DNA of 64,000 bases from Rhizophlyctis rosea. Lineage: Eukaryota > Chytridiomycota > Chytridiomycetes > Rhizophlyctidales > Rhizophlyctidaceae. Positions 1 to 64,000 of the stretch are shown here, piece by piece (the first letter of the stretch is position 1; each line of letters starts with the position of its first letter). The notes beneath the pieces were generated by a model, which saw only the letters and a program-made list of their open reading frames with translations, was not told where the DNA came from and searched no databases. The stretch covers positions 124,001 through 188,000 of the forward strand of contig JADGJC010000009.1 in assembly GCA_027596075.1 (NCBI GenBank), read 5' to 3'. The position numbers were made by a program, and so were the translations under genes.

Positions 1-1
1 C

Positions 2-115
2 GGGTCTTTCGAGAAGTTCGACGATGCTTACTTCAAGTACGCCAAGGAGGGAAAGAGGAAGGCGACTGAGGAAGAGCTCTTTGAGGCTGGCAAGGCATGT
101 GTTGTTCGGGCTTGA
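2..115 (+). CDS. 3' end of an unidentified gene (partial)
   Basis: An open frame enters at the left edge and runs 37 codons to a TGA at 113-115. The peptide is charged (lysine/glutamate rich, with a KEGKRKATEEELFEAGK stretch), looks like a C-terminal helix, and is coding-like in composition. I do not recognise the family. The part upstream of the window would be needed to name it. Confidence 0.35.
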   Translation, partial: GSFEKFDDAYFKYAKEGKRKATEEELFEAGKACVVRA

Positions 116-476
116 TGTTGTGCGGGTTTGGGGCAGGGAGTGCTTATGTTTTTGGGGGCGAGAGGCTCATTTCTGGAAGGAATCAACCGGGAGGGAGAAC
201 TTAGGCATGAACATGCGAACTAACAAGCATAACTCCTGTTCTTGCACCACAAGAGAAGCAGCCCACGGACGCTCACCGTGTCTCTGACCATTTCGGCTTT
301 CGCGTTGTCATGCATACACCCCTGTAGTCTTGAGTACGTTTGGAATAATTGTGTTCTCTCATCAGGTATTGCTGTTCGCTTAAAGATGTGCCGGTCGTCA
401 TTCACGTTTCGCAAACATGGCGCCTTGCACTGAAAGTCCTAACCCTATTGTTCTGCTTCTGCCTCGTCATACAGAT

Positions 477-695
477 ATGAGCGACGTCGAAGCAGACAAA
501 TCCGCACCTGTTTCTCAGGCGGCGTGGCATGATCCTAACGATGAAAGTGGAAGCGACCCTTTCCCCTTCGATACCGATTCGTCGTTATCGCAAGATGGGG
601 CGGGAAGTCCTTTTTGTTCTGATGAGCGGGATAAGAGTCCAGTGAAGGGAATGGGAAGAGCGGGGAGGGCGGTGCGAGTTAGGGGAAAGGTGTAA
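477..695 (+). CDS. Hypothetical acidic 72-residue ORF
   Basis: The ATG at 477 opens a serine/aspartate-rich, probably disordered peptide (MSDVEADKSAPVSQ...) ending in a basic stretch rich in Arg and Gly. No domain is recognisable and no intron partner is obvious. It lies between the truncated gene at the left edge and a 14-3-3 fragment, in a region full of gene debris, so it may be an exon remnant rather than a working gene. Confidence 0.2.
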   Translation: MSDVEADKSAPVSQAAWHDPNDESGSDPFPFDTDSSLSQDGAGSPFCSDERDKSPVKGMGRAGRAVRVRGKV

Positions 696-841
696 GGGAC
701 GTGGAAGAGGTAATTACTGGATGGCTGAATGAGGGAGTGCACACAGTGATGTAATGACTTCCTGGCTAGTCCATCCAAGGCGTCGCAACCTTTCTGTCCG
801 TTGCTGAGCGAAAGGAGTAGTCAAGCTTCTTCGTAACCTAG

Positions 842-991
842 TATGAAATCCTCAACTCTCCCGACCGTGCCTGCCACCTCGCCAAGCAAGCATTCGACGA
901 CGCCATCGCCGTCTCGACAAGGACTCTACGCTCATCATGCAATTGTTGAGGGACAACCTTTGTTCTTTAGACTTTTGACTGTCAGGATGGT
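842..991 (+). pseudogene. 14-3-3 protein fragment (C-terminal helices), broken
   Basis: After a plausible splice acceptor (CTAG at 838-841) the frame reads [23 protein letters not shown]. This is the conserved helix 7-8 region of 14-3-3 phosphopeptide-binding adaptors. A short deletion shifts the frame, after which [15 protein letters not shown], the highly conserved last-helix motif, is readable. A TGA follows shortly. Only the 3' part of the gene is present, fused to repeat R1. Similar 3' fragments sit at the front of two other R1 copies (10.5 kb and 27.5 kb), so the fragment travels with the repeat. Confidence 0.75.
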
Positions 992-1925
992 GAGTGTTTG
1001 TCGTATGGGATTGCGGAGCTTGGATCATTCGTTCTGACGTTTCGTATCCAGCCGAGGGAGACAAGGCGGGTGGGAGAAGGTGGGACTTGTTGGTGTAGAT
1101 GGCGGAATGCGGTACGTCTAATTTGTGCTGCAGGGGAGGGCGTTGTCCGTCCAGGGCTGCATATCTGTTATCATAAAACTCGTGATGCGTTCGTTCTCTC
1201 ACATGAAGGTATTGACAGTAACGCATGATGGTGGGAACGCATGTCCCATGTCACGACAACAACGCACGAAGAATGGATAACATAATGTTATATTCGGATA
1301 CCATGATATTATTTTACAACTCGTTACTGAGACTATGCTATTACTTGAAGTCAGATATGCTCCCCTCTGTCTTTACAGGGGCTGGGGACCCTCCACCTTG
1401 CGCTTGCGAGAAGCGGAAGGTGGGCGACATTAGAGCTCGACAGTGGTGGAAGTTGAAGTTGGTGGTGTGGCTCTCGTGTGTTCCGGTGGAAGGAACTCGT
1501 GACTGCATTTTTTTTTTTTATTTCTCGTTGTGTGTTTGTTGGAGTTGTAGTGGAAGGTTGGAGTTTTTTGGTGGTGGTATTGAAGGGTGAAGTTGCACAA
1601 CGGAAGCAGTCTGCCATCGTTTCTGAAACGAGAGGGATCAACGGCATGGCTGAAGAGTATCCAACGCTAAAAAGAGAGGGCCCGCATGTTAAAGTCCACA
1701 GTTGACCGCGAGTCCAAGAAGGACTTCCACATGTGTTTACGGGGCGTGTGCCGTGTATCTCGTCGGGAGCAGTCACTTGGGGAAAAACACCTCGCTTACC
1801 GGGCTGGTCTTGTGGGGGGGGGTCTTGTATCCAATTCGGGGTTTTGTAGAATGGTTCGTCGACCGACATTGGTTGGTTGATCTTGAAATACCATATTTTG
1901 CGGGTTCAGGGGGGACTTGTTAATG
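930..1925 (+). repeat. Dispersed repeat R1, copy 1 (upstream of RNase H gene A)
   Basis: The block shares many short, ordered identities with 10520-11760, 20640-21420, 27500-28640, 39360-40390 and (reverse strand) 58240-57840. Shared landmarks are a GTGGGAAC..GTCCCA hairpin near 1231, an ATATTCGGATACC motif near 1291, the core TGCTCCCCTCTGTCTTTACA at 1359-1378, and GGCGACATTAGAGCTCG at 1423-1439. The core contains hairpin 1 (stem CCACCTT 1393-1399 with AAGGTGG 1417-1423). The second hairpin seen in other copies is missing here. No convincing protein is encoded on either strand. Confidence 0.8.
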
Positions 1926-2088
1926 CACAGGATTCCAAGAAGTTTCTTGCTCGTACTTTTCACTGGGAATTCAGAGATGAAATCATTTGTGCTGATTTGC
2001 TAATCATTCACGGTCATGTGCCAAGTCACGAGTCCCTGTGTTGATCAATCCCATCCTCTTTTGAACAAATTGGCACATTTTGCCACTC

Positions 2089-2128
2089 TCTGATTGGTCA
2101 AAAGCTTACTATAACCATAAAAGGCAAC
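2089..2128 (+). promoter_or_regulatory. Shared promoter of gene A (inverted CCAAT plus TATA-like box)
   Basis: CTGATTGGTC at 2089-2098 (an inverted CCAAT box) is followed about 24 bases later by CCATAAAAGGCAAC at 2115-2128. The same pair with nearly the same spacing is found upstream of gene B, and the TATA-like part recurs before D and E. It lies about 330 bases upstream of the start codon of A. Confidence 0.6.
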
Positions 2129-2452
2129 CGCGGTTGGTGGAAGTGACTGGCATGGATGATGGGCTTGGGACTTGGAAGGCTGTTGGGGCTGTGATGATGA
2201 ACGAGTCTGTGAGACTGTGAACAGAATCTCACACGTTCCGGCTGATTGCTGTCAATTTGCTGATCAGTTTGCTGATCAGTGATACCTAAGTATCTAGGCA
2301 TCTTTCTTGGCCAGCTGTCAGTCTGGCACAGACATACTGGCCTAGTCTACTGTGTTCTTGATTTGCTGCGAAGAGTCGAAGACAGTACTCATATACCTAG
2401 CAATCCTATCTCAAATACTGTTCACCCTCGCTGCTTCCTCCGTAGGGCAACC

Positions 2453-5400
2453 ATGCCCACACGTTCTTTACAGTCCTCCAAAAAAGAGAGGCGGATCCCG
2501 CCGGGCATTGTAGTCGTCCGTACTTGTCGCCCTGAACCATCTCTCTCCCGATACCCATACCCGCACCCATCTGAACAGCCGTCGTTCGAGGAACAACAGG
2601 AGAAGTTGAAGAAGGTTCAGAATTCGATACCATCCTTCAGTTTCGGGGCAGGCCCGTCGCCGGTTGGGACCACGCCCAGCACACCATCATTCGGCTTTGG
2701 AGGAAAATCGTCAGGAACTGGCAGCAATACTTCTCTACCAACATCGGCTTTCGGAGCGCAGGCATCCTCACCTGTCAACACGTCCAGCACCATACCGTCA
2801 TTCAGTTTTCTTACTGGCGCCGCGAATGCAACACCACCTTTGGCCAAACCTTTCGAAACCAACATCGGCCCCACCTCAGTTCCCGCAGCAACACAAGGCG
2901 GCATGGTCAGTCAAGATGCGAGTGCACCGGCCCCCAGCCCGTTCAACATTGCGCCTGTTGTTACTTCAACCACCTTGCCCTCCTTTGCTACGCCTACGGT
3001 TTCGGATGCCTCCTCTGGTTACAAGATGGTCTTACCGACATTCGGCGCGCCTTCTGGTACTGCTAGCTCAACGTTCGCCCTCGCATCGAAAAAAAGCGAC
3101 AGTACCAATCAGGATACCCCCGCGCCGCCGCAAATTGGGCAAGCAGTCGGAGGCAATGCCACTGCTATCAATGTCAAACCACCAAACCAGGATACCACCG
3201 CATCGTCTCCCATTACGTCCGCATCTGATGCCAACACTGGAATCGGAAAGGAAAAGGGTCCACAATCCATCCGTGCGCTTCACCCGAAAAACCCTGAGGA
3301 GGTTGCCCAGATTGTGAAAAAGCTACGCGGTCTCAATTCCAGTGTCGTGAACGGGAACGTTGTGGAGAATGACCCATTGGAGATGGTGCAGTCGCCACAT
3401 GGTACGAATTAGTGCTTTCAAGGCTTCGAAAGATGAGGCGTCACTAACTTGCAGCATGTGCAATACAATTTTCTGTCTTAGAAAACCTGACAACACTGAC
3501 AACTCTCTTCCTGTCAGCTGGCGCGAACAGTCGGAATTCAGAAGTACGGTTCATCGAAGCTGTGAAAGCTGGCGACTTTGAAGCTGTGAAGCACTTCCTG
3601 GAGGAGTTTACCGCTTGCATGGACCTTCCCATCGTCATCGCATCCGGCAATGGCCATACGGACATTGTGAAACTATTGTTGAAGGCCGGTGCAAACGTCA
3701 ATGCTTTCGAAGGCAAGGCGTTGCAAAGTGCCGTAGCTAGTGGTCATATTGACACTGTCAAAACGCTGCTGGCAGCGGGTGGAACGGCCAACTGGCAGGG
3801 GTGTTTGTTTGATGCCATTCACCATGGTCATCTCCACGTCGCGGCCACACTCTTGAATTGGTCACCAGATCAATCAGAAGAAGCAGACACTCCCAAATCA
3901 TCTTCGTCCCCCCCACTGGCCACGCTGGAAATCATCTGTTCGATTCGACCCCATCCACAGTCTGATGCATGCACACGACATTGGACTGGTCAAAGGAAAG
4001 CAAGTCATTATCAAGCGGGACGAATAACACACCGGAGATACGGTCATCTACATCGAAATTGACACCCAATGCCCCACCACAGCTGACTGGGCGGCACCGC
4101 TTGCTGCGAAACAACACCGCGTCGAAACCATCTACGTGATGGGGGAGCTGAGTCAGGGGTTTGTGATTCCGCTCGAGACTCTTCCCGACCATCGCAAGCT
4201 GATACTGGGGACGGATGTGACGCGAGCGCTGGGTATAAGCAAATACGTGCGTCCACCGACTGCGGCGTCGCTGAAGAGGGCATACGATGACATGATTGCT
4301 GGTGGTGGTGAAACATTGAAGGAATTCATGCAAGCGAGCATTAGGCGTCATGATGAAGCTCAGAAGTTGGTAAGTTGAAACGTGATGCGTTGTTGCCTGC
4401 TTTGATGCCTCAAACCTAACCCTGCATGTCACAGTGTAAGCCAAATGGCTTTAAGCACATCATTCCCATTCCCGATGGCGTGTTCAAACAAATTGAGATT
4501 CCGTATCACCTGTCGGAGAAGGAGCAGCGGCAAGCTATAAAGGAGGGTCTTGAAAGGAAAGAGTACCTCATGCTGGGAGGGGATGCTACCTCGCGCAGGA
4601 GGGATATCCTCTCGTACTCAGATGGATCTTTGCGTAATCCGGTGCATGGCGGTTATGGTGTGAACTATCCCTTCCAACCGGAATGGTGAGCTACAACTTG
4701 ATGGTTTGTGTAAATGGATCAAAGACTTACTGATTTCAAAATCTAGCAACAAGTCGGGAAAAACTGAACCCAGTTCGTTGGCTGCGGAGATTAAGGTATG
4801 AGGGAGTCCGAATGTGCTGTTGAATTCTCTATCTAATAATGTGGATTCAGGGAATTGTAACCGCAATGACAAACGAAGACGTTGAACCCGGACACAACAA
4901 TTTCCAAATCGGTGCTGACTGCGAGGGAGCCATCATCGATGTGTGGCAGGCGGTGGAGAAGGGAATCAAGCCTGAGAAAATGACCCAAGAAGACTTCGAC
5001 CTAGTCCGAAAGGTATGTATTTTGATTTACTTTCCGTCCGACAATCATCTTGATGCAAATTACCCACTCTGTTGAATGCAGTACATCCAGGAACACCCCG
5101 AAACAGTCTCATACCTACGTTGGAACAAGGCGCATCAGAAAGGAGAAATGGAATGCAAGTCGCACACTGTAGCAGATCGAATGGCTAATGCAGAAGCCGG
5201 TCCCTCAAACGCCAAGCGCATCAAGACAGCAAAGTGGACCAAAACATCGAAATTGTCTCCTGCTGTTCCTTCGAATTCGTCGGGTGATAGCGATACCATG
5301 GACGCCATCAACATGAACCCAACCCGCACCCACCCCATGTGCAGATCGCGTGCTGAGGCGACATATGGTGTGGCTTCTCCTACCTGTACGCAATCTCCCG

Positions 5401-5708
5401 CACCCGGCGCTCCACCACCGCGAACCACGCCCCGGACAGCCCTTCCTTCAATCATCTGCCCCTCCCTTGCCGCATCGACCAACCCCGCATTGGAAGAATG
5501 CGCATACGACGAATTGGCTTATGATGATCCCAATACCTACGCTGTGAGGATTACTGCAGATGAAACCTCACCCAGGCAGTCTTGTGTACGGAACAAGCCA
5601 AAGAAAAGGGATGCGGGGCGAAATCTGCGGTTGCGACAGCAGAGGAAGAAGGGGGAGGGCGAACGGGAGGAGGAGGGTGGTGGGGATGGGGATGCGTATG
5701 AGTGTTAG
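2453..5708 (+). pseudogene. RNase H family gene A: FG-rich region, ankyrins, RNA-ligase-type OB fold, RNase H (disrupted)
   Basis: Exons by eye: 2453-3401, 3518-about 4374, about 4434-4685, 4747-4795, 4851-5012, 5082-5708. Exon 1 (about 316 residues) is Ser/Thr/Pro-rich with repeated phenylalanine-glycine motifs (FSFGAG, FGFGG, SAFGA, TFGAP), like FG nucleoporins. Exon 2 has about three ankyrin repeats (GHTDIVKLLLKAGANVNA). It then gives an OB-like module with GDTVIYIEIDTQCP and GELSQGFVIPLETL, motifs of the Rnl5/DRB0094 RNA-ligase N-terminal domain. Exons 3-6 give RNase H: YSDGS, AAEIKG, GADCEGA, WNKAH and VADRMA hold the D-E-D-H-D residues. A basic KPKKRD/RLRQQRKK tail follows. Damage: about +4 bases near 3966-3972 shift the frame at the start of the OB fold, and a TAA at about 4023 follows, so the full fusion cannot be made from this copy as sequenced. 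Confidence 0.8.
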
Positions 5709-6579
5709 GGAGTTTGTGTTGTGATGTTGTTTGCGGGTGTGAGAGGGTGGGGTTTGGAAGTAGTTTGCGAGGGTTGGATCATTTTTTGGCGAGCGTAGTA
5801 GATGAACACTATGGCTTGGTCTGTTCGGGCAGTATGTGGCATAGATAGATACACGCGGTGCCAGGCTTTTTGTACATTTTTTTTGCTGAGGAGTCACATT
5901 CCGAGATCTGCGGAATGTTTGATTGTTTCTTGGTTTTTTGACGCCAAGGTTCACGGTTTGTTTTTTGCATGTATAATATGAAATTGCACGGTTGGATGAA
6001 TGATGCGTTCTGAGTGTGTGAGGCGTGGTGCTGGTGGTTCCCGTGTCCGAGGCAATGTGGTTCTTCGTGGTGTATATTTTGAATACTTCACTTCATTTCG
6101 GCGAGGGGGAAAGCGTCTTCTGCTGCCTTGATGGCCGGCACACATCAGTCTTGATGAATCATTCGCGTTATTCGTCATTGACGGCACCTAGACTCGAAGT
6201 TTGAAGAATGATGGGAACATCATTTGACAACAGCTTGCTTCCCCCTCGAGATGACCATCCTACGGGTGCTTTGGGTAATGATTGAGGCGGGAGGGAAGAA
6301 GATGGTCAAGCGATGGAGATCTTGCGAGCTGCTAGTGGAATTGATTGTGCTGACTGCTGACTGGAAGACATGCGGTATGGACACAGCACGGCATGGCAAT
6401 TGACGGATACGTGGCAGTCGAATGATTAGACTTTATGAGGTTTGGGTCGTGATACTGATTTTTGAGACATAAAGATGCCTGAATCTTGTGAATGGTGTAG
6501 GTAGGTAATATGATGACGGGAATAATGCCGGGTGGTCGGGATCTCATCGTTTCAAACAATGGAGTCAGTAGCAACACCA
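5709..6579. other. Non-coding stretch downstream of gene A
   Basis: No gene, RNA or repeat is recognised here. It holds T-rich tracts (for example 5875-5885) expected of a 3' flank. Reverse-strand ORFs present are short and of biased composition and look like chance. Confidence 0.5.
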
Positions 6580-7665
6580 ATCCTACACCTTACCACCGTC
6601 ACCACGCACAAGTGTTCGAAGACGCAAAACATGTATGCACTGTAGGAACATGAAGCTCACTAGGGCCCATTGAATGGGTACCCCTCGAACCGTCTGCAGG
6701 TGTGAGTGGAACTGGCGGAGTTCATTTTGAAAGCGGGCGCTTTCCTCTACAGCCTCCACATACATGGGCGTAAGCCTATTGGGGTCTTTATTGAACACTT
6801 GCGTGGATTTGGTGAAGGTGGGAGAAGAGGGTGATTGATAAGTGGGGTGATGGATGAGGAGCTAGGAGGGAGTTTCGAACATGCGGATTGGATATATATT
6901 GAATCTCTTCCACTCGGGACTGACTCGATGCCTGAGTGGCACCGTTCGACCCAGCAAACCCCATTCATCAATTCATTGGGTCACTTGAGTGCACCCCTGA
7001 TTGCGGAACTTCTGTTTGGCATTGTGACGGATCCAAAATCGCTTCCCTATACCTACCTATGCTGTGCCTTGTATTCAATGATGGCGGATGAATTGCAAGT
7101 CGTTTATCCACCGCGTATTGGCAACTATCAACAGCCACCATTCCACAGCCCGATTGTAGAGTGAATGCGGCATCTACCATCCTCCATTCGTTACCATTGA
7201 AGAGGCAGAGCCACCTTTAGCCACCACTTCCGTTATGATGACGAGACTGACATAGATCGTCGTCGAGCGCCAGTGGAGGTAAGCTCCACCCAGAGACTCA
7301 CGGCCATGAAAGCCACGAGTCTGTAAACAAAGATTGAATCTGAAGGTTGTTACATTTATGGTCAGATTGCGCTTTCATGACTGTGCCACCACTGCCTGGC
7401 TGCAGCATGCGGCCAAGCTATTTTTGACCCCATCTTCTTCCCCGTCTTCTTCCGGCCTGATGTTGATCGGCAGTTCCAAATGACCTACCTCCCATCGTCA
7501 TCCGTCACGACCTTTCCGCACTACCTTTCTCCCATACCGTTTTGAGCCACGGAGGTGTACTCAACTTTTCTCATCTGTTTTGGTTCCTCCTTCTACCGAA
7601 GTCTTCACACTCTTCACTTTTCACCCTCGTGCTTACTTTCACCGTGACCGAAGTAAGTGGGTGTG
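6580..7665 (+). repeat. Dispersed repeat R2, copy 1 (downstream of gene A)
   Basis: The first 200 bases (ACCACCGTCACCACGCACAA..., then CACTAGGGCCCATTGAATGG and GTGTGAGTGGAACTGGCGGA) are nearly identical to 15545-15770 and recognisable at 45783-45990. The second half (GTCTGTAAACAA near 7320, TTTATGGTCAGATTG near 7360, GAGCCACGG near 7543) matches 16145-16470 and 21430-21735. R2 ends at a short conserved exon, ATGACCGAA in other copies. Here it is GTGACCGAA (7644-7652), so the start codon is lost. The acceptor and next exon (CAAACCGTTTCCTAC near 7762) are still visible. Confidence 0.75.
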
Positions 7666-8595
7666 CTTCAGAGCATAACTACCTTCGTTGTTTGCCTTCC
7701 ACAATAAGTCCGTTCACCTGACATAACACCAACGACCTGAACAACCGCTTACTTTCAGATGCAAACCGTTTCCTACAGTTCCTCCCGCAAGCCTTGAGAG
7801 GTGAGTGCTCCCGACATATCCGTTGACACAATGGCTTGAAGATACGAGTATGATGGTGCGGCGGTGCAGCCAAACGTGGCTGATGTCCGCACATATATTG
7901 TTGTTAGAGGAGCAGTCGATGATGACTTTTGCGCTAAATTGGTTCCATCTCTGAACGCAACTGTAGTGCCTCTACAAGTGGACCAATTTCTCATGTCATG
8001 AAAGATAACATTTCATTATACACACACATGTTTGTTGATGATGCCGTGATACGAATTTAGCTTGAGCGTTTGCGGATGTGAGTAGCTTCATGCCGGAACT
8101 GTTTGGGAATGTTTGTTATTGGGTGTCAGTCAAATATTGGTGTTGTTGGGGCGGAGGATGACGGACATGTTGAATGGATGGACGGTCTGGGATGAGTGGT
8201 ATATTTGGGGAGCTTCTTGACGTTGCGTCGAAGTGACATAGTTTACGGATTTACGCGCCCATGCAGAATGGGGTTCTTTCTCATGTAGGAGATGTCCTCC
8301 ATCGTGTGGGGATTGCACCTTTTCTTCTGGTGGTTGTACAGTCGGATTCCGTGAATGTCCTATCGGCTCACACGATTCCGTTCTTTTCTTGCCAGATTCA
8401 GCCTACACGGTGTAATTTTGCGGCTGAACTCGCATTAGGGTATTTGCGTCCTCAAAAGAAAGAAAATCGGAGATCTTCCTCCTGAAGGTACGGAAGTCAC
8501 GTACACTACTACCGCCCCGGCCTGCTTCTATCACCCGATACCGCGATAGTTTGCTCTATGCGTCTCCTGATATTGATCTTCTGTTTGTTTACAAA

Positions 8596-8700
8596 TATCA
8601 CCGGTCTTTACGATTACGCACCTCTAGCATGCGCGCTCCAAAGCAACATCCTCTCGTTGTGGCGTCATAATTCGTTTTGGGGGAAGATAGGATTAGTGTT
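8596..8700 (+). pseudogene. Glycyl-tRNA synthetase exon fragment, copy 1
   Basis: The frame reads TGLYDYAPLACALQSNILSLWRH, matching the class II core of eukaryotic glycyl-tRNA synthetase (GLYDYGPPGCALQ...NI..LWR). The normal upstream splice acceptor (TTTACAG in the other two copies) is TTTACAA here, and the frame ends soon after LWRH. The same exon occurs at 18333-18455 and 24363-24498. Flanking sequence at 7790-8480 also matches 23580-24240 in patches, so it was duplicated as a larger segment. Confidence 0.75.
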
Positions 8701-9712
8701 GGGGGTGAAGCCTATACCCGCAATCGCATACTAAACCCAAAACCTCGAACAACATATCCAATTCGCCCAATCACGTCTCGAGCCTCGGTTCGCGCCTCCG
8801 CACCCGCTTCTTGACAATCTCTTGGCATATTATTTGACGACAATGAGGTCGATGAGATGATTGAAGGGTGGTTGGTGCAAGGGGTGAGGCCAGCGTCCAG
8901 TGCACGGAATAGAAAACCACGACGAGTCTTCAGCACCCGCCCCCAGGCAAGAAGCACGACGACGTCATCCAAAAAATCACGGAATGACTCCTGAACTCCT
9001 CCGCGAGCAACAAAAGTTGTAAGTCTTCGCCCACATCCGCTTCATCCTCTCTCATTCCCTTCAAGCCCTCCCACATCCACTCCGCCAACCCTTTCCACAC
9101 CCAAAACCCAACACATCGCCAACCACGACGAATTCCGCCTGGGAAGATTACCACTCCTATGGTGCTAGAAGGCAAGAGTATGATTCGTACCTTGATTCGG
9201 TGAAGCGGGCGGCGAGTGTTACGCCGACGGAGGGGTCTGCGGGTGTGAGTTCAAGAGTGACGTTGTCGCCGACGAGGTCGGAGGGTCGGATTGGGGGTTT
9301 GGAGTGGGATCACAGTAGGAGGGAAATGGGGGGTGGGGGTGCGGCGGTACAGCCGGAGGGTGGTCGGAAAGGGGTGGGGGCGTGGTTGGAGGGAGGCGAG
9401 GTGGGAGGGAGGGGTGTGGCTAAGATTAGTCCATGTAAGTTTGTACTCGCTGTGGCTTTCGGGATGTGAGTTGTCAGTCAGTTGGAAATGAGTTGGATTA
9501 TGGGCGGTACCATTGCTTTTCTTGTTTCTGTCAAGAGGCGGGGCATATGGACCGGTCTTCAATTCGCCTGTGAAAATGTCCGCGAAAATTGGATTCACAT
9601 GGCCAATTCAACAAATTGCGAACTTCTAATCACATGTCCCACCCCTCACAGTACCAACCGAAGACGTAACAAGGGCAATACTCGCCGCCCCACATACAGA
9701 CCCCCACCCGCA

Positions 9713-10390
9713 TCCGTATCTACCGCAACAGCCTCTCCGACGGCCAATTCGCGCCCGTGCGAGACTACGAAGTCGCCGGCATCCTCGCCGCCTGTCGTCA
9801 AGCCAAAGTCGAGCCGAAACTGACGTACGTCGTCGCGCAGAGGAGACATAGCGCGGTTCATCCCGCTTATGGGGCAGGGTGATCGGAGTGGGAATGTGCA
9901 GGCGGTGACGGTGGTTTATACGGGGGTTGTGCATCTTACGCATTTTGGTGAGTGGGATTTATTGTGATTAGCATTTTTGGGGTAACATCCTGACGCGGTC
10001 TCTGAGATGCTAGACTTCTATTTGAATGCGCATGCTGGGTTGCAGGGGACCAGTCGTCCAACGCATTGTAAGTGTTCGTTAAAGCTCAACCTTCCTAAAT
10101 GCTCAACCTTCTGATCTTCATCAAACCAGACCACGTCCTCTGCGATGACTTTCACTTTATCGCCGACGACCCTCCAAGACCTTCACCTACAAGCTCTCCT
10201 ACCTCTTCCCGCGCTGCACTCGCTCCGTCAGTCTCTGTGCTCCGGTGGTACGTAATGGCACAGATCGCCATTCATCAAGCATCTACTGACACGGTTACTG
10301 TATCACAGTACCAAGCCCCTCGCCGCCCAATGCAAACGCACCCATCTCAAAGACCCGGACTGGTCCGAATTCGGGATCCAGCAGCTCCAG
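9713..10390 (+). pseudogene. Argonaute PIWI-domain fragment, broken
   Basis: Readable pieces in order: FAPVRDYEVAGILAACRQAK, LTYVVAQRRHSA, then after a 2-base deletion PLMGQGDRSGNVQAVTVVY. An intron (about 9950-10011) follows, then DFYLNAHAGLQGTSRPTH, another intron (about 10070-10129), and YHVLCDDFHFIADD. A second frame shift leads to KLSYLFPRCTRSVSLCAPV. This is the canonical PIWI RNase H-fold order of eukaryotic Argonautes. The conserved TVVD aspartate is TVVY here. The histidine in SRPTH remains. At least two frameshifts and the catalytic change make a working slicer unlikely. PAZ and N-terminal parts are not visible upstream. Confidence 0.8.
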
Positions 10391-10479
10391 ACAAGATTAG
10401 AAGCAAGTCGTCGTACGGGCTCAAGAACGACACTAGCGTGTTGGAACGGCAGCCGTGGCGTGGTGGAAAGACGATAGGT

Positions 10480-10600
10480 GTTCGTATCCGCTGCGCCATC
10501 GCTGTAGCCTACAAGGACGTTACGCTCAGCACGCAATTGTTGAAGGGACAACCTTTGATCTTTTGGACTTTCCGATCTTCAGGATGGTGGGTGTTGTTGT
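10480..10600 (+). pseudogene. 14-3-3 C-terminal remnant, copy 2
   Basis: The frame AIAVAYKDVTLSTQLLKGQPLIFW at about 10498-10570 corresponds, with substitutions, to the 14-3-3 last-helix region ([18 protein letters not shown]). It is in the same position relative to R1 as the fragments at 842 and 27135. It is more diverged than those two and would be hard to recognise on its own; the nucleotide similarity to copies 1 and 3 (CAATTGTTGA.GGACAACC) supports the call. Confidence 0.55.
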
Positions 10601-11095
10601 GTGGGCAATGAAGATTCTTGGATCACTTGTCGGCGAATGCGGTACGTATGTTAGCATGTCACTCATGATACTTGATGTTCATTGTCTGCAGTGCAGCTAT
10701 CGATCATAATGCCATAGCCGAATCAGCGTAAGACATGATTGTGGGAACGTATGTCCCACGTCACGACAACAACGCACGAAGTTGTGGAGAACATAATATT
10801 ATATTCGGATACCATGATATATGTTACAACTCATTATTGGGCATTATTGGGACTATGCTATTATTTGCGAGTCGGATGTGCTCCCCTCTGTCTTTGCAGG
10901 GGCTTGGGACCCTCCACCATCCGCTTGCGAGAAGCGGGAGGTGGGCGACATTAGAGCTCGAAGTAGGTTGAAGTTGGTGTTGATGGCGGCTCTGCTGTAT
11001 CCCATTGAAGGAACTCGTGACTGCATTTGAACAACCCGTTGTGTGTGTCGAAATGTTGAAGATGGAGGTGAATGCTTCTTGGGAATCTCAAACTC

Positions 11096-11147
11096 CTTTA
11101 CCTAGACGCCGCGGGGCTACTTTACACCCGAATCCGCCTAGGTAAAG
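11096..11147 (+). ncRNA. Conserved R1 hairpin 2 (copy 2, first instance)
   Basis: Arms CTTTACCTAG (11096-11105) and CTAGGTAAAG (11138-11147) pair perfectly over 10 bp. Inside, CGGG and CCCG close a loop with GCTACTTTACA. The same fold, with different but still paired arms, occurs at 11223-11270, 28040-28101, 39745-39804 and 57936-57987 (- strand). Changing arms with kept pairing indicate selection on RNA or DNA structure. The RNA class is not known to me. Confidence 0.55.
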
Positions 11148-11222
11148 AAGCCCGAGCTAACTTGGTGTTGGTGGTGAATGCTGTTGTTGAGACTGACGGC
11201 TTCTTGGATATCCCGAGCTCTG

Positions 11223-11270
11223 TTACTCAAACGTCACCGGGCTACTTTACACCTGCACCCGCTTGAGTAA
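11223..11270 (+). ncRNA. Conserved R1 hairpin 2 (copy 2, second instance)
   Basis: Arms TTACTCAA (11223-11230) and TTGAGTAA (11263-11270) pair over 8 bp around the conserved ACGTCAC..GGGCTACTTTACA..CCCGC interior. The inner stem is weaker here than in the other instances. It is a tandem duplicate of the hairpin 75 bases upstream, but with the arm sequence seen in copy 4 rather than that of its neighbour. Confidence 0.5.
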
Positions 11271-11991
11271 TAAAAAGCCCGAGAACTTGCAGTTGGTGGT
11301 GGTCGTTGGCACAACGGGGGCAATCTGTCTTCGTTTCTGAAAGGCAAGGGTTCAAAGCACAATGGTGAACACAATTCAACGCTAATGAGCAGAGGGCCGC
11401 ATGTCAAGGGTCCCACTTTCGACCGCATGCCACAAAAAGGGCATTAGCTTTTGCATAAACGGGGCCTAGCCGTGAATCTCTCTGGAACACAATGACATTT
11501 GGAAACATCGTCGATGTAGCACCTCCACTCACCGGGCAGTCTTGAGTATGGGGACTTGAGTCCAACCTGGGAACGCCGAGGGTAACTTGGTGACAATGAC
11601 AAGGAAGAAGTATCCCCTTGGCACCGACGCCTTGTTACCACCACTAGAAAATCACGGCGTTCCGCGTCAAGGCGAGTGCGTAGCGAATTAGAAAGAGAAA
11701 CTGGGGAAAGAGCAAGGTGTGGAGGGGTGGTGGCAGTTTTATGTTTGTTTGGGGGGCGATCCACAAGCCAGGGTTCCACCCTCCAGCCAGGTCAGCCCTG
11801 ATTCAGGGTCTGAATCGATCACGTGAACGCCATATGGGTCACAATTTCGAGACTTTTGGGGCACAGTCATAAACGCAAACAACAAGATCAATGATGGGAG
11901 AACGGAGAATGGGTGGTCCATTGCTGATCACACCCTGTCGAGGTATAATTCAATTATTTCCTGTTATGGTCAAATATTGGGGGTTTTACGA

Positions 11992-12034
11992 CATTTGATT
12001 GGTCGAGACGGATTCCAACCCATAAAAGGCAACT
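11992..12034 (+). promoter_or_regulatory. Shared promoter of gene B
   Basis: TTGATTGGTC (11995-12004) followed by CCCATAAAAGGCAAC (12019-12033) repeats the inverted CCAAT/TATA-like pair found upstream of gene A with nearly the same spacing. It lies about 470 bases upstream of the ATG of B. Confidence 0.6.
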
Positions 12035-12499
12035 GGTCAATTTGGAATGGACCATTACCCTTGGAATCACCGACAATCAAATCAAGTGTGCGGACCAACT
12101 TACATATAAAATTGGTTCGAATCTGTCGGTGATTCCTGTATGCCCCAGTTGTTCTGTTGTTGGGACATGCCCTCGTCACCCTTGTCGCGGATTGTCACAA
12201 AGCCCCCCCACCCCCACCTTCATTTTCAGTCAATCACAAATCACACAAGCTCTCCATCTTAGTTTTGCAATAGGCCTCAAACTCCTCTTCACCACCATCA
12301 CCCATTCTTGGGACCCCAAGATTTAGTATCACACGGTCGATCAGTCAACCGGTCTCATACTATTTAGTAGCCTTTAGGAGCCCACTGCTTCGGTGGAGAG
12401 GACGCCTTCTTCTTTCTGCCGCCGTCAGATCCAAAAACAAAACAGGAGTTGTCTGGATACCTCTGCAACACTACTACTCGCAGACATCCTATCGTGTCG

Positions 12500-14930
12500 A
12501 TGGAGGATATTGATCCTATCAGAGCGCTGCTACCTTTGGATGACCATGATAGAAGTTTTGCTTTCGTTGCTGCAGCAAGGACAGGAAACTTGACCGCCAT
12601 CCGTTCATTCATTCGCGAACATGTTGACGTAAACGCCGGCGACGGTCTCGCACTGATACGGGCGGGCGAGGAGGGCCATGTGGAAATCGTCAAAGTGCTG
12701 TTGGAAGCGGGTGCAGACGTTCATGCTCTCCGTGGGAAGGCTCTCAGGGCTGCTGCCGGAACGGGCAAAGTCGAAGTCGTAAAGATTTTGCTTGAAGCGG
12801 GGGCGAACGTGCATGCAGCAGAGGAAGGCAGTCTGTTGGGGGCAGCTAAGGAAGGTCATCTCGAAGTTGTGAAGGAACTGTTGGATGCCGGGGCCAATAT
12901 CATGAGCGCCGTACGCTCTGGTCTGCTGGTCGACGCTGCACTTTCCGGCAATCGTCAGTTGTCACAGTATCTTTCAGCCGAGTATGCCAAACGCGTCGCG
13001 ATCAGGAAGGCTGCATCGGAACCCCTTGCAACCATATCGATTATCCAGGCCATCCTTCCACATCCGCACACAACTTCCTTGGAAATAGCAACAGTCTCTG
13101 GGTGCCGAGTCGTAATCCAGTCTCGCACATTCAAAGTTGGGGAATCCGTTGTCCATATCCGCATCGGTGCTCAATGTCCGAAAGGAGCTGAATGGGCAGA
13201 AGTACTTGAACCAACGGATTACTGCGTGCTACCGAATGTCTTCCTGGGCGTGGCGAGCGAAGGAATACTTGTTCGGATGTCCAAGCTCAAGGGATTGGAG
13301 AAATTGAGCCTATTGTGTGACGTTTCACCGTATCTGGGCATTACGTCTGCAGCGAACGCGAACGGTGCGAAGCAGTCTTTTGTTGAGGATGAAGATGGCG
13401 ACTTTGACACTCCCGAGGAGTACTTGAAAGGGGCATTGAGACGTCATGATGCTCTGATGAATTCGGTAAGTTTGACAGGTTTGCGCATTCGTGCTTACCT
13501 CTCATTTTGGATATAGTGAAACTAATCTCCTACTTTCTCCGCAGATGATCAAAGACGGGCACATATGCCCTTTTCATCAAAACGTGTTCAAACGCATTGA
13601 AGTCCCGGCTGGACTCTCGCTGCAGCAAGGGAAGGACTACATAAACAATCATTTGGCGTTGAAGGAGGCTGTTGTTCTTTGCCGGGACAAGAGCGTTGAC
13701 CGGCAAGAAGTGCTTGCCTTCTCTGACGGATCTGTCATCAAGGGTCAGGGCGCGTATGCCGTGGTCTATCCCTTTCGACGTGAATTGTAAGTGTTAGGAT
13801 CATCCTGCATGCTGCGAATTGCTTTGATCTAACCTCCTTTCTTCAGGACGCACGCAGGACGTTCTTATGCGGATAGCAATACGGCTGAATGTGCAGTAAG
13901 TTCAAGACCAAGTCGGAACCTATTTGGGAAACAATAAGAGGGATGGATATTTGATATTCGACCATCATGCAGGGAGCGGTCGACGCGATCACAAACGCAA
14001 CCATTGAAGAAGCAACGGACCTTCACCTCGTTGCTGACTCCCGGTACGCTCTCAAAGCCGTCTGGGAGGTTTTTGAGTACGGGTCCCGTCCAGAGAAAAT
14101 GGACCTGCGCGATTTTGAGGCTTTACGCACTGTATGTACAATGGAATGATAGCCGTAGTTGGATCAAGTACACATGTCCTAATCTCTTTCGCATTTCATC
14201 ACAGTGGTTCGATTCCCCGAGACGTCGCGGTATGAGAGTCTACCTGCACTGGATCAAAGCGCATAAAGGAGGAATTATGAAGAGTGAAGGACACCACGAA
14301 GCGGATGCCCTGGCCAATCAAACGGCGAAAGAAGCTGCACGTGGTACATATGCACCCTATGCAATGGCCGGACCATCTGGGAGTTCGCCGTCGCCATCAT
14401 CTTCATCAGATTGGAACTCCTTACCGAACAATGCTTCAAATCCTTCTACAACACCTACGCCGGCAAATTCATCCATATCTCCTAGCCCCACCGTCTCCTC
14501 AACAGCACCAAACGCGGCTACCGCGGGAGTGACCCTCCCAATGACCGAACCCTCTCTCGCCGTTCCGTCTCATGCATTGGAACCTTCACAATCTCTTGTG
14601 AATCCGTCAGTGCCCATGGCCCATCACACGACCGACCGTTCTCTCGCTGCTCCGTCTCATGCACCGGAACTTTCACAATCTCTTGTGAATCCGTCAGTGC
14701 CCATCGCTCACCCTCGGGCTCCAGAAACATCGCAACCGGATCCGCCTACGACAACACCAGTGCCAATGTCCAAGTTGGAACGGAAACGTGCCAGGGAGTC
14801 GGTTCCGGAGGGCGAGGGGGGTGGATCAGGGTCGGTGAGCCGTCCGGGAAAGAAGCATCGCATGCAGGAGAGGAAGGAGGGTGGGGTGGAGAAGGATGGT
14901 GGTGATGAGAAGGATGGGGATGTGTTGTAA
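12500..14930 (+). CDS. RNase H family gene B: ankyrin repeats, RNA-ligase-type OB fold, RNase H (intact)
   Basis: Exons 12500-13465, 13545-13786, 13847-13895, 13973-14131 and 14205-14930 join in frame to 713 residues; all introns are GT-AG. Residues about 20-165 are five ankyrin repeats (EGHVEIVKVLLEAGADVHA). Residues about 178-300 align with the OB-like module of A and D (KVGESVVHIRIGAQCP) but lack the SQGFVIPL motif. Residues 323-380 are the pre-RNase H segment shared by the family. The RNase H active site is complete: D383 (FSDGS), E417 (TAEC), D441 (VADSR), H492 (WIKAH), D506 (EADALA). The tail is Ser/Pro/Thr-rich, holds a tandem repeat of about 29 residues (14550-14720), then basic clusters KLERKRAR and GKKHR and an acidic end. 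Nuclear RNA:DNA-hybrid processing is inferred, not shown. It is the best preserved ankyrin-OB-RNase H copy here. Confidence 0.8.
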
Positions 14931-15540
14931 GATGTGGAGTGTGGACGGGGTTGGAGTGTTCTTTTTGGGATTGGAGTGATTCTTCTGGTATTGCAGACGT
15001 TGTAGTATTTGGAGACTTCTTTTATGGCGGATTTGGAATGGTGAAGGTTTTTGTTTCTGCGTGGGGGCGTGAATCATGTCAGACGTACCCAGTGATATCG
15101 GTGTAGGGTGTGCCTTGATTTATGCGCTCACGAATGGGCGGGGCGGTTTTTATTTACATGTACTTTTTTTGTTTGCGGGGGTTGAATTTCCTGCCGGGTG
15201 CTGGTCAGTTGGCGGGAACGCCTTTTTTGTATAAATGGAAGCTTTGAGATAATAAAGTGTTGAGATGAGGTTATGGTGAACTGCGGTTTGCGTGTGTGTG
15301 GAGGGGAGAGAGTTGTGTTTGTGTCGATGTTGAGGATGTTCTGATGATGTGAAGTGGTTCTTCATGTGCGTCAGACACGGAGAGACGGACGCAGGAGTAA
15401 ATACTTTATTTCGCATTTGGAGCACCATCTGCATGGAGTTCCCTGGTGGTCTCAAGCAATGCGAGGCGGAAAGATGCATCATATAAAGGTATAGGGGGAT
15501 GTAGAGTATGCGTAGATTGAGGACACATCAGCAAGAGACG

Positions 15541-16466
15541 TTTCACCACTTATCACCGTCACCACGCACAAGTGTTCGAATAGACCCGAAACATGTATGC
15601 ACTGTAGGAACATGAAGCTCACTAGGGCCCATTGAATGGGTACCCCTCGAACCGTCTGCAGGTGTGAGTGGAACTGGCGGAGTTCACTTTGAAAGCGGAC
15701 GCTTTTCCTCTACCAGCCTCCACATACATGGGCGTAAGTCTATTGGGGTCTTTTTTGGAAGGTGCGTGGGTCTGGTGCGTGTGTGATGCTGGGGAAGTGG
15801 AATGGCTTGACACCCTCGCTGCTGGGTCATGCGCGATCGACTCCACCACCCATCCACTAACCACCGAAACATTGATGACCCATTCAAAATCAAGTTGCAG
15901 GATCGTTGTTTGGTCCCACCCGCCTTGGCAGTTTGGGGACATTAGAAGTCTTACAAGGGAACAGCCATCATGGTCGGCCACCCTGTGCAGCCATCGGATC
16001 CCCAGATGTGACTTACGCAAAGTGAACCGATTAGTTTTTCCGCGTCCCCAGCTGCCTCCCATGATGAGACCGGAGTGACGTAAAAGTCGTAAACGGGATG
16101 AATGGGAGCGTTGGGTGGGGAATGAACCCACCAAGCAACGCCACGGGTCTGTAAACAAGAATGGTCGTCCCGTTTATGGTCAGATTGAATTATTGGACTG
16201 TGCCACCGCTTGGTCTGCTTCCATTAACAAGCTATTTTTGATAACGATCTCTTTGGTCAATATGTAGTCTGTCAATGTGTCAACCGACAGTCACATGTCT
16301 TGTCCATTGAAGTAGACGAACTATCCCATACTCCTGTCAGTAACGGCCTGGTCGACGTAACTTTCTCTCAGAAGCAATTGGAGCCACGGAAGTGTACTCA
16401 ACTCTACTCATATTTGGCAGTCATCGTGGAAGTGTTTGGACTTGTTTAGCTTTTGCTTTTCATCAT
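15541..16466 (+). repeat. Dispersed repeat R2, copy 2 (downstream of gene B)
   Basis: It starts with the TCACCGTCACCACGCACAAG segment shared with 6588 and 45787, continues through CATACATGGGCGTAAG, and has the second half (CCACGGGTCTGTAAACAA near 16140, GTTTATGGTCAGATTGAATT near 16171). It runs up to the ATG of the MTE exon at 16468. The distance from the end of gene B is about 610 bases, versus about 870 for A and 950 for D. Confidence 0.75.
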
Positions 16467-16467
16467 C

Positions 16468-17470
16468 ATGACCGAAGTAAGTGGGGTGTGTGCTGTACAA
16501 CATATGTGGTGCTGTCAGTTTTATACGGCCTTTGACTGATACAAAAAGTGTCGATCACCCCAAGCCTCCAGTAATGAGCTAAACAGTTTCTGTTTTCAGA
16601 CGCAAACTGTCTTTTACATCTCCCCCGACATGTCCTTCGACGCTGGCGACGACAAATGAGCCGAGTCTGCTCGCAACGGCACACCGTGGCACGTCGTCAG
16701 GTTGTGGACCGAAGGAGAACGCTGGGCGATTAGTAGGGCGGCAAACTCAACGGCACTGTCGGGATGTCCATAAGGCCATGAAGAGTCCGGAGTTGACGAA
16801 CCATGTGGCCGATTCGGTATGTTCTTTTGTCTCTAGTGGCGAGGCAAAGTTCAACAGTTGCCATGCGCACGCTTCCACTCACAATCCGCAACAGAATGGG
16901 TTGGCTGTTTCTCAGCTGCTCGCTCCTGCTCCTTCATGTGCCAAACTTTCCTTTTCATTCGCCCGACCCATCTGACCAAGTCAAGGGGCGACCATTACTT
17001 CTTCGTCCAGTTTCATCTACGCGTACAACAACAATGGTGGACCAACCAATTGCGATAGCCCTTCGTCATCATTCCCGCAGCATACATCTCACGGCAACAT
17101 CGTTGGTACGGATTTCACTCATGCATTTGGCACTGGGGGCAGTAATACGACGACAAAAAGCAAAGGAAGCTCGTCCGCTCAATCAGGGCACCCCCGCGCG
17201 TGATTGGGTGATCTCAGCTACACTGTGATCTTGAAGGCTCAAGGAGCGCTGATGTTTCTTGCATGGGGTGTTTCGCCCTTCATTGGGTAGGTCAGGGAAC
17301 GAAAAAGTACATTTGTGTCCGCATCTCACGCCCTTTTCACAGCATTTACATTGCCCGTTACCTCAAAGTAAACTGGGGCATTGGTGGTTTGGAAAGGCTT
17401 ATGTTGCATTTGGCTGCCTGGACTATTCGGGGTATGTGATGCACGACCAGCGCAGAATCCTACATCACTT
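16468..17470 (+). pseudogene. DOMON/cytochrome b561-like gene remnant with an MTE-type first exon
   Basis: ATGACCGAA (16468-16476) is followed by a GTAAGT donor; the next exon opens at 16600 (TQTVFYISPDMSF) and hits TGA after GDDK. The same exon pair and the same TGA position occur at 21733-21923. Further down, the peptide LKAQGALMFLAWGVSPFIG, an intron, then IYIARYLKVNWGI match transmembrane helices of the cytochrome b561 domain found at the C-terminus of fungal DOMON (cellobiose dehydrogenase-like haem) proteins. QVKGRPLLLRPVSS near 16977 would be part of the DOMON side. Several frame breaks separate the pieces. Confidence 0.55.
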
Positions 17471-18330
17471 CCAAAGAATGATTACAGTATTGACGCTTCA
17501 ACATTCCCCAGCATCTCCACCCTAATCTGCAATTCCGCTGCCCCCGTAACATACTACACCTTCTGTTTTCTCCAGCTTGTCACTTACATCGTCTACATCT
17601 CTATTCAGCGGTCTCCCGTGGGAGGCAGTCGTAGCTGGACCAGCAGCCGCTGCAGCCGCGGCGGCATGGATTCTTCCACGCACAACCCTCCTAGAGCAAC
17701 AACGATATCGAGGCTGCCGCCTGGTCGTCATCGCCCAGTTCGCCTGCAGAAGACTCTCCTCTCGTATCCGGAGACACCCACAAAATACCGCACCCAAACC
17801 GCCCATATTTTGCCCAAGCGAATCACCCGCTCCCCGCAACCGACAACGCGGCTTCCATGCGAGCCGAAGCTGTTCTAATCCTCGCTCAATCCGCCTCCCG
17901 CGTCGTACTTATCCAAAAGAGAGTCCGAATCGGCGAAAGAACGCCGCGGGCTCAGAGAGGTGGTGTTGGGCATACGGCGCCTGAGAGGTATGTGATGTGG
18001 TGTTTGGGGCCGAATATTAAGGATCTTTGTGCGGTGTTTCGGAGTGTGGGGTTGGTTCCTGGGATTTATAGTTGGCGAGTTGAGAATGTTTTCTTTTTGA
18101 AGGGTTGATTGTATACTTACCACTGCTCTCCTATCTTGGCTCCTATGCATAACCAGGTCGGCAGTCATGAACGTCAACAGCTTGATGAACCGTTCTTGCG
18201 ATTCCTCAGGCGGCGGCGGTGGCAATTATGGTGGCGAGGGTTGTGGGTGCGTAACTCAATACATTGGCACCTGTCCGTTATCTCACCGCAGTCTGCTTAA
18301 GTTTTGTGGATGGAATTTTCATTTGTTTAC
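17470..18330. other. Exon-like but unrecognised stretch
   Basis: Several open frames overlap here, for example 17857-18108 (+) preceded by an Ala/Arg-rich frame. Composition is biased and no frame gives a recognisable domain. It may be further remnants of the cytochrome b561-like gene upstream. Confidence 0.3.
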
Positions 18331-18332
18331 AG

Positions 18333-18455
18333 GTGTAGCCGGTCTTTTACGATTGTGCATTCCCAGCATGTGCGCTCCAAAACAACATCCTCTCGTTGTG
18401 GCGTCAACACTTCATTTTGGAGGAAGATATGCTCGAGGTGGAATGCACCAACTTG
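18333..18455 (+). pseudogene. Glycyl-tRNA synthetase exon fragment, copy 2
   Basis: The exon begins after a TTTACAG acceptor (18326-18332). One extra T in the CTTTTACGAT run breaks the frame after GVAGL. Beyond it the reading is ACALQNNILSLWRQHFILEE followed by DMLEVECTNL, the catalytic core of glycyl-tRNA synthetase. This is the copy closest to the functional consensus, but it is isolated from the rest of the gene. Confidence 0.8.
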
Positions 18456-19008
18456 AGGGTTGCTCCTCCACACTCTCGGCAGTAAGATTCCATCACTCAC
18501 GCGGTGATGCGCGGTTTGGTACGCGAAAGAAACCAACTATTTTTCTGGTGTAGAATACTCATGGCTGTCAAATAGGCTGCCCTCGGCTGTTCGCCAGATA
18601 CGTCAGACTTTCGACGAAGGAAGACATAGAACCCGAATAATCAAGCCGAAACGAAAAAAGCGTCAAATCTCTTTCTTCTGGACTTACCCAAAAGCAGAGA
18701 TTGCGACCCGCAGCTGCATTGTCTCCGTTGCGGTACGTAACCAAATCCGAATTTTCTTGGTATGACTGCTGGCGTAATATTTTTGCACAGGTCCGCCGAA
18801 AGGGCTGGTGTATTAACAATTTGGTGGGCAACCTCCTACTGAGCATACAACTGAAGAACTGTTATCCCGTCGGCGCCGACTGGTGCCTCAACTGCCCGAC
18901 AGCCCCCACGCGCCGCAAGCTTCAACACTTATCACCGTAGAATAAACAATCCAGCATGAGTCTGCACCAACCCTCCCAAAGAAGGCCTTCCGACCTCCCC
19001 ATCCCGCA

Positions 19009-20232
19009 TGGACACCTCCACCACAACCTTCTGGACCTACATAGTCTGCTTCCTCTCCTTCCTCCTCACAAACTAGACCCCCCTTCAATCCCATCTCCCT
19101 CAAAAACCCACAACTAACCTCCATAATCCGCACCACCAGATCCACCCGCCAACCCTCCTCCTCCCTCAACCAAATGGCACCACAACACCCATCCGCCGCT
19201 CCCGAAAAATAAAAGAGAAACAAGCCAACCTCCACCTCAACAGACCGCGGAACAGGCTCTTCCTCTGGAAGCGTAACAGACTCCGACTCGAACGCTTCCG
19301 ACGTCTCTGCGTCGCAGACCATGCGCACAGCCGCGCGGATACGACCGTGGGGGAAGGAACGGGTTGCACGAGCGGTGCAGCCGGAGTCCTGCTGCGTTTT
19401 CTCCCGCGAGAAAGACGTTGGTGCTGGGCCTGGATGAGATGTTGATTCATTCGATGTCGCGGGGACCCAGGAATCATGATCATATAGTTGAAGTTCTTTG
19501 GAGAAACATGTGTGTCTGCAATATGTGTATAAGCGGTCGTATTGTAGTTTTTTTCTTCAGACGGTATCTATTCTTGCCTGAACTTTTGAATCGGCGGCAA
19601 GGACTTGCCTATGTTCAAGACGAAAGCTCAACATACATGCAAACCCTACATTCCCAAGTATCAAGATGGTACAACGTAGTAATCTTCACAGCCTCTATGC
19701 CCGAATACGCAGACCCTTAATCGATTGGTTGGATTGTGGTCGTGTCATGATCTCTCAACGATATTTGAGACAGGTATAATGTTCTCTCGATGCAAATCAG
19801 CTGTATTTTCAAACCGTGTTACTGACCCCACTCCCTGTGCCGACCCACAAAGGCATGTACACAAGTCGGAATCTACGTAAAAGACGTCCAACTCATCGAG
19901 AAAGATTTGCGGAATGTGTGTTTGGTGGATAAATCGAATCCTGGTACGTATCCTCTATTCTTGAGGGTTTTGCTCTGGCCATTCGCCTTACCCTTGCTCA
20001 GTCTCACTGAACAACACCACTTCCAGATAACGGCATCCCAATTGAAGGCTTGATATATGATTCAAAAGACGAAGCCCTTCTGGAAGCGCCTAGTTTTGCA
20101 TATCCGACAGACATAGAATCGCCCTTCGAGAAGTTTCTCAGAACGGTTTTGACACAGTTGGTATGGAGAAACGAAAAGCGGAAGCTTGTGAGTGACGGCG
20201 GCAAGATCATGGTGAAAGTTCGTGGTGATTGA
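19009..20232 (+). pseudogene. Nem1/Dullard-type (FCP1-like, HAD) phosphatase remnant
   Basis: Readable blocks in order: a membrane-like FWTYIVCFLSFLLT near 19039; KTLVLGLDEMLIHSMSRGPR near 19408; SRWYNVVIFTASMPEYADP (19661-19720); after a one-base frame change LIDWLDCGRVMISQRYLRQ; after an intron TQVGIYVKDVQLIEKDLRNV; after another intron DNGIPIEGLIYDSKDEALLE and a tail to TGA at 20230. These are the HAD motifs of the Nem1/CTDNEP1 lipin phosphatase family. The family signature DLDETL reads GLDEML: the first (nucleophile) aspartate is glycine. Together with the frameshift this argues for a pseudogene. Confidence 0.75.
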
Positions 20233-20640
20233 CATCCACATGCCTTATCAGTGGAGAAGAGCGGATCACCATTTCAGGCGGTTTGATCCCACTCAGTATA
20301 TCATGGAGCGCAATCTCAAAATGGAGGAACGGCGAGCGGGCAGGTAATCGTTGTATTCTAGATATAAGATTCTGCACCGTCAATACTGACATCCCGGTGC
20401 AAAGGAAGTTGGCTTGAAACGCTTCACTCAGTACAGAGCAAAGGGGATACAAGTCATGAAATCACGTCTGTTGATTCGGCAAAATCGGGAGAATGGTGGG
20501 ATCGCTCAGGTGGGGGAATGCAAAATGCCAGCGAGTGATGGTAAGCCCCGTTGTGTCATGTGTGTGTGTCAATCATATGTATGGGAGCCAATGCTATTTC
20601 AGGGACAATAGATTCGCTTTCTCGTTGGTCATCGGTTGTG
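20232..20640 (+). other. Exon-like stretch, unrecognised
   Basis: Two coding-like peptides follow the phosphatase remnant: one ending RRFDPTQYIMERNLKMEERR (20254-20337, partly before a donor-like GTAATC) and LKRFTQYRAKGIQVMKSRLL near 20412. Both look protein-like rather than random, but I cannot assign a family, and no complete frame can be built. Confidence 0.3.
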
Positions 20641-21735
20641 AAGAGCACTTCCGTGTAGGTTGAATGCGATCCAGTTTGAGGTCATTTAGTAATGGGCAAC
20701 ACGACAGTGTATTTGAGATGTATGATAGAGTGTTTTACAACGTTTTCTGGACTAAGCTATTGCCTAAAGTGTCGGGTTGTGCTCCCCTCTGTCTTTACAG
20801 TGGCTGGGGACCCTCCACCTCCGCTGAAGCGAGAGGTGGGCGACATTAGAGCTCGAAGTGGGTGAAGTTGGTGTTGATGGTGGCTCTGCTGTATCCCATC
20901 CGATGAAGGGACTCGTGACTGCGTTTGAAGCACCCATTGTGTACGTCGGAATGCTGAGGGTGAATGCTTCTTGGAGTTGATGGCGAGTAGTTGACACAAC
21001 GGGGGCCAGTCTATCTTCGTTTCTGAAAAGCAAAAGGTTTATTGCAAGTGAACGCAATTCAACGCTAATGGACTGAGGGCCTCCGTGTCAAGGGTTCCAC
21101 TAACAGTTATCGACCGCAAGCCAATCAAGAAGGGCTTCAACGGGGCCTAGCCGTGAATCTCGACGGGAACACAATGACACTCGGACATCCGATGATGTAA
21201 CACCTCCACTTACCGGGCAGTCTTGGGATGGAACTTGAGTCTAGCCTGGAATGCCGAGGGTAACTTGGTAAATCCGGGCGTTCCGCGACGAGGCCAGTGG
21301 GTAGCGAGAAAGAAGACAAAGCGGCAGGTTTGGAGGGGTGGGGGCAGTTTTATGGGTTTTTTGGAGCAGTGGTCTGATCAACAGCCAAAGAGCCAGGGGT
21401 CACCGACTCACCGGCTCAGCCTTAATTTGTCTATTTATGGTCAGATTGAATTCTGGAGACTGTGCCACTGCTTGGTCCATTTTCAGTGCACACCACACAC
21501 ACCCGTTCCCACAGTCTATTTTTGAAACCAATCTGCAGTGCTAAAGTCATTACCATCAGTTCTCAGTCACGGCCATCGAAGCAGGATGAACTGTCTCGTA
21601 CCCTCACCCGTTACGACCTATCAAGTGCTTCCCGCTCAGAAGTATTTGGGGCCACGGAAGCGGACTCAACTCATCTTCGGCTAAATGGTCTCAAAGTGTC
21701 TTGACTTCCCCACCTAGTGCTTCTTCTCATCATGA
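20640..21735 (+). repeat. Internally deleted R1-R2 unit (R1 copy 3 fused to the end of R2)
   Basis: The R1 core is at 20780-20856 with hairpin 1 (CCACCTC 20815-20821 pairing with GAGGTGG 20833-20839), followed by the usual GGGACTCGTGACTGC and CCTAGCCGTGAATCTC landmarks. At about 21425 the sequence switches straight into the second half of R2 (TCTATTTATGGTCAGATTGAATT, GGGGCCACGG near 21649), ending at an ATGACCGAA exon at 21733. No RNase H gene lies between. Hairpin 2 is absent. This looks like a deletion derivative of the full unit. Confidence 0.7.
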
Positions 21736-21923
21736 CCGAAGTAAGTGGGGTGTGCCTCACAACATACGTGCTGCCGTCAGTCATATACGCTCTTTGACTC
21801 ATAAAGTCATTCAACACCCTAACACTTCACCATTGCTGAACCCTAACTATTATTAGACGCAAACCGTTTCTTACACCTTCTTCAACATGCTCTTCGACGC
21901 TCTAGCCCACGGCGACAACAAGT
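21733..21923 (+). pseudogene. MTE-type short exon pair, copy 3
   Basis: ATGACCGAA at 21733-21741 is followed by GTAAGTGGGGTGTG. The second exon starts after an ATTATTAG acceptor (21850-21857) and reads TQTVSYTFFNMLFDALAHGDNK to a TGA. The stop sits at the same place as in the copy at 16.6 kb. Sequence after the stop (AESARNG) is also conserved, so the stop may be an old shared mutation or a real end of a tiny peptide. No function is known to me. Confidence 0.4.
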
Positions 21924-22576
21924 GAGCCGAGTCTGCTCGCAACGGCAAATCCTAGCACGTTGCCAGCTTGTGGACCGAAAGAGAAGGCTGGGGCGGTTAG
22001 TGGGGCGTCAAACTCAACGGCACTGTCGGCCGGACCGTCTATATAATGGGGTCAAGGATGGTGGGAGTTAAGCAAGACGCAGATATTGCAAACGAACATT
22101 GAAGGCGCTGTTGGTATGTTATTTCCCGTCAGCGTCCAGTGCGTGGTTACGCGTATCAAAAATTGCTTTAAGTCACATCGTCAGAGATGGACAACAACCC
22201 CTTGCGCTCCGTCTGAACGGTCAGCTGCCACTGGGCGTCGTCAAAATCTACGCGCGAAAGGCTCGATACTTACTTGAGGATTGCAATGGAGCTTTGATGA
22301 AAATCAAAATGGTATATACATCTCATTTCCAAATTCTACATTTGAGCATCTCGCTCAGTCGTTGAGTACAGGCTTTTCGACCTGGCAATGTGAACATGCC
22401 AACGGAAACACGCCGTAGTGAATGCGAATGCAATGACTCTGCCAGATGCTATGACCGAATAGGACATTTTGCTGCCTGAGCCTTCTTTTGACTTGCGGTG
22501 GGCAGTGTGAGAGTTTGAGTCCATCAATTTGTATCTTACTTCAACTCTCGATTACGTAGAAGCTTCTTTACATAAA

Positions 22577-23060
22577 GCACCGAACAAACAATGTCAGGTG
22601 CACGCCTTTTACGCCACCGGCGACTACCTCATCATTCACTACAGCGACGCCTCGCAGTCGGCGGTGGACTTCAAGATCGACTTGGCGGACATTCGCTTCC
22701 CGGACGAGTTCTTGGATTTGGCCGTGGCGGTGCATGTGATGGAGCCTGTGAGCGGCATGGACCAGGCGTTGAGGGAGTGTGTGTGGCTTTTGAAGAAGGG
22801 GGGTACGGCTATCTTGCCGGTGCCGTTGGATAGGGGGAGGGATGTTACGTATGAGAACCTGAATATCACGATGGCGGGGGGAAGGAGGGGAGGAAGTTGG
22901 TATGTAACTGTCATAATTGCGCGAGTTTATACTGGCACAATCTCCCTGATTCATGGTTTCTACTTACCACATCCAGCATTTCGGCCAAGGCGACCACGTC
23001 CGCCGCATCCTATGTCTAGCATATGGAACAAGCCGGTTTCATCGCCAAGGAAGATTTCGG
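22577..23060 (+). pseudogene. SAM-dependent methyltransferase fragment
   Basis: The open frame gives FKIDLADIRFPDEFLDLAVA followed by VHVMEPVSGMDQALRECVWL, LLKKGGTAILPVPLDR and DVTYEN. This matches motifs III-V of class I methyltransferases, where a histidine normally follows the glutamate (HVLEHV); here it is proline. A donor GTATGT at 22899 and acceptor at about 22976 lead to HFGQGDHVRR, which fits the family, but the frame then breaks. The N-terminal glycine-rich SAM loop is not visible upstream. Confidence 0.6.
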
Positions 23061-24362
23061 GTCCGAGTGGTTCAAAGGACCACTTTCATCGGAACATGGA
23101 TAATTCCAGCTTGAGCAAGAACAGAAGGAACCGCTTTGGGATATTTTCGTTATCTGAGATTGGCAGGAGCTTGGGTCACTCAACCTTGGATTGGACCGGG
23201 TTCGACCAAACCGGGTTGGACCAAACCGTCGGCTGAGGATGTAATGGATATCGAAGCGGGCCGTGACGCCGCGACCATTTTCGCCCGGACACCGTGATAG
23301 TATGAGCATGACCGATGAGCCATCTTTTTGCTACCGACAAGAGGCTCTCCTTGGATTTGGGTGTCGGGGATATGGGGGTTGGAAATGGAACAAGAAGACC
23401 TGCTTTTGGGTCCTCCAGGTATTATTTGCGAGAGGTGGACTGTAAATGAGCGAATTGCGTTTTGAGTTTATGATTTGATAGGCAGCACGAGGAATGGGTC
23501 CAACCACTGGATCTTCCTGAACTGCCATATTTGTGCATATGCTTGTCAATCTGACTTTTAGTGTTGATCTGACGGTATGAGAGGTGAGCGTTTCCCGCTT
23601 TACCAGTAGACACATTGGGTTGGAGATACGAGTATGATAGTACTGGTGTGCAGCTAGAAGCTGCTGAAGTCGTTTTGCTGGGTGGTCCATGAAGATGGTT
23701 TCCTCTAGATTGGTTAATATCGCTGAACATGACATCGTTGATTCGTGTCTTATCATGTATTCATGTCATTACAGATATAAATCCGGCATATGCGTTTCAG
23801 TTGTTTTTAGTATGGTGTGATATCTTGAGTACGAGTGATTGTTTTGAGGCTGTGAGTGTCGCTGTGTTGGAATGTTTTTGAGAATGTTCGGGGTTGGGAA
23901 GACAGCGGCGTCGTTGGGCGTGAAGATGTTGAAGATGTTATCGATGGAACCTCTGGGATGTGTGGGATATGTGGGAGACTCCAGAAGTTGCGTCGTGGTG
24001 ACATATGTACAAGTGCACCGCGCTTTCAAGCTGGGTGTTCCTTCGAATGCTCATGTTGGGAGGTATCCTCCATTATTCGGGATTCTCGAAGCTTTCTGCT
24101 GGTGGTGGTGGAGTTGGATCCTGAATGTTCTAAACTTGAATCTCACAGAACCTTGTTCCTTCCATGCTAGGTTCAGCTTATACGGCGTCATGTTTCCGTT
24201 GAACTCGTATCATGCGAGTTGTGTCTTCAGGACTTAATCTCTGTCCTTCCAAATATATGGTGGTACGTATTAAACGTATACTTGCACCTGCGCGCCTCCA
24301 CCACCGTTCTTCAACACAGTTCGCTCAATGCCTTGACTGATGAATCCTTTGTTTGTTTACAG

Positions 24363-24498
24363 GTATCGCCGGTCTTTATGATTATAAGCCTCCAGCATGT
24401 GCGCTATAAAACACATCTTCTCGTTGTGGCGTCCTCGTTTTGGACGAAGATATGCTTGAGGTGGAGGGCACCAACTTGACGCCAGAAGCTGTTTTGAT
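24363..24498 (+). pseudogene. Glycyl-tRNA synthetase exon fragment, copy 3
   Basis: After TTTACAG the frame reads GIAGLYDYKPPACAL and meets a TAA. In a shifted frame the core continues (AAGATATGCTTGAGGTGGAG, then LTPEAVL). A deletion and the stop make it non-functional. The upstream 780 bases share patches with the region before copy 1 (7790-8480), showing common descent of the two segments. Confidence 0.75.
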
Positions 24499-24889
24499 AA
24501 GCCGTTGGTTATGTTGGCCGTCTCGTGGGGGATGGCGAGTGAGTATTTGTGGAAGGCCGCTTTTTTTGGCGATTTGATTTGACGACGTGCACATGGATGA
24601 TTAGAATAATCATTTGCTTGCTAGGTCCGAGAGGGACGACGGTCGTGGAGGCCTTGCATTGGAATTTGAGTTTGGCCGTTGGCAAGTCTTGGGAGGAGGT
24701 TGGGAGGGGGTGCGGGAAGGGGAGTTCCGGTGTGAGACATGTTTTAGGTATGCGTGTGCATATGTGTGTGTGTGTCTTGAAATGTGTGTGGAGGCTTTCA
24801 CTTTCGTAAAATTCTCTTGAACTGCACCCCACCCACCCTTTTCGTCCTTTCTCAATCGCCACTTATCTGCTGTTTTTTTCCCTCTGCAA

Positions 24890-25260
24890 GCCTCAACAAG
24901 CGTAACCTTCCCCGACATCTTCATCACGAGATGGATCGACGATTCCAACAAGTACGGGCTGGGATACCCGTTGCGGGACGGGTTGGTCGGTGTTTACTTG
25001 AACGACTCGACTTCGAGTTATTCCCGCCGCAGACAACATGTATGGTTTCTTTGTCTTTTGATCAGCGATTTCTCCTTTTCTGTTGCCTATTAGATGTATC
25101 TTTTATCCATTTGGCAGCTACCCTGAGTAGTGTATCCCGAAACGGCCAACGAGCGTGCGAGTATGCACCGCACGCGCACACGTTGCGGAGTTATTCGGGG
25201 GAGTTAGATGAGAAGGTGACGCTTTTGAAGTATTGAGGGGTATATGCAGGATGATGGGTT
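24890..25260 (+). pseudogene. Polo-like kinase Polo-box fragment
   Basis: The frame [20 protein letters not shown] then [10 protein letters not shown] is the diagnostic first strand block of Polo boxes ([16 protein letters not shown]...GVLFNDST). After an intron (donor GTATGG at 25040, acceptor TTGGCAG at about 25118), GELDEKVTLLKY ends in TGA where Polo kinases continue (KKITLLKYFRNYM). The kinase domain is absent. It is followed directly by Rpn1 and 14-3-3 pieces on the same strand. Confidence 0.75.
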
Positions 25261-25544
25261 TCGGGTAAGTATCGGGTCCTTTTTCTGTCCGAAAGGTTGA
25301 TTTCTTTTTGTATGGAAGATGTTTGTTGTTCTTGTTCTTGTTTGATTTTGATCAACTTTGAACAAAATACTGGTCTCCTACAGTTTACTCATAAGGATTT
25401 CATTTTCTTTTGCGTTGTTTGTGTAGGGTGGTGGGAACTCCTGAAGATAACTACAAGAGTCATCTAGAGAACATTCGTAGGCGGGGACTCGAGCAATCAT
25501 GATGTTAAACGGCATGATCTGACATGTGAATGACAGGGCCCCGG

Positions 25545-26640
25545 TTTCGGCACCGCTACTGTGGATTCTGCGCGTCAGAACCTTGCCTCCACATTCGTCA
25601 ATGCGTTCGTGAACGCAGGGTTTGGAACGGATAAGCTTACGACTCCAGCGGAGGACACGAACTGGATTTACCAGAACAAAGAGCATGGTGCGTTTGATTT
25701 GGAGTCATGTTTCTGGTATATGTTGGAATTTGACAATGGGTCTTCACGGTAGGCATGATGAGCGCGGCGGCATCTCTGGGGGTGATCTGCTTGTGGGAAG
25801 TAGAGATTGGTCTTACGCATATCGATGAGTCCTTGTGCTCTAAGGAAGATTATGTTAAGGTGAGATGAAAAAGCGCATCTACAGAAGGAGGCGGGGAAGT
25901 TCTAATCTGTTAATGGGATCAGGCTGGCCCTCTTCTGGCCATTGGTCTCGTCACTGCTGGCGTTCGCATTGAGTCTGACCCGGCGCTAGTGCTGTTGACG
26001 GAATGCGTTGAGAACAACAAGAATCTGACCATCAGAGTTGCAGCGGCGACAGTCCGGGAAATGGGTACACTCCCATCCTGGAACTCATCAATCCTAGCAC
26101 GATCCTTCGACTATACTAACGCGAGTGTTTCAAAACGGAAGTATCATTACCATGAGGGGTGGCCTGTGATGCGGAAGGCGCTCATTTCGAATATTGTGTA
26201 TGGGATGCCGTTTGGGTTTGTGAGGAATAAGAAGGGGATTGTTGGGTGAGGGATCAGGAAAATATTCCGATTGTCTCCCACTACAAACTAAACCTGAACA
26301 GTCTCGGTATTGCATATGCGGGGACCGACCGGGAAGAAGTTGTCGAGCTTCTCCTCCCCATCGTCAGCGATACCACTCTATCAGGGGAGCTCGCGGCACT
26401 GGCGGCTTTGTCTGTTGGGTTGATCTGCGTGGGGACATGTAACGGGGATGTCAGCAGCAAGATCTTGCAGACCATGATGGAGAGAGATGAGACGCAGATG
26501 AAGGACACACGTATGCCAAGTTCTTGGGAGTTGGGTTGGCTTTGTTGTTCTTGGGTATGTTCATGATTTGTTGGTGGGCTGGTTGTTGAGCATACGAACT
26601 GACGGATGTGGGGCGTCGTAATGTAGGAAAGCAGGACTCA
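25545..26640 (+). pseudogene. Proteasome regulatory subunit Rpn1 (PSMD2) fragment
   Basis: Blocks in order: ARQNLASTFVNAFVNAGFGT and WIYQNKEHGA (25569-25690); [20 protein letters not shown] and [14 protein letters not shown] (from about 25755, other frame); after an intron AGPLLAIGLVTAGVRIESDP and ALVLLTECVENNKNLTIRVA; an insertion of about 250 bases; then GIAYAGTDREEVVELLLPIV and VGTCNGDVSSKILQTMMERD (26300-26500). These match the PC-repeat region of the 26S proteasome base subunit Rpn1. Frame changes, the insertion and missing ends show it is not a working gene. Confidence 0.75.
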
Positions 26641-27134
26641 GCGGGATGCCATGCTTGAGGACGTTGAAGGCTATTTTACGAGCCCGATGTGAACCCAAAA
26701 TTCGAGAGATGGATTTCTTGAAGAAGTACCTGATGCCGGAGCGTGGAGTTATTTTTGGGTTGAGTGATCATGTTGTGCAGGTGAATATGTTCCCTCCCCA
26801 GTCGCTCTATAACCCCTTTCGTTCCACTTCTACGTTTCCCCCGCACTCACACACACCGTCCGCAGCTCAACATCTTCGACCACACTAAACTGATATTGTC
26901 GAGCGACGCGCTTGTTGTGGTGTAGGCGGATAAGAGGCGGGGACTTGTTATGGGGAGTTTGGGGGAGGGTGTGCGGAGGGGGGCTCGGGAAGAAGGAGAA
27001 GGAGACGAAGGCCGTGGCGGCGGATGGGGAGGCGGAGGAGAACTTGGCGCGAGTGGGTATGTTGATGATGTGTTCGGAGCAGAATGTACCAATATGTGAG
27101 GATGTAAGAACTGACAATTTCTAACTCCCAACCA

Positions 27135-27570
27135 GGGAAAGCTGCGGAGGGTGGCGAGTCCAAGGTCGTTTACTACAAGATGTATGTAACTGTCCATAAG
27201 GGTTCTATTCGGAGTTTGAGAATGGCGCATTGGGGAAGATACGTAGTGGGAAAGTTTAGATATTGACGTGTATTTCTCTGTCGCCTTTTCGGAAGGGAGA
27301 CTACCACTGCGACCTCGGCGAATTCGCGACTGGTGAGAAAGGCGGAGGGAGGGCCGCTTCGCACGCCCACAACACACCTGATATTTGCGCAAACTGAGCT
27401 CCCACCCCATCCGCCTCGGTCTCGCACTGAACTTCTCCGTATTCTACCATGAACTATTTGCTCGACACCTTGAGCGAGGAGTCTTGTGAGAATTCTACAC
27501 TCATCATGCAATTGTTGAGGGATAACTTGACTCTCTGGACTTTTGACCCTCATGTGTGTTTGTGGAGGTG
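27135..27570 (+). pseudogene. 14-3-3 protein fragment, copy 3 (longest)
   Basis: GKAAEGGESKVVYYKM (from about 27135) is the helix 5 start of 14-3-3 (GESKVFYYKM), then a GTATGT donor. The following part reads GDYHCDLGEFATGEKGGGRA, then, after a frame break, [41 protein letters not shown] and [10 protein letters not shown] deletion removes the segment between FYHE and LDTLSEES. The last helix is closest to consensus of the three fragments in this window. R1 begins inside it. Confidence 0.8.
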
Positions 27571-28640
27571 AGGGTGGGCTTATGCGTAATGAGGGATGGG
27601 TACGACTGTGTGTGCATTGTATTCATGTTACACTTTTCTTTGTCTGGACCAGGCTTATTGATGATTGTTGAGAGTAAACGCATTGGGCCGAAGCACGACT
27701 GAATCATATTGATGGGGACGACACGGACAGTATATTTGGAAACCACAAGATGTATTATAGTATGTATTACAACTTTTTGCTTGGACTATGCTATTGCTTG
27801 ACATATCGGTTGCTCCCCTCTGTCTTTATAGGGGCTGGGGACCCTCCACCTTTTGCTTCGCAGCAGAAGGTGGGCGACATTAGAGCTCGAGAGTGGTGGA
27901 AGTTGAAGTTGGTGGTGTAGCTCTGCTGTATCCCTTCCAGTGAAGGAACTCGTGACTGCGTTTGAAGAACCCGTTGTGTGTGTCGTGTTGTCGAAGGTGT
28001 CGTGGTGTTGATGTTGAAGGAAGCTTCTTTGGTATCCCAAACTCCTTTACTCAAACGTCACGGGGCTACTTAATACTCGCATCCGCTTGAGTAAAGGAGT
28101 TCGAGCTAACTTGGTGATGGATGGCGTTGAGTTGATACAACGGGGGCAAGTCTGAGAATCGCTCTGAAAAGCAAAAGAGTGAAGCATAAAGGGCATGATA
28201 TCCAAACGCTAAAGGAGAGGGCCCAGTGTCAGAGGCCCCACTTTTCGACCGCGAGTCACAAAAAGGACTTCCACATTTTTTTACGGGGCCGTGCCGTGAA
28301 TCTCTCTGGGACTACCAGGGACACCAGGAACAACCGTAGGCTGTATCACCTCCACCTACCTGACAAGTCTTGAAAGGGGAACTTGAGTCTATCCTGAAAC
28401 GCCCGGGGAAAGTCGGCGTCGCCTCCAGGCCGTAGCGGACAACAACATGTACATTGACGAGGTTAAGCCGTGGTCACCCCACGGTCCATTATCGGGGGCA
28501 CCCAGTCGGATTAACAACGTCCATGCAATGAGCACCCAGAACACGACCCACTGAGACGACCCCTTGTTACACCGTGGAAGCGTTTCGCGACGAGAGGCGT
28601 TGGAGAGTCTTGGTCTTGAGTCGTGGTCTTGAGTCTTGGT
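27500..28640 (+). repeat. Dispersed repeat R1, copy 4 (upstream of gene C)
   Basis: Core GCTCCCCTCTGTCTTTATAG at 27812-27831, hairpin 1 (CCACCTT 27846-27852 with AAGGTGG 27867-27873), GGCGACATTAGAGCTCG, a CCTTCCAGTGAAGG mini-hairpin near 27934, and hairpin 2 at 28040-28101. The 3' part matches copy 5 well (CGCGAGTCACAAAAAGGACT, GTTAAGCCGTGGTCACC, ACCCAGTCGGATTAACA), making copies 4 and 5 the closest pair. Confidence 0.8.
28040..28101 (+). ncRNA. Conserved R1 hairpin 2 (copy 4)
   Basis: A perfect 15-bp stem: AACTCCTTTACTCAA (28040-28054) with TTGAGTAAAGGAGTT (28087-28101). The interior ACGTCACGGGGCTACTTAAT and TACTCGCATCCGC contains an inner CGGG/CTCG stem (one G-T pair). It is the strongest instance of this hairpin. 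Confidence 0.6.
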
Positions 28641-28685
28641 CTTGAGTCTTGAGATCGAAGTTCTTGAGATCGAAGTTGAAGTCGA
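28600..28685. repeat. Minisatellite of TCTTGGTCTTGAG-type units
   Basis: Tandem short units built from TCTTGAG and GGTCTTGAGTC, then two GATCGAAGTT units, at the end of R1 copy 4. No other function is suggested. Confidence 0.7.
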
Positions 28686-28925
28686 ATTTGGAGAATTTGG
28701 AGCGAGAAAGAAATGATTGACGGGGAAGTGAGGTTGACTTCGCTTTGTGTGATGATCCTTTGGGCTTGTGACCACAAGTGGCGCAGTATGTGGGCCATGT
28801 CAATGTGAGTCATTATTTAGGGGTCCTAGTGGGATGCCATCCCAAATGGGTGTAAATTGAGATCGGACCGGTGATGAAATGATTGTCGGAGTCATTCTGA
28901 CTGTCGGAGTGACGGAGCCACTCGT

Positions 28926-28999
28926 GACTCATCCATCCATCCCATCCATCCATCCCATCCATCCCATCCCATCCATCCATCCCATCCATCCCATCCACT
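28926..28999. repeat. CCATC/CATCC microsatellite
   Basis: About 70 bases of CATCCATCC-type repeats sit in the presumed promoter or 5' leader of gene C, where A, B and D have the shared TATA-like box. Length is likely variable between strains. A reverse-strand MDGWDG-repeat ORF over it is an artefact. Confidence 0.85.
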
Positions 29000-29233
29000 T
29001 TGGCTGGACACAAGGTTGACGCACCATTCAATCACACACCTCCTTCTCCCTCCAACTCACTCAGCATCCACATCGGTGCACCGATAGATACTTCTCACCC
29101 ACTTCTCACCCGGCCACTACCGCGGAAACCGGTAGTCACACTTATAGCTCCAGTTTCATCTTCATCAAGTAGAGTTTGTGTCTCCTGTGCACCCACCAGT
29201 CCTCATCGTCCCCTCCCCATCAATTTGAGCCTG

Positions 29234-32200
29234 ATGGGGAGGACGCGGCAGTCAAGTGCCCGCTCCAAGAGCCGTTCCCATCCTTACTTGCCTTCGAGCC
29301 TTGGGCGGCTCGGTCGTTGGTATGAGCGGCTCATACTTTCGCCATTCAATTACGTTCGAAAACAGCTCACCATCACCTCGACACCCGCACTCCCGTCCCT
29401 ACCCTGTGAATTCCCCACCTTCCCCGCACTCCCACCACTCTCTCGACAAGACGTGCAGTCTTTCATCCGTTCGGCACAACAAGGCAATTTTAAGCCCGTT
29501 CAGGAGTATATATCGAAGGGCGGGGATGTGCATGTCGCAAACGATCTGGCATTGATTCTCTCAAGTCGGGACGGGAACGTCGAGATAGTCAAAATATTGC
29601 TAGAAGCAGGGGCAGACGTTCATGCTGAATCGGAACAAGCTTTGAGGTTTGGGGCGGCCGGCGGACATATTGAGGTAGTAAAAGTCTTACTGGAGGCAGG
29701 GGCGGATGTTCATGCGAGGGATGATGAAGCCGTTATCACGGTGGCGATGAACGGTTCCGTTGAAACCTTACTTGAGCTAGTAGCGTGTGGTGCTGACGTC
29801 CAGGGGGCGATTACGGCTGGAGCGTTGACGGCTGCGGCCATGAACGGACAGCTGGCGATTGCTAAGATACTCTCCGAAGCGTCGTCGTGGGGTGAGGGAG
29901 CGGGTCATGCCGAGTTGATTGGAGCATTTACTGTAAAAGCCCGCAACAGCAACCCAAAAGAAATGGTAGAAGAAGTTACTAGTCAAATGCCGGGAGCCCA
30001 TAGCGTTGTAATTCGGCATATACTGAATTTCGGGGAGGCGGACGTTATCGGGAGTAATAAGTGTGTCATGCGACTCTCGGGCAGCGTGGGGGATTTACAG
30101 TACCTGTACAATTCGCCGCGTCGGGATGGAGAGGAAGTCTTTTGGTCAAGCAACATGGGTAAGCAGCAAGCTGTTGATTCAGATTCATCAATCTTCCACA
30201 TTTGTGGTACTCATGGCTTTGCCGTCAATTTCAGGCGCCGACCAAATCTACGCGTTATGGGCTTGCGGCGTTTTTGACAGGCGCATCAACACAGCTGCTT
30301 CCGCTTCCCCTACAGCTCCCGCTCCTCCAAATTCTTCCGTTCCCAAATCTTCTTCTACGAATTCCTCTCCGTCGGCGCGCACTCAAGCTGCACCGAAATC
30401 CTCCGCTTCGAATTCGGCTTCATCGTCTTCACATTCCTCGTCCAAACCTGCTGCAAATGCATCCTCTTCATCGTCATTGAGCCATAAGCAGCCCAGTTCA
30501 TCTGATGCGGATGGGGATAAGGACCGGGAAGGATCGATGACGGTGGAAGGGAATGCTGGTTGTTCCATTGTTACCGGTGGACAACAGAATGGGAAGTCCA
30601 ATTCAGCGGTGGTGGCACACGAACGGCAAACGACTGGTGGGAAAAGGAATACAGCAAAGTCGACGGGCGTAACGATAGTCGTGAAGGAGCGAAGTTCGAG
30701 ATCTCCATCGTCGTTGACGAAGAACGCGCCAAACTTTTCGGGTTCGGGACGGAAGTCGTTGCCGTCAAGCAACAGGGCAAAATCGGCCGGGGTCAAGATA
30801 GTTGTCAAAGAGAGAGTTTCACAACCTCCTCCATCATTGTTGCCGAAGCCTGGGCCTGCGGAATCAAAGTCGTTGCCTTCGGTGGATCCATTGAGTCCCA
30901 AGTCTTCGGAATCAAAGTCGTTCTTGCCGCCGGTCGATCCATCGAGTCTCAAGTCTTCGGCAATGCCTACACCTTCACATGGGCACGGACATAAACAAAT
31001 GCTTGAAGAAACAAGTGACGACGAAGCCGCGGTTCTTGCAGCTCATCTATCGCAAGTGATTGAAATGCATCAGGCGGACCTGGTAGAGGTGGGTTGTCAT
31101 TTCGCCGCTTGGCTTGAATGGTTGGAACTCATTCTATGTTATATCACGCAGAGAAAACAGACACCGACGCAAAAGCACCCCGACTCGAAGCATTTCCTAC
31201 CATTTAGTGATGGGATTTTCACTACCATTCACGTCCCGCACGGTGTAGATGTGGGCGAAAGACATCGGATGATCATTGAGGGGCTTGCGCGGCAGGAAAG
31301 ATTAGTTCTTGGGGGAAATGCTGAGGCGCAAAGGGAGTCGACGCTCATGTATGGAGATGGCTCCTTGCGAGGTCAGCCATATGGGGGATATGCAGTGCAT
31401 TGTCCGGCTCGACTTGATCTGTAAGTTTGTGCATTCGCGCCAAAGGAAGGAAGAGAGTACTTTATCTGACCAATTGCATTACAGTGACGAATCTGGGAAA
31501 ACAGTTCCGAATAGTACGTCTGCAGAAATAAAGGTATGTGTGTTTTCGAAGTCTCATCATGTTGAATATGGATCTGACTTCGAAATTCTTAGTCAATCGT
31601 TCAGTCCATCCGAAAACGATCGGTACTGCCGGAGCTTACGGATCTTGATGTCGTCAATGATTGTATGCCGGCGATTTTGGCGGTGCACGATGCAGCAACG
31701 TTGAAACGGAAAAGTTCATTGATGGATATGGATGACTTTGATGAGATTGGAAGGGTACGTCATGCACAGCCACTCTTGGTTTCCTTGATTTGATGTACAG
31801 TTCCTCATTATCTTCCATTCAGTTTGTGAATGAAAGGGGTTCGAAACGGTTGTGTATCCATTGGACGAAGGCTCATGGTAGTGGGGAGATGTTCAACCAT
31901 CCACACGAGGTCGCTGACACGATGGCGAAGAACGAAGCTGCGCCGCCGGACGCACCACCACTTCCGATGCCACCGAAGCAGAAGCCATCGCAAACGACCA
32001 ATGGCACAAGGGCGTACAATACATGGAGCAAGAAGGTGAAACAACATATTGTTGTTGGTAAAAAACTCATGGAGCAACGACCTTCATTTTCGGTTTCTAC
32101 ATCTGGACCGTCATCCATTGCTGTACCGGGAGCGCATGTTCCGCCTGCTGGTGTTGCGACAACGACTTCTTCGCAAGCACCATCTACACGGGCGAGTACC

Positions 32201-32521
32201 TCCCTCCCGCATTCCATCCAATCCGCGAATACAATCCTACCCAAACGCATCCGTAAGACAGCGATCCGCGGCCATCCGGGCGGGGCGGGTGGTGGGCAGA
32301 AGTCGACTGGGCTTTCTTCTATGCGTGATATGACGGATCGGTTGTTTAATAGTGTGACGCAGCTGGTGTTGCCGATTGGGTTGCGGGAGAGGGTGGTTGG
32401 AACGAGGATCCCGAACGGAAGGAAAAGGAAGAGGATGAATGGGAGTGGGGATAAGGATGGTGGTGCGGGGAGTGAAGGTGGTGGTGGGAATGAATCTGTT
32501 AAGGGGACGGGAAGTGAGTGA
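29234..32521 (+). CDS. RNase H family gene C: ankyrin repeats, C/D-specific domain, RNase H (intact, no clear OB fold)
   Basis: Exons 29234-30158, 30235-31088, 31152-31420, 31485-31533, 31593-31754 and 31823-32521 join in frame to 985 residues. About five ankyrin repeats occupy residues 75-215 (DGNVEIVKILLEAGADVHAE). A following block (VIRHILNFGEADVIG...LQYLYNS...EEVFWSSN) is shared only with gene D. Where the others carry the OB module, C has a 280-residue Ser/Lys/Pro-rich linker with three similar KSAGVKIVVKER-type units. RNase H residues are D662 (YGDGS), E697 (SAEIK), D722 (VNDCM), H771 (WTKAH) and D785 (VADTMA). The tail has PKRIRK and GRKRKR clusters and a Gly/acidic end. The start is the first ATG in frame; the frame is open for about 78 codons upstream. 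The 63-base intron at 31089 is itself in frame, so retention is possible. Confidence 0.8.
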
Positions 32522-33289
32522 TGAGGGAGGTGGGGTGGATTGATTGATAGGGGGGGTTTGTAATTGTGTAATGGGGATGTGGTGTTTGGATGGGTTGATT
32601 TGGCAACTTGCTTTCGGGGACTTTTTTGAAGTCCGGTTTGAGATCCTTTCACTTTTTTGATTTGTAGAAAACACACTTGTATACCAGTAGGGCTTCGTCC
32701 AATAGGGATGTAGCCATTTTTGCAAACCACATGTATAAACCGCATTTGAGGGAATAAGAGTTGGGTTGGGGTGTTTGAGTTTTGTGTGTGGTGTGTTGGT
32801 GGGAATGTTTGGGGCTGACGCTGCGCGCAAGTGTTTGTTCATGTGTGACGTCCGGCGACCGACTGGGTGGTTGGTAGCGGATGTCAGGCACTGAATACTT
32901 TCACTTCGGGAGGGGATTGGCATTGAGGGAACCAAACGGATGGCGGGGAAAGTCGTCCAACATGAATGGGTAGTCAAAGATGTTGCTCGAGACATTTACG
33001 ACTACGGTGACATCAATAACAGGCGGGCATGGCACAGCATTGGTATTGGTTTATTCGCCATGGCGAACGAGCGACGCCTCCCCAACATGCCATTGCACCT
33101 CGCGGTGCTGGCAGGAGGAGATGCGGTGTGTGTTTTGACGGGCCGCTAGTAGAACAAAAATTGAGGAGACTCATGTCCGATTCATCAACCCGTCTTATTT
33201 GCCATTTACCCTTGCTACATGACCCACCCAGCGGCCGCCATGGTGTGCCGTATTCCAATCTCCCATGTCTCCCATTTATGCTGCCGACT

Positions 33290-33450
33290 TGCCAGGTCAA
33301 AGCGTCATGCTTGAAAACCACAACTCTCTCGTCACCAGGGCGTAAGAGAAATGGATGCAGTCGTTCACCAGTAAATTCAAGCCACCCAACGCCACGGGTA
33401 TGTAAACAAACATTGCCAACTGTGAACACCCACCATCCTTGCTGTGCACG
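33290..33450 (+). repeat. Partial R2 remnant downstream of gene C
   Basis: GTAAATTCAAGCCACCCAACGCCACGGGTATGTAAACAAA at 33371-33410 in outline matches the middle of R2 in copies B (16110-16155) and D (46805-46850). The conserved R2 start is not found here, so only the middle survives or the rest has diverged. Confidence 0.5.
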
Positions 33451-34210
33451 AAGTGTTGGTTGTGTGGTCGTCGGCGGATGCAATCAAATTTGGGGCGAAT
33501 CGGTCTCGTTGTAGTGGAAATGGTGTATCTTCTTGTGGACACTTCCCATGAGGTCGCCATTTGCTAATTCTGAACGCAGTCAATTTCGCTTAAAATGGTG
33601 TATCTTCTTCTTATTTTTTGAAATCGGCAATGACTATTAACTTCGTAACAGTTTTTGACTCCTGATTTTGAGTGGAGTAGTCAGCTCTAAATGCTCACTT
33701 GCACGTGTCTGATTTGTATGGAGTGTATACATACCTATCTGATTGCACAAAGCTGAGGTGGAATTGGAGTACTTGGTGTCAGAAGCCATCCTTCCCATTT
33801 TGGCAATGGCATCGCAGCATTCCGATTTCGTACGAGGTGACAAGGTCAAGTAAGGTTGGCGCGCCGAAAGTGAGAGGCAAATCCGATTTGGCAATTTAGT
33901 TCAATGGACGATTCTCGCGACGATGTGCAGAATGTGTAATGAGGCAATGGTCCCTTGATGCTTCCCAAAATAGGCGCATCCATCCACTTGAGGGAGGACA
34001 TCTCCCCGCAGGAAGAGGTGCGCTTGGAGGGTTTACGAAAACGGAGGGCAACATGTGTGCACTTGCCAAATCAAAGATGAAGGCTGCAAGAGGAAGCGGG
34101 TCGTCACCGTCGGTCATGACGGTGTCCTGAACCATCCAGTTTCGTAACCCCACTAAATCTTCCAATTTTCAGTATTATGATGCACTTGACAGAAGTTGAA
34201 GTATGCGAAA

Positions 34211-34225
34211 AGTATATAAATAGCC
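34211..34225 (+). promoter_or_regulatory. TATA box of the CE12-like gene
   Basis: AGTATATAAATAGCC lies 58 bases before the ATG at 34283, a normal position for a fungal TATA element. Confidence 0.55.
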
Positions 34226-34282
34226 ATCAAACATAATGGCACAAGGTTACAGTCCACCATCCATTCCACAGTGCTCATCAAC

Positions 34283-35197
34283 ATGCGTCTCCTTGCTACC
34301 CTCATCTTCATCACCGCCGTTGCCAGCGGTTGCGCCGCGCAAAACAAAGTCCCATTCCAGTTGGTTGGCGACAGCACAAACCGCCACTGCGAGGGGCTGG
34401 GGCGATGCTTTCTGCCAAACAATTGTCCAAAACGCAGAGTGAGTGGTCATCATGATTGAACGCCATTCTCATTTACTTTGGGAAATCCTGCCCTTGACTT
34501 TCATCCTATTCCTCACATCAAAACGCAGCTGCCTCAACGGCGCCAACAGCGGCGCCTCAACCTCCAGTTTCGTCGCTGGGGGACAAGGAAACACCATCCT
34601 TAGCCCCGTTCGCACAGCGGTTGCGGCTAAGAAAACGGTTTATGTAACCATCCAGTTCGGAAACAACGATCAGAAGCAGATGACGATAACCTACACCACC
34701 AACATGATTAATATGATCAACCAAGTCAAAACTGCGGGTGGTTTACCTGTCGTGGTGACTTCTTTGACTAGGAGGACGTTCAAGAGTGGGAAGATTGATG
34801 ATGTTTTGGCGGATTGGGCGGGTGAGCTGTTTTGGTTTGTTGTTTCGTGGTTGATATCCTTATGTGTTGCTGACAATCATACAATGGTCCAACTGCCGCA
34901 AAGACCGCGGCCTCCCCCACCGGTGCTGTCGTTCTTGATCTTCATGCCAAGTCCCTGGCATATCTTAACGCGATTGGCGCTAATGCTGCTGCCCGTTACA
35001 GTATGTTACATCTATTTGACCAGCATTAAGTGACGTCTCAAAACCGACGTGACGCGCATCCTCCTTATAGACCTTGCTTCTGGCGCCCACACCCATCTGA
35101 ACCCATCAGGCGGGCTGGTCTTCAGCCGTATTGGAGCGGACTTGTTTCTGCAAGTCATACCCGCAACAGCACCATACCTCAAGACCAATGTTGTCAA
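34283..35197 (+). pseudogene. Rhamnogalacturonan acetylesterase-like (CE12, SGNH hydrolase), probably inactive
   Basis: ATG at 34283 opens a signal peptide (MRLLATLIFITAVASGCAAQ), then QLVGDST, the nucleophile block of SGNH/CE12 esterases that remove acetyl groups from pectin. One extra A in the ACAAACC run (34376-34382) shifts the frame; without it the reading is GDSTTATARGWGDAF as in CE12. Exon 2 (34529-34821) gives TVYVTIQFGNNDQKQM, the GxND block. The next exon (GPTAAKTAASPTGAVVLDLH) has no AG acceptor where needed (ACAATGG at about 34887). The final block SGAHTHLNPSGGLVFSRIGA contains the catalytic histidine, but the aspartate of the usual DxxH is alanine. Three independent lesions suggest a decayed gene. 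Confidence 0.7.
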
Positions 35198-35329
35198 ACA
35201 CCGTTATGGCTGGGAAATTCACCAATGGAAGTGTAACCACTGGTGGTGGTTCTGGCACCACATGCAGCCGGGGTTCTATTTGCACAACCAATGGTACTAT
35301 CAATGTTTGTGAGTTCAGTAGCAATCATC

Positions 35330-36940
35330 AATTCATGTTTGTCACTGATATGCTCTGCTGTGGTCTGTGTGAGTTAGTTTACTTATTTTGATGCCAATCT
35401 GGGGGCTTTTTGGACACTGGGTCAGCCAAAACTTCAAAAATCAAAATAGCATACATTGTGGTTTTCCACTTTGAGCATGGTTATTTGCATCCGTCTGTGC
35501 CGGCTCAGATGGATCGGTAGGGTGCGTGTGGTTGCAAAGTCAAGAAGCAGGCCCAACTGCTTGGCGAGGAGGATCACCTCAGAGTTCGCGGTCGAAGGTG
35601 CTGGGCTTCGTAGTGATGGGCACCTTAGTTGTGGTAGTAGCAACCCCCGTAGTCATGGAGCGGGGCTACTGCCAGTGTTGCCTCCTGTTCCCCCGAGCAA
35701 GACATTTCCCACGCCAGCACTGCAGATGATGTTGCTCACAACGGAAGAGAAAGTGTTGAGGGAAACGGAGGAAGCGCCGCCGAGCGAGAGTCCCTGTGTC
35801 GATTTGGGTAATTGTGGTCGTGTTGCAGCCGTCGAAGTCTTTGCTGATGGGCGTGGGCTCGTCACTTATATTGGTTATATTCTGCGGGTACTACTGAATG
35901 TGGTGCATACTTGCTCTGGTGGACAAACCCAGTCTTATCATGGTCTTCAGGTGTCCTTCATGTTCTTAAACACATCGTTCTCACTCAGAGCTTCAGCAAC
36001 CATGCGGGCGTTGATGGCGCTGGCATCAATGTTCTTGTGGTGGGGAGTATATATGCAGCGGAGGGAGGGACTATGTGAGTGAGCGTTTGTGAGACATATG
36101 GAACGGGGTTGGTACCGTGGAGACGCAGGGCTAAGTATTGAGGACTTGTGTATAGGCCTACGTGCCGTTGCTTGTGAAGATGTGGAAAAGCTGCGATGGA
36201 GTTGGTCGATGAGAACGAAAGAAAAGGACAGAGGGGTCCCGTTCTATTTGTCCTATTTTGGACAAACTGATTATTTCCAATCCAAATTTGATTGGTTGAT
36301 TGGTTCCAGTCGGCGAGTGGCACTGCTTCCCAGCGTTCCCACCCCTGTTTCGAGTTCTCCTTTTCACACCGCCCGTTCGCCACGATGAGATCCCAAATCC
36401 CCTTCAACTGCCAGCACCAGTACCAGCAAACCTGCTCACTGACAACCTGGAGAGCCTAGTCTTTGTAGACTGACAGCGATACTCCACTGAGAAGACGCAA
36501 GAGGCGAATGGTCAAAACTCAGCCAACACCGCTAACTGCAGCGGTTTGGACGGCTCTCGGAACACCGCCGCAATTGCGTGAGAATGTACCGTCAACAAAG
36601 GATTCGCTGTCTTGAAGCTGCGCAGTAACTGCTAGAGTCTAAGGTTGGCGGTTTGCATTCCACGATGACATATTCATCGCTGCTCACGTACCGTTGACCA
36701 CTGCAGTGGAGCAGAAAAAGACGTTTGCACGCGGAAAAATCGTAAGTAGATATACCGTACCTCAGGCTTGAGGGTACAGTCGCTAGGATCGTTCAGAGTG
36801 GCTGCTTGGAGTTCTGTTTTGATAGTGGGAAGAATCTTTCATGACGTGCACTTAAAGACAGAGGGAACGCGTCGGAAGGAAATGATTGAATTTTTCGGTT
36901 TTTTCGGGCTAAGTGCTCAACTTCTGATAAACACCATTAC
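35330..36940. other. Long stretch without a recognised gene
   Basis: Open frames such as 35456-36082 (+) and 35653-35865 (-) are biased in composition and show no domain. Possible fragments of cysteine- and glycine-rich secreted proteins were considered but not supported. Confidence 0.4.
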
Positions 36941-36944
36941 AGTT

Positions 36945-37860
36945 CCCGACCTTGCCGAAAATCACATACCCTTACTCGCTCTCGTTATATGAGCTGTACA
37001 AACCGCACGTACGGCGACGAAAATGGGGGAGAAGGATCTTGTTACCCCGCAACAAGGACGAAGTTTCTATGCCTCCAATGGTTTCGGGAAGGGGACCCAC
37101 TGGCGGGAGCCCTGCGCACCATCTATGTCGATGCAGAACACCTTTGGACCAACCGCGATTACTATGGGAATGAATACTCGCAACTGAATACTGCCATCAA
37201 TTGAGTTCAAACAGGGTGAGTAGGTAGTTGCACTCTTCTTTTCGGTCTCTCACTGTTTGTCATGACCTTGCATATTGTGCTTGCCCTTGTAACTTTTGCA
37301 ACTGAATCGAGACGTTCTCTTCCACAATCAATGCAATTGACAGGGGATCTCGGCCGCTAATGACAAAACCACCCACACTGTGACACACAAACCAAACGGC
37401 AACTGCACCGCACCGTCCGGCAATCCTCACGATTACCTGTCTCTCGCTCGATACTTCTTCCCTGATGAGACGAAGCCACCTACCTTCATGCGTTACAAAC
37501 GATGACATATCCATATCAATTACGAATCTTCAATGTGAGTAGATGGCAACAACCCATCCTCCTTGTCAATGAATTCAGTCGATAATTGACATCTTCGTCA
37601 TGATATAGATCCCTTACAGTGGAAGGATGGCGCTCATCACGGACGACATATCCTCATCGGGCCTATACTATTTCTGGACCGGCAATGTCTCGCATGCCGA
37701 AGCTGTCGCAAAACGTATTTGCGATATGTGAGTCAATCCGGATCCGCAGATGACACCGCAATTGAGGTACGCGGACTGGGTGAAAGGTTACCCCGACCCT
37801 TGATATCCGGATGGGTCGTTGAATTCTGATGCGGACATTGATCATGGAGAGATCATTGGT
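36945..37860 (+). pseudogene. Degenerate multi-exon gene, unidentified
   Basis: Coding-like pieces with intron-like gaps: NRTYGDENGGEGSCYPATRT (from about 36994), FYASNGFGKGTHWREPCAPS in another frame, THTVTHKPNGNCTAPSGNPH then DYLSLARYFFPDETKPPTFM (37375-37490), and IPYSGRMALITDDISSSGLY YFWTGNVSHAEAVAKRIC in the next exon. Composition suggests a secreted or cell-wall protein. Frame switches and stops show decay. I cannot name the family. Confidence 0.35.
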
Positions 37861-39360
37861 AAGCTATGTTCAAGGCTGTTGTTATTAGAATTGAGGTTTA
37901 TCGGGCCGGTTGTGATAGACATGTCACGCGTCATGCTCGTTCTCGACATCTCAACATGATTGCCGATTCTTGCCGCCTTCAAGTGATTTCCCTATACGCC
38001 TCAAATGATCCAATGGACATTGATCTCCTCCCTCAATATACCGTCGATCGACAGCCTCTCTCTGACAAGCAGCACATCCTCAATACAATCAATTACTCTT
38101 CCATCTCAGTCAGCTGTTCGCCTCGAAAGCAGAGTGAGTTTCGTTGCTGGGATTTCGGACCCATGCCGAGCTATGATATTTCAAATGTAGTAACTTGTCT
38201 GTTCAGAACTCTTCCAACGCCGCGGGCCGGCCGAAGACAGGCAAGACCGTCGCAAACAAATACATAGCGAGATGCATTCCATTCCCATACGTACGCCCGC
38301 GGATCATCGTCGCGATTCAATTGAGAATTGGCTTCATCGGATTATGATTCAGTATCAAAGCCGCGGGTGTAAGTGCCAGCAGGACCCGACTGTAGGTTGT
38401 TGTCTCAAACTTACACCGGCGGTTTGTTGTTCAACGTTTCCGCACAGTATCGGTTGCACCATTACTCAATGACGAGAGCAAATTGGGGGGCGGTCGTCCA
38501 TTACGGTTGACTGTGATCGTGATATGGGTTAGTGTCGTCTTCGTATTTGTTCACTGTTGTACGTTGTTGCGCAATGCCAACCACGGACCAATCTATATGA
38601 TGAACACTATCGTCATAACAAAAAGCTTCAACACCAAATACTGACCCACAATGACCTTTGCAACGATAGCAATCATCTGGTCAATACGTCATGGCAAACG
38701 AGGACGCGAGCCAGCTATGCTTGGCATGCCACCAAGAATCTCCAGCAATGGTTCCTCAAGCGACTGCTACTGCAGTGAGCTAGGTCAGGGAGCATCATAG
38801 TTTGACGCGGGTAAGCTCTCGCATCCCATACTTTCATAACTGCACACAAGTGCGCATCATCCGAACCAGACGTGATACTGATATACTATTAGACCAAGCA
38901 TTACAGCAGCTCCGGCAAGAGCAAACGCAAGGCCCATCACGACGAGTCTTCGCGCCGCAATGTGCAAAGGAAGCACGGCCTACTCGGCTCTAACCAATAC
39001 AACAATTTAACGCATGAACAAACTCTCCCTCTACTACCAAAACTCCGACGGATCAAACCCTCTACTCGATTAATGGAAGCTCTCCACGAATTTGAACGAC
39101 ACCACCACGTAGTACCATGCCGCAAGTCACGCATCTTGCTAACTTATGTCGATTCGATGGGACCGAGCAGTGCGGCGTTGGTGAGGCGGTGGGATATGTC
39201 GAGTGAGAGGAGTTTGGCGTTAGTCATGGTGGTGCTTATCGGGATGGTTTGGGACGGTTGTGGGGATTTGTTTGTAGGCTGTAGGGGGTGTATATGACGT
39301 TGCAAGGTAAATTGCGGTGGTGCTCAATAGCAGATGGAGGGGTCTTCATGAAAAATTCTG
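37860..39360. other. Exon-like debris, nothing recognised
   Basis: Several short frames (for example 38962-39297 + and 38272-38472 +) are present, with fragments such as MNKLSLYYQNSDGSNPLLD near 39013. None builds a gene or matches a family I know. Confidence 0.35.
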
Positions 39361-40390
39361 ATGATACGTTGTTCTTTGTCTGGATCAGGGTCAGGACATG
39401 ATATCGATATTGAAGCAATGGAAAGACAAATCAAAACGAGACAAGGACGTGTGAAGTTATGGGCAACAGGATATTATATTCGGATACCACAAATTATTAC
39501 AATTGCTATCGGGACTATTCTATATAGTTATGATTTGCTCCCCTCTGTCTTTACAGGGGCTTGGGACCCTCCACCTCTGCCGAAGCGAGAGGTGGGCGAC
39601 ATTAGAGCTCGGAAGTTGGAGTTGGAGTTGGCGGTGGCTCGTTGTATTCCATTGAAGGAACTCGTGACTGCGTTTTAACAACCCGTTGTGTGTGTCGAAA
39701 TGGTGATGAAGGTGGAGGTGAGAGAGGCTTGCTGAGGGTCCCAGCCTTCTTTAACCAAACGTCACGGGGCTACTGAATACCCGCAGCCGCTTGGGTAAAG
39801 AAGGTCGAGCTACTTGGTGGTGGATGGCGGAAAGTTGACACAAAGGGGGCAGTCTGTCATCGACCTGTGAAAAGAGATTAACGCATGGAGGTAACAAGTT
39901 CAACCGCTCATTGGAGAAGTCCAATCATGTCAAAGGCCCCACTCTTGACCGCGAGTCACAAAAAGGACTTCTACATGTTTTTACGTGGCATATTGCCGTG
40001 CATCTCTCTGGGACAGGCGATGACAAGGGATCCTATACCTGAAAAGTCTTGAAGGGGGGAACTTGAAATCTATCCTGAGACGCCCGGGGTAACTCAGCAT
40101 CAGCGAAAAGACGCGACGGACAACACCAAAGCGCCCAGTATGAGGTTAAGCCGTGGTCACCGTGAAGCACCCAGTCGGATTAACAGCATTGGACACCATG
40201 AGCACCCAGAAGACGAGCTTGCCACCGACCCCTTGTTACCCCTGTTTCACCAAAACGTCCCGCGATCAAGGCGAGTGCGATGCGAGTAGAAGACGAAACT
40301 GGAGAAACAAACAAGTCTGGTGGTGGTGGGTGTCCTTTTATGTTTGTGCGCGTCAAACGGGTGCCAACTTTCTCAGGGTAAACTAAACAA
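39360..40390 (+). repeat. Dispersed repeat R1, copy 5 (upstream of gene D)
   Basis: ATATTCGGATACC near 39475, core CTCCCCTCTGTCTTTACA at 39538-39555, hairpin 1 with an 8-bp stem (CCACCTCT 39571-39578 with AGAGGTGG 39588-39595), GGCGACATTAGAGCTCG, GGAACTCGTGACTGC, hairpin 2 at 39745-39804, GAGTCACAAAAAGGACTTCT and GTTAAGCCGTGGTCACC. It has no 14-3-3 fragment at its front, unlike copies 1, 2 and 4. Confidence 0.8.
39745..39804 (+). ncRNA. Conserved R1 hairpin 2 (copy 5)
   Basis: CCTTCTTTAACCAA (39745-39758) pairs with TTGGGTAAAGAAGG (39791-39804) with a single A-G mismatch. The inner stem is CGGG/CCCG around GCTACTGAATA. Compared with copy 4, paired positions change on both sides. Confidence 0.6.
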
Positions 40391-40534
40391 CAGCTGACAT
40401 GTCACGTGAATAAGCTTATTACTAATTTCCTTTATGGGAATGAATTGGCAATGTGAAAGGAACATTTTTCTAAGGCTCAAAATCACGGTGTTGTATCATG
40501 TGAGCGGCCTTCAATTCATCAAAATAAACATTCA

Positions 40535-40552
40535 ATCCCAAAAAAGGCAACC
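40535..40552 (+). promoter_or_regulatory. TATA-like promoter box of gene D
   Basis: CCCAAAAAAGGCAACCG at 40537-40553 corresponds to CCATAAAAGGCAACCG before gene A and lies about 290 bases upstream of the start codon of D. The inverted CCAAT box is not evident here. Confidence 0.45.
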
Positions 40553-40840
40553 GTGTTGTTGACAGCTTTCACGTTTTGTCCGATGTGGCTGAGTATCTGC
40601 GGGCGCATCCTTCTCCAATGCGGGAGACTGGGATGGGACAACAGGTGTCGGTATTTTTCAACCACCCACACTCCCAAATCCTCAGTTTGATATCACTCTC
40701 AGCTCAATCAGGTGCTCACTTTTCACAGCCATTGAATTCGCGGAATACGTATCACATTTAGTCTTTCTTGGAGCGGGACAAGCATTTGAGTAGGGGGGAA
40801 GCCTCTCGGAGCGTTCCTATTCACGAACAATCTATCAGAT

Positions 40841-43800
40841 ATGACGTCATCATTGCCCTCCAAATTTCTTGCGCGGCTTTTCGGCAACGTTGCCTCAGCA
40901 ACTAGCACGGCGGCACCAGCAGGAGACAGTGACACAGAGAACGGAGGAGCAAAAGAAAAGGAACTTGAAGAGCCCATCTCCACTGTTTTGGAGAACGGAA
41001 TAGGTACTTTGAGCTACCATATCTTCACCTGTACAACCCTCACCCATTTGAACAGGGCCTTCCACTGCGCGTGGTTCTGGAACGAACGGCTATGTCCAGC
41101 GCAATCTATCATCACTCCGCCCGCGGGACAAGCAGCCTCACCAAGCTCCCAACTTCTCGGACGAACGTGGACCTCCGTCATTAATTCAAAAACCCAACCA
41201 AGATATCCTCCTCCACGAACGTAAACGTCAAGTCGAAGTTCAATGCTTGGAATTACGGGAAAAGTTGGAGAGCCAGAATCTTCAAGAGGAGGAGATCGAG
41301 GAGAGGGTGTCGGCTTTGCGGGAGAAGCTGCTGAAAAACTTGCAAACGGTGACTCAGGACGAGAAGACGTTGAAGGAGCATCAGGTTCTTCAACTAGCAG
41401 CCGAGGTAGAGGAGGGAGAGGAGTGTAATGAGACTAAAAGCTCTGACGACCAGAACTTGGAAACCTCGCATTCCCTGAATTGTCTGAAAGGTATGAGAAG
41501 GGTCGGCTTTATGAGGTGCATCCACGGCAACTGATTTTGTCAAATATCCTCTTCATATAAGTCGTCGAGCTTCTACTGTCAGAGTCCTCTCTCGACAAGG
41601 AGAAACAAAAGGCGTTTTTCAACGCTTGTGCCTCTGGAAACACGGCAACGGTGCAACGACTAGTGAAAAGCGGCGCAGACGTCCACGTTCTTGATGAATT
41701 CGCTCTCATCATCGCAGCAAGGAACGGGCACACGGACGTGGTCAGGTTGCTATTGGAAGCGGGTGCAAACTGCAATGTTTCTTCGGATCTGCCGCTATTG
41801 GTCTCCGCTACTGGCGGGCGTGTCGAAGTCGTCAAGCTGCTACTTGTCCACGGTGCAAATGTTCACGCACAAAACGATGGTCCTCTGAGACATGCAATCA
41901 TCGGAGGCCATACTGACGTTGTCCGAGAACTCATCGCTTCCGGTGCTCGCGTCGGCGAGATCATCAACGAAGGAGGGATTTCATCGGCCGCTGCAGAAGG
42001 TCATACCGAAGTGGTGAAGCTATTGTTGGAGGAGTACACTAGTATTTTAGGAAGGAACAAGCCCCATTGGGCGGATCTTGTTGGAATTGTTCGTGTGCCG
42101 GTAGTACGGGATGACAAGGCACTGCAGCGGGAACTGTGCGTCTGTTTCAAAGGTGCTGAGCATACAATTGCCATCAAAGAAGCTGTCGTTTGGACGACCG
42201 ATACCGCAGATGACGGCAAATGGGATATTATGATCCGGATCGGGGGCAGCAAAGCAGATCTCCAGTTCATATCCAGCACCCATCCAAGCTTGTTTTGGTC
42301 CCACGATGAGGGTATGTGATCTGATGACCAGCAATCATTATCAAGGTGTCGGAAGAAACTCACATTTGTGTCTTTCTCTTTGCAGCTTCTCTTCCGTTCC
42401 GCGACTCCTCAAGAAGAAACATAAATGCCTGTCAGAAGTAAAAGTGAACGTGAAAGCAGCTGCGTCAGTGGCAGCCTCGGAAGCCGCGCCGGACGTGACG
42501 TTCGATACTATGTCGGTTGATACGTCGGTGGCTCTTGCCACAGTTCAGATCATACATTCGGTCAATATTCATCCGGCGGATTCTGCACTGGACATCGTAT
42601 CAGCACTCGACAAACAAGTCGTTGTTCCGCACGACCTATATCATGTTGGAGATACAGTCATTTACATCGAAATTGATAGCCAATGCCCTGCTTCAGCTGA
42701 CTGGGCAGGCCCGCTGTCTACGAACCAATACCGCGTCGATACCATCAAGATGAAGGGGGAGTTGAGTCAGGGGTTTGTGATTCCGCTTGAGACTCTGCCC
42801 AACCACCGCAAGCTGATCTTGGGGACTGATGTGACGAATGAGCTTCAAATCACCAAATACGTTGGTTCTACGGCAGTCAATCCTACGGCGGCGAGTGGTC
42901 CTGCACAGATTACGCCCGTTGATCCCGTGACGGAAACATCTTTGCCTGTGCTGGATTTGTCAAAGTTGAGTCGGCCAAGTCTGAAGAAACAGAAGCAAAA
43001 GGGCAAACAGAAGGAAGTGAACGGTGAAGGCTCAGGAGGAGGAGATTCATCCCTATTGCACATTCGACTGCAAGACCATGTGGATCAACAGAAAACGGTA
43101 AGTTGAATTCGTTTCCACTCGCCTTAACATAGTTTACTGATCCCTGTTTATGTCATAGTGCAAAGACGAACACTCGCGGCACCTAGTTCCAATACCAGAT
43201 GGCTTCTTCAAAAAGATCACTGTGCCTACTCACCTAACAGATGCACAGCAACGATCATTGATCAAACTGGGTCTGGAGCGGAAGGAAGCTCTGGTTTTTG
43301 GCGGCGATGCCGCGGCTCAGCGTGATGAAATTTTGTGCTACTCGGACGGATCGTTAAGAGATGAAGATCATGGTGGATATTGTTTGATCTATCCGCATCG
43401 CCCTGAGCTGTAAGTTCGACTTAACAATTGAGAGGAAGTGGTGATTTCATCTGATCTTCTAAATTTAGGAATCAGTCTGGACCTTCAATGCCGGATAGTG
43501 TGGCCGCAGAGATCAAGGTATGTGTTGCTTCACCAACCTTTAAATGAACTTTACCTAATATGTGAACATCAGGGCTTGATCAAGTCCATAACAGATCCCG
43601 GTGTCGTCTCAGGTCAAAACAACAGGCGGCTCAAAAGTGATTGCATGGATGCTATTTGTGACGTTTGGGAAGCCGCTACAAAGGGCAAGCGGTCAGCAAA
43701 AATTGAGGAGGATGACTTCAATCTGCTTCGCGAGGTACGCCATTGAGATGCTTGGAATCTGAGTTGATTTGTGCAACTTACCTAAGTTTATGTAGCATAT

Positions 43801-44830
43801 GCAAAAACCTGAACGTCAATCCGAGGTTTTCTACATCCACCACGTGAAAGCCCATAAAACTGGGAAAATGTACTCGCCGGCTCATGCTGCGGCTGACAAG
43901 GGAGCTTATGCGGCAGCGGGAGTGAAGCTGTCAACTCCATACCCATTGCCTAAGCTGTCGTCATCTCAGCTGACCTCCTCTCCGCCAACCTCCTATCCGT
44001 CGACCTCGTCTCCATCATGGGCAGAATCAGAATCGCCGGAAATTTAATCAGCATTTTCTGATCCATCAGATTTTGCCGTTCATTTGACTGAAGACCCGAA
44101 CACGCAACAATTCCCGCGCATGACCGTGAACCGATTGAACCAACAACAGTCGACAGGAGGAGGTGGAGGACCCACAATGCAACCCTCTCCGTCCGAAAAG
44201 CCTTCGATTCCAGCGTCTTCGAGTCCATCATCTTCGGAAAAGCGCAAAGCAGACGATGCCTCGTCTTCAGCAAAGAAGGCAAAGAAGGAAGTTCATCGTT
44301 CTCTTCCTTTACCGACTTCGGGGCTTCGCATGGATATGGTGAACCCTTCCTCCGCTCCAATGCAGGACCAAAAAAGAAAGCAGAACGATGAAAATGCTCA
44401 AACGGATTCCCAACCATCGAAAAAGTCCAAAACGACGCCGAATCCCTCTTCTCCTACCCGGAACTCCATTCCCGCACCGTTGCTGTCGTTTCAGAATACG
44501 AGTGCTAAGGGACCGAAGAGCCGGAACTCGGTTAGCAGCAAAAAGCGGTATTGGGAGTCCAAAGGATCTGGGGGTTACGGTGGCGGTGGTGGTCAAGGAG
44601 CTGGTGGTCAAGGAGCTGGTGGTCAATCGGTGCGCGAATATGCTTATGGTGGATACCATGGCGATTGGGGAGGATACTACGGGGGCGGCGGCTATGGCGC
44701 TGGTAGTTATAGCAGTGGTTGGTATAATGGTGAGGGGTATGGTGGTGGTATTACGAGCGGTGGTGGGTATGGTGGTGGGGGCTACGGCGGTGGTCGGTAC
44801 GGCGGTGGTGGAGGGTATAGTCGTTTTTGA
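40841..44830 (+). CDS. RNase H family gene D: coiled coil, ankyrins, C/D domain, OB fold, RNase H, NLS and Gly/Tyr-rich tail (two frame problems)
   Basis: Exons 40841-41003, 41056-41490, 41562-42311, about 42386-43097, 43159-43409, 43469-43517, 43573-43734 and 43796-44047. A short N-terminus leads to a coiled coil (about 41230-41430), five ankyrin repeats (41630-42030) and the block shared with C (KAVVW-like...LQFISS...LFWSHDEG). The OB module is the best in the window: VGDTVIYIEIDSQCP, VDTIKMKGELSQGFVIPLETL. RNase H has D (YSDGS), E (AAEIKG), D (KSDCM), H (HVKAH) and D (AAADKG). Problems: the well-formed acceptor at 42385 puts the OB exon one base out of frame with the ankyrin exon; an acceptor at 42345 would restore it but leaves only a 34-base intron. 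A TAA at 44045-44047 ends the frame, yet the same frame stays open to 44830 with basic NLS-like clusters (KRK, KKAKKE) and repeated GGYGGGG units, as expected of the family tail. Confidence 0.7.
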
Positions 44831-45782
44831 GAGGGTTGCAAAGTTTGTGATAGGGCGTATTTGGTTGTGAAGGGGCGTTAGTGTTTGATTGAGTGGGTAC
44901 TCGTCTTCTAGCTTGGATTATAGCTGTGCGAAGATTATAGACCGCGATCCTGCGGTTTTGAGGTAACCCTTTCTGTAAATACTTGAGGCATCACGATGAC
45001 GGTGATGACCTTTGTTGCTTTGCTTGCATGTTACTCGTAAATAACAAATTGCATTTGAAAGATGGAAGCTGTGCACGGAGTGATGTTCATCTCGGTGTCC
45101 GGCAACAGTGCACTCTCCAAGAAGTATTTCTTCAAAGTACAGTCTGACAAAGATTGTCGGAGGTGGAAGTGAATATGAATACTGTACTTCGTAGGGAGTG
45201 GAGATGAGTGCTATACTTCGTAGGGAGAGGTCGCATCGAACAGGAAAACGCATCAACGCACAAGTCTGGAAAGGAGTCATGCAATCTTCACTAAGAAGAG
45301 ACTTCCCCAATCAACGTGCGTGCCGCGAGTGACGGAAACAGTGTGAATGATGACTCTTGCCGGAGTTGAAAGTTCCCTGCCTTGCCACTGCACCACTGGC
45401 GGCGCCGACAGGAGGAAACCTCAATATCATCATCATAAAAGTAGTGAGAGGTAGCGAGAACGTTTATCTCTTTGTGATATTTGTGAGGTAACGGTAAGTG
45501 GAGAATATGGCGGCTTTGCGATGGAGCTTTAAAAAAGAAAGGGGAGGGAGTGGGAACTGTCAGAGATGTACTGCTTCCGCGTTAGTATCTCGTTTATGTC
45601 AGATTATAGTGCAGCGTTGTATGCCGTTGGTGAACAACGTTACCAGTATACGGTCAATTTGTGCGGGCGTGAGGGTTGGAGTAGTGTTCGACTGAGTTTG
45701 ATATGGAGAAGCTCAGCCGTTGATAAGGAGCGGATATTATGATAGTGACATCTGGCTGGCATGGAACCAAAGCAGCATTCGT
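44831..45782. other. Non-coding stretch downstream of gene D
   Basis: Contains a direct repeat ACTTCGTAGGGAG (45187-45199 and 45215-45227) but no gene, RNA or R1/R2 sequence that I can recognise. Confidence 0.4.
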
Positions 45783-46850
45783 TCACCTACCACCGTCACC
45801 ACGCAGTGTTCAGACCCAAGACATGTATGCACTATAGGAAACATGAACCCAACTAGGGCCCCATGAAATGGAGCCCCTCGAACCATCTCCAGGTGTGAGC
45901 GGAACCGGCGGAGTTCACATTGAAAGTACGTTTAAACTTTCCACTACAGCCTCCACATACATGGGCAAAGGCCTTCTGGGTGGGTGAACACTGCGTGGGT
46001 CTGGTGGTGATGGATAGTGTGATGTGCTTACTGGTATGTCAAGCTATCAGAAAGGAAAAGAAGTATGATGAGTATTACTGCTTTTTGCTGAAGGCGGGAT
46101 TACAGACGGGATATTACTTACCAATAATAGCAGACATGGCGCTTACCGTGCGAACAGATTTTCAAGGATGGTGTTCATATATGTGAAGGGATGAAGAATC
46201 GGGGCTCCTGGGGCGCCGGTGGGGGGGGGGGCCGGCGGCGGGGCGGGGGGGAAGAGGGCGCCGGGGCGGGGTGCCGGGCGGGGTGACGGGGGGGGNNNNN
46301 NNNNNTATCAGAAATGGGGGTTACCGTGCGAAAACTATTTCAACGATGGTGTTCATAAATGTGCAGGGTTGAATTATCGGGGGTAATCCCCCCCCTTCCC
46401 CCCCCCCCCCCCCCCCATTCTTTTCCGTTTCGAGGCCGAAGATTCGAGTCACGAGTGGCACCCATTGGCTGCAATGTGATGGGGGATTGTGTCGACAAAG
46501 CTCCACCCAAGCATTCAGCCATTCGGTGGCATCAAGTGGCCCTGATGACGGCAGTACTTTGTGTTGAATGCATCCGAGAACAACCTCCAACTTGCCAATG
46601 TACCACTTATCGGTGTGCCACCTCAATGCCATAATGGGCCACCGCATTTATTGGATTTCCAATCTAATTGACTGTGGAGTGGTGGAAGAATGCATCCATC
46701 AATTCGACCAAGCGGAGAATGCAGGCCTAGCCACATCCCGTCACGGCTGACGTCCACGCGAAGATTTCAGGGGAAGGTCGCGTTGGGTGGGGAAAGAGTC
46801 TATCAGGTAAATTGAAGCCACCCAACGCCACGAGTAGTAAACAAATAATT
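45783..46850 (+). repeat. Dispersed repeat R2, copy 4 (downstream of gene D), interrupted by an assembly gap
   Basis: CTACCACCGTCACCACGCAG..., CTAGGGCCCCATGAAATGGA, GTGTGAGCGGAACCGGCGGA and CCTCCACATACATGGGC match copies 1 and 2 with more divergence. The second landmark, CCACCCAACGCCACGAGTAGTAAAC, is at 46811-46835. The insert between holds the N gap and poor G-rich sequence. Confidence 0.65.
46205..46420. other. Assembly gap (10 N) with low-quality G/C homopolymer flanks
   Basis: Ns at 46296-46305 are preceded by about 80 bases of almost pure G/C and followed by a C-homopolymer at about 46400-46417. Sequence before the gap (46131-46204) and after it (46306-46383) are near copies of each other (TTACCGTGCGAA...GATGGTGTTCATA), so the join may be an unmerged overlap. 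Confidence 0.85.
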
Positions 46851-47263
46851 TAGGTAAACAAAACTGAACACCGGCTCCTGTATCGTCATATCTTCCCCAT
46901 GAATGGATCCCATTCCAGGTGATGGTATTGGAGCAGCACCCGCCACGGGAAACTTCATAATTTCGACACTGAGGATGGGCGGGGAATTGTCAGTCACTCA
47001 AATGTTGGGGGTTCCCATTGTTCCAAGTCGATGACTTCATCAATTGATAAATGGGCACTTACGGCAGGAGATCCCACGAGTGGAAGCGGAGGAGGCTGGT
47101 GCTCGGGGGAGAAGGTACGGACCTTCTAATGTGTTGGTGCAAGATGGGTGGTAGCGTCGTGTGATTTCACGTGCCGTCACAGCAAAGATTTTCCTTGGTT
47201 GATACTGACATTTGCTGTTCCATGGTCTGCTGCAGGTTGGCCTGAGCACCTACGTTACGACCG

Positions 47264-47833
47264 ATGCGGACCAACCTCATGATGATCGGCCAGAGCATGT
47301 TGAATACAATATTACTGCAAGCGCAGGAGTCAGTCGGGCAGATCCACGATTGGTGTGTAAACAACGGCGGATCGGCGGAAGACCATCCAGACTTTGACGA
47401 GTTTGCCAACCGCATCAACGCCTCCCTCCCCAAGCACCTGGCTGATGTCGTTACATTCCGCAACTTCCAAACTGGGCGTGATTGTAGTAGGAAAATTCGA
47501 ATGCTACGTCGTCAGCTGTGGAAGATTGAGAGGAATTTGAAGGGAATGGATTATGAGGAGCATGCAAAAGCCATGGCTGCTTCCATCAAAGCCTACGGTG
47601 AGGCAATTGCGGGACGGGAGGATGAGCTTACGGACGTGGATATTGGGCCGGCTAGTGGTATATATCGGACGGTGCAGAGGACGTATCCAATTTATCTTGA
47701 GAAACGCAAGTCATTTGACGAGAGTGGAGAAGTTGATATGGAGCGGGACCCCTTGGTGGTAGATCAGGAATTGCTGGGGGCGGCGTTGTTCGAAATCATT
47801 GAACAGCAGGAAGAGGGGAGGGGGCGATCGTAG
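47264..47833 (+). CDS. Hypothetical helical protein, 189 residues
   Basis: A single open frame from ATG 47264 to TAG. It is predicted mostly helical and charged, with DFDEFANRINASLPKHLADV and RKIRMLRRQLWKIERNLKGM, and has no signal peptide or cysteine pattern. An AG (47233-47234) just upstream could be a splice acceptor, so an earlier exon is possible. Family unknown. Its regular codon use and length make it more credible than other ORFs in this stretch. Confidence 0.5.
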   Translation: MRTNLMMIGQSMLNTILLQAQESVGQIHDWCVNNGGSAEDHPDFDEFANRINASLPKHLADVVTFRNFQTGRDCSRKIRMLRRQLWKIERNLKGMDYEEHAKAMAASIKAYGEAIAGREDELTDVDIGPASGIYRTVQRTYPIYLEKRKSFDESGEVDMERDPLVVDQELLGAALFEIIEQQEEGRGRS

Positions 47834-48328
47834 GAGGCAGAATGAACGCGCCGAAACAACATTCTCAATGCTCCCCACGCGAGACTCGGAAGGTCTTCAC
47901 ATCTCCACCGCACCAGCCAAGACTTTTGGCCAAAAAGAGCTTGCAACCTGCAAATGTTCGAATTTGGATCTTTCTGTCGGTCAAAAATACTTCTATATAG
48001 TGCTCCACAAAACTTCCTTTTCGAGCACTCTTTTCTCACGCGTGAGCGCCATGTGTAACAGCTGCTGTGGAACGTTTCCATATGCGGTAGTACTTTTTGC
48101 TCGTGTTTGCTTGCACCACAGTCGGCGCCGAGTGCGCAGACAAGGAGTTGTTGCAAATTTGGAAAAGACTACCAATTTGAGAGAGGTGTCGCACGTTACC
48201 ACATGGCGGAATGTTCGAATTCGTTGCGTCTGATGTTGACATTTCATCTATGCTCCAGCTGAAATTGCGGGAGTGGGGGAATGCAAACGATTGGGTCGAC
48301 AATGGCCACGGGGATTGTTGGACCGTCT

Positions 48329-48342
48329 CCATATAAAAACAC
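48329..48342 (+). promoter_or_regulatory. TATA box of the AA9 gene
   Basis: CCATATAAAAACACC lies about 80 bases upstream of the ATG at 48416, followed by a pyrimidine-rich leader (TTCTTCTTACCACTACATC). Confidence 0.6.
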
Positions 48343-48415
48343 CGTCACCTCAGGAAGTTCCCTTCTTCTTACCACTACATCCCGCTTTTCAAGTTCCAAT
48401 ATAGCTCTCCAAAAC

Positions 48416-49865
48416 ATGCGCTCCCTCTCTCTTCTCGCCAGCGCCGCCATCATTGCGGGTGCCCAGGCTCACTACCACGTAAGAACCTTCTGCCATATTC
48501 GGTACGTTGAAATTCGGTAATACTCACCCCAGTGGCCCATTAGGTTGACAGCGTCAACGGAGATACCGCATCCCTTCGTCAACATTACATCAACGCTTCC
48601 GGTGCTGACATCGACACCCCAGTCACTGGCAATGCCATTAATGTAAGTATTGACGTCCATTGCGTTATGAGAGTGTGTACATTCCCAATTATTGACCTTG
48701 CCTATATCGCGCAGACCGATGACCTTGTTTGCGGTGCCAACCGTCCCTTCACTCAGGTCACCACCCCCCTCAGCATCAATGGTATGTGCATTCAAGCAAC
48801 TACATCCTCTTGATCACAACCGACAACCCTACCCAATAACAGCTGGCTCTACCGTGAAGGTTCACTACAACCCTAGCGTCTATCACGTTGGCCCCGCTGC
48901 TGGTAATGTGTGCCCTTTGCATCATCATCTTCCTGGTTTGCCCTTTGAACAGAGCAGCTCACGCTATCCTCATATTACCTAGTCTATGCCTCCCGCTCAA
49001 CCACCCCGCCCTTCACCTGGGTGAAGGTCTGGCAAGACATGGCCGTGACTGGATCCTCCGGCAGCTACCAATGGGCCAGCGACCGTATCTCTGCTAACGG
49101 CAACGTCCTCTCGTAAGTTTCCACATTGTCATTCGCATATGTGCATCAACTTCGTTGCAGCCAACGACTGACACTGCACATAATAGCTTCACCGTCCCCT
49201 CCGGCATGGCTTCCGGCCGCTGGCTCTTCCGTGTCGAGCACACCGGTCTCCACGTTGCCAGCAGCGCCGGTGGTGCCCAATTCTATGTCCGTTGCTTCGA
49301 TGCCAACATTGTTGGTGGCGGTAGCGTTTCTAGCCCTTCGCCTTCTGAGGCCATTCCTGGTGGCTACACGTCATCCACTGTTGGTGTTGTTTGGGACGCA
49401 TAGTATGTATCAATCCCCGTACTGTTTATCATTTGCAGTCCAGCCTAACCTTGAGCACACTTGCACAGCAACGGCGACCAAACCAAGTATCCCGGCTTTG
49501 GCGGCCCTGTTGCCAATTGGGGTAGCAACAGCGGTGGTGGATCGTCCCCTGCCACCACTACCACCACTCGTGTTGTCCAAACCACTCTTCCCGTCCAAAC
49601 CACCACCACCCGCTCCGTCCAGACCACTCTCCCAGTCAAGACCACTACCACAACCACTGTTGCAAGCGGTGGCTCCGGTACTGTCGCTAAGTACGGACAG
49701 TGCGGTAAGTACAGTTATGCAATGTTTTGCATTACAAAGAAGTCTAGCTCTTCTAACTTTGGGCTTCCACATATCACAGGCGGTCAAGGGTACACTGGTC
49801 CAGTGACTTGCGCTTCGGGATCTACCTGCAAAGTTTCCAATCAGTACTACTCTCAGTGCTTGTAA
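48416..49865 (+). CDS. AA9 lytic polysaccharide monooxygenase with C-terminal CBM1
   Basis: Eight exons (48416-48478, 48544-48642, 48715-48781, 48843-48902, 48983-49112, 49187-49402, 49469-49704, 49780-49865) join to an intact 318-residue secreted protein. The signal peptide [18 protein letters not shown] is cleaved before HYHV, giving the N-terminal histidine of the copper brace. The second copper histidine is in YHVGPA, and the axial tyrosine in [16 protein letters not shown] and the [10 protein letters not shown] end are family features. After a Thr-rich linker ([11 protein letters not shown] units) comes a CBM1: [20 protein letters not shown] then [12 protein letters not shown], with four cysteines and the aromatic cellulose-binding face. 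It should cleave crystalline cellulose oxidatively outside the cell, using an electron donor. The seven introns are 58-80 bases long. Confidence 0.9.
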
Positions 49866-50417
49866 GGCCCCATTAAAGTCATTTCAGGCATGCCATGGTA
49901 GGGCATCCATGGTGAGGAGAACGAGTACGCAGCGTTGATCGCTGTTGGAATTATGGGATTTTCAGTTTTGTATGTTGACATGAATACAATCGTTGTCATG
50001 ACGGGCGCTTCGTGCGATGGTACAGTACACTGGGTGGTGCCAAGTTGTTGCAGACGATGGGGGGTGAGCCGTGAAGACGATGGGGGGTGAGCCATTTACC
50101 ATAGGTCAGATCACTGAATCATTGAGGAATACGCCACTGCACAACGGAGGTCAATGATTTCTCTAGTCTTTGGCGTGCACATGTAAGGTTCGCAAGATGA
50201 CTCAATTGAAGAAAAAATATAATTTTGCTCGTGAACCGGGGGAGGGTATGCTCGCTCGCTTTGTGTTAAAAGCACCATAACACTTCCCCCAACAACCGGA
50301 CACCATACAATCAATCGAAACTGATGTCTTCCAAATTGTTCTGAAGTGATACGATTGGCTTTACAAATTGAGATGGAGGCGCCCATACCAGCGATCAACA
50401 CTAAACCCAATGCTAAT
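49866..50417. other. Convergent intergenic region between the AA9 and F-box genes
   Basis: Holds the 3' flanks of two convergent genes. GACGATGGGGGGTGAGCC is directly repeated (50053-50070 and 50076-50093). No gene recognised. Confidence 0.5.
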
Positions 50418-52024
50418 CTACTCATCATCATCATCATCAATCTCGCTGTCGCTGTTCTCCTCCCTACTACACCGATACCGACAAATGCCCCGCAAACCTC
50501 CCTGCTGCCTCCCATCATACACCTTCACCTTCGGACCCCAAATACTAGAAACCATGCTTGCATCGTCCTCATCCAACCACACAGACAACACTACTTCTTC
50601 CAACGAAGGCTTCCTCATCAAGCCGTCATTAATCGCCACATGATCCCAATCATGAACCGCCATTCGCATCTCCTTCAGCTTTCGGCTGGGGATGCGGGTT
50701 AGGATGGCGTGGAAGTGGCGGCATCCGAATGGGTTGGCGGAGGCGAGGTTGTCGTTTATGCTAAGGAAGGTGAGTTCGTATAAGTGGGGAAAGACGAGGG
50801 AAAAGTGGTCGATTTGAACGTCTCCATCCATTCTTTGGACGTCGATGGATAGGGAGGTGAGAAATCGACTGGTGATGTTGGGGAGGGTGCTGAGGACGCC
50901 GGGCCATGGTCCACGCCAGGAGAAGCTAGTCAGAGTCTGTTGTGTAAAGGTATGGACGGTCGGCACTTCTCTACAGAAAATATCCCCTCTGAAGATTTTG
51001 GCGGATTTCAGGTTCGGCATGGAGGCCGCGAAATCGCGGAATTTGACGGATGGGTTGATTCTCAATGATTGCAGTGAGTCGAAACGGATGTCGGCGGGTA
51101 TGTATGCGTTGAAGCTAATTTCTAGGACTAGGTCGCGAAGGGACGATTGGAGGAGTCGCATGAATTGTAAGATGTGGCAACTCCATGTCGACCTTTCCAT
51201 GCCGTACAGCTTCAACGTTCGGAGACCCAAAGGATGTCCAGTTTTCTGTGCTGCATCGACAAACATGCGCGCCACCGTTTCCACCATGAACCGGTCTGCT
51301 TCGCCAGAACGGGTCCCATCAATCGAAAGCTGTCTGAGTCGCGTCAAATCCACCATATTGAAAGTCTGTACTAAGTTATATCGACAGTGGAGCGGCTCCT
51401 TCCTTGCGCGCGCTGGAACAGACCGAGGACGGAACCAGAAGCTCAAGCGTCGGACCGATTCAGTGCGACCTGGGTCTTGTAGGAAGATTTCGTAGGCGTT
51501 ATGATTGCAGTCAAGTGGGATGGGCTCATGGTGGATGGAGTATTCTTTGTCTTCGTTGCGTCGGTGGTCCTCGAAAAGACCGTCACACTGTGGGCACGGC
51601 GGCTTGACACGGGATTTCGGGATGTAATTCTTGATATCAAGACAGTGACCTTCCCGCAGTTGGAAGGCCGTGGCGCGGAACGTTTTGCACACTGAGCGTC
51701 GCGAGTTAGTGACACAGTTCAAGAGCTTCCGTGCTATCCCTCGCCATAAAATACGTCCAATGAAGATAACACACCTTGCGCCAAATGCAGCTCATAAGGC
51801 AACCCATCACCTTCCCTTCTGCGCACCGGCGAAACTGCAAACGACGCCCTGATCACGGGACCCAGACGCGGTTGAATGAACTCAAAGATGGCCAAGAGAA
51901 CGTGTTCTGGTACGGCGGTGATGTAGCAGAAGGCGGTGTTGACGGGGCGGTGCGCGGGTAAGCCAGTGGCGTGGGAAGGAATAGGGAGATTAGAGCCTGT
52001 TACGTTCAGTACGATGGGTCGCAT
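50418..52024 (-). CDS. F-box protein with leucine-rich-repeat-like C-terminus, copy 1
   Basis: Read on the - strand: exon 1 52024-51775, intron 84 bases, exon 2 51691-50418, total 507 residues. The F-box is near residues 33-55 (VPEHVLLAIFEFIQP) with the second half across the intron (LHLAQVCKTFRATAFQLREG). A CPQC..F...H motif follows (residues about 110-125). The rest has loosely spaced leucine-rich strands (LRQLSIDGT, LRTLKLYG, LRDLVLEISF, LQSLRINP, LTSFSWRGPWPG), typical of fungal F-box/LRR-like adaptors. The end is acidic (SEIDDDDDE). Expected role: substrate receptor of an SCF ubiquitin ligase; the target is unknown. It has an intact paralogue at 58791-60424 with the same intron. Confidence 0.75.
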
Positions 52025-52370
52025 AAGGAGGACGTGACGACACTTGGTCGGTGATACGAGTGTTATTGGATGGTAAGCGAAAGCCTATACGTGCTATTCA
52101 CGCAATCTGGTACTAGATATTGCGGGACAATGACTACAATGGGAAAGATGATTTGACAGGGAAGGCGGAAGGGAAGCCAAGCTGCCAAGACAACGGTATT
52201 GGATCCAATCAACCTCAATTTGGGCTTATGAGGTTTCAGGTGGCAAAGCACCAGCCAGTATCCTGCATCTGTCAACTGCAATTCTTCGTCATCATCTTCC
52301 CGTCCAATTGGTTAGGTACAACGCAAGAGCCCCCGAAACTTTGCTCACCTCACAACTGACACAAGCAAAC

Positions 52371-53174
52371 ATGAGGCCAATGATACTCAATACTGTTGAC
52401 TCGCACCATATCGCGATTTCCAAGAAGAACATCAGGCTCCATTTCTTCGCCTCCTTCATCCAACACCTATTCGACACTTGGAACTAATCTGCGAAAACCC
52501 TGACACAAAGTTGGCGTTCCCTCAGGATGTAACGTTTCCATCCTTGCGATCTCTCCACATCACTTCCGCAATTTCCATTCATGACCTGGCGGCAACAGCA
52601 CCACAGCTTTGTACATTCTGCGTGTCTCCTACGAACATCACGCCTTACTCCGGACGAGTATTGAATTTGCCATTCCCGTCCTGGGCAACGTGGTCACAAC
52701 CAACCCTCTATTATCTGGCACGAACATTTTCCTGAAATCCAGCTTCATACGTTACCCGTGACGATTCGCCAAACACTCTCCACGCTGGTGCTATCTTCCT
52801 TCAATGTGTTCCTTGACGATACCGCGTCCAATAACCTGTGTCGGTTGTTGTCGGGCTTCCGCAACCTGAGGAGCTTCACCTTAGGGTCTGAGGGCAACCT
52901 ATCCAAGTGGGCGACGTGCGAGGAGGTTTGCACGATCATATCCCACCTGCCGCGCACATTGGTAGAGTTGAACATCACTTTCCGTGGAATGGATGATGAG
53001 TCCGTACTGGCAGCGCTGAGCCACTTGCCTAGATTAAGGAAGATTTACATAGTTGCTCATGAGAGTCCGACGTACCGATGGGTTGGCGGGGATGAACGGG
53101 GCATTGAGGAGAAGTTGAGGCGGGATCTTGGATTGCGGGATGTGCGGATTAGGCATCGGCACGGTGGGAGATAA
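52371..53174 (+). pseudogene. Broken third F-box/LRR paralogue
   Basis: It starts MRPMILN at 52371, the counterpart of MRPIVLN in the two intact F-box genes, but the F-box itself is gone. In other frames, FPSLRSLHITSAISIHDLAA (52529-52590) aligns with FDSLQSLRINPSVKFRDFAA of copy 1, and 52758-53174 continues LRR-like (LRSFTLGSEG, LVELNITFRG, LRKIYIVAHE). Frameshifts and an internal deletion show decay. It lies head to head with copy 1. Confidence 0.6.
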
Positions 53175-53501
53175 AGCATTGGACATTTTATATATTATCG
53201 AACTTGGTTAGCTAGAGGTGCCAGGTTTTAGAATCTCAGTTTGAGTCTGTGCTTTTTCTGTTCTTTGCGGCACCCTTCTGTTGCGGAAAACAATTAGTCG
53301 AATTGGGAAATCTCCTGAGCCCAAGATACACCACAGTACCAGCAAATGAATGACGCAACCATCTTTATATACAGGCCAAGATGTCGTTGTCTATTGTCTC
53401 GAAAACAACAAGCCAAAGAAAAGCATCTGACCATAGCGAAGAGTCCCCATCCAACATAAGATGACTTGCAATGCTACTCCTACCCGCCCCTTTCATCCCC
53501 A

Positions 53502-56500
53502 TCAAGTCCCGATGCCTGGAACGACCGCAGTACCTCCCCGAAATTCACCGGACCCACTAGCGGCACCACCATCAGCCTTCAACAGCCTACCGCCCGTGAA
53601 CCCTGCCGCCCGCAATCGACTGCCAACTTTGCCCGTCAGTAGGTGAGTACAAATGCCATCTGCAATATTATTGCCGACACTCTCCCGAACACCTGTCTTG
53701 TGGGAAGCGACCCATCTGAAACGCAGCGTCACATTCGGGAAGCGGGATTTGAACTGGATCAACAGGGAGCGGAGAATAGTCATGTCAGTGAGGTCTTTGA
53801 TGACAAGACATCATAGAAGAGCACCTCACACTTACATTGGTGATCTTCCCGTATGTCATCAACGGCATCGAATTTGGGCGCGCAATGTACCATGCGTCGT
53901 AATACTTGACAATTGCTGGGATACAGTCAGAGATGATGTCAATCACCATCCCGTCCACTATCTGTCGGTTTTGCAACGCTTCGACGATTGCCTGCATAGT
54001 ATGGAATGATTGATCATCACGCTAAAAACGTGCAAAAAGACAAAGCAATGAGATGTAAAATGACGTACTGTCAATTCGCAAAGGCCGGACGGTGCTCCTG
54101 GAAGCCTGTCGCACATGTATCTGCAAAGGAATTGGGGAGTCAATTTGCCATTAAACGTCAAGATCTTCCGAAGAAGGTCTTAGCAATACTTACGAGTTGC
54201 TGGAGGGGAGGTATGCTGCCCAAACACCCATTTTATTGCGTCGCCCTCCATCGGTACAAAAGACCTCATGCAATCCCAGCGCGCCCTTGCAAGCATCATA
54301 GTTAATTGAGAGAATGGGCTGACTGGCACGGAACGAGTATGCATACCATCTCAAGCGGCCTCTTAATCATGAGACCCTCTACAATCCGTTCATGCCTCGT
54401 GCTCAGTTTCAGTCCACTACTGAATGTGATTGGCGTAAAGTAATTGTGATGCGGGGCAAGCACGGTGTTGCCGTCATTCAGTAAAGCCTGCACACCGGAA
54501 CTTTATTTAGCATATGCATCGTGAACAGGAGACGCGTCGATTCCAATTGAAACCTTCACCTGTTTCAACGCTTCGGGATTATCGAAAACGATATCTGCGA
54601 ACAGGTCTTCCTCCTCGTGTTCATCATCCTTCTTCTCCTCAAAGTCTCTGTACATATTCCCCAAAATGTTTCATCAATGCAGTATTCATGCGGGTAATAC
54701 TCCTGTGATACTCACCGACTCCTCTTCTTACTGCCGGGTACGATGCTCAGACCAGCTGTGGAGTCGGGCGATTGATCTCAGAAACAAATGATGCAAGCTT
54801 CAAGTGGTCGAGCACTCAAGGAAAGTCAAGACTTACAAGGAGCGTCAGGAACGTCAGGAAACTCCTTCATATCAAACATGATAGCCATGCGGCTATATTC
54901 TATCAAAATGGAGAGGGTATTTGTCACAAGATTGTCTGGATATGGATAATAATCGCTGGATTCTTGAGTTCCTTACCAAACGTTCCCTCCACGACCTATA
55001 CCGCAGCTCTTGTCTTCTCCAAGGGCATCTTCGCTTTCCCACCCACGAATCAGCACAACGCAACGAGCCGTACTTCCTCCGACCTCGATAATGCAAATGT
55101 CTAACAACGACACTCGATGCCCCGCGACCAAATCTCGGACGAGGTAGGCTTCCATTTCGGTCTTCTCGTTGAGATATGTCGAAGGGATGGAGACATATCC
55201 GTATCGCTCCTCCACAGCTTTTTGTCCCTTCCCACGGTCCAAAGCCTTTGCCTGAATGATACACTCCTCCCGATCCCAACATCGCAGTTTCCTCAAATTA
55301 TCAAGGAAACTTCCGACAAAAGCCTTCAAATTAACCCCCTGTAACGTATTCACCGTCACAACTCCACGAGACTCCACCACCCCAACGTCATTCGGACCCG
55401 CCAACACGCAACCGGCAAAGTCCCTATTGCCTTGGCTTGCAGCACGAAGGGTCTCCACACCGTCACCATATGCTCCAATGGTACGTAGAGTTCGGTACGC
55501 TTTCCGTATCGTCTCAGCATACCGATCGTCCGCCGCCATCTCTTGCTGATTGCCAACTATAATGAGGGCGTCCCAAGGATATTTGATACCGGGCTCGTCG
55601 ACGAGATCTTTCAATCTAATATCCTGCGCAAATGACACGCAGTATGGCAATGACTCTGCATCGTGCAACTCAATCTGGAGGTTCCAAAGCAACGTCTGAT
55701 CGCATGATGGAGTGACCAGTATGGCGATGATAGTCCGCTTCAAAGTGCGTAGAAAAGACGTTGGTGGTGCAGAGTGAGCTGACAGGAGCGCACGAGCTTG
55801 TGGGAGCCGATTTCTTTGGACGAGATGATAAACGTGGCAGAGGAGGACACGGGTGCGGACATGGTCAATGGAGGTTCTGTAAAGGCTAGCGCAGAGGTCG
55901 GCAACGAGTTCGGTGGGATCGTCGAGAACTACGGTCAAAGTGGGGTAGAGGTTTCGGACGTGGGATTCGACGGTTTGAATCGAGATGTCGGATTTGTAGT
56001 ACAATCGTTCCACCCGGCGCAACTTCGTCAAGTCAACATATTCTTGATGGCCGATGCGCTTGAAGTACTTTTGTGCCCGCACGATGATGGCGTACAGACC
56101 ACCCTCGTCGTTCAAGCGGCTGAAGTAATCCAAAGTGTGAGGGTCGATGTTCTGCAATGATTTTGTGAATTCATCGTCGATGCGGTCCACAAATGATCCA
56201 AGGTTTCCACGGATCTGCAAAGGGGTCCCAGCATTCGCTTTCTGCAAGTTGGATCAGATCAGCAAGGTTACTCGCCACTCGCATGTAAACGTCATTGCTC
56301 ATACCACTTCCTCCGCATTGTCATCTACTTCTTCGTCAATGAAATCGGAAATGGACAGATGCGCGTTCTCCTCCAAAAGGGTAAAAAGCTCGTTGATCTC
56401 CATCAGTGTACTGATAACATTTCCCATCTCAGTATGAGTTCGGTCAGAACTATTCCGTACGATAGCTGTCACCTTCGCCACATTTCCATGGACATGAAAC

Positions 56501-57079
56501 CAGTGGTGGTAGGGGTGAAATCGAAGCGGGCGGGAATCAACACCAATAGGACCTTAACCTTTTGGAATGGGTTCCGAGCAACTTCCAAAAGTTTCCTCAA
56601 GTTTGCCAATTGCGTAACTTTGTCGGTGCTCTGTGATGCATTCAATATATATACGCATCAAACCTTAGGTACCCAATATGCCTTACCTTTTTACCACGAG
56701 CTTCCAACAATTCGCGCAACTTCTTGGACAAAGTTTTCGGTGTAGGCTCGAATACCTTCCCACCCTTTCCAAAAACAGAGCAGCTTTCGTCCGTTATAGC
56801 ACCATCCGTCTCAGTAGCCGGCGTATTCTTTCCTTTGTCACCAGTCTTAGGTGACCCATCCGCTTCCGTTAATGCGTCCACGGCCTCCGTTGCAAGTGTA
56901 AGGGCTGCCTTTCTCACAATCTCCGGGTCTGTGTTCAAATCCTTGAGAAAGCCAACTAGTTCTGCCACGGTGGGCGTGGGAGAGAGCGGGGAGGTTTGGA
57001 AGGGGCTGGTGGGACGCGACGCGGTGGGAGAGGTGGTTTTTGGTCGAAAAAACGCCCAAAAAGATGATAGTGACGGCAT
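53502..57079 (-). CDS. RNase H family gene E: eIF3c-like segment, unrecognised region, RNase H (intact, 12 exons)
   Basis: On the - strand, exons 57079-56687, 56630-56473, 56410-56305, 56241-54977, 54892-54837, 54755-54716, 54647-54560, 54487-54347, 54285-54194, 54120-54069, 53991-53836 and 53753-53502 join in frame with GT-AG introns to 932 residues. Residues about 115-390 match the middle of translation initiation factor eIF3c (KLRELLEARGKK, VARNPFQKVKVLLVLIPARF, FVDRIDDEFTKSLQNIDPHT, RTRVLLCHVYHL). Most of the real eIF3c, including the PCI domain, is absent. Residues about 390-700 are unrecognised, with EVGGSTARCVV and a PGSKKRSR NLS-like patch. Then come the family pre-RNase H segment and RNase H: D761 (CTDGG), E795 (CELT), D819 (ISDC), H867 (VASH), D881 (NIADG). 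Introns inside RNase H match A-D in place and phase. It is a different N-terminal fusion to the same module. Confidence 0.8.
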
Positions 57080-57620
57080 GTTGGGATACGAAAGGCTATG
57101 GGGAAGTACTCAGCAACAGTGGACAGCAAGAAACGACCGAGTGGGTGCGTGTATTCCTATGGATATGTGGGAAAGTGCTGGTGGGGTTCGGTAGGTGAGT
57201 GTAGATGATGGAAGTGTGGGAAGCAAGTGTGGGGATTTTGTGGGAGGTGTGGGTTGATGTGTGTAGCGGCACAGTCAACATTTTGTAGTCACAGCGCCTC
57301 CGTGGCTTTTTGGGCTGTCACGTGTGCTTGATGTCATCATGCTCAGCCCGAAAATCCAAAATGCAATGGCGCCAACCACCGAACTTTCTGTTGCTCTCAA
57401 CTTCTCCTCCCCTGTTTCACGCTCCAAATTCGATCTCACCAATTTGACGCCTTCAACTGGCAGCGCGGATTGTGGAACAGGTCAGAGGGGTCTGTAGTGC
57501 GCATCGTCTGGAATAACATGTTGACGGCTTTGCGCTTCACCACTTCTGGGTGCCTCATGTGTCCGCTGGATATCCAATGCTGGCTGGTGCGCTGTGGTCG
57601 TTCCGCTGGGTGGCTCGCCA

Positions 57621-57641
57621 ACTTGTCGCCTTTTATCCTGG
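57621..57641 (-). promoter_or_regulatory. TATA-like promoter box of gene E
   Basis: On the - strand CAGGATAAAAGGCGACAAGT resembles the ATAAAAGGCAAC element before genes A and B. It lies about 560 bases upstream of the ATG of E, between R1 copy 6 and the gene. Confidence 0.4.
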
Positions 57642-57839
57642 AGGGTGTTTCCTGCACTACCCGTCCGAACCTTTTAAAGGTAAGGGAGGTGTCCTTGTAC
57701 CCGAACTAGGTACGGACATGGCTGTTTCTGCCCTTCGAGTGGCTCCGTGAGATGCCTTTTTGGATCCGCGGCATAGAAGTGACGTGAAGGACAAGGCCCT
57801 CCTCGCAATCAATTTCCGTTTGTTGTTTTCATCTTGGGT

Positions 57840-58240
57840 GCGGTATCTGTTTTATAGGACGGTCGCTGCTGTTCACGCAAGAAAGTCACGGGTTGGCAAC
57901 TTCACCTTCATCATCGAAACACCAAGACCTTCTTTCTTTACTGAGGCGGATTCTGGTGTAAAGTAGCCCAGCGGCGTCTCAGTAAAGGATTTGGAGGACC
58001 CTGCAAGCTTTATCATACATGCCACGAACAACCCTCGGAACAGCAGTTGATCACGAGTTCCTTCCTAGGAATGCAACAGAGCCAACAACAACATCGACTC
58101 GATACTAGCTCTAATGTCGCCAGTCTTCCTGATTGGTAGATGGAGGGTCCCCAGCCCCTACAAAGACAGAGGGGAGCACAATCAGAACAAGAACTTTCAT
58201 CTCTAGTATATGATGTAAATACAATCATTCTCGTAGCGCA
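57840..58240 (-). repeat. Dispersed repeat R1, copy 6 (upstream of gene E, reverse strand)
   Basis: Reverse-strand reading gives GTGCTCCCCTCTGTCTTTGT, GGGGCTGGGGACCCTCCA, GGCGACATTAGAGCT, GGAACTCGTGA and hairpin 2, in the order and orientation seen upstream of A-D. Hairpin 1 is degenerate here. It is the only R1 copy on the - strand, and the only RNase H gene on the - strand follows it. Confidence 0.75.
57936..57987 (-). ncRNA. Conserved R1 hairpin 2 (copy 6)
   Basis: CTTTACTGAG and CTCAGTAAAG pair perfectly over 10 bp. The inner stem is CTGG/CCAG around GCTACTTTACA, where other copies have CGGG/CCCG: a double compensatory change in both stems. Confidence 0.6.
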
Positions 58241-58347
58241 ATCAATCAGCTGAATGGAGCAAAACAACTATATATCACGCATATGCAGTTGGGTCCTTTA
58301 ACATCCCATGCCTTAACCACAAACCAAGCAACACGATGCATGCTTGT

Positions 58348-58405
58348 CATTACAAATCTCGCAACACGGATATATGGGTTTTGAAGTATACAAGGGATAC
58401 GGACC
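58348..58405. repeat. 57-base direct repeat, left copy
   Basis: CATTACAAATCTCGCAACAC... to GTATACAAGGGATACGGAC is repeated at about 60856-60912 with about three differences. The two copies flank the F-box copy 2 gene. Confidence 0.75.
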
Positions 58406-58790
58406 TCATTAACAGCCCACCTTCCCGCCATTCCTGCTTGCACTACAATCCCACGGTGAAAAACGTTCTGCATCGTGGGCCGTGATGTGAGTGTGAGGGG
58501 TGGTATCTTTGTGACACGACGGAAGTCATGGGTGGAGTTTATGATTTTGTCCCTGCCAGTTTTGGGTCCAGTTTCCATGCATTACAGATTCCTGCTTAGA
58601 CGCAGCCAGTGCAATGAACTTGGGTAACACTTTCCGCAAGATCCGTTTGAAGTTCAGACACTTCATACTTCCTCACCGTGTTAAGTAATCTCTCCTCCAA
58701 CGAAATCCATAGAACCAACTCCTTATTGACCTTACATAATGATGTAAAATCCGTCAACAATGATGCTCTACACATGTAATAACACCTAAG

Positions 58791-60424
58791 CTACTCATCA
58801 TCATCACTATCAATCTCCGAATCATCGTTCTCCTGCCTACTACACCTGCTCCTTCTCGGACTCCCCTCCCTAACCCTCCACCTATTCTGAATCCTCACCT
58901 TCTCACCCAAACCCCTGACACCCTCCCAATCCCCCTCATCCAACCGCGCATACAGCACAACCTCCTCCAAACACTCCTTCAAAGCCAACCCGTTCCTGAC
59001 ATAGTCCAACTTCCAATCCTGCACCATCATCCGGAAGATTTTTCGTTTGGTGCTGGGTATGCGGGCAAGGACGGAGAGGAGGTGCCAGCATCCGAAGCAA
59101 TTGTTGGAGAGTTCGCTTTCGTTTATGCGGAGGGAGGTGAGGTTGGTGAGGTAGGGGAAGACGAGGGAGAAGTGTTTGGTGAGGATTTGCTCGTGCCTGA
59201 TGCTGCCCATTTCGTGGATGTCGATGGAAAGGGATGTGAGGTATTGTGCATTGATGTTGGGGAGTGTGGATAGGACACCGGGCCACGGCCCACGCCAGGA
59301 GAAGCTGGTCAAACTGCGCTGTGTCAAACCACGCAGTTTTGGTACTTCCTCACAAGTAAGCTCCTCTCTGAATATTTTGACCGACTTTAGGTTTGGCATG
59401 GATACACCCCAATCGCGGAATCGGACGTATGGAGTTATCCGCAGCGATTCTAGAAAGTTGAACCGGATATCGGCGGGTATCTTTGAGTGAAAGCTTGTTT
59501 CGAGGACGAGGTCACGGAGTGATGTTTGTAGCAGGCGCATGAATTGTAGAAGATAACAGCTTATAGCCATGGTTTCACCGCCGTAAGTTCCAATGCCGTA
59601 AAGTTTCAAACTCCGTAAAAGCAGTGGGCGTCCCGTGTTGTGCGTTGCATCGACAAACATACGAGCGGCCATTTCAATTGTCGAACGGAGAGGTTCACGA
59701 GAGTGGGTGCAATCAATTGAGAGATGTCTGAGCCGAGTCAAGTCCACCTTGGTCAATGTTTGAACCAAGTCATACTGACAATGTAGAGACTCATCCCTCG
59801 GGCGACCTGGAACAGACCGAAGACGGAACCAGAAGCTTAGACGTCGCACCGCGTCAACCCGACATGGGTTTTGCAGGAATGTTTCGTGGGCGTTGTGATT
59901 GCAATCAACCGGGATGGGTTCAAATAGGAAGGAGTGGAGATTTGGATCCATTGGCGGGGATAGGCTTCCATCCGCGCCGTCTTCGTTGTCTTCGTCGTCT
60001 GAGTGATGATCTTCGAACGAGTCTCTACACTTCGGACACTGCGCCTTGATGCGCGATCTCGGAAGGTAACTTTTCACATCGAGACAGTGACCCTCTCGCA
60101 ATTGAAATGCTATCGCACGGAATGTCTTGCAAACTACTCAGCAATGTCAGCGAAAAGTTCAGAAGGAGACTGCCAAGTATCACCATCCACAAGCGACGAA
60201 GACCCACCTTGCGCCAAATGCAGCTCATAATGCAACCCGTCCTCCTCGTTCCTGTGCACCGGCGAAACTTGGGGCGGGACTCTTATCACAGGACCCGCAC
60301 GCGGTTGGATGAACTCAAAGATGGCGAAGAGAACGTGTTGGGGAAAGGCGGTGATCGTGCAGAGGGCGTTGGTGGCGTGCGAGAGGAGGGTTGGGCCTTT
60401 GACGTTCAGTACGATGGGCCGCAT
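58791..60424 (-). CDS. F-box protein with leucine-rich-repeat-like C-terminus, copy 2
   Basis: On the - strand, exon 1 60424-60208 and exon 2 60133-58791 give 519 residues. The F-box (FPQHVLFAIFEFIQP) and intron position equal copy 1; the splice LHLAQ-VCKTFRAIAFQLREG is restored using the TAG acceptor at 60135-60134. CPKCRDSFEDHH and LRR-like strands (LRHLSIDCT, LRSLKLYG, LRDLVLETSF, LTSFSWRGPWPG) follow, ending in an acidic run. The putative role is SCF substrate selection. Copy 2 carries an additional Asp/Glu-rich insert after the CxxC-type motif. Confidence 0.75.
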
Positions 60425-60855
60425 AGTGAGGAAATGCAACTTTTTGGAGTGGTTTGAATGTTACTGGTCAGTGGATGGACAGGTTATATGTGATCTTCAA
60501 CCACGATTTCTCGCTATGCTGTTGCGATGGGAAAGCAGATGGGATCGTGGGAAAGTGAAGAAAGGCGCGGCCTGCTGAGCTGTCAAGCCGGGAAGGCATG
60601 GTCAACTAATCAACCCCAATTTGGTCATATTGGGATTTTGGGTGGCAAAGCATCAGCAAGGTTTCTTCTCAAGTGCGAAACGTCGTTCTGCTTCGTGTAG
60701 TATACATATCCACACAAGCATATGGTACAGGAAGAGCAACAGCCCACGCAGATGGTAAGATGAGGGATGTTTCAAAAGCACACACCGTGCCAATGTTGCC
60801 AGCCCCGATTGAACAAACAATCTCAACCCTTCAAACTGACTCACATCCCCCGCTT

Positions 60856-60912
60856 CATTACAAATTCCGCAACATGGATATATGGGTTTTGAAGTATACA
60901 AGGGATACGGAC
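60856..60912. repeat. 57-base direct repeat, right copy
   Basis: Same orientation as 58348-58405; both contain GGATATATGGGTTTTGAAGT. No terminal inverted repeats or target-site duplication are obvious around them. Confidence 0.75.
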
Positions 60913-61182
60913 GTCACACAATTCACCCGCCACCCCTCCCCTCCCCGTCCCGATTACTCGAAATCAATTAAGAAAACGTTCCGACAAGCCGCTCCACAAC
61001 TACCCCGAAACCAGACAAATCAAACTTGTGGACAAGACATCACCACTACCCGCCCAATCCTACCCACAAAAGAAGAAGAAGCGAACCATCGGATAAGAAT
61101 GACTGCAATGAGTCGAGAAAAGGGGAATGCAAGGGAAAATATTGTGCGCGTTGTTGGTGTCGTTATGGTGAAAGGGCACAGA

Positions 61183-62679
61183 CTACATGGACATGCTAGC
61201 TTTTAGAGCCTCGAGCTCCGCGTCTTCTTCTGTCGTGATTGCTTGTGTGCGGACGGGACGTGGTGGTTGTGCGATCGCTGTGGAGAGTTCCATGTTAGCA
61301 ACGCATTTTGTGGCAAGATCATAGACGATACTCGCAACCATAATTAAAAACTCAAAACCAGAAAGCAACAATGGGAAGAAACACTAAAACCAACCCAATC
61401 CACGCAATTCTTCACCACCCTTGAACTACCAACTCACCTGGCACTGCCGTATCCGGCACCTCCGGCAACGAACCCACCGACACACCCGCCCCCGTATCCA
61501 GAAGTTTCGCATCCAACTCCTCCTGTTCCAGGAGCTCAAGCTCCTCATTGAGCTCGTCCTCATCGAACTCCACCCCAAAGTTGACCGGTTGAGAAATCGC
61601 GTCGGATATCTCATTCGCGAGGTCCATTTGATCCCGGATGTCGTCCATTGTGGCGTCGACTTTGTTGATGTCCCTGTTTGTGGTTGGATGCGAAATTGAC
61701 ATGTTAGCGCATGTGTTTGGATAGTTGTGAAACCTTGAAAAGTCAACTGGTCGAATGAAAATCGACTCGTCCTTCCAAATTTCGGTCATCCCTCGCTCCC
61801 TTGAGATATCGCCGCACACTTCTATTCTCAAAGCGCGGCAGTTGTCCGATCTTCGCGGCTTACGGCCAGGAATTTCCCGAGCACCCCCACGCCAACCTTT
61901 GGGCTCCCTGACCCAAATAGGCAGGCCCTGCATTCCTTCCAAGTCCAACTCCGACACCCCAACAATAACCAACAAATACTCACAAATTGCCATGGATCTG
62001 CTTCATCGCTTCCGCTCCTGCCCTCATTGCGTTCATCGTTTCCAAGTTCACATTCGCATTTTCAATTGCCATGACTTGTTGTTCAAGGGTCATTCGTGAT
62101 CCCATGATCTTGTTGATTTGGTCCTCATATGCTCGTTTCCGCTTCAATGCCGTTAGTGCCGCTGTATGAAGAGGCGAGGATGATGGTGAGTTTCACAGTT
62201 TTCAGCATATGGGTTCGAGTGTATGGATCCGAAGCAATATCTTTGACCCTCATTGGAAGCGTCCAAGCCAATGAACCCTCACTGATGCAGGTTCGAAGCA
62301 AACTATCCGTTCCCACCAAATTAAACCGCTCTTGCCAATCCATATGCTTCACTTTCTGGAGGCTGAATTGATTGGCATCCGTTTCCAGCATGTCACTCAA
62401 AATCTCAGCAAACGTTCTCGTCCTCGAATCCTGCTTTATGACAAATATGCCACCTTCCTCGTCCAGCCCACTCCCGGCAGCAATCCAAACACCGTCTCGC
62501 AAAGACACCCTAAACTCACCCCGCTTGTTCTTAGATGCATTCGCCTTCGCGAACTTGAGTTCATTGTCAATCTTCGTTTGCAGGTACTTCTCCCTCTTCT
62601 CGAGCATTTCCAAGGATTCGCGTAGACGCACGATAGCATCTTTAGGCGATGTCTTTGCCTTTTTTCCGAAAAGATTCAT
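61183..62679 (-). CDS. SNF7: Snf7/Vps32 (CHMP4) ESCRT-III subunit
   Basis: On the - strand, exons 62679-62520, 62161-61984, 61673-61438 and 61277-61183 join to 222 residues, the normal family length. The N-terminal basic core [20 protein letters not shown], the [20 protein letters not shown] helix, then [60 protein letters not shown] and the acidic [19 protein letters not shown] are all in place, with the C-terminal MIM-like helix [12 protein letters not shown]. Snf7 polymerises on endosomal and other membranes for budding and scission and recruits Vps4. The first two introns (358 and 310 bases) are longer than others in the window; intron 1 happens to be open in frame. Confidence 0.93.
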
Positions 62680-63387
62680 ATTTGGATGGCTATGATTTCA
62701 GGGGTGGAGTCGCGAGTTCTGAGTATATAGATAGGCAGCCAGAACTAAGGAGCAGGTCAGTGTCGAATTGGAATGAAGCAGAAAATAGCCGGACCTGCTT
62801 GGAAACTCCGACTCACTTTTCAAGCAAGACCGGCTTCCTTGACCAACCTATACAAGGATAAGAGCGCGGGAAGAGGCTGCAGACGTTATGAAGGTAATAT
62901 GCAATTGCCCGGAATTAGCCAAACTTGCGTGTCAAACGGACGGGATTGGAGTCGTCTGGGAAGAGGATGAGACAGAGAGCAAAGGTGAGAAGGATGGAAG
63001 AGGGGAGTGACGACTTTGCCGGCTTGTGACTTGGGATCTCATAAAATTCACGTGGCAGTTGACACGTGACATGCTCCAGGGCTATTTATGGAAACACCTT
63101 CCTTCAACCCCATCCTCCCACTCCATCTGCACCATCTGCGTCCCATCTCAACAACACTGTATCCACCGGACGTACAGTTAACGCAGTGTGGGAACATCCC
63201 TCACAACACAGATAGTAGGAAGAGTCATCCCGATCAATAATAAAAAGGGCGGCCACAGCCGCGCGACCACTTAGTTCACCCAAGCTGCATTTACAATAAT
63301 GGGTGGTTTAAATAGCGGACGACACCTACACTCTCATACACCGATCTGAACCTCTTTCTTTCGATACAGTAGCATCCGTTGTATCAT
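62680..63387. promoter_or_regulatory. Divergent upstream region of Snf7 and the 3'-terminal gene
   Basis: About 700 bases between divergent starts. GGGCTATTTATGG near 63080 is a possible TATA element for the rightward gene, and CACGTGGCAGTTGACACGTG (63050-63069) holds two E-box/G-box type CACGTG sites spaced by 8 bases. No gene seen. Confidence 0.45.
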
Positions 63388-64000
63388 ATGGCGAAACTTA
63401 ATAAGACCTGGCTCAACCCACACGGCAAACGCCTTCCGTCGGGTCCATTCCCCAACGAAAGTCTGCCCGATGGCGAACTGACATGCCGTCTTCCGGCACA
63501 CCTTCACCGCGACCCCAAGCACCCTCACCATAATAAACACGGAGTGTTTGCTACCAGGAGCAATCTGCTTCGCCACCTCAAAGTCCAAGGCTTTCGTATT
63601 CGCAAGGCTTTCGTATTCGCAAGGCATCACCAGATCCCGATGCTGAATACCTCAATCCTACCGGCAAACCTCTTCCTTCCGATATCTATCCTGCTGAGCG
63701 GCCTAAATGCGGGGAGTTGTGCTGCAAATTGTCCCCAAGTCAACATGATGAAGTACACGTTTGTAAGAAAAACTACCCCACCACAAAAGAGTTAATCATA
63801 CACCTACGACAGAACGGGTACCGAGTTCGTACAGGGAAGAGCTGTGCCGAATCTCCTGCCCGTCGTGATGTCGTAGTTGATGACGATGATGCAGACGTCA
63901 ATACGGTCTCGGCGGAATCAGACACCGATCCTCCATCACCTACGTTGACGCCCATACCTGATGTTGACAGTGACGACGACACTCCCTGGAATGAAGATGA
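63388..64000 (+). CDS. Gene with two tandem copies of an unknown ~60-residue domain, split by a 17-bp duplication (partial, runs off the end)
   Basis: From ATG 63388 the first unit reads WLNPHGKRLPSGPFPNE...GELTCRLPAH...TRSNLLRHLKVQGFRIR. After 63620 another frame gives a second unit, YLNPTGKPLPSDIYPAE...GELCCKLSPSQH...TTKELIIHLRQNGYRVR, then an acidic region to the window edge. A perfect 17-base tandem duplication (63587-63603 and 63604-63620) sits at the join; with one copy the two units are in the same frame. The unit has spaced Cys and His residues ending in a basic helix, a pattern that could bind zinc, but no known zinc-finger signature is met. Family unknown. Confidence 0.55.

What the first reader, a model, noticed from the sequence alone, without database searches (positions are those of the whole stretch)
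2453..57079. Five-member family of RNase H proteins with swapped N-terminal modules in one 55-kb region
Genes A, B, C, D (+) and E (-) all encode an RNase H fold with complete D-E-D-H-D residues, a common pre-RNase H segment (FxP...IxEGL), a basic/low-complexity tail and the same intron map. N-termini differ: FG-rich plus ankyrin plus OB (A), ankyrin plus OB (B), ankyrin plus a new block (C), coiled coil plus ankyrin plus new block plus OB (D), eIF3c-like (E). I know of no described protein family combining ankyrin repeats, an RNA-ligase-type OB fold and RNase H. An R-loop, RNA:DNA hybrid or retroelement control function is a guess.
Basis: partly seen in the sequence, partly recalled or inferred. 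Interest (0 to 1): 0.93.

Follow-up and report, generated by a model that had tools for sequence, protein, structure and literature searches.

The report
Nuclear RNase H proteins wearing host-gene fragments
A soil chytrid fungus carries a small family of RNase H-type proteins whose front ends were partly built from copied pieces of its own unrelated genes (a nuclear-pore protein, a splicing factor, a translation factor, an RNA ligase), a natural case of new proteins being put together from spare parts.

Summary
The window is from the chytrid Rhizophlyctis rosea. B, D and E match Pfam RNase_H over its cut-off, C below it, A not at all, yet all five align and keep D-E-D-H-D and the same short Glu-bearing exon. 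Four more loci on three contigs belong to the family: three keep all five residues, one has a stop before the last Asp.

Where a source was found for N-terminal parts, it is another gene of the same genome, copied as DNA: a RanBP1-domain FG protein (A, 93%), a cwf21 splicing factor (D, 90%), eIF3c with introns (E, 89%), and RNA-ligase OB patches (A 90%, D 88%). The FG fragment also lies in a Myb-like frame elsewhere, so capture is not special to this family.

Gene A's OB fold is frame-broken; fusion in E is unproven; there were no transcripts. Protein searches found no relative outside R. rosea but also missed known members, so narrowness is weakly supported. Most likely: nuclear RNA:DNA-hybrid nucleases with newly assembled N-termini. 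A new variant of a known kind.

The parts
2453..5708 (+). Gene A (deposited as HDV00_012423, 926 aa): first 55 aa of unknown source, FG fragment, ankyrin, broken OB, pre-RNase H segment, RNase H, basic tail
2623..3377 (+). FG fragment in A, 93% DNA identity to the RanBP1-domain FG gene at C68:9551-10299; another copy at C460 is 86%
4000..4250 (+). OB patch in A, 90% to the RNA ligase gene on C179; holds a TAA, with a frame change just upstream
4435..5200 (+). A pre-RNase H and RNase H exons: 4435-4685, 4747-4795 (Glu), 4851-5012, 5082-
12500..14930 (+). Gene B (HDV00_012424, 713 aa), ankyrin + OB + RNase H + basic tail; exons 12500-13465, 13545-13786, 13847-13895, 13973-14131, 14205-14930; open frame
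29234..32521 (+). Gene C, ankyrin + block shared with D + Ser-rich linker + RNase H + basic tail; exons 29234-30158, 30235-31088, 31152-31420, 31485-31533, 31593-31754, 31823-32521; open frame
40841..44047 (+). Gene D (deposited as 'RNA-splicing factor', 908 aa): first exon of unknown source, cwf21 fragment, ankyrin, block shared with C, OB, RNase H
40994..41393 (+). cwf21 fragment in D, 90% to C11:87215-87617
42648..42862 (+). OB patch in D, 88% to the RNA ligase gene on C179, next to OB sequence of much lower similarity (gene-conversion-like)
53400..57079 (-). Gene E candidate: leader exon, eIF3c fragment, Catalase_C-like stretch, NLS-like/acidic segment, pre-RNase H and RNase H exons 54487-54347, 54285-54194, 54120-54069, 53991-53836, 53753-; fusion not proven
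55823..56772 (-). eIF3c fragment in E, 89% over 955 columns to C534:72631-73581, introns included
1218..1761 (+). Copy of a dispersed repeat found 5' of the family genes (others 10494-11591, 20716-21364 with no RNase H recognised after it, 27748-28573, 39440-40242, and 57934-58181 on the - strand); not specific to the family

Best explanation
Shown: a diverged family of RNase H1-fold genes in R. rosea, at least nine loci, five of them here, with D-E-D-H-D kept in eight of nine. Shown: parts of the N-termini of A, D and E are DNA copies of fragments of other genes of the same genome. Inferred: the proteins are nuclear (basic tails, NLS-like and acidic stretches, judged by eye), cut the RNA strand of RNA:DNA hybrids, and the N-terminal pieces act at most as tethers or addresses (nuclear pore, spliceosome, translation factor, nucleic-acid binding). 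Inferred: fragments arrived stepwise by ectopic duplication, and the OB patches by gene conversion from the RNA ligase gene.
For: RNase_H matches in four of five; D-E-D-H-D in 5 of 5 in the window, in L040, L041 and L042 read exon by exon, and D, E, D, H in the C35 locus; shared exon map. Best relatives of known structure are E. coli RNase HI and RT RNase H domains, weakly (0.0035; 0.0025). Donor matches at 88-93% DNA identity, donors named by Pfam, introns copied in E. Synonymous distances to donors differ: FG 0.10, A-OB from the stop on 0.36, eIF3c 0.39, which suggests more than one event. The deposited models of A and D span fragment and RNase H, that of B spans ankyrin, OB and RNase H.
Against: No transcript or activity data. 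A has a broken OB and no Pfam RNase_H match; the C35 locus has a stop. Pairwise dN/dS of captured parts (A-FG 0.57 against C68 and 0.71 against C460, eIF3c 0.36, A-OB 0.21, D-OB 0.42 over 180 codons at dS 0.97) mixes donor and copy and does not show that the copies are constrained. Both structure models are poor (mean pLDDT 45.0 and 46.5). The fold search with the second gave RNase H domains or reverse transcriptases at ranks 1-25, but with best E 0.03, TM-scores of at most 0.31 by query length in those rows, and none at E <= 0.001. In some searches hemoglobin and myoglobin chains reach similar E-values to some RNase H chains.
Confidence: 0.6

Rival explanations
1. The N-terminal fragments are neutral passengers: a duplication-rich region dropped pieces of other genes next to RNase H genes, gene finders joined them, and only the RNase H core (as in the short members on C61, C346 and C35) matters.
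For: Many other dispersed duplicates lie in the window: 45 and 49 matches for two 20-kb pieces. The FG fragment lies also in a Myb-like frame at C460. A's OB is broken. E's RNase H part resembles short members with their own NLS-like/acidic leader (by eye).
Against: B, C and most of D have open frames with GT-AG introns through to RNase H; B's OB, 33% identical to the ligase over 139 codons, is still open.
Confidence: 0.27
2. A gene-capturing transposon (Helitron or Pack type) made and spreads these chimeras, RNase H being its cargo.
For: Fragments of several unlinked genes copied into one region, with introns in E; a repeat lies 5' of 8 of the 8 members compared (the C35 locus was not compared).
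Against: Five of five other repeat copies examined have no RNase H by profile in about 5 kb. [quoted passage not shown] Element ends, target-site duplications, helicases and transposases were not searched for.
Confidence: 0.12
3. The RNase H domain is a domesticated retroelement RNase H rather than a copy of RNase H1.
For: RT RNase H domains are among the best relatives of known structure.
Against: No reverse transcriptase match in the proteins and parts scanned; E. coli RNase HI scores as well. No tree was made.
Confidence: 0.15

Closest known systems
RNase H1 (type 1 RNase H)
   Same: Domain match and D-E-D-H-D residues.
   Different: No hybrid-binding domain match in what was scanned; has a shared pre-RNase H segment, and ankyrin and OB in some members. 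A separate gene on C124 looks like the ordinary RNase H1, judged by eye.
DRB0094-type RNA ligase (TIGR02306)
   Same: N-terminal OB fold, 88-90% DNA identity over 215 nt in D and 251 nt in A.
   Different: The RNA_ligase domain found in the ligase gene L007 is not matched in B, D or A; scores are far under the TIGR02306 cut-off.
Gene-fragment capture by Helitrons or Pack-MULEs (recalled; abstract of PMC4289320 read; other papers seen as listing only)
   Same: Fragments of several host genes copied into one place.
   Different: No element ends or transposition genes shown, because not tested; [quoted passage not shown]
Integrated decoys of plant NLRs (recalled; search listing only)
   Same: A constant part with variable domains resembling host proteins.
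   Different: No NLR part recognised; no pathogen effector known.

Membership tests
Type 1 RNase H | RNase_H domain match | tested here: met
   B, D, E over the Pfam cut-off, C below it, A none
Type 1 RNase H | D-E-D-H-D active site | tested here: met
   5 of 5 in the window; 3 of 4 elsewhere, the fourth has a stop before the last D
Type 1 RNase H | Cleaves RNA in RNA:DNA hybrids | not testable with these tools
   needs an assay
Eukaryotic RNase H1 | N-terminal hybrid-binding domain (recalled feature) | tested here: not met
   no such Pfam match in B without its tail, or in deposited D and A; C and E scanned in part only
DRB0094 RNA ligase | Nucleotidyltransferase domain | tested here: not met
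   PF09414 matched in ligase gene L007, not in B, D, A
Retroelement RNase H | Linked reverse transcriptase | tested here: not met
   no RT match in the proteins and parts scanned
Helitron | RepHel helicase and terminal structure | not tested
   not searched

The most novel reading that the evidence does not exclude
The locus is a workshop for address tags or baits: RNase H effectors repeatedly take up fragments of the cell's own RNA-handling proteins (nuclear pore, spliceosome, translation initiation, RNA ligase), so that hybrid-cleaving activity is placed at those machines, or so that parasites attacking those proteins are bound by a nuclease, much as integrated decoys do.
Probability: 0.06. 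Interest if true: 0.87.

Novelty: new variant of a known kind. Interest (0 to 1): 0.55.

Why it matters
It shows stages of new multidomain proteins being assembled inside one genome: the likely donors are still there, the copied stretches differ in divergence, and the catalytic residues stay constant. If the fusions are expressed, it would show how an enzyme can be re-addressed by fragments of housekeeping genes. Ankyrin-OB-RNase H was not found as a described architecture in three paper searches (searches returned no paper; one search listed six, none about it by title and start of abstract).

Tried and rejected
Structure prediction of B whole and of the pre-RNase H/RNase H part, three rows each: low confidence, weak support only. 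Upstream repeat as a family-specific promoter: rejected, since 5 of 5 other copies examined lack RNase H by a profile that found all three of L040-L042; at least six more copies were not fetched. Catalase gene on C235 as DNA donor of E: no DNA match, only 32% protein identity. Donor for B's N-terminal exon: none; for C not searched, as window 20001-40000 and 60001-64000 were not searched at DNA level. Ankyrin donors: 226 matches from 150 of 443 candidates scored, not resolved. Assembly artefact: unlikely, as donors differ by 7-12% and sit on other contigs (inference). Third protein was the wrong strand and is ignored; the right frame was scanned. Papers: abstract of PMC4289320 read; others seen as search listings only; searches returned none.

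Full report
Where it is. B is identical to the deposited R. rosea protein HDV00_012424, 713 aa; A is HDV00_012423 (926 aa) and D is deposited as 'RNA-splicing factor' (908 aa). The window is contig C624:124001-188000 of a 44.1-Mb assembly in 634 contigs.

RNase H core. I joined exons by hand using GT-AG sites. B, C, D and E match Pfam RNase_H (1.1e-13, 2.1e-4, 9.2e-7, 1.2e-6; C is below the curated cut-off); A does not, nor does its deposited protein. In the alignment of all five the residues D, E, D, H, D are among 16 invariant columns. D, E, D and H line up with E. coli RNase HI and the last D with the RNase HI chimera 1jl2; these matches are weak (0.0035 and 0.0079), and some globin chains score about as well. 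The Glu lies in an exon of 49 nt in A, B, C, D and 52 nt in E. A six-frame Pfam search of the genome listed 6 places, none in the window, presumably because these introns cut the domain up.

Family size. Single-protein searches of the genome found the window's genes plus places on C61 (two) and C346 and C35. Read exon by exon, both C61 loci and the C346 locus keep D-E-D-H-D. The C35 locus keeps D, E, D, H and then has an in-frame TAG before the last D; its two supporting matches were weak (E 0.235, and 9.1e-4). So 8 of 9 loci are complete for the five residues. The tool says such counts are lower bounds. These four loci look like short forms: an NLS-like, acidic or coiled leader followed by RNase H (by eye).

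Where the N-termini come from. A 2623-3377 is 93% identical to a gene on C68 whose 706-aa frame has FG repeats (by eye) and a RanBP1 domain; a second copy (86% DNA) lies in a frame with a weak Myb match (under its cut-off) on C460. D 40994-41393 is 90% identical to a cwf21 gene on C11. E 55823-56772 is 89% identical to eIF3c on C534, introns included. The OB patches of A (251 nt, 90%) and D (215 nt, 88%) match an RNA ligase gene with OB and RNA_ligase domains on C179 and end within 2 nt of each other on it. In D the OB sequence next to the patch is much less similar, which looks like gene conversion (inference); A and D are 82% identical to each other there, so exchange between them is not excluded. 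B's OB is 33% identical to the ligase over 139 codons, hence probably older. Synonymous distances to the donors are 0.10 (FG, 250 codons), 0.36 (A-OB from the stop on, 76 codons) and 0.39 (eIF3c frame, 177 codons). The first 55 aa of A and the first exons of D and E have no source found.

Against a tidy story. Gene A's OB has a frame change and a stop; the deposited model avoids them with a 145-nt intron. In E the eIF3c and Catalase_C-like part may be a separate gene or relic upstream of a short-form RNase H gene. Captured parts show pairwise dN/dS of 0.57 (FG against C68; 0.71 against C460), 0.36 (eIF3c), 0.21 (A-OB) and 0.42 (D-OB, flanks included), which mixes donor and copy and cannot show constraint on the copy. 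The structure models are poor; the fold search of the second lists RNase H domains or reverse transcriptases at ranks 1-25, with best E 0.03.

Relatives elsewhere. Three protein searches of 5.8 billion sequences, limited to relatives sharing exact 5-residue words and to set lengths, returned only R. rosea proteins: B alone at E <= 1e-3, D and A at E <= 10, none for E. They are not very sensitive: B's search did not return A or D, and D's did not return B, though all are deposited. That the family is narrow is therefore only weakly supported.

Most likely working. A nuclear RNase H acting on RNA:DNA hybrids, with N-terminal parts newly built from copied gene fragments that may tether it. Shown: domain, residues, exon map, donors. 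Inferred: activity, location, tethering, and the route of copying.

Noticed in passing
20716-21364: A copy of the upstream repeat with no RNase H gene recognised after it, possibly a lost member.
   Followed up: partly
6589-6814, 15549-15777, 45773-46006: A shared repeat 3' of A, B and D (A/B 93%), also on C121, C421 and C292.
   Followed up: no
50413-51944 and 58786-60377: Two related stretches with long minus-strand frames (67% DNA identity over 1618 columns); F-box/LRR-like by eye; the first has no Pfam match at E <= 0.01.
   Followed up: partly
61415-62697 (-): Snf7 gene pieces: 8.1e-18 for 61415-62002, 0.0014 for 62128-62697.
   Followed up: partly
18828-19936, 16889-17388, 9688-10390: Further DNA duplicates of other contigs (C89 82%, C64 90%, C301 78%), contents not identified.
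   Followed up: no
C460:35836-36391 (L064): FG fragment inside an open frame with a weak Myb-like match: perhaps another chimera, outside the family.
   Followed up: partly
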